NCBI GenBank assembly: GCA_008636095.1
Contig: VSJD01000096.1
Location: 1 to 19,454 of the forward strand
Length of the DNA stretch: 19,454 bases
DNA from: Kiritimatiellota bacterium
Lineage (GTDB): Bacteria; Verrucomicrobiota; Kiritimatiellia; JAAZAB01
Direction of reading: 5' to 3'
This document shows, in pieces, positions 1 to 19,454 of this stretch. The notes beneath the pieces were generated by a model, which was not told the origin of the DNA, searched no databases, and was given only the letters and a program-made list of their open reading frames with translations. Within the stretch, counting starts at the first letter, position 1; each line of letters begins with the position of its first letter. The position numbers and the translations under genes were made by a program.

Positions 1-30
1 CCGAACGGCCCAGCATTGTAATATATTCAT
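1..30 (-). CDS. Start of a gene downstream of the ECF sigma factor (partial, possible anti-sigma factor)
   Basis: Only the first 10 codons are visible (MNILQCWAVR), running off the left edge of the window. The ATG lies 2 nt after the TGA at 35-33, which closes the restored sigma-factor frame, and a GGGAGG ribosome-binding sequence lies just upstream. Genes immediately downstream of ECF sigma factors are often anti-sigma factors with an N-terminal zinc-binding or membrane domain. That is the only basis for the suggestion, because too little protein is visible for any domain to be recognised. Confidence 0.4.
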   Translation of the reverse strand, partial: MNILQCWAVR

Positions 31-32
31 TT

Positions 33-131
33 TCAATCCTCCCTTAAAAAGGCAAGTTTGACGCGTAATATCTTCCGTGCGTAATAAAGACGGCTCATAA
101 CGGTGCCAATGGAGCAATCCATGATCTCCGC
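33..131 (-). pseudogene. Displaced C-terminal part of the ECF sigma factor (region 4.2, out of frame)
   Basis: This stretch reads in a different frame from the upstream sigma-factor ORF. It encodes the missing half of sigma region 4, with the typical CSIGTVMSRL(Y/F)YAR-type recognition helix, and ends REDTGA. It has no start of its own and follows the G-run where the frame is lost. It shows that the sigma gene was recently intact or is only apparently broken. Confidence 0.75.
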
Positions 132-655
132 CCCGCTTCTTTATAAGCATAGCCTTCCAGATCGCACAGAACTATGGCCGCGCGATGATGCGGCGAAAGA
201 GCTTGAATGACATGGGTAATATGCCGTTGGCGCTCCTTGGTCTCTAATTTTACCGAGGGGTCAGCCTCGTTTGAAATCAGGGCCGCGGCGTGTTCTTCCA
301 GCGGAGATGTCGCGCGCGCCTGTTGACGCCGGTTCAAATTAATGCTGAGATTGACCGCAATCCGCTTCAGCCACGAGCCGAATTTGGCGTCGTCCCGCAG
401 TGTTTCCAGACGGTTGAATACCAGGATAAAAGCTTGCTGGGTAATGTCGGCCGCATCCGCATTGGAAACAAAACGGCATGCCAGAGAATACACACTTGCC
501 TGATATTTTTGCAAAAGCACCCGAAACGCTTTTTGCTTTCCATCCCTGGCTTCCCTGACAAGCGCGGAATCGTCCGTCTGGTCAATATCCCGATCGTCTG
601 ATGGACAAGCACCGCACAAAATTTGATCGGTCATAACCTGAACCGCCATCGCCAT
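95..655 (-). CDS. ECF-type RNA polymerase sigma factor (sigma-70 family), frameshifted near the C-terminus
   Basis: The 186-residue open frame is an extracytoplasmic-function sigma factor, which would direct RNA polymerase to a stress or envelope regulon. Region 2 spans about residues 30-110 (DSALVREARDGKQKAFRVLL, then DITQQAFILVFNRL and FGSWLKRIAVNLSINLNRR). Region 4 begins at LSPHHRAAIVLCDLEGYAYKE, about residues 153-173. The helix-turn-helix then breaks: the frame reads AGRRSWIAPLAPL and stops, whereas another frame continues the family sequence (EIMDCSIGTVMSRLYYARKI) to a TGA at 35-33. The shift lies in the G-rich run at 129-136. Net +2 or -1 nt would restore an enzyme of about 206 residues. 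The start is 1 nt after the stop of the upstream Yip1-like gene, so the two are translationally coupled. The defect could be a sequencing or assembly error, or a true loss of the promoter -35 recognition helix. Confidence 0.85.
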   Translation of the reverse strand: MAMAVQVMTDQILCGACPSDDRDIDQTDDSALVREARDGKQKAFRVLLQKYQASVYSLACRFVSNADAADITQQAFILVFNRLETLRDDAKFGSWLKRIAVNLSINLNRRQQARATSPLEEHAAALISNEADPSVKLETKERQRHITHVIQALSPHHRAAIVLCDLEGYAYKEAGRRSWIAPLAPL

Positions 656-656
656 T

Positions 657-1370
657 TCAGCCTTTCCACAAGATGTATAGCATGTTGAGGACGCTTATAC
701 AAACACTTGCTATGATGTTTCCTCCCAGAAAGGCGACCAGAACAGTAACCAGCCGCCGCCAACTCCTCATTGCAGGGCAGACAATGTTTAACATGATTGT
801 CAAAAGTCGAAGTGTCAGAAATAAAAATGGAAACGATATAGATAAAAGAAAAATATAACCTAAATATGTTCCAAGAAACTGGAGGATTAACGGGTGCTGT
901 AAAATGTTTTTTAAAAGAATAAAAATAAAACCTGTAAGCAAAATCTCCGGCAACATACAATATCCCGCAATTCGCAGGAATGAATACCATTGACCCTGCT
1001 TCGCCAAAAACCCATGTGACTCGCCATTGGGAGAAATGGCGTTCTTGGCTTCGCAGGGTGCTTCGCCGGTTTTTGCGTGCGATTTAATTCTCGTTGCTAA
1101 AGTAACTAAAAAACCAAAAAGAAAAAGGAAACCAAAAAGACAACCACTGTTTGTACTTATAATCATCTTGTTATGAAAAGGCACCCAAAATGTTAATATT
1201 AGCGGCATTCCTATATATCCTATTACCAACAGCAGAACCAATGAGACGAACCATGTTCCGCGCTCGTATATTTCCTGAAGCGTATGACGGGGCCGCCAAA
1301 GAACGCCCCATAGGTCGCCCATGGTTTGACGAAATACGGCGAATACGGCTTTTAAATAGATGGTTAACAT
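657..1370 (-). CDS. Yip1-like multi-spanning membrane protein
   Basis: This 237-residue inner-membrane protein has about five hydrophobic segments, near residues 39-62, 69-95, 128-155, 160-190 and 205-234. The soluble N-terminal stretch (about residues 1-38, ending HTLQEIYERGTW) and the membrane layout resemble Yip1-domain proteins, whose bacterial function is not defined. The ATG has an AAGGAG ribosome-binding sequence 7 nt upstream. The stop is 1 nt before the ECF sigma gene, so the two genes form one operon and this protein may take part in the sigma factor's signalling; that is inference. Odd point: residues about 98-127, between the second and third membrane segments, form a hydrophilic insert encoded by a palindromic DNA element (see the repeat at 990-1079). 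Confidence 0.7.
   Translation of the reverse strand: MLTIYLKAVFAVFRQTMGDLWGVLWRPRHTLQEIYERGTWFVSLVLLLVIGYIGMPLILTFWVPFHNKMIISTNSGCLFGFLFLFGFLVTLATRIKSHAKTGEAPCEAKNAISPNGESHGFLAKQGQWYSFLRIAGYCMLPEILLTGFIFILLKNILQHPLILQFLGTYLGYIFLLSISFPFLFLTLRLLTIMLNIVCPAMRSWRRLVTVLVAFLGGNIIASVCISVLNMLYILWKG
990..1079. repeat. Palindromic element inserted in frame in the Yip1-like gene
   Basis: A stem CGCCATT (1022-1028) / AATGGCG (1035-1041) lies inside longer arms ACCCTGC (993-999) / GCAGGGT (1053-1059) and AAAAACC (1006-1012) / GGTTTTT (1068-1074). The word GCTTCGCC is also repeated directly near both ends. The element is translated as a hydrophilic loop between membrane segments and keeps the frame open. 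The arrangement resembles the Rickettsia palindromic elements that insert in frame in genes. No sequence relation to those is claimed. Confidence 0.5.
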
Positions 1371-1452
1371 TTTTGCGCTCCTTAAAATAAAATTATGCCT
1401 TTGTTAATAAAGACACTTTTGGGAAGCCTTTTATTCAATAAATCTAAGGCTC

Positions 1453-1620
1453 TTGCAAAACCCTGTCATCCGCCCACCCCGCTCCCGTTGCTACGGGAGC
1501 ACCCCTCCGCTGGAGGGGACCCAGAAACACCTTGCGCATCAACGAGGTGCCCTCCTTGGAGGGTCGCTCCGCCTTTGCGGAGCGGGGTGGGTGGTTCCCT
1601 TGTAGTGCAGGGTTTTGCAA
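1453..1620. repeat. Fold-back (inverted-repeat) element with internal hairpins, MITE-like
   Basis: The outer arms TTGCAAAACCCTG (1453-1465) and CAGGGTTTTGCAA (1608-1620) are perfect complements. Inner arms at 1470-1485 (CCGCCCACCCCGCTCC) and 1579-1594 pair with one mismatch. Smaller perfect hairpins lie within: CTCCC-GTTGCTAC-GGGAG, CCCCTCC-GC-TGGAGGGG and CGCTCCGC-CTTT-GCGGAGCG. There is no ORF for a transposase. The layout fits a non-autonomous repeat or a highly structured transcribed element. No target-site duplication is obvious. Confidence 0.75.
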
Positions 1621-1654
1621 AATCCTCATAGGACTACCAATTATTTGCTTGTCG

Positions 1655-1663
1655 TGCTATAAT
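1655..1663 (+). promoter_or_regulatory. Extended -10 promoter element (TGCTATAAT), probably leaderless start
   Basis: TATAAT at 1658-1663 is preceded by TGC, making an extended -10 box. A match to the -35 consensus at the usual spacing (about 1635-1640, TACCAA) is poor, which extended -10 promoters tolerate. Transcription would start about 7 nt downstream, at or beside the A of the ATG at 1671. Confidence 0.55.
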
Positions 1664-1670
1664 GCGCCCC

Positions 1671-2648
1671 ATGGACTTATTGTATGCCAAATATAATCGC
1701 CAGCGCCTGCCCCCATTTCAGATTGAAACTTCGATCTGGCGAGACCGCGGCCGGAAGTTTGTCCTGAAAAAAGCGCTTGCTCCCGACGCGGTTGAGCACC
1801 TCCAGCGTCTGCACGAACAGGCCGCGCCGATCCGTCACAGCCTGCGCGGCGACCGCCTCCGGTTGCCGGCAGTCACCGTAATTGACGAGCACACCCTGCG
1901 TTTCGATTTCGTGGAAGGCCGCAGTCTGGATGCCCTGCTCGTTCGCGCCTTCCGGGAGCAGGACCAGGCGCGGTTCCTGGGTATCATTGCCGACTACCTG
2001 GCGTTACTGAACAACGCGTTTACCACGGTCCCGGCGCCAATGTTTACGGAGGCCATGCGGCAGGTCTTTGGGCTGGCATCACCGGCGGAGCTTGACGGCC
2101 TGGGGCCATTTCTGACACCGGCCCTGGTTGACCTGGTGTTTGAAAATATTTTGGTGGACGGTGACCGGTATCATCTAATTGACCATGAATGGGTGTTCGA
2201 GGGATGCCTGCCGGTTTCGTTTGTCCTGTTCCGGAGCTTGTTTTACTTTTACGAGAAGAACAAGGCGTTCGGTCTCGAGGCCTGGATGCCCCTGACCGTG
2301 GTACTGGAACGCTTTGCCCTTGCGCCGGAGACGGTCCGCCGCTATCGTAAAATGGACGAGGCTTTTCAAGCGCATGTCTTCGGCCGCGAGCGCTGTTACC
2401 GCTACAAGGACCGCTACGCTAAATACGCCCATTCCGTGCCGTCGCTCCTGGAAACCATCGAACATCAGCGGCAGGTCGTACGGGACTATCATGCGGAGAT
2501 CGAGAATATGCGGCAGATGATGCGGAACAGCGTTGGCTGGCAGTTTGTGCAAAAAACCGGCCGCCTGATGAACACGTACTTCCCGCCGGGTACCCGCCGC
2601 CGCCGCACCCTGGAACGTATCCTGCGGCGGCTCCAAGCCTTCATGTAA
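1671..2648 (+). CDS. Kinase-fold (APH/choline-kinase-like) protein of glycan clusters
   Basis: This is a 325-residue soluble protein. Around residue 160 it has FENILVDGDRYHLIDHEWVF, matching the metal-binding Asp segment of APH/choline-kinase-fold phosphotransferases (xxLIDxEW). The canonical HxD catalytic loop is not obvious, so activity is uncertain. The C-terminus (SVGWQFVQKTGRLMNTYFPP, then a basic RRRRTLERILRR) resembles tails of multidomain cell-surface glycosyltransferases. With the tandem GT2 gene converging on it, a role in polysaccharide or LPS-type glycan assembly is likely but inferred. An upstream in-frame ATG at 1662 overlaps the -10 box and so could not lie on the transcript. 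The start at 1671 is preferred and would be leaderless. Confidence 0.6.
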   Translation: MDLLYAKYNRQRLPPFQIETSIWRDRGRKFVLKKALAPDAVEHLQRLHEQAAPIRHSLRGDRLRLPAVTVIDEHTLRFDFVEGRSLDALLVRAFREQDQARFLGIIADYLALLNNAFTTVPAPMFTEAMRQVFGLASPAELDGLGPFLTPALVDLVFENILVDGDRYHLIDHEWVFEGCLPVSFVLFRSLFYFYEKNKAFGLEAWMPLTVVLERFALAPETVRRYRKMDEAFQAHVFGRERCYRYKDRYAKYAHSVPSLLETIEHQRQVVRDYHAEIENMRQMMRNSVGWQFVQKTGRLMNTYFPPGTRRRRTLERILRRLQAFM

Positions 2649-2678
2649 CGTGACTGCTCGGAAGATGGCGCAACCCAA

Positions 2679-2752
2679 GTATGGGAGTATGGGCGTGTGG
2701 GAGTGCGGGAAACTCTTTACTCCCATACATCCAAACTCCCATACACCCATAC
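2679..2752. repeat. Fold-back repeat built of GTATGGGN-type words
   Basis: The left side starts GTATGGGAGTATGGG (2679-2693). The right side ends with its near-complement CCCATACACCCATAC (2738-2752), with one mismatch in 15. Further related words (CTCCCATAC) lie between. It sits between the 3' ends of two converging genes, where a transcribed hairpin could act as a bidirectional end signal. There is no T-tract, so a classical terminator is not supported. Confidence 0.65.
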
Positions 2753-2762
2753 TATCCCGTAT

Positions 2763-4502
2763 TCACGACAACCGGTAATGCCGGTCAATCAGCGGCGATG
2801 GACCGGCGTGGCGGCTGAATAACGCCCATTTTTCGTAGCTCTCTTCCTGCTCCGCGCGGGATGCCGATTGATGGTGAACAAGTTCAGCGAAGGGCGTGTA
2901 CATAATTTTATAGCCGGCGCGAATAATTTTCAAGCAAAGGTCGGCATCATTAAACGCGATCGGGAACCGGACTTCATCAAAACCGCCTACGGCCCGAAAC
3001 ACCGATTTGCGGATCAGCATGCAGGCGGCCGTCACGCCGCTGACATCCCGCTGAACCTTGGTGTAATAGCCTTCATCGAGATGGAGATTCATGGCGCAAT
3101 AATACACGTCCGGCCGGAACACCATGCCGCCATGCTGAAGCTCGCCGTTCGGGTACCTGAGCCGACAGCCTACCGCGCCAACCTGCTTGCGGTAAATATG
3201 CTCCAGCATTGCTTCCAGCCAGTTGCCTTGCTGGATCTCCACGTCGTTATTCAGAAACAACAGGAGCTCGTTAGGAATTTGAGCAACCGCCCAGTTATGT
3301 AAGCGGGCGTAATTAAACGGCTCGTCAAACGTCAACAGGCGGAGCCGACCGGTCGGGCTCGGGCGCAGGGATGCCAGGTAAGCCTTGGTTTCAGCCTGGT
3401 CGGACCGGTTATCCACCAGGTACACGACGGTATTGGCAAATGTTGTTTTTTTAAAACTTTCCAGCAGGCGCCGCAAGTAGACTGCTTGATCCTTGAACGG
3501 GATAATGATCGCTACCTCATCACGTGTATCCGGCAGGGTGTACTTGACGCGGTACCAGTAAAACGCGTCGTCGGTCACTGTGGCCCGGATCGCGTGGCGG
3601 TCGAGATACGCCTGGATGGCTTTTTTCCCATTGAGGTAGGACTTGGGCCATTCCGGCGTGGAATGACGGTCGAACGAGCGGATGTCGTTGGAGGTGGCTG
3701 CATGGTGAGCGCGCCAGGCGTAGAGCAGGAGCGGCAGGTGATAAAATCGGAGCCCGTGTTCCAGGGCTCTCAGCATGAGATCGTGATCCTGCGCGCCGTC
3801 GTAGTCTGAATTCAGCGGGCCGATCTGCCGGAGCGCCGATCGCTTCATGATGACGAAATGCAGGACGGCGTTGCACGAGAGCAGAAGGTCGAGCGAGATC
3901 GGGCATTTGCGCATCTGACCAACGATGGTGTTCTTGCTGTTGATCACGACCTCGTCGGTGAAAAACACGTCCTCGTCATGGCCGTCGTTCACGGCCCGCA
4001 CAAAGTAAACCAGCGCGTCCGGATGCAATAGGTCGTCGTGGTCCATGAAGGCGATATAATCGCCCCGGCTGGCTTCAATGCCGGTGTTGGTGGCTCCGCT
4101 GATGCCCAGGTTGCGCGCGTTGCGAATCAGCTTCACGCGTGGATCGCCTCCGGTTTCGGAAAGCGCGGCGAGCGTCTGCGGCCGGGTGGACTGGTCATCC
4201 ACCAGGATCAGTTCGAAGCGGTCGTAGCTCTGTGCCAAAACACTCGCCACGGCTTCCTTCAGCCAGGACGAATTATAGACCGGCATGACGATTGAAACGA
4301 GCGGTCGCATCTTCAGCAGTGGCAAATATGCCGCTGCGTTGGAGGGTTTCGTCGGCGGGAATTTTTCCATGAGCCCGAAACCCATTTTCGGGAAACCGCG
4401 CAGGCGGGCAAATTTGCCGAACGTCAGCAGGACGGCTTTGCGAATACCATGTTGCCAACTGATGCTCCAGAACTGACGAGGCAATCGTAAAAGGCTGATC
4501 AA
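2763..4502 (-). CDS. Tandem-domain family 2 glycosyltransferase
   Basis: This 579-residue protein has two GT-A fold GT2 domains. The first covers about residues 68-290: PLVSIVMPVYN, then VDDQS at 101-105 and the DxD-type metal/nucleotide motif DHDD at 154-157. The second covers about 329-560: VAIIIPFKD, LVDNRS, LFLNNDVE at 415-422, and GGFDE followed by the FNDADLCLK acceptor-side motif. Such double GT2 enzymes, often rhamnosyltransferase-like, add sugars to O-antigen or rhamnan-type surface glycans from nucleotide sugars at the cytoplasmic membrane face. The sugar cannot be told from sequence. The start is TTG at 4502, preceded by AAGGGAG at 6-nt spacing. It diverges from mraZ and converges on the kinase-like gene, which probably serves the same glycan pathway. 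Confidence 0.9.
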   Translation of the reverse strand: MISLLRLPRQFWSISWQHGIRKAVLLTFGKFARLRGFPKMGFGLMEKFPPTKPSNAAAYLPLLKMRPLVSIVMPVYNSSWLKEAVASVLAQSYDRFELILVDDQSTRPQTLAALSETGGDPRVKLIRNARNLGISGATNTGIEASRGDYIAFMDHDDLLHPDALVYFVRAVNDGHDEDVFFTDEVVINSKNTIVGQMRKCPISLDLLLSCNAVLHFVIMKRSALRQIGPLNSDYDGAQDHDLMLRALEHGLRFYHLPLLLYAWRAHHAATSNDIRSFDRHSTPEWPKSYLNGKKAIQAYLDRHAIRATVTDDAFYWYRVKYTLPDTRDEVAIIIPFKDQAVYLRRLLESFKKTTFANTVVYLVDNRSDQAETKAYLASLRPSPTGRLRLLTFDEPFNYARLHNWAVAQIPNELLLFLNNDVEIQQGNWLEAMLEHIYRKQVGAVGCRLRYPNGELQHGGMVFRPDVYYCAMNLHLDEGYYTKVQRDVSGVTAACMLIRKSVFRAVGGFDEVRFPIAFNDADLCLKIIRAGYKIMYTPFAELVHHQSASRAEQEESYEKWALFSRHAGPSPLIDRHYRLS

Positions 4503-4635
4503 TTAACACTCCCTTCGGTCATTCGAATTACTCTCCACGGAAGAACGCTTCCCAATGCGATGGTTGTTGGTCAAAGCATATTATTCTTCATTGCCATTGT
4601 CAATCCAGCTCGGTGCGGTCTTTTGACATGTTATT

Positions 4636-4668
4636 AACAGGTGGTTATCAACCTGTTGATGATAACCA
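4636..4668. repeat. Overlapping, mutually exclusive inverted repeats
   Basis: AACAGGT (4636-4642) pairs with ACCTGTT (4651-4657), and TGGTTATCA (4642-4650) pairs perfectly with TGATAACCA (4660-4668). The two stems share bases, so an RNA could form only one at a time. As DNA it could equally be a nested operator. No regulator can be named. Confidence 0.6.
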
Positions 4669-4675
4669 AACCCGG

Positions 4676-4700
4676 ATATTTCACGCTTGGCGTGAAATAT
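4676..4700. repeat. 25-bp palindrome, 11-bp arms and 3-nt centre
   Basis: ATATTTCACGC (4676-4686), centre TTG, then GCGTGAAATAT (4690-4700), a perfect inverted repeat. The same 11-3-11 geometry with other bases occurs at 9403-9427, and in both places CGCCCTG follows shortly after. Confidence 0.7.
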
Positions 4701-4805
4701 TCGCCCTGCGGGCTAAGGAAATAAACCACCGGCCAGTCGGCCATACGCCCCCTTTGGGCTTTTGGCCGGCCTGAATTTGCCCTAAAAAATAATTAAAAAT
4801 AATTG

Positions 4806-4834
4806 TTGACAATTGGTGGGTTAAAGTGTCAAAT
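4806..4834 (+). promoter_or_regulatory. Probable mraZ promoter
   Basis: A consensus -35 box TTGACA (4806-4811) is followed after 17 nt by TCAAAT (4829-4834), which matches the -10 consensus at 4 of 6 positions. An A/T-rich tract lies directly upstream. The GTG start of mraZ is 22 nt beyond the -10. The box overlaps the 10-bp repeats taken to be the MraZ operator. Confidence 0.6.
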
Positions 4835-4840
4835 AGTGTC
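4816..4840 (+). promoter_or_regulatory. Probable MraZ operator: three GTG boxes at 10-bp spacing
   Basis: GTGGG (4816-4820), GTGTC (4826-4830) and GTGTC (4836-4840) are each followed by 5 mostly A/T bases, giving an exact 10-bp period. MraZ is known to bind direct repeats with this period upstream of its own gene: TGGG-type boxes with 5-nt spacers in E. coli and AAAGTG-type boxes in mollicutes. Here the second box also reads AAAGTGT (4823-4829). The operator lies within the spacer and -10 region of the promoter, which suggests autorepression. Confidence 0.65.
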
Positions 4841-4856
4841 AAACAAAGGGGGGTAA

Positions 4857-5342
4857 GTGGAACAGCATGACATAGAACGACCGGAACCGGTGCTGGGCAG
4901 TGGGGGATTTGCCAGCAGTTTTCTGCATGCGCTGGACCCCAAAAAACGCCTCACCATACCATCCATCTGGCGCGCGGAAGTGGGTGCCCCAAAAAGCCTT
5001 TATGTCCTGCCCGGGCTCAACAACGAAAAATGCCTGTACGTCTATCCGGCCCGTGAAATGGCGAAGCGCTTGGATAAATTCCGCAAAATTGGTATCGGCG
5101 ATAAAAAGGCGCGGCTCTTTGCGCGCATTTTGGCATCCAGTTCTGACTTGGTGGCTTGGGATTCCCAGGGCCGCATCCGCATCAAGGACGAATTGCTTGC
5201 CTGCGCAAAAATTTCCGACCAGGTGAAACTCGTGGGCGCCTGGGATCGGTTCGAATTGTGGAATCCGGAATTATGGAAACAGTCCACCGAATCCATTGAT
5301 GCGACGACCATGGACGAAGCCGTACGGTATTTGGATTTCTAA
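4857..5342 (+). CDS. mraZ: Transcriptional regulator MraZ
   Basis: MraZ is a DNA-binding protein with an AbrB-like double fold and the first gene of most dcw clusters. It represses its own operon. At 161 residues it is slightly longer than usual (about 145-152) owing to the N-terminal extension. The two half-repeats are visible: LDPKKRLTIPSIWRAEV (about residues 28-44) and WDSQGRIRIKDELLACAKI (about 100-118). The family signature VKLVGAWDRFELWNPELW follows (about 123-140). The GTG start at 4857 has the G-rich ribosome-binding sequence AAAGGGGGG at 4845-4853. The probable operator directly upstream and the downstream dcw genes support the call. Confidence 0.95.
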   Translation: MEQHDIERPEPVLGSGGFASSFLHALDPKKRLTIPSIWRAEVGAPKSLYVLPGLNNEKCLYVYPAREMAKRLDKFRKIGIGDKKARLFARILASSSDLVAWDSQGRIRIKDELLACAKISDQVKLVGAWDRFELWNPELWKQSTESIDATTMDEAVRYLDF

Positions 5343-5352
5343 AAAAATATAA

Positions 5353-5377
5353 CGGCGGTCGGATCGCCGCACCGCCG
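5353..5377 (+). repeat. Hairpin between mraZ and the next gene
   Basis: CGGCGGT (5353-5359) and ACCGCCG (5371-5377) form a 7-bp G+C-rich stem 10 nt after the mraZ stop codon. No T-tract follows, so it is more likely an RNA processing or stability element than a terminator. Confidence 0.4.
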
Positions 5378-5413
5378 AATTGGCAGATCGCGTAACAAAC
5401 GGAGAGAAAGATT

Positions 5414-5707
5414 ATGAGTATGACGTGTTTTCTGGAAGTGAATGGATCCCTGCGGGGCAGTCGCAAGGAGAAATGGTTTCAGTTGCCGGTAACCGGTCTG
5501 GCCGCTCGTTCGCTGCGCTTTGGCAACCATGCCCTGGTGGTGAACGCCTGCCCAGCGTTGCGCGGGGACACCATGCAGATCCTGCCCCTGGGTGATACGC
5601 GCCGGCTTCAACTGGAACCGCGGAACCGGCTGGAAACGGAACCTTCGGCGGCCAGCCGGATGGCCTCACTGATTTCAAACAGCAAATTATTTTCGTTGCT
5701 CATGTAG
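5414..5707 (+). CDS. Small uncharacterised protein between mraZ and rsmH
   Basis: A 97-residue protein that I do not recognise. It has no signal peptide, membrane segment or clear motif. It begins MSMTCFLEVNGSLRG, has a basic middle and ends with SNSKLFSLLM. The ATG at 5414 follows GGAGAG (5401-5406) at a good spacing. It lies 71 nt after mraZ and about 46 nt before the next small gene, in the same direction, so it is probably co-transcribed with the cluster. Overlapping open frames exist on both strands, but this one has the best ribosome-binding site and the right orientation. It could be lineage-specific or spurious. Confidence 0.55.
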   Translation: MSMTCFLEVNGSLRGSRKEKWFQLPVTGLAARSLRFGNHALVVNACPALRGDTMQILPLGDTRRLQLEPRNRLETEPSAASRMASLISNSKLFSLLM

Positions 5708-5753
5708 CTATGCCTTGGGTTCGATGTCTTCCTGGCAAAGGAGATTACGTGTC

Positions 5754-5948
5754 ATGAACGGAAACAAAGTTGTCACGAAATGTTGCATTTGCGGCCGCGA
5801 AAAGACTGACCAGGGCTGGCAATACACGTTTCCGGCCAACGAACCGAAGAACGTGTATTCGCACGGCTTTTGTTCGGCCTGTTACGATGTGGAGGTCATG
5901 AAGGCCAAAATGCGTCTCGCGATGCCGGCAATGGCCGTGTTGCGTTGA
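5754..5948 (+). CDS. Small zinc-ribbon protein
   Basis: A 64-residue protein with two Cys pairs: CCIC near residues 9-12 and HGFCSACYD near residues 39-47. This suggests a single zinc-ribbon knuckle. The spacing and the HG(I/F)CxxC end resemble the small zinc-binding modules found alone or attached to bacterial response regulators, whose function is unknown. The ATG at 5754 has AAGGAGA (5738-5744) upstream. A longer version from TTG at 5715 is possible but lacks a ribosome-binding site. Its place between mraZ and rsmH is unusual for a dcw cluster. Confidence 0.65.
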   Translation: MNGNKVVTKCCICGREKTDQGWQYTFPANEPKNVYSHGFCSACYDVEVMKAKMRLAMPAMAVLR

Positions 5949-5961
5949 GGATGCTTCGGCC

Positions 5962-6033
5962 GGTGCCGACGACTCGGCCGGTGCCGACGACTCGGCCGGT
6001 GCCGACGACTCGGCCGGTGCCGACGACTCGGCC
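5962..6033 (+). repeat. Four perfect 18-bp hairpin units in the rsmH leader
   Basis: The unit GGTGCCGACGACTCGGCC occurs four times without mismatch (5962-5979, 5980-5997, 5998-6015, 6016-6033), flanked by partial copies (CGGCC before, GGTG after). Each unit contains the mini-hairpin GCCGA-CGAC-TCGGC. The array ends 7 nt before the rsmH ribosome-binding site (GGAGG, 6041-6045). It lies between genes if rsmH starts at 6056. If translation began at the ATG at 5951 it would be read as repeated RPVPTT. Confidence 0.9.
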
Positions 6034-6055
6034 GGTGTCTGGAGGAAGGGCGCGC

Positions 6056-6997
6056 ATGCATACGCCGGTCATGGTGCGGGAAATCCTGACCTTGCTGGCA
6101 ATTCGGCCGGATGGCACGTACGTGGATGGCACCGTGGGGGGTGGGGGGCATGCTCGCGCGATTCTGGAACGGTTAGGCCCTCGTGGCTTTCTGTTGGCAC
6201 TGGATCGCGATACGAACGCCATCGCGATAGCACGTGAAGCTTTGGTGGTATGGTCGGCGCAGTGTCGGTTTGAACAGGGAAATTTTGCCGATCTAAAGCC
6301 TCTGGCAGAACGGCATGGTCTTCAGGCGCTGGACGGTGTGCTCCTCGATTTGGGTATGTCGTCTCTGCAGGTGGACCAGGCCGAGCGGGGCTTCAGTTTT
6401 ATGCAGGATGGGCCTCTGGATATGCGCATGGACCTGCACCAGCCGACAACGGCCGCCCATTTGGTTGCTTCACTGGGCGAGGAGGCCTTGGCCGAGATCA
6501 TTCGCTCCCTGGGCGATGAGCTGGCCTCGCGCCGGATTGCGCGGGCGATTGTGCGGGAACGCCGGCAGGGGGCGATCCAGACCACTGGGCGTCTCGCGGA
6601 CCTGGTGGTTCGCGTGCTGGGGGCGCGGCACGGGCGGATTCATCCGGCTACGCGCACGTTCCAGGCGTTGCGGATGGCTGTCAACCGCGAGCTGGAATCA
6701 TTGACCGCGGGGTTGGAGGCGGCAATCGGCTTACTGAAGTCGGGGGGGCGTCTGGCGGTTCTGAGCTATCACAGCCTGGAAGATGGCTGTGTCAAACGAA
6801 TAGGGAAGGAGCACATTGGCCGGTGGGTGTCCCTGCCGGCCGGGGGCGAGCGCTGGGAAGGAACCCAGCCGCTTGTGAGGTGGATTACGCGAAAGCCGTT
6901 AACGGCTTCCCCTGAAGAAATTTTACGGAACCCGAGATCACGATCAGCCAAATTACGTGTAATCGAAAGGATAGACTTCAATCATGGCCAAGCATAA
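6056..6997 (+). CDS. rsmH: 16S rRNA (cytosine-1402-N4)-methyltransferase RsmH (MraW)
   Basis: RsmH methylates N4 of C1402 in the decoding centre of 16S rRNA using S-adenosylmethionine. The protein is 313 residues, normal for the family. It starts with the expected MHTPVMVREIL. The SAM-binding loop DGTVGGGGHA is at about residues 24-33, ALDRD at 48-52, LLDLGMSSLQVD near residue 100, and FQALRMAVNREL and LAVLSYHSLED towards the C-terminus. The ATG at 6056 has GGAGGAAGG at 6041-6049. The open frame extends upstream through the 18-bp array, but the family never carries that extension. The last 14 nt overlap the ftsL-like gene, indicating coupled translation. Confidence 0.95.
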   Translation: MHTPVMVREILTLLAIRPDGTYVDGTVGGGGHARAILERLGPRGFLLALDRDTNAIAIAREALVVWSAQCRFEQGNFADLKPLAERHGLQALDGVLLDLGMSSLQVDQAERGFSFMQDGPLDMRMDLHQPTTAAHLVASLGEEALAEIIRSLGDELASRRIARAIVRERRQGAIQTTGRLADLVVRVLGARHGRIHPATRTFQALRMAVNRELESLTAGLEAAIGLLKSGGRLAVLSYHSLEDGCVKRIGKEHIGRWVSLPAGGERWEGTQPLVRWITRKPLTASPEEILRNPRSRSAKLRVIERIDFNHGQA

Positions 6998-7373
6998 CCG
7001 GCGCAAAAGAACCGAAGGTTTTGTAATCGCACTACCCTGGGCGGCGGTACTGATGGGCGTCGTGGTCCTGATGCTCATGTACGTCTGGCTCGATGCGCGC
7101 GGTCAGGCCCTGGGTAGCCGGATTAAATTTTCGGAGCAACAGCGCGCGAAAATCCAGAAGCGGTATGATTACGAATTGTGGAAATGGGAAACCCTGAAGT
7201 CGCCGTCCAGTATCGAAAAGGCGCTCTCCCAGAACCGTGTCGCCATGATTTGGCCGGAAGAAGGCCGTTTAGTCCGTCTGCAGGAACCGGAACTGGCCGC
7301 CGAAAACGTGCCCCCCTACAGCCGGCAGATGGCCCAACTTGCGCAGATCCCAAGGTTCGTTGTGAATGATTGA
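6984..7373 (+). CDS. ftsL: FtsL-like cell-division protein
   Basis: A 129-residue bitopic membrane protein. It has a basic cytoplasmic tail (KHNRRKR), one membrane segment at about residues 13-36, and a helical region likely to form a coiled coil (about 40-80). The following MIWPEEGRLVRL is typical of FtsL-type proteins. FtsL forms a complex with FtsQ and FtsB and activates FtsW-FtsI at the septum. Sequence similarity within the family is low, so the call rests mainly on topology and on position between rsmH and ftsI. It overlaps rsmH by 14 nt and ftsI by 8 nt, a fully coupled arrangement. Confidence 0.7.
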   Translation: MAKHNRRKRTEGFVIALPWAAVLMGVVVLMLMYVWLDARGQALGSRIKFSEQQRAKIQKRYDYELWKWETLKSPSSIEKALSQNRVAMIWPEEGRLVRLQEPELAAENVPPYSRQMAQLAQIPRFVVND

Positions 7374-9153
7374 ATGGAGATATAGGAACCGCCTGATCGG
7401 GTTGGCCATACTTATGATGCTGGCGTTGGTCGGCGTCAGCACCCGCTTGGTCTATCTGCATTTTCACCTTGGCCCCGGCGTGGATCGTGGCGCCCGGATC
7501 ACCGCCATGCGTCAGTTCCGGGAAAGGCTGGCGGTGGTTCGCGGAAAAATCCTGGATCGTAATGGCAACGTGCTGGCCCTGGATCTGGTGAAAAAAGAAC
7601 TGTGCGCCAGCCCCATCGAAATTGCCAGCAACCGCAATGCCCAGGCCGTGGCCGAAGCCATCGGCCGGATCCTGAACGTGGAGCCGTGTGTGCTCCTGGA
7701 CCGGATTGTTAACCGGCCGGAGCGTCAGTTCGTCTATGTGACCGGGTTCGGCCATGTGCTTGAGGACGATCAGGCCGAGGCCCTGCGGCGCGCGCAACTG
7801 CCCGGCGTGTTCCTGAAGGACGCCATGGTGCGATCGTATCCGCGCGGCGCCAGTCTGTGTCATGTGCTCGGGTACGTCAACCTGGAGCCGGAGCGCAACG
7901 GCTGTGCCGGGATCGAACAGCGCTGGGACCGTTATCTGCGGGGCGTGCCGGGGTTGCTGGTCGGTGAGCGGGACGGCCGCCGCCATGAAATGTATAACCG
8001 CCGCCTGCTGGAAATCAAGTCGTGCCCCGGCGCCAATGTCACGCTGACGATTGACCAGTATGTGCAGTATATCGTCGAGCGCGCGCTGGAAAACGCCGTG
8101 CGCGAACAGCGGGCCACGGCGGCCTGGGCGATCGTCGAACGCGTGCGCACGGGCGAAATCCTGGCGATGGCCAATATCCCCGCTTTTGATCCGCGCGCGT
8201 TTCGGGCGACGGCGCCGGATGCCATGCGCAATCGCTGTATTGCCAACAATTACGAGCCGGGGTCCACGTTCAAGGTAGTCGTCGTGGCGGCCGCCCTGAA
8301 TGAAAAACTGGTGGCGCCCGCCCAGATATTCGATTGTGAAAACGGCACTTGGTTTTACGCGCGGCGTCCCTTGCGCGATTTTCATCCCTATGGCAATCTT
8401 TCCGTGGCCGATATCATCAAAAAATCCAGCAATATCGGCGCGGCCAAAATCGCCGTACTTCTGGGCAATGCGCGTCTATATGCCTACTTGAAGCAATTTG
8501 GCATTGGCGAACGCACCGGCATCGAATTGCCGGGCGAGGAGGCCGGTTTGCTGTATCCGGTCTCGAAATGGACCGCCATTTCGCCGACGCGGATCGCAAT
8601 CGGCCATGAAGTGGCGGTCACCGCCTTGCAAATGTTGGGTGTGCTCTGTACCATTGCCAACGATGGGGTGCGTATGAAGCCGCAGATTATCCAGCAGGTT
8701 ACCGATGCGGATGGCCGTGTGCTGTATCAGCAGTCCCCCGTGGCCATCAGTCAGCCTATCCGTCCGGATACGGCCCGGCTCATGAAAAGCCTGCTGACCC
8801 GTGTCACCGAAGAGGGCGGTACGGGTGCCCGCGCCCGGGTCGAAGGCTATAACGTGGGCGGCAAAACCGGCACCGCCCAGAAGGCCATCCCGGGTGGCTA
8901 TTCCGATACGCTGAACATGTCCTCCTTCATGGGATTTATTCCGGCCGAGGATCCACAGCTCGCGATCATCGTGGTCCTGGATGAACCCAGCAACGATGTG
9001 CGTACGGGCGGGTACGTGGCCGGGCCGGTGTTCAAGGAAATTGCCGAACAATCCGTGCGGTACCTGGATATTGCGCCCCAGCGGAGGTGTCCGCCCCAGG
9101 GCGAAGTCAACGTGGCCAGTCAGCCCGGACCGGGTGTGAACCTTGGAATTTGA
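7366..9153 (+). CDS. ftsI: Peptidoglycan D,D-transpeptidase FtsI (class B penicillin-binding protein)
   Basis: This is the septal transpeptidase that crosslinks peptidoglycan made by FtsW. The protein is 595 residues with one N-terminal membrane anchor (about residues 9-27). A dimerisation/pedestal domain follows, containing the usual RGKILDRNGNVLA. The transpeptidase domain has all three active-site motifs: S300-T-F-K303 (in EPGSTFKV), S354-S-N356 and K500-T-G502. There is no PASTA domain. The start at 7366 overlaps the ftsL-like stop by 8 nt. A gap of about 440 bp follows, so this may be the end of one transcriptional unit. Confidence 0.95.
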   Translation: MIEWRYRNRLIGLAILMMLALVGVSTRLVYLHFHLGPGVDRGARITAMRQFRERLAVVRGKILDRNGNVLALDLVKKELCASPIEIASNRNAQAVAEAIGRILNVEPCVLLDRIVNRPERQFVYVTGFGHVLEDDQAEALRRAQLPGVFLKDAMVRSYPRGASLCHVLGYVNLEPERNGCAGIEQRWDRYLRGVPGLLVGERDGRRHEMYNRRLLEIKSCPGANVTLTIDQYVQYIVERALENAVREQRATAAWAIVERVRTGEILAMANIPAFDPRAFRATAPDAMRNRCIANNYEPGSTFKVVVVAAALNEKLVAPAQIFDCENGTWFYARRPLRDFHPYGNLSVADIIKKSSNIGAAKIAVLLGNARLYAYLKQFGIGERTGIELPGEEAGLLYPVSKWTAISPTRIAIGHEVAVTALQMLGVLCTIANDGVRMKPQIIQQVTDADGRVLYQQSPVAISQPIRPDTARLMKSLLTRVTEEGGTGARARVEGYNVGGKTGTAQKAIPGGYSDTLNMSSFMGFIPAEDPQLAIIVVLDEPSNDVRTGGYVAGPVFKEIAEQSVRYLDIAPQRRCPPQGEVNVASQPGPGVNLGI

Positions 9154-9174
9154 TTTGGAGTAGCCGTTCACGGC

Positions 9175-9313
9175 TTGAAATTGAAAACTGGAAAATGGAA
9201 ATTAGGGGAAGAGATGGGCAGACAGAAATCAAAAAGCCGAAATTGGATATTTGAAATTAGGAAGAAAGGTTCCGATTCTGCGCTAATTTCTAATTTCCAG
9301 TTTCCAATTTCAA
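9175..9313. repeat. A+T-rich fold-back element, copy 1
   Basis: The left arm at 9175-9205 and the right arm at 9283-9313 pair at 28 of 31 positions. The right arm contains TTTCTAATTTCCAGTTTC, also present in the fold-back upstream of ftsW (16720-16896). The adjoining sequence (AACGTTTCGTAAATGCTTGC, about 9312-9331) is also related to the one beside copy 2, so this is a dispersed family. Confidence 0.75.
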
Positions 9314-9402
9314 CGTTTCGTAAATGCTTGCGATTCGGATTGTTTTTATCAGTTCGATCTTAGCCTGCATTATTCATAAAAAACAGATTTTCATTCATAA
9401 GT

Positions 9403-9427
9403 ATTTCAAAGCCAACGGCTTTGAAAT
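9403..9427. repeat. 25-bp palindrome, 11-bp arms and 3-nt centre
   Basis: ATTTCAAAGCC (9403-9413), centre AAC, GGCTTTGAAAT (9417-9427), a perfect inverted repeat. It has the same geometry as 4676-4700 with unrelated arm bases, and CGCCCTG follows in both. Confidence 0.7.
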
Positions 9428-9529
9428 TTTGACGCGCCCTGATGCTCTTCGTGATCGGGGCTTGCTCAAGGCTAACCCTGAGCACGAGCCCTGAGCAAAG
9501 TTGAAGGGCTCACGGCGAAGCCCTTCGGG

Positions 9530-9570
9530 TGACCTATTCATGAAGAACTAAAATCTTCATGAATAGGTCA
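9530..9570. repeat. Hairpin with 17-bp perfect arms upstream of murE
   Basis: TGACCTATTCATGAAGA (9530-9546), a 7-nt loop, then TCTTCATGAATAGGTCA (9554-9570). It ends 28 bp before the murE ATG and would form a stable stem in the 5' leader if transcription comes from upstream. There is no T-tract after it on the + strand, so a terminator is not supported. Confidence 0.7.
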
Positions 9571-9597
9571 GGTTAGGCGTTATTCTAGAAAGCCATC

Positions 9598-11073
9598 ATG
9601 AAACTTAGCACACTGCTCGCAGTCATCAAACCGCTGGCAGTCGGCCGGCCAGGGGATCCGGACATCAAGGGCTTGGCGTATGACTCTCGCAAGATCAAAC
9701 CGGGATTTATTTTCTTTGCCCTGCATGGCCAAAACCAGGATGGGAACCAGTTTGTCCCGGATGCGGTGACGCGGGGTGCCGCGGCCGTGGTCTCAGACCA
9801 GGCCGCCCCGGTCAGCCATGGTCCCGCGATCATCATCCGTGTTAGCGATCCGCGGCAGGCCATGGCGGAGCTTGCCGCCGCGTTTAATAATAACCCCTCG
9901 GCCAATCTGCAGGTGGTTGGCATCACGGGCACCAATGGCAAAACCACCACGGCATTCATGCTGCGGGATATTTTTACCGATGCCGGCCGCCATACGGGCC
10001 TGATCGGTACGGTGGCCTACGAAATCGGTGGCCGTACGATTCCGGCCAATCGTACAACCCCTGAATCCGTTGACCTGCAGGATATGCTGGCCCAGATGGT
10101 GCATGTCGGTTGCCAGAGTGCTGTCGTGGAGGTCTCGTCGCACGCGCTGATCCAGAAGCGTGTCGGGGGTATTGATTTCGATGTTGCCGTATTTACCAAC
10201 CTGACGCACGACCACCTCGATTACCATGCGACGAAGGAAAATTATTTTCAGGCCAAGGTGCTGTTATTCCGGGGCCTCAGCCGGTGCCATAAGAAACCAG
10301 TGGCGGTTGTCAACCTGGATGATCCCTACGGCCGTGAGTTGGTCCGGGATGTGCCGCTCGAGGCGGACCTGATCACCTATGCCACCGGTCAGGATGCCGC
10401 CGTGCGTGCCGTCAATCTGCAAATCACATCCGCCGGCAGTGTCTTTGAAGTACATAGTCCCTGGGGAGAAGCCCAGGTCAAGCTGAAACTCCTGGGTCAT
10501 TACAATGTCAGTAACACGCTGGCGGCCTTGGCCGTGGCGGGGGCAACTGGTGTGCCGCTGGCGCGCGCGGCCCAAGTGGTGTCCCAGATGATGGCCGTTC
10601 CCGGTCGGTTGGAGGAAATTTCCATCGAGGGCGGGTTCCAGGTATTTGTGGATTATGCACACACGGAGGATGCCTTGCATAACGTGCTGTCCACGTTGCG
10701 CGAGATCACGCCAGGAAAGCTTATCGTGGTCTTCGGATGCGGCGGTAACCGCGACCGTAAAAAGAGACCGCTCATGGGCGCCGTGGCCACGCGCCTGGCC
10801 GATTATGTTTTGCTGACGTCCGATAATCCCCGCAAGGAAAACCCAATCGAGATCATCGCCCAGATCCGCGCGGGATGCAAGCACAGCGACAACGTGGAAG
10901 TTGTCGAGGACCGCCACGAGGCCATCATCCGTGCGCTTTCCATGGCGGAGAAAGGCGATGTGGTGCTGATCGCCGGCAAGGGCCATGAAAACTACCAGGA
11001 GTTTACCAATACCGTTATTCCCTTTGACGACCGGCAGGTCGTACGGGAATGTCTGGGAATTAGTCATGCCTAA
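9598..11073 (+). CDS. murE: UDP-MurNAc-L-Ala-D-Glu:meso-diaminopimelate ligase MurE
   Basis: MurE is the cytoplasmic ATP-dependent ligase that adds the third residue of the peptidoglycan stem peptide. It has 491 residues, the normal length. The ATP loop GTNGKTTT is at residues 111-118, TTPES (UDP-sugar binding) at 153-157, and EVSSHAL near 178-184. The Lys expected to be carbamylated is K220 in YFQAK. The specificity motif D409-N-P-R412 marks a meso-DAP-adding enzyme rather than a Lys-adding one. The start at 9598 gives the expected N-terminus with only a weak ribosome-binding site. The 3' end overlaps murF by 8 nt. Confidence 0.96.
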   Translation: MKLSTLLAVIKPLAVGRPGDPDIKGLAYDSRKIKPGFIFFALHGQNQDGNQFVPDAVTRGAAAVVSDQAAPVSHGPAIIIRVSDPRQAMAELAAAFNNNPSANLQVVGITGTNGKTTTAFMLRDIFTDAGRHTGLIGTVAYEIGGRTIPANRTTPESVDLQDMLAQMVHVGCQSAVVEVSSHALIQKRVGGIDFDVAVFTNLTHDHLDYHATKENYFQAKVLLFRGLSRCHKKPVAVVNLDDPYGRELVRDVPLEADLITYATGQDAAVRAVNLQITSAGSVFEVHSPWGEAQVKLKLLGHYNVSNTLAALAVAGATGVPLARAAQVVSQMMAVPGRLEEISIEGGFQVFVDYAHTEDALHNVLSTLREITPGKLIVVFGCGGNRDRKKRPLMGAVATRLADYVLLTSDNPRKENPIEIIAQIRAGCKHSDNVEVVEDRHEAIIRALSMAEKGDVVLIAGKGHENYQEFTNTVIPFDDRQVVRECLGISHA

Positions 11074-12544
11074 TTTTGATGCCCGGGAAGTGGCGCAATG
11101 GACCGGCGGAAAGTGGTGCTTTGGCCAGCCCGACGCTATCGCGGGGGTGTCCACCGATAGCCGCACGCTGTGCCACGGTGCCCTGTTCGTGGCTTTGCGT
11201 GGGCCATTATTTAATGGGCACTCCTTTATCGCTGAAGCCTTTGCGCGGGGTGCGGTCGGCGCGGTGATCAGTGAAAATACTTGCGCCATGCCGCGCGAGA
11301 ATTGTCCTTTGTTGCGCGTACCGGATACCGCACAGGCTTTGCGGGATATGGCCGCTAATTATCGCCGTCGCATCCAGGTTGAAATTGTGGCCGTCACGGG
11401 CAGTGTCGGTAAGACCACGGTGAAAGAAATGGTGGCCGATGTCCTGGCGCGGCGCCTGAGGGTTGTCCGCACGCGGGGTAACTGGAACAACGAAATAGGA
11501 TTGCCGTTGAGCATGTTGGCTATGGAACCGGAAACCCGTGTCGGCGTCTTCGAGCTCGGCATGAACCATCCGGGGGAACTGGCGTTGCTCTGTCGCATGC
11601 TCCAGCCCGATTGGGGCCTGGTAACGACCATTGGCCCGGTACACTTGGAATTTTTTAAGTCCGTGGAGGCGATTGCCGCCGAGAAAAGTACATTGCTCAA
11701 GAGCCTGCCTGCCGGGGGCGTGGCGGTTCTGCGTTGCGATGAACCATATTTTGAAATTTTGCGCGCCGCTGCCCCGGACCGGGTTATTACCCTGGCGTTG
11801 GGCGGCACCAGCCGTGTTGACGGCACCAGCCGTGTTGACGGCACCAGCCGTGTTGACGGCACCAACCGCGTTGGCGGCGAGGCGGATTATATAGGTGCTC
11901 CTCCGGATGCGCAGGGCCAAATGGAAATCCGCGAACGCGCGACAGGTGAAGCCTGTCGCCTGCAGGCGCCCCTGCCGGGTGCGCACCACGCGGCCAATAC
12001 CCTGTATGCCGTGGCCGTGGGTCGTGCGCACGGCCTGGCCTGGGAGGAAATCCGGGCCGCGTTGGAGAGCTATCGTTCCCCGCCCATGCGCTGGGAACGG
12101 CAGATTGTGGCCGGTGTAACCATCATTAATGATGCCTATAACGCCAATCCCGTAAGCATGGCCGCCGCCTTGCGGACCTTCGCGGAATTACCGCTTGCGG
12201 AATTGCCGGTTGCGGGAGGGCGCTGGCTGGTGTTGGCGGGCATGCTGGAATTGGGGCTTTCGGAAGAGCAGTGGCACCGGGACTTAGGGAAGTCGCTTGC
12301 GCCGGGGCCATGGACTGGTATTATAACGATCGGATCGCTGGGGGCTGTTATTGCCCGCGAAGCCGTGAACGCCGGCGTGAACGCGGCGCGCGTGTTTCCC
12401 TGTGCCGACAATGGCGCGGCGGCCGAAGTCCTGAGCCGATGCCTGCAGCCCGGCGATGCCGTGCTGGTGAAAGCCTCCCGCGGCCAGCATCTGGAACAGG
12501 TTCTGGCGTTGTGGAAGGAACGGGTGGCCGCGAGCGGGATTTGA
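11066..12544 (+). CDS. murF: UDP-MurNAc-tripeptide:D-Ala-D-Ala ligase MurF
   Basis: MurF adds D-Ala-D-Ala to complete the cytoplasmic UDP-MurNAc-pentapeptide. The protein is 492 residues, longer than the usual 450 or so. The ATP loop TGSVGKTT is at 111-118, followed by RGNWNNEIGLPLSML, ELGMNHPGEL, and INDAYNANPVSM in the last third. The ATG at 11066 overlaps the murE stop by 8 nt. An in-frame ATG at 10985 lies deep within murE and is not needed. Odd: residues 247-270 are four copies of a GTSRVD-type hexapeptide encoded by the 18-bp hairpin array, and a second small repeat (AELPL/AELPV) lies near residue 373. Both probably fall in surface loops. Confidence 0.95.
   Translation: MPNFDAREVAQWTGGKWCFGQPDAIAGVSTDSRTLCHGALFVALRGPLFNGHSFIAEAFARGAVGAVISENTCAMPRENCPLLRVPDTAQALRDMAANYRRRIQVEIVAVTGSVGKTTVKEMVADVLARRLRVVRTRGNWNNEIGLPLSMLAMEPETRVGVFELGMNHPGELALLCRMLQPDWGLVTTIGPVHLEFFKSVEAIAAEKSTLLKSLPAGGVAVLRCDEPYFEILRAAAPDRVITLALGGTSRVDGTSRVDGTSRVDGTNRVGGEADYIGAPPDAQGQMEIRERATGEACRLQAPLPGAHHAANTLYAVAVGRAHGLAWEEIRAALESYRSPPMRWERQIVAGVTIINDAYNANPVSMAAALRTFAELPLAELPVAGGRWLVLAGMLELGLSEEQWHRDLGKSLAPGPWTGIITIGSLGAVIAREAVNAGVNAARVFPCADNGAAAEVLSRCLQPGDAVLVKASRGQHLEQVLALWKERVAASGI
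11804..11875 (+). repeat. 18-bp hairpin units within murF (three perfect, one decayed)
   Basis: GGCACCAGCCGTGTTGAC occurs at 11804-11821, 11822-11839 and 11840-11857, with a degenerate fourth copy at 11858-11875. On the other strand the unit is GGTGCCGTCAACACGGCTGGTGCC-like. That is the rsmH-leader unit in reverse orientation with a few changes. Its mini-hairpin GCCGT-GTTG-ACGGC keeps a perfect stem although the loop-closing pair is changed. It is read in frame as GTSRVD. Confidence 0.9.
12182..12211 (+). repeat. 15-bp tandem repeat in murF
   Basis: GCGGAATTACCGCTT (12182-12196) is followed by GCGGAATTGCCGGTT (12197-12211), two mismatches in 15, read as AELPL-AELPV. The first unit contains GCGG-AATTA-CCGC. 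It is a smaller relative in style, not in sequence, of the 18-bp arrays. Confidence 0.55.
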
Positions 12545-12574
12545 GGGAAGGCAAGATGCTTTGTAACTCACAAG

Positions 12575-12757
12575 GTGTTCAGTGTTCGGTATTCAGAACC
12601 GGAAGAATCAGGTTGCCGACGCATATATTTTTCCATGCCGTCCCGACTCTGTGAGATCGGGATCTCAAACAATTGAGATACAAAATGTTGCATCCCTTTT
12701 AATCAAGCGGGATTACTATTCTTTCAGCCTGAACCCCGAACCCTGAATACCGAATAC
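12575..12757. repeat. Fold-back element between murF and mraY
   Basis: GTGTTCGGTATTCAG (12582-12596) pairs at 14 of 15 positions with CTGAATACCGAATAC (12743-12757), with further loosely matching sequence outside it. A smaller palindrome TGAGATC-GG-GATCTCA lies at 12652-12667. It fills most of the 226-bp gap. No ORF or clear promoter is seen in it. Confidence 0.65.
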
Positions 12758-12770
12758 CTGAGTAATCACG

Positions 12771-13895
12771 ATGCTTTATTACCTCCATTTGCTTTCGGAC
12801 GATATTTCCTATTTCCGCGTCTTTCAATACATTACCGTCCGGATTGTGGCCGGCGCCGGCACGGCGTTCCTGATCAGCCTGGTGTTGGGCCCCTGGGTCA
12901 TCCGCCAGCTAACGCGCCTGTGCGGCGGCGACCGCTATTGCGGCTGTGACCGCTATAAGGAAGACCTGCCCACGCTCGAGATTCTGCATGGCGAAAAGAA
13001 AAAAAATACCCCAACCATGGGCGGTCTGCTTATTATCCTGTCAATCGTTGGCGCCTGCTTGCTCTGGGCCGTCCTCACCAGTCCCATTCTTTGGCTGGCC
13101 CTGTTGACCTTGTGCGCGATGGGCGCCATCGGGTTTGCCGACGACTATATCAAGACGGTTAAACGGGATTCGAAAGGATTGCGCGCTCGAACCAAACTGC
13201 TGTTACAGGCGCTCTGGGTGGTGCTCCTTACAGGGGTTCTGCTGGTCCTGCCGGCCACCCGCGATCATGTGCGCCAGTTGATGGTACCCTTTTTTAAAAC
13301 GCCTATTATTCCGGAAATGTGTCTGGTATGCGTTTTTCTGTTTGTGGCCCTGGTTGTGATCGGCGCCAGCAATGCCGTTAACCTGACCGATGGCCTGGAT
13401 GGACTGGCTATCGGCTGTGCCAGTTCCGTGACGCTGGCATACATGGTCATGGCGTACGTGGCCGGACATGCCGTACTTGCGGCGTATCTGCAGGTTCCTA
13501 ATGTGCCTGAAGCGGGTGAGTTGGCCGTCTTCTGCGGATGCATGTTGGGCGCCTGCCTCGGCTTCCTCTGGTTTAACTGCCATCCGGCTCTTGTTTTCAT
13601 GGGCGATACCGGCAGTTTGGCGCTGGGCGGTGCAATTGGCTGTGTGGCTGTGCTGATCAAGCAGGAGCTGACGTTGGTTGTCGTCGGCGGGGTGTTCGTG
13701 CTGGAAGCCTTAAGCGTTATCCTGCAGGTGGGTTTCTTTAAATGGAAGCGCCGCCGTATTTTTATATGCTCCCCAATTCATCATCACTTCGAATTGAAGA
13801 AAGGGCCTTGGAGTGAAACGCAGGTGACGGTCCGGTTTTGGATCATTTCCATCATTTTTGCGCTCATCGGCGTCCTTCTGCTGAAAATCCGGTAG
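12771..13895 (+). CDS. mraY: Phospho-MurNAc-pentapeptide translocase MraY
   Basis: MraY is an integral membrane enzyme that transfers phospho-MurNAc-pentapeptide to undecaprenyl phosphate, forming lipid I. It has 374 residues with about ten hydrophobic segments. Family motifs are TPTMGG (near residue 80), FADDYIK with the catalytic Asp pair, NAVNLTDGLDGLAIG, FMGDTGSLALGG and PIHHHFE near the C-terminus. Odd: just before TPTMGG, in the first cytoplasmic region, residues 51-62 read CGGDRY-CGCDRY from an 18-bp tandem repeat, and the usual GP.SH/K-type sequence is replaced. The ATG at 12771 is preceded by a fold-back element without a strong ribosome-binding site. Confidence 0.95.
   Translation: MLYYLHLLSDDISYFRVFQYITVRIVAGAGTAFLISLVLGPWVIRQLTRLCGGDRYCGCDRYKEDLPTLEILHGEKKKNTPTMGGLLIILSIVGACLLWAVLTSPILWLALLTLCAMGAIGFADDYIKTVKRDSKGLRARTKLLLQALWVVLLTGVLLVLPATRDHVRQLMVPFFKTPIIPEMCLVCVFLFVALVVIGASNAVNLTDGLDGLAIGCASSVTLAYMVMAYVAGHAVLAAYLQVPNVPEAGELAVFCGCMLGACLGFLWFNCHPALVFMGDTGSLALGGAIGCVAVLIKQELTLVVVGGVFVLEALSVILQVGFFKWKRRRIFICSPIHHHFELKKGPWSETQVTVRFWIISIIFALIGVLLLKIR
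12921..12956 (+). repeat. 18-bp tandem repeat in mraY
   Basis: TGCGGCGGCGACCGCTAT (12921-12938) is followed by TGCGGCTGTGACCGCTAT (12939-12956), two mismatches in 18. Each copy has GCGG/CCGC arms. The sequence is unrelated to the GGTGCCGAC family, but the unit length and the 14+4 layout are the same. Confidence 0.7.
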
Positions 13896-13904
13896 CTATA
13901 AAAT

Positions 13905-14083
13905 TTAACCGCAAAGAACGCAGAGATCGCAAAGACAAGAAAGTCAGGATTTAATATTCATTTATCTGCCTGCAACCCGCCTGCATCGCCGGGCGAAGCA
14001 CGGCGGGCAGGTCAGCGTGATCTTGTCAGCAGACAGATAAAAAACTTGCAGATCTCTGTGCTCTTTGCGTTTTTTGCGGTTAA
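13905..14083. repeat. Nested fold-back element between mraY and murD
   Basis: Three inverted repeats are nested around one centre. The outer arms start TTAACCGCAAAGAACGCA (13905 on) and pair at about 25 of 30 positions with 14054-14083. The middle arms TTTATCTGCCTG (13961-13972) and CAGACAGATAAA (14030-14041) pair at 11 of 12. The inner CCCGCC/GGCGGG pair lies between them. The outer arms are of the AACCGCAAAGAACGCA type common in intergenic DNA of environmental bacteria. CAACCCGCCTGCA (13973-13985) recurs in reverse in the gap before ftsW. Confidence 0.75.
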
Positions 14084-14138
14084 TATCGCTTTGACGATTT
14101 TGTGAGGTTGTTTATTTGAAACACTATATCCGGCTCAT

Positions 14139-15521
14139 ATGCGCCATTACCAAAAAGCCCTTGTCCTTGGCTTGGCTTCCAGTGGCGAAGCCGCCACCCG
14201 GCTCCTGCTTGCCGAGGGCACGCAGGTCGTTGTCATGGATCGCGGGGATTCGGCAATCCTGTGCCGGCGCGCCGCCGCTTTGCAGGCTCTGGGCGCCGAG
14301 GTGCACCTGGGAGTAACGGTGCCGCCGCGTGGAAATTTTGAAATCGCCATCGTCAGTCCCGGTATTGCGGCCTCATCCGACACGGTGCAGTCCGTTATGG
14401 CCCGGGGCATTCCGGTTATTACGGAACTGGAACTGGGCTGGAGCCGCTGTGCTTGTCGGGTGTTGGCAATCAGCGGCTCGAACGGTAAAAGCACGCTCGT
14501 TAAACTGTGCGCGGAAGCGCTGGCGCAGGCTGGTCGTTCGGTGGCGATTGCCGGGAATTACGGCCCGCCGGTCTCCGCCGTGGTCAGTGAACACCGGCCG
14601 TGTCGACGGCGCCGGCCGCTGGACTGGCTGGTGCTGGAAGTCAGTTCCTTTCAATTGGAAACCGTGCAGGCGTTCCGTCCCGACGTGGGGGTCTTGCTGA
14701 ACGTGACGCCGAATCACCTGGACCGCCATGGGGATTTCCAAACCTACCGGCAGATCAAGTCCCGCTTGTTTGCGCGCATGACACCGGCGGATACCGGTGT
14801 TATGGACCGGAACATCCTGCCGGAGATTCGGGCCCTGGCCGGTTCGCCCAATCGCTGGATCACCGCGGGTGTTAACCCGACGCCGGGTGTGCACCCGACG
14901 CCGGAATTCTTTTATCAGTCCGGCGCGATTCACAATTCGCTTGGCCGGGAAAAAGTTGAATTACGCGGTACGCAGTTCGATAACGAGATCATGGGCCTGA
15001 CCGCCGCTGCTGCCGCCGCCGCGCTCGCGGCCTGCGGCGTGGAGGGACGGTGCCGACGACTCGGCCGGTGCCTGGCGGCGGCCGCGCGCGTTTTCCAGCC
15101 CCTGCCGCATCGCCTGCAGAATGTCGGCGCGGTGCGTGGTATTCGGTTTGTGAATGATTCCAAGGCCACGAATCTTGCGGCCATGATGGCGGCGCTGACC
15201 ATGACGCGTGGACCGGTCCGGCTCATTGCCGGTGGCCTGCCCAAGTGCGAATCCTATGGGCCGGCCCGCGAACTGCTGGCTGAAAAAGTGGTGACTGTTT
15301 ACCTGATTGGCCAGGCGGCCGAAGCCATGGCTACGGCCTGGCGTGGAGCGGTGCCCTGCGTGATGGGCGGAACGCTTGAGCAGGCTGTGGCAAAGGCTTG
15401 GCGGGAAGCTAAGCCGGGCGATACGATTTTACTTTCCCCTGCCTGCGCCAGCTTCGATCAATTCCGCAGTTTTGAGGAACGCGGCGAGTGTTTTATAAGT
15501 GCGATTCGAGCGCTGTCATAA
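14139..15521 (+). CDS. murD: UDP-MurNAc-L-alanine:D-glutamate ligase MurD
   Basis: MurD is the cytoplasmic ATP-dependent ligase that adds D-Glu to UDP-MurNAc-L-Ala. It has 460 residues. The N-terminal uracil-binding domain begins LVLGLASSGEAA. The ATP loop is GSNGKST at 113-119, then LEVSSFQLE, NVTPNHLDRHG, FVNDSKATN and the C-terminal LLSPACASFDQF. Three insertions of repeat DNA interrupt weakly conserved loops: residues 151-160 (EHRPCRRRRP), 244-255 (GVNPTPGVHPTP) and about 304-312 (GRCRRLGRC). The catalytic motifs are intact, so the enzyme should be active. The start at 14139 fits the family; the ribosome-binding site is weak. Confidence 0.94.
   Translation: MRHYQKALVLGLASSGEAATRLLLAEGTQVVVMDRGDSAILCRRAAALQALGAEVHLGVTVPPRGNFEIAIVSPGIAASSDTVQSVMARGIPVITELELGWSRCACRVLAISGSNGKSTLVKLCAEALAQAGRSVAIAGNYGPPVSAVVSEHRPCRRRRPLDWLVLEVSSFQLETVQAFRPDVGVLLNVTPNHLDRHGDFQTYRQIKSRLFARMTPADTGVMDRNILPEIRALAGSPNRWITAGVNPTPGVHPTPEFFYQSGAIHNSLGREKVELRGTQFDNEIMGLTAAAAAAALAACGVEGRCRRLGRCLAAAARVFQPLPHRLQNVGAVRGIRFVNDSKATNLAAMMAALTMTRGPVRLIAGGLPKCESYGPARELLAEKVVTVYLIGQAAEAMATAWRGAVPCVMGGTLEQAVAKAWREAKPGDTILLSPACASFDQFRSFEERGECFISAIRALS
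14590..14618 (+). repeat. 18-bp hairpin unit in murD, reverse orientation (site 1)
   Basis: AACACCGGCCGTGTCGAC (14590-14607) plus 11 nt of a following unit (GGCGCCGGCCG) match the murF form of the unit, including the stem GCCGT-GTCG-ACGGC. Here the reading frame is shifted relative to murF, giving a Cys/Arg-rich peptide instead of GTSRVD. Confidence 0.75.
14868..14903 (+). repeat. 18-bp tandem repeat in murD (site 2)
   Basis: GGTGTTAACCCGACGCCG (14868-14885) and GGTGTGCACCCGACGCCG (14886-14903), two mismatches in 18, are read as GVNPTP-GVHPTP. Each copy with its preceding base(s) forms CGGGT-GTTA-ACCCG or CGGGT-GTGC-ACCCG, a 5-bp stem with a 4-nt loop. This is the same geometry as the GGTGCCGAC family with other bases. 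Confidence 0.8.
15049..15072 (+). repeat. 18-bp hairpin unit in murD, forward orientation (site 3)
   Basis: One copy identical to the rsmH-leader unit (15049-15066), followed by GGTGCC of a next copy. It is read in a third way, as GRCRRLGRC, in the loop before the ARVFQPLPHR segment. Confidence 0.85.
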
Positions 15522-15547
15522 GCGATGGGTTGCCGCTGAAAAAAAAC

Positions 15548-15576
15548 TTGACAATGCCATGGCGAAGATGGATATT
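15548..15576 (+). promoter_or_regulatory. Candidate promoter of the LysM lipoprotein gene
   Basis: TTGACA (15548-15553), a 17-nt spacer and GATATT (15571-15576, 4 of 6 to the -10 consensus). It lies 27 nt after murD and about 100 nt before the LysM gene, leaving a 5' leader that contains the perfect palindrome at 15606-15639. Confidence 0.5.
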
Positions 15577-15605
15577 TTTAAGTAGTCAATTCAACGCATA
15601 GGAAT

Positions 15606-15639
15606 TTTCCGCCGGAGGCGGATCCGCCTCCGGCGGAAA
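15606..15639. repeat. 34-bp perfect palindrome in the leader of the LysM gene
   Basis: The sequence starts TTTCCGCCGGAGGCG, has GATC at its centre (15621-15624) and ends with the exact reverse complement. As RNA it would be a 15-bp stem with a 4-nt loop, ending 24 nt before the ribosome-binding site. No T-tract follows on the + strand, so it is not a standard terminator. Confidence 0.8.
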
Positions 15640-15673
15640 CAACAGGTCTCATTTAATTATCATAGGAGGAGTA

Positions 15674-16672
15674 ATGAAAACGTCGGTTTTATTAATTACC
15701 GTTGTTGTTATGTTGCACTGCGCCGCTCTCGGGGCTTTGTTCTTCATCCAGGGGTGCGGTACCACGTCCCGAACGGGAACCCCACCTCCAGCGACGACGC
15801 CCATGCCGCCCACGACCAAGGAAGCCGTAAATTACCCGCCGCCGAAGCCGGTGGAAAAGGCGCCGGTCGCCAAGTCCGTGTCCAAGGAATTACCCAAGGC
15901 CTTGGAAACGACGGAATATGTCGTGCGGTCTGGTGACTCTGTCGGGGGCATTGCCAAACAGTATGGAATTTCCAAGGGCGAGATTATTGATCTGAATAAG
16001 ATGTCCGATCCGAACAAACTGCGCATCGGCCAGAAGCTGATGTTGCCGGGACGCCTGAAAATTAAAGCCGCGTCGGCGGCGCCGGCCAAGCACTCAGCGA
16101 AGCCCAAAGCAGTTGAGACCCCAGCCGTTTCGGCGGAGCCGTTGGCGTCTGCGACAGCAGAAACCGTGTCCGCCCCCGTGCCGGCCGTTGGCAATGAGTA
16201 TGTGGTTCAGAAGGGCGATAGTCTTTCCCGGATTGCGAAGAAGTGCGGCACAAAAACAAGTGCCTTGCGGGAAGCCAATCAACTCCGGGGCGATAAGCTG
16301 AAGATCGGGCAGAAGCTTATCATTCCGGAAGCCACGGCCGCGTCGGCGGCACCGGACGCGCCAAGAACCGAAGCGCCCGTGGAAGCGAAACCAGCGGACG
16401 CGCCAGTCGCGCCCCTGACGATTCCAGTGCCGGCGGAGCCGGACGTGTCGGCAGCACCGTCCGCGTTGGCGGAGCCGGCGGTTGCGCCCGTGCCGTCTGC
16501 GGCGCCGGCCAAGCCCGTTACCAATTCGGGCATTACACACATTGTTCAGCCGGGCGAGGATGTCAATTCCGTTGCCAAGCTGTATGCGGTGACCGTGGAT
16601 GAAATCGTTGAGCTCAACCAGTTTGGCGCCAATCGCACGGTTAAGGTGGGGCAACGGCTGATGATTCCCTGA
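15674..16672 (+). CDS. Lipoprotein with three LysM domains
   Basis: A 332-residue exported protein. A hydrophobic signal sequence (residues 4-25) ends in FIQGC, with Cys28 as the likely lipid-modified residue. Gln at -2 is unusual for a lipobox, so an uncleaved anchor is possible. Three LysM modules, which bind the GlcNAc-containing glycan of peptidoglycan, lie at about 81-126 (EYVVRSGDSVGGIAKQYGIS), 175-218 and 288-332. Long Ala/Pro-rich linkers separate them. No hydrolase domain is present, so it probably tethers or organises the wall rather than cutting it. The AGGAGG ribosome-binding sequence (15664-15669) is the strongest in the window. Its place between murD and ftsW suggests a role in division-site wall assembly; that is inference. 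Confidence 0.9.
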   Translation: MKTSVLLITVVVMLHCAALGALFFIQGCGTTSRTGTPPPATTPMPPTTKEAVNYPPPKPVEKAPVAKSVSKELPKALETTEYVVRSGDSVGGIAKQYGISKGEIIDLNKMSDPNKLRIGQKLMLPGRLKIKAASAAPAKHSAKPKAVETPAVSAEPLASATAETVSAPVPAVGNEYVVQKGDSLSRIAKKCGTKTSALREANQLRGDKLKIGQKLIIPEATAASAAPDAPRTEAPVEAKPADAPVAPLTIPVPAEPDVSAAPSALAEPAVAPVPSAAPAKPVTNSGITHIVQPGEDVNSVAKLYAVTVDEIVELNQFGANRTVKVGQRLMIP

Positions 16673-16719
16673 TTACTCCCGTTCAGGATTCAGGGGTTAC
16701 GTTCGTGGTTGTTAATCGT

Positions 16720-16896
16720 CTGAAATTGGAAACTGGAAATTAGAAACCTGCCCGCAATGCTATTCATAGCGCTGCAGGCGGGTTGGCACAGAACCGGAAT
16801 TTTTCTTGCCAGTTTTAAATTTTATTTTTTCGATTCCGAATGCATTCATCAACAGCACGAAAGCGTGAATGCCAAATTTCTAATTTCCAGTTTCAG
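16720..16896. repeat. A+T-rich fold-back element, copy 2, upstream of ftsW
   Basis: The left arm (16720-16746) and right arm (16874-16896) pair except for a 7-nt extra stretch in the left arm. Both contain the word CTGGAAATTAGAAA or its complement, as does copy 1 at 9175-9313. The interior differs: it holds CCTGCCCGC / GCAGGCGGG arms (about 16747-16782) related to the core of the mraY-murD fold-back. A small hairpin GCGTTC-CGT-GAACGC (16896-16910) follows and lies where the ftsW ribosome-binding site should be. Confidence 0.7.
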
Positions 16897-16915
16897 CGTT
16901 CCGTGAACGCTTGCC

Positions 16916-18055
16916 ATGTGGAAAACTCCCACCGTTTTAATTCTCATTGTTCTGCTCCTGCTGGCCCTGGGCATTGTTATGCTGGCCAGCACCAGTGGCA
17001 TCAAGGCCGTAGAGCTCTACGATGATCCGAATTATTTCGTCAAGCGCCAGGCGTTGTGGCTTCTGATGGCAATGGTTGTGGGCGGCTTGGCCTGCAAAAT
17101 AGACTACCATCGCTGGCGTCCCCTGGCGCTGGTTTGCCTCGTGGCGGCGGTTAGTCTCCTGGCGCTGGTGCTGGTTCCCGGCATCGGCTCCAAGATCGGC
17201 GGCAGTCGGCGCTGGTTCCATCTCGGGATCCTCAGTGTTCAGCCCTCAGAGTTGGCCAAGTTCTCGATGATTTTGGTCCTGGCGTGGTGGATGGCGCGCG
17301 AGAAATGGCATGTGCGTGAGTTCTGGCGGGGCGCCGTGGCGCCGCTGGTCATAATCGGGCTGGTGGCCGGCCTGGTCTTTATCGAGCCCGATTTCGGCAC
17401 GGCCTTGCTCTGTGGCGTGGTGGGGCTGGCGATCCTGTTTGCGGGTGGGACGCGGTTGGTCTATCTGGCCGTGTTTGCCGTAATCGGTTTCAGCGGGTTC
17501 GTGGTGGCCGTCATGCGCGATCCCGTGCGCATGAACCGGATTGTGGCGTTTTTAAATCCGGAGCAGTATGCGCAGACGTATTCCTTCCAACTGCTGAGCG
17601 CGATCAATGCCTTCATTGCCGGTGGCCCCATGGGCGTGGGACTGGGCGGTAGTATCCAGAAGCACTACTATCTGCCGGAGGCGCACACGGATTTTATTTT
17701 CGCCATCATCGGCGAGGAATTGGGCGCCGTGGCCACCCTGGCGGTGGTGCTGATGTTTACCGGGCTTTTTATCTGCGGCTTACGGATCAGCCTGCGGGCG
17801 CCGGATACGTTCGGACGGATACTGGCGTTTGGCATCACCCTGATGATCACCCTGCAGGCCGTCATCAATATCGGGGTGGTCATCGGCCTTCTGCCGACCA
17901 AGGGGTTGCCCCTGCCGTTCATCAGCGCGGGCGGCTCCAGCCTGATCATTTCCCTGCTGGAGATCGGCGTGCTGTATAATATTGCCCTGCATGCGCACGG
18001 TCGGGCGGGGGATGCGGAAACCCAGTCCATCAAAGACCGCGTTCATCAATTCTGA
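16916..18055 (+). CDS. ftsW: Peptidoglycan glycosyltransferase FtsW
   Basis: FtsW is the SEDS-family polymerase that builds septal glycan strands from lipid II together with FtsI. It has 379 residues and about ten membrane segments. Family features are GGSRRWFHLG at 95-104 followed by VQPSELAKF, EPDFGTALL at 157-165, the loop EAHTDFIFAIIGEELG at 255-270 with the essential-type Asp at D259, and LPLPFISAGGSS near the C-terminus. RodA is an alternative name for such proteins, but position in the dcw cluster favours FtsW. The ATG at 16916 has no clear ribosome-binding site; a 6-bp hairpin occupies that position. It converges on the next gene with 13 nt between stops. Confidence 0.93.
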   Translation: MWKTPTVLILIVLLLLALGIVMLASTSGIKAVELYDDPNYFVKRQALWLLMAMVVGGLACKIDYHRWRPLALVCLVAAVSLLALVLVPGIGSKIGGSRRWFHLGILSVQPSELAKFSMILVLAWWMAREKWHVREFWRGAVAPLVIIGLVAGLVFIEPDFGTALLCGVVGLAILFAGGTRLVYLAVFAVIGFSGFVVAVMRDPVRMNRIVAFLNPEQYAQTYSFQLLSAINAFIAGGPMGVGLGGSIQKHYYLPEAHTDFIFAIIGEELGAVATLAVVLMFTGLFICGLRISLRAPDTFGRILAFGITLMITLQAVINIGVVIGLLPTKGLPLPFISAGGSSLIISLLEIGVLYNIALHAHGRAGDAETQSIKDRVHQF

Positions 18056-18068
18056 CGGCGGCCAGTGG

Positions 18069-19241
18069 TTATTGACTGCAGCCTCGCAGATCAATACTCC
18101 AGGTATCTACAACCTCGGGTCCTTGGGTCACATAATACCGATCAAAGAGATTGATCGTCGGGTCGCAATGCGACGTTACCAGTTCCAGGACGGCGCCCAG
18201 TGGCGGCATACCGACGGAACCTGAGCCTGTGACGCGTCCATATTCATCGCCGAACCAGTCATACTGCAGACCGGCATATTCCGGATTGATTATCTGTGGA
18301 ACGGCGCCGTCCCGATAGAGTGCTTTCAAGCCCGCATCTACGGTGACATATCCGTCCTGGTTGACGCTGACAACCGTCGTGAGCAGACGCAGGGCCGGGC
18401 CGAAGGCCGTGAAGCGGCTATTGTCTTCCGCCGATCCGATGGCCAGGTACTCCGCATCCATACAGGCATAAGATCCCGCCTGCAATTCTGTGAGTTCGGG
18501 AATGTCGAGGTCAATATCGGATGTGCCCGTACCGGATGCGCTGAATACGGTGCAGGTTGGCACCTTGGTCTGCAAGGCGTGAAATATTCCGGTTGCTTTT
18601 TGCAGGCATTGATGCGAGCCGTTTTTTCGGTCGTTATAAGAATGGATGTGTTGTACCTGGCCGGCATAGGCCTGAATACCCCGCAGGCGGAGATTGCTGT
18701 GGGCCAGAATATGATCGGCCAGGTTGATCACGCCGTTCGGTGCCGACAACTCGGCCGGTGCCGACAACTCGGCCGGTGCCGACGACTCGGCCGGTGATAC
18801 ACCCGTTCGATGTAATCCGATATCCACGTCGAGCAGGACGTCCATGGTTAAGCCTTGATCACCCAAGGCGGCGCTAAGCAGGTCAATCGGGACTGGGTGA
18901 TCTACCACCACCATGAGGGAAGGCGCCTTGGCGCGCAAAGCTACCAGCCGGGCGATTTTTTGCTTCGTCACCACGGGGCCGGTAATAAGGATGTTTTCGA
19001 TGCCTGCCCGGCACAGGGCCTCGGCTTCCGATACCTTTGCCGCGCAGATGCCGATGGCGCCGATCTCCATTTGACGTCGGGCTAATAGCGAGCATTTATG
19101 AGTCTTGGCATGCGGGCGCAAGCGCTTGCCGGCGCGCTCCGTCAGGGCCTGCATTTTTCGAAGGTTCTGGTCCAGGATATCCAGATCCAGCACCAGGCAT
19201 GGGGTATCCAGGTCGGTTTTCCGTTGAAGGGTGCCATTCAT
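18069..19241 (-). CDS. DSD1-family PLP enzyme, D-threonine aldolase/D-serine dehydratase type
   Basis: This 390-residue protein has the alanine-racemase-like barrel followed by a D-serine-dehydratase-like C-terminal domain. The PLP lysine is K46 in RPHAKTHK. DVDIGLHRTGV (138-148) lines the barrel. The metal site is H358-C-D360 in SHCDPTINLFD. The His-x-Asp form is that of D-threonine aldolases, whereas eukaryotic D-serine dehydratases have His-x-Cys, so an aldolase acting on D-threonine or other beta-hydroxy D-amino acids is favoured. Residues about 149-170 (start SPAESSAPAELS) are encoded by the 18-bp hairpin array and lengthen the loop after GLHRTGV. The gene points into the end of the dcw cluster. 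Its ATG has only a weak ribosome-binding site. Confidence 0.85.
   Translation of the reverse strand: MNGTLQRKTDLDTPCLVLDLDILDQNLRKMQALTERAGKRLRPHAKTHKCSLLARRQMEIGAIGICAAKVSEAEALCRAGIENILITGPVVTKQKIARLVALRAKAPSLMVVVDHPVPIDLLSAALGDQGLTMDVLLDVDIGLHRTGVSPAESSAPAELSAPAELSAPNGVINLADHILAHSNLRLRGIQAYAGQVQHIHSYNDRKNGSHQCLQKATGIFHALQTKVPTCTVFSASGTGTSDIDLDIPELTELQAGSYACMDAEYLAIGSAEDNSRFTAFGPALRLLTTVVSVNQDGYVTVDAGLKALYRDGAVPQIINPEYAGLQYDWFGDEYGRVTGSGSVGMPPLGAVLELVTSHCDPTINLFDRYYVTQGPEVVDTWSIDLRGCSQ
18739..18792. repeat. Three 18-bp hairpin units within the D-threonine aldolase-like gene
   Basis: GGTGCCGACAACTCGGCC at 18739-18756 and 18757-18774, and GGTGCCGACGACTCGGCC (identical to the rsmH-leader unit) at 18775-18792, then a partial GGTG. 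The stem GCCGA/TCGGC is perfect in all; only the loop varies (CAAC or CGAC). On the coding (minus) strand it is read as repeated AELSAP. Confidence 0.9.
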
Positions 19242-19454
19242 GCGATGTTTTTCCAGACAGCGAGTCGAATTCGGATGTTTTTAACACAAAGGCACATGGA
19301 CGCAAAGTTTATGATGTTGGAATCCGGTCTTTGTGTACTTCCATGAGAAGGCTTGTCAAGAAGCGACTGACGTGGCAGGCGCTGGGCTCCGATCCTGAGG
19401 CATGTTATGCTTCCATTCGCACTCTATAATGGGTCATTAATTCAGACCCGGTGC
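19242..19454. other. Gap at the right edge with short repeats
   Basis: No credible gene. AACACAAAGGCACATGG near 19280 and CTTTGTGTACTTCCATGAGA near 19330 form a loose fold-back, of the CACAAAGGCAC type seen in other environmental genomes. Near the edge there is an isolated TATAAT (19425-19430) without a convincing -35, and a GGGTC (19434-19438) / GACCC hairpin. A short open frame ends at 19429 but has no protein-like features. Confidence 0.45.

Follow-up and report, generated by a model that had tools for sequence, protein, structure and literature searches.

Mini-hairpin arrays of period 18 within genes of a Kiritimatiellota genus

We describe a class of 18-bp repeat units in a Kiritimatiellota bacterium and its congeners, an uncultured genus, in which, as judged from sequence, the conserved feature is mainly geometry rather than letters: a 5-bp stem arm, a 4-nt loop, a second 5-bp stem arm and a 4-nt linker (5/4/5/4). 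Neutrally chosen DNA of the source genome and one congener held 14 tandem arrays of period 18, and 8 of them were perfect 5/4/5/4 hairpin arrays where 0.41 were expected under a null that shuffles letters within units and contains no codon model. Our leading, though tentative, interpretation is a genus-specific minisatellite defined by hairpin geometry, which would multiply at the DNA level through hairpin-assisted duplication and microhomology-guided copying.

Arrays in the window and at aligned sites of congeners

The analysed stretch of DNA (the window) is 19,454 nucleotides long. Allowing up to three mismatches, GCCGACGACTCGGC matched it 16 times compared with a shuffle mean of 3.31, and none of 200 shuffles reached 16. 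The original prediction had placed the 18-bp unit at five sites and described a 5-bp stem around a 4-nt loop, with the loop-closing pair swapped between two stem types (GCCGA/TCGGC and GCCGT/ACGGC). All five sites were recovered at the proposed positions with the stems as described, and the proposed gene names agree with Pfam. Four identical units of the form GGT-GCCGA-CGAC-TCGGC-C lie at 5962-6033 on the plus strand, upstream of the likely start of rsmH (6056-6997, plus strand; Methyltransf_5, 4e-101). This start is likely ATG 6056, behind an SD-like GGAGG at 6041, and the array probably belongs to the leader. A mechanical open frame from TTG 5870 runs through the units, and whether they are untranslated thus depends on the choice of start codon. 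Among the four congeners (G001 to G004, where G002 is the KR13 bin, a partial genome, and G004 is L120), G003 carries three unequal units at this site, G004 and G001 carry none, and G002 gave no alignment.

Three of the remaining sites lie in Mur ligase genes. In murF (11066-12544, plus strand; three Mur ligase domains), a 72-bp in-frame insertion on the minus strand (11808-11879) consists of three clean units, GCCGT-caac-ACGGC-tggt (11810-11863), and a decayed fourth; it is missing from the aligned site, starting at about 11808, in all four congeners. The murD gene (14139-15521, plus strand; MurD-like N, Mur ligase M and C domains) contains two exact 18-bp single-unit insertions. The one at 14596-14613 (minus strand, GCCGT-CGAC-ACGGC) is missing from all four aligned congeners while the one at 15049-15066 (plus strand, GCCGA-CGAC-TCGGC) is present in the source genome and G002 and absent from G001, G003 and G004. 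The latter is accompanied by a 7-bp direct repeat, CGGTGCC, which is part of the unit itself and already stands in the empty site of G003. The fifth site comprises three units (54 bp) on the plus strand at 18739-18792 within a D-threonine-aldolase-like gene on the minus strand (18069-19241; Ala_racemase_N and D-ser_dehydrat), where they are read as AELSAP; they are missing from G002 and G004, the only congeners aligning there.

Additional observations beyond the original prediction are a sixth array in murD, a hairpin-bearing duplication in murF and the occurrence of arrays genome-wide. The sixth array, within a repeat tract at 14866-14904, has two plus-strand units (14866-14901), CGGGT-gtta-ACCCG-acgc and CGGGT-gtgc-ACCCG-acgc, sharing the geometry of the other sites with unrelated letters. 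Two units are found in the source genome, G002 and G004, one perfect hairpin in G003, and a single-length form adjoining its own insertion in the outgroup G001; the stem CGGGT/ACCCG of the source genome corresponds to CGGGC/GCCCG in L120. By sequence comparison, this array looks like the doubled version of a hairpin held as a single copy in a congener. The murF duplication (12182-12215, plus strand) repeats a 15-bp hairpin-bearing segment, GCGG-aatta-CCGC-tt, in the source genome and G004, and not in G001, G002 or G003.

Alignments of the five genomes revealed exact presence or absence of 18, 54 or 72 bp, and all six aligned 18-bp sites varied between congeners in presence or unit number. The precise gain or loss implied by the original prediction was thus borne out, with differences of exactly 18 bp or its multiples. 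In 91,910 aligned columns, clean indels measured 18 bp nine times, 36 bp twice and 54 and 72 bp once each, next to indels of 6 bp (three), 9 bp (one), 12 bp (six) and 15 bp (two). By inspection, 10 of the 13 indels that are multiples of 18 are hairpin units and 3 are not, with the murD 14597 event entering two comparisons among the 10. Of five insertions measured, three had flank and insert matching over 7, 6 and 5 nt, where random insertion gives a match of at least 5 nt with a probability of 0.8%. The other two events showed slides of 1 (murD 14597) and 0 (murF), and at murD 14597 a 7-nt match, CCGGCCG, is interrupted by one mismatch.

Geometry, pairing and gene context

Over all sampled DNA, 35 of 47 arrays had perfect 5/4/5/4 geometry (1.6 expected), with 14 different stem sequences. 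Many stretches were chosen via motif matches on themselves or their contig (12 of 81 source contigs and 11 of 32 G004 stretches, contributing 33 of the 47 arrays), and rates should therefore be taken from the neutral sample. Altogether 34 distinct units and 18 arms were seen, which rules out a single sequence family. The proposal of one unit family conserved as DNA or RNA was accordingly too narrow, as mainly the geometry is shared, while its denial of a conserved peptide stood. The oriented consensus is GCCGN-CRNC-N'CGGC-YGGN', and feet mostly follow YGNN (tggt, cggt, tgga, tggg, cgca, tgtt, cgta and others). Shuffles and the excess in the neutral sample exclude chance or base composition as the origin. 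The idea of a large reserve of hidden single units was likewise rejected: outside masked arrays, 5/4/5 hairpins were no commoner than 5/5/5 hairpins (1291 compared with 1299 in the source genome; 707 compared with 713 in G004).

The predicted stem covariation held in part. Stems of different arrays are altered on both sides with pairing retained (one such comparison used rows picked for perfect stems), and reverse-complement copies, the other trait of template switching, also occur between arrays. Neighbouring units within an array, in contrast, showed 72 one-sided stem changes, 5 double Watson-Crick changes and 3 other double changes, decayed edge units included. Covariation is thus visible mainly between arrays. 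The loop-edge bases s1 and s4 paired in none of 35 arrays. Further, of 21 distinct spacer pairs, 17 showed coupling between positions s2 and t1, where 8.9 were expected, and loop/linker pairs recurred across different stems: catc/tgga and cacc/tggg each with five arms, and catc/tgga also with the further arm CCCGG. This recurrence looks like recognition. An H-type pseudoknot behind the spacer coupling was dismissed by reasoning alone, since nothing remains to cross the stem.

The suggested link to cell-wall genes did not survive, because arrays also occur in genes with CheA-, CheW-, CheR-, HypF-, DsbD-, ComEC-, phage-integrase-, TatD-, RsmE- and GlnE-type domains. All 47 arrays lie within stop-to-stop open frames of at least 139 codons, and Pfam matches were obtained for 18 of 20 array-bearing frames checked. 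Such insertions are tolerated in genes because 18 nt equal six codons. As predicted, arrays occupy both strands and every codon phase; 14 were sense and 21 antisense (n=35). The encoded peptides differ (AELSAP, ADDSAG, GTSRVD, RLEPTS, RPQPGC). In 22 of 35 arrays the arm begins at the first codon position, a bias that seems better explained by purifying selection on the host protein, and 30 of 36 units leave all six frames open (23.5 expected). On the coding strand, 3 G-T and 8 A-C mismatches were counted among 470 stem cells. Together with the orientation counts, these small numbers give no sign of selection via mRNA.

Contrary to what confinement to the window would have meant, units were found elsewhere in the source genome and in congeners. 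A structure model matched 4 of the 5 genomes of the genus and none of 53 other genomes of the class; G001 had no array by this model and no perfect-hairpin array in 104 kb. Phylum-wide, 2 of 288 genomes matched, the source genome and G004, in a search that scored 25 candidates per genome and may let weak arrays escape. No period-18 array was present in 46 loci (771 kb) of other, mostly distant genomes.

Possible origins of the arrays

The DNA-level reading would work as follows. During replication, a nascent strand may fold the 14-nt hairpin and re-anneal one period back, gaining exactly one 18-nt unit. A straying strand could enter an existing array where 5-8 nt around the linker match; on leaving it at the next occurrence of these nucleotides, it would insert a whole number of units elsewhere. 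Stem perfection could be maintained by copying one arm from the other, and template switching has been reported to generate and maintain perfect hairpins (PMC8794818; PMC8604942). No dedicated enzyme would be needed. Ordinary slippage does not predict that loop and linker keep so strictly to 4 nt each, or that the loop edges never pair. The two measured insertions with slides of 1 and 0, the recurrence of loop/linker pairs on different stems and the rarity of double-sided changes between neighbouring units also count against this reading. MutS was found in the source genome, G003 and G004 (not in the partial genome G002), so the cause is not simply that mismatch repair was lost. SbcD gave no above-cut-off match in any of 14 genomes and weak matches in 4; as these genomes include array-free species, its lack is at most a background condition. 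The coupling of loop and linker bases is left unaccounted for by this duplication and copying model. A related possibility, which we consider doubtful but worth stating, is a self-propagating element whose heritable identity is its shape: any 18-nt stretch folding as 5-4-5-4 would amplify and disperse in this genus irrespective of the letters in its stem, and the loop-linker coupling (s2-t1, s3-t4) would belong to the form that is recognised. If true, it would rank among the smallest mobile elements known.

The main rival to a DNA-level process is a Y1/RAYT-like enzyme acting on a minimal REP-like mobile element, in which single strands made up of a 4-nt foot (YGGN) and a hairpin with unpaired loop edges are cut and joined and arrays form via circular intermediates. 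We regard this as rather unlikely. The consensus and the unpaired loop edges fit it, given that RAYT cleavage of REPs is described as abolished by pairing the loop edges or altering the tetranucleotide tag and that circular intermediates were proposed for REP arrays (PMC3733652), and Y1 transposase matches exist in the source genome (4), G003 (2) and G004 (2). Against it, feet and arms vary widely, and the murD 14866 array, whose foot departs from the consensus, seems to have been born locally. Moreover, Y1 presence does not track arrays: matches also occur in G001 and, within the same family, in 5 of 5 genomes, all of them genomes in which no arrays were found, and no Y1 match was found in array-bearing, partial G002. 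By eye, no array match shares a contig with the 4 source Y1 genes or those of G003, and the sole array on a Y1 contig of G004 lies about 145 kb from the Y1 gene. Selection on the hairpins as functional sites, used in regulation or by a protein that binds DNA or RNA, is less probable still. Stems that vary between arrays with pairing kept, recurring spacers and strong spacer coupling would suit such sites, but the spread over unrelated genes, strands and phases, the differences between congeners at all six aligned sites and the lack of a G-T excess on the coding strand would not. That hexapeptide repeats are selected at the protein level, with hairpins as a by-product of GC-rich codons, is very improbable: the six-codon length, the codon-position bias and the open frames agree with it, yet three phases and both strands yield different peptides, on which ground a peptide-level repeat was rejected, and the neutral-sample geometry would be unexpected, even if its null shuffles letters within units. 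Finally, an assembly or amplification artefact is barely conceivable. The source assembly is fragmented (357 contigs) and two congeners are metagenome bins, but the murD 15049 unit is common to the separately assembled source genome and G002, and the murD 14866 two-unit array to these two and G004.

If the minisatellite reading is true, hairpin geometry alone decides which short DNA pieces multiply within the genes of a lineage, and exact six-codon modules are added to core enzymes, for example MurD, MurF, MurC-MurB, CheA and MutS. Comparison of filled with empty sites in closely related species would then offer a natural system in which to study bacterial template switching and duplication guided by hairpins. 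Double-sided stem changes, moreover, would not have to mean a functional RNA.

Comparison with known systems

The closest kinds are the small dispersed repeats (SDRs) of cyanobacteria, reportedly treated by Elhai et al. in 2008 (PMC2527708), Rickettsia palindromic elements (RPEs) and REPs. Among papers retrieved from an open-access library, no title or abstract opening described an 18-bp 5-4-5-4 element, and a report on reverse-complement triplets (PMC12985086) concerns a different subject. As described by citing papers (PMC3116915, PMC2884548), an SDR is a short dispersed repeat gained or lost as a unit, which the exact 18n differences between congeners resemble. The present unit, in contrast, is 18 bp long, occurs in Kiritimatiellota relatives and is defined by geometry over 18 arms instead of one consensus. 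RPEs are likewise palindromic and in frame within unrelated genes (PMC10969869), but they measure about 150 bp and fall into sequence families, whereas our 18-bp unit is tandemly amplified. MITEs are marked by terminal inverted repeats and by target-site duplications that a transposase makes; the direct repeat at murD 15049 is of 7 bp but belongs to the unit.

REP, BIME and REPIN sequences with their RAYTs share a short hairpin, a tetranucleotide foot, arrays and an occasional intragenic position with the units described here (PMC3733652). REPs are 20-40 bp long, tagged GTAG or CGTC and mostly intergenic, in contrast to the 18-bp length, the variable, mostly YGNN feet and the placement of every array in an open frame found here; no Y1 gene of the source genome, G003 or G004 was flanked by, or near, a two-unit array match (E <= 0.01). 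Nematomorpha mitochondrial genomes also retain inverted repeats in coding sequence (PMC6649704), although these are long and perfect, up to 284 bp. Template-switch mutation and quasipalindrome correction can make hairpins perfect, copy a sequence as its reverse complement and change a stem on both sides. Here the latter two traits show between arrays, and neighbouring units of one array mostly differ on one side. The abstracts describing these processes (PMC8794818; PMC8604942) mention neither a fixed period of 18 nt nor the 5-4-5-4 geometry that characterizes the present unit.

Genomic occurrence and geometry of the 18-bp unit

Motif search of the window confirmed the 18-bp unit at all five places named in the original prediction, i.e. 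the rsmH leader, murF, two sites in murD and the D-threonine-aldolase-like gene. Near matches in the window numbered 16, while the largest count among 200 shuffles was 11. In the whole source genome (3.8 Mb, 357 contigs, window included), GCCGACGACTCGGC was found 26 times with at most one mismatch, compared with 2 matches for a same-length control, the pattern read backwards. The unit is not limited to the window, as 18 of these 26 matches lie elsewhere in the genome (8 inside the window) and matches to a covariance model were also obtained in congeners.

Tandem arrays were scanned in 81 contigs of the source genome (892,969 bases). Period 18 yielded 33 arrays compared with none in triplet-shuffled DNA, and the neighbouring periods 16, 17, 19 and 20 yielded 5, 3, 0 and 2 arrays, respectively. 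Motif hits had been the reason for choosing 12 of these contigs, that of the window among them; the other 69 (743,657 bases) contained 11 period-18 arrays. When 489 kb of the LacPavin bin (G004) were added, a perfect hairpin of 5-bp stem, 4-nt loop and 4-nt linker was present in 35 of 47 period-18 arrays (1.6 expected); for neutrally sampled stretches of the two genomes the figure was 8 of 14 (0.41 expected). Among the 35 perfect arrays, 27 different units and 14 different arms were counted, e.g. GCCGA, GCCGG, CCCGG, GCGGT, GTTGC and GTGCG, and a stricter scan of all sampled loci gave 46 arrays with 34 units and 18 arms. Since hairpin axis and stem were selected for perfect pairing, pairing percentages are true by construction, which does not apply to the number of different arms. 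The bases at the loop edges (s1 and s4) were paired in none of the 35 arrays. The period-18 repeat is a shared geometry, not one sequence.

Other repeats were noticed as well. Period 14 accounted for 61 arrays in the same 892,969 bases, a separate class, nearly all without such a stem (e.g. ATGGTTA- or TCAGAAG-like heptads). Another class of hairpin, with period 15, has a 4-bp stem, a 4-nt loop (often AATT, GATT, CATC or AATC) and a 3-nt linker (window 12182-12215; sampled loci L016 2693 and 3675, L023 885, L088 16240, L192 12758, L193 13860), with two-sided stem changes between neighbours such as AGGC/GCCT next to CGGC/GCCG in L011; many of the 44 matches in the underlying scan are probably due to chance. 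Paired CCGCC-NNN-GGCGG-type hairpins 2 bases apart occur at window 15609-15636, L010 8720, L012 3895, L065 2452 and others, and BLAST showed that the surrounding stretch (window about 15588-15639) recurs at many places in the congener G003. The final 117 bases of the contig (window 19338-19454) are a dispersed repeat with several 91% matches in G003 and the outgroup congener G001, and a possible break point of the assembly.

Distribution and host genes

The nearest named relative by MurD is the KR13_N2.mb.73 bin (G002, 'Verrucomicrobia'; best segment 90% identical), followed by the LacPavin_0419 MAG_56_158 bin (G004, 'Kiritimatiellaeota'; 85%). A two-hairpin covariance model (R1) was built from 20 array pieces of the source genome and G004. 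With 124 candidates scored per genome and overlapping registers of one array tallied separately, R1 matched 49 times in the source genome, 26 in G004, 24 in G002 and 6 in G003, and not at all in G001, 5 same-family genomes or 48 same-class genomes. A phylum-wide search of 288 genomes (25 candidates scored per genome) returned matches in the source genome and G004 only. No period-18 arrays were found in 46 loci (771 kb) more distant than the two nearest relatives, and no perfect-hairpin arrays in 104 kb of G001.

The proposed tie to cell-wall genes did not hold, such genes being only part of the hosts. Among 20 array-bearing open frames scanned, 18 of many kinds had a Pfam match and 2 had none. 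Reading of the Pfam domains gave a MurC-MurB fusion (G004), CheA, CheW, CheR, HypF, DsbD, an ABC family member, a transglutaminase-like protein, a ComEC-like protein, a solute-binding protein, a pilin-like motif, a phage-integrase-family protein, radical SAM, TatD, an RsmE-like protein (G004), an amidase, a TSP3 repeat protein and GlnE (G004). The 964-codon MurC-MurB fusion frame (G004 L193:5290-8181) is a hot spot gene, carrying 6 of the 14 period-18 arrays of the G004 sample from at least three stem families. Arrays also lie in mutS (G000:C227:5962-5993 in the source genome, G004:C35:46687-46718), as R1 matches inside, or at the split of, MutS matches.

Units were found on both strands and in differing frames, as had been claimed. 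Oriented by spacer consensus against the longest open frame, 14 of the 35 arrays were sense and 21 antisense, and arms started at codon positions 1, 2 and 3 in 22, 7 and 6 arrays, respectively, a phase bias that probably stems from selection on the host protein. A mild excess of units was open in all six frames (30 of 36, 23.5 expected). Selection at the mRNA level is expected to favour G-U pairs; on the coding strand, the 470 stem cells included 3 G-T and 8 A-C, the 454 Watson-Crick cells being a consequence of array choice.

Exact presence or absence of units between congeners

Gaps were surveyed in 91,910 aligned columns between the source genome and G004 stretches, LacPavin and KR13 loci. 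Clean gaps at multiples of 18 comprised 18 bp (nine), 36 bp (two), 54 bp (one) and 72 bp (one); other clean gaps were of 1 bp (15), 3 bp (13), 6 bp (three), 9 bp (one), 12 bp (six) and 15 bp (two), and each remaining length of at least 16 occurred once. On inspection, hairpin units or arrays made up 10 of the 13 multiple-of-18 gaps (murD 14597 entering twice, once from each of two comparisons), and the remaining 3 consisted of other sequence.

Five-genome alignments resolved filled and empty sites. None of the four congeners has the 72-bp murF array or the murD 14597 unit, so that both were most probably gained. At murD 15049, the unit is shared by the source genome and G002 and absent from G001, G003 and G004, and the 54-bp array of the D-threonine-aldolase-like gene is absent from both congeners that aligned. 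Upstream of rsmH, the source genome has four equal units, G003 three unequal ones and G004 and G001 none (G002 did not align there). Orthologues differ by the presence or absence of exact units, and the unit is a real hairpin repeat of very small size, precisely inserted and specific to the genus.

Origin of units and relation to known repeats

The best-supported reading of the mechanism is hairpin-assisted duplication and microhomology copying, both of which would act at the DNA level. At murD 14866, G003 has a single perfect hairpin (CGGGT-GTTT-ACCCG), the source genome, G002 and G004 have two at 18-bp spacing, and G001 has a single-length form with a poor hairpin adjoining its own insertion. 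Judged from the alignment, this array looks like a doubling of exactly one hairpin-bearing 18-mer; loss of the second hairpin in G003 would be less parsimonious. Near this site of the murD ortholog, G001 (C7, L279) carries a long insert, within the gene or close to it, flanked by a near-repeat of TAGGCGTCAG. At murD 15049, CGGTGCC is already present at the empty site of G003 and stands on both flanks of the inserted unit. For five events (array expansions and the rsmH array left out), slide lengths were 7 at murD 15049, 6 at L020 (contig 50 of the source genome), 5 in the D-threonine-aldolase-like gene, 1 at murD 14597, where a mismatch interrupts the 7-nt match CCGGCCG, and 0 at murF; a slide of at least 5 is expected in 0.8% of random insertions. 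The L020 unit (GTGGC-cgtc-GCCAC-cgca), absent from G004, has relatives with 2-3 mismatches in the three-unit array C146:8701-8754 of the source genome, which is therefore a possible donor.

Stem covariation shows mainly across arrays, with 14 different arms in the 35 perfect arrays and 18 in the stricter scan, and is weak inside arrays, where stem differences between neighbouring units (decayed edge units counted) were 72 one-sided, 5 double Watson-Crick and 3 others. The loop/linker pair catc/tgga was found with five stems (GCCGG, GCCGA, CCGGC, GCGGA, GTGGC), as was cacc/tggg (GCGGT, GCCGA, GCCGG, GTCGG, GCGGA); this recurrence points to recognition, or to a shared origin followed by replacement of the stems. 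Loop and linker dinucleotides (unit positions 7 and 15, 8 and 18) tend towards reverse complements outside the stem (CA with TG, CG with CG), as in CAAC/TGGT, CATC/TGGA and CACC/TGGG. Among 21 distinct spacer pairs, s2-t1 was complementary in 17 (8.9 expected; 0 of 2000 shuffles) and s3-t4 in 12 (6.6 expected; p 0.013), relatedness of units weakening both tests, and no structure was found that accounts for this coupling. The strict 4-nt loop and 4-nt linker would be accounted for at least as well by rolling-circle copying of an 18-nt dumbbell, or by a Y1-like enzyme, as by slippage.

No known kind was shown to meet all features of the repeat. The nearest are cyanobacterial SDRs (as cited in PMC2884548 and PMC3116915), RPEs (PMC10969869), REPs (PMC3733652) and template-switch mutations (PMC8794818, PMC8604942).
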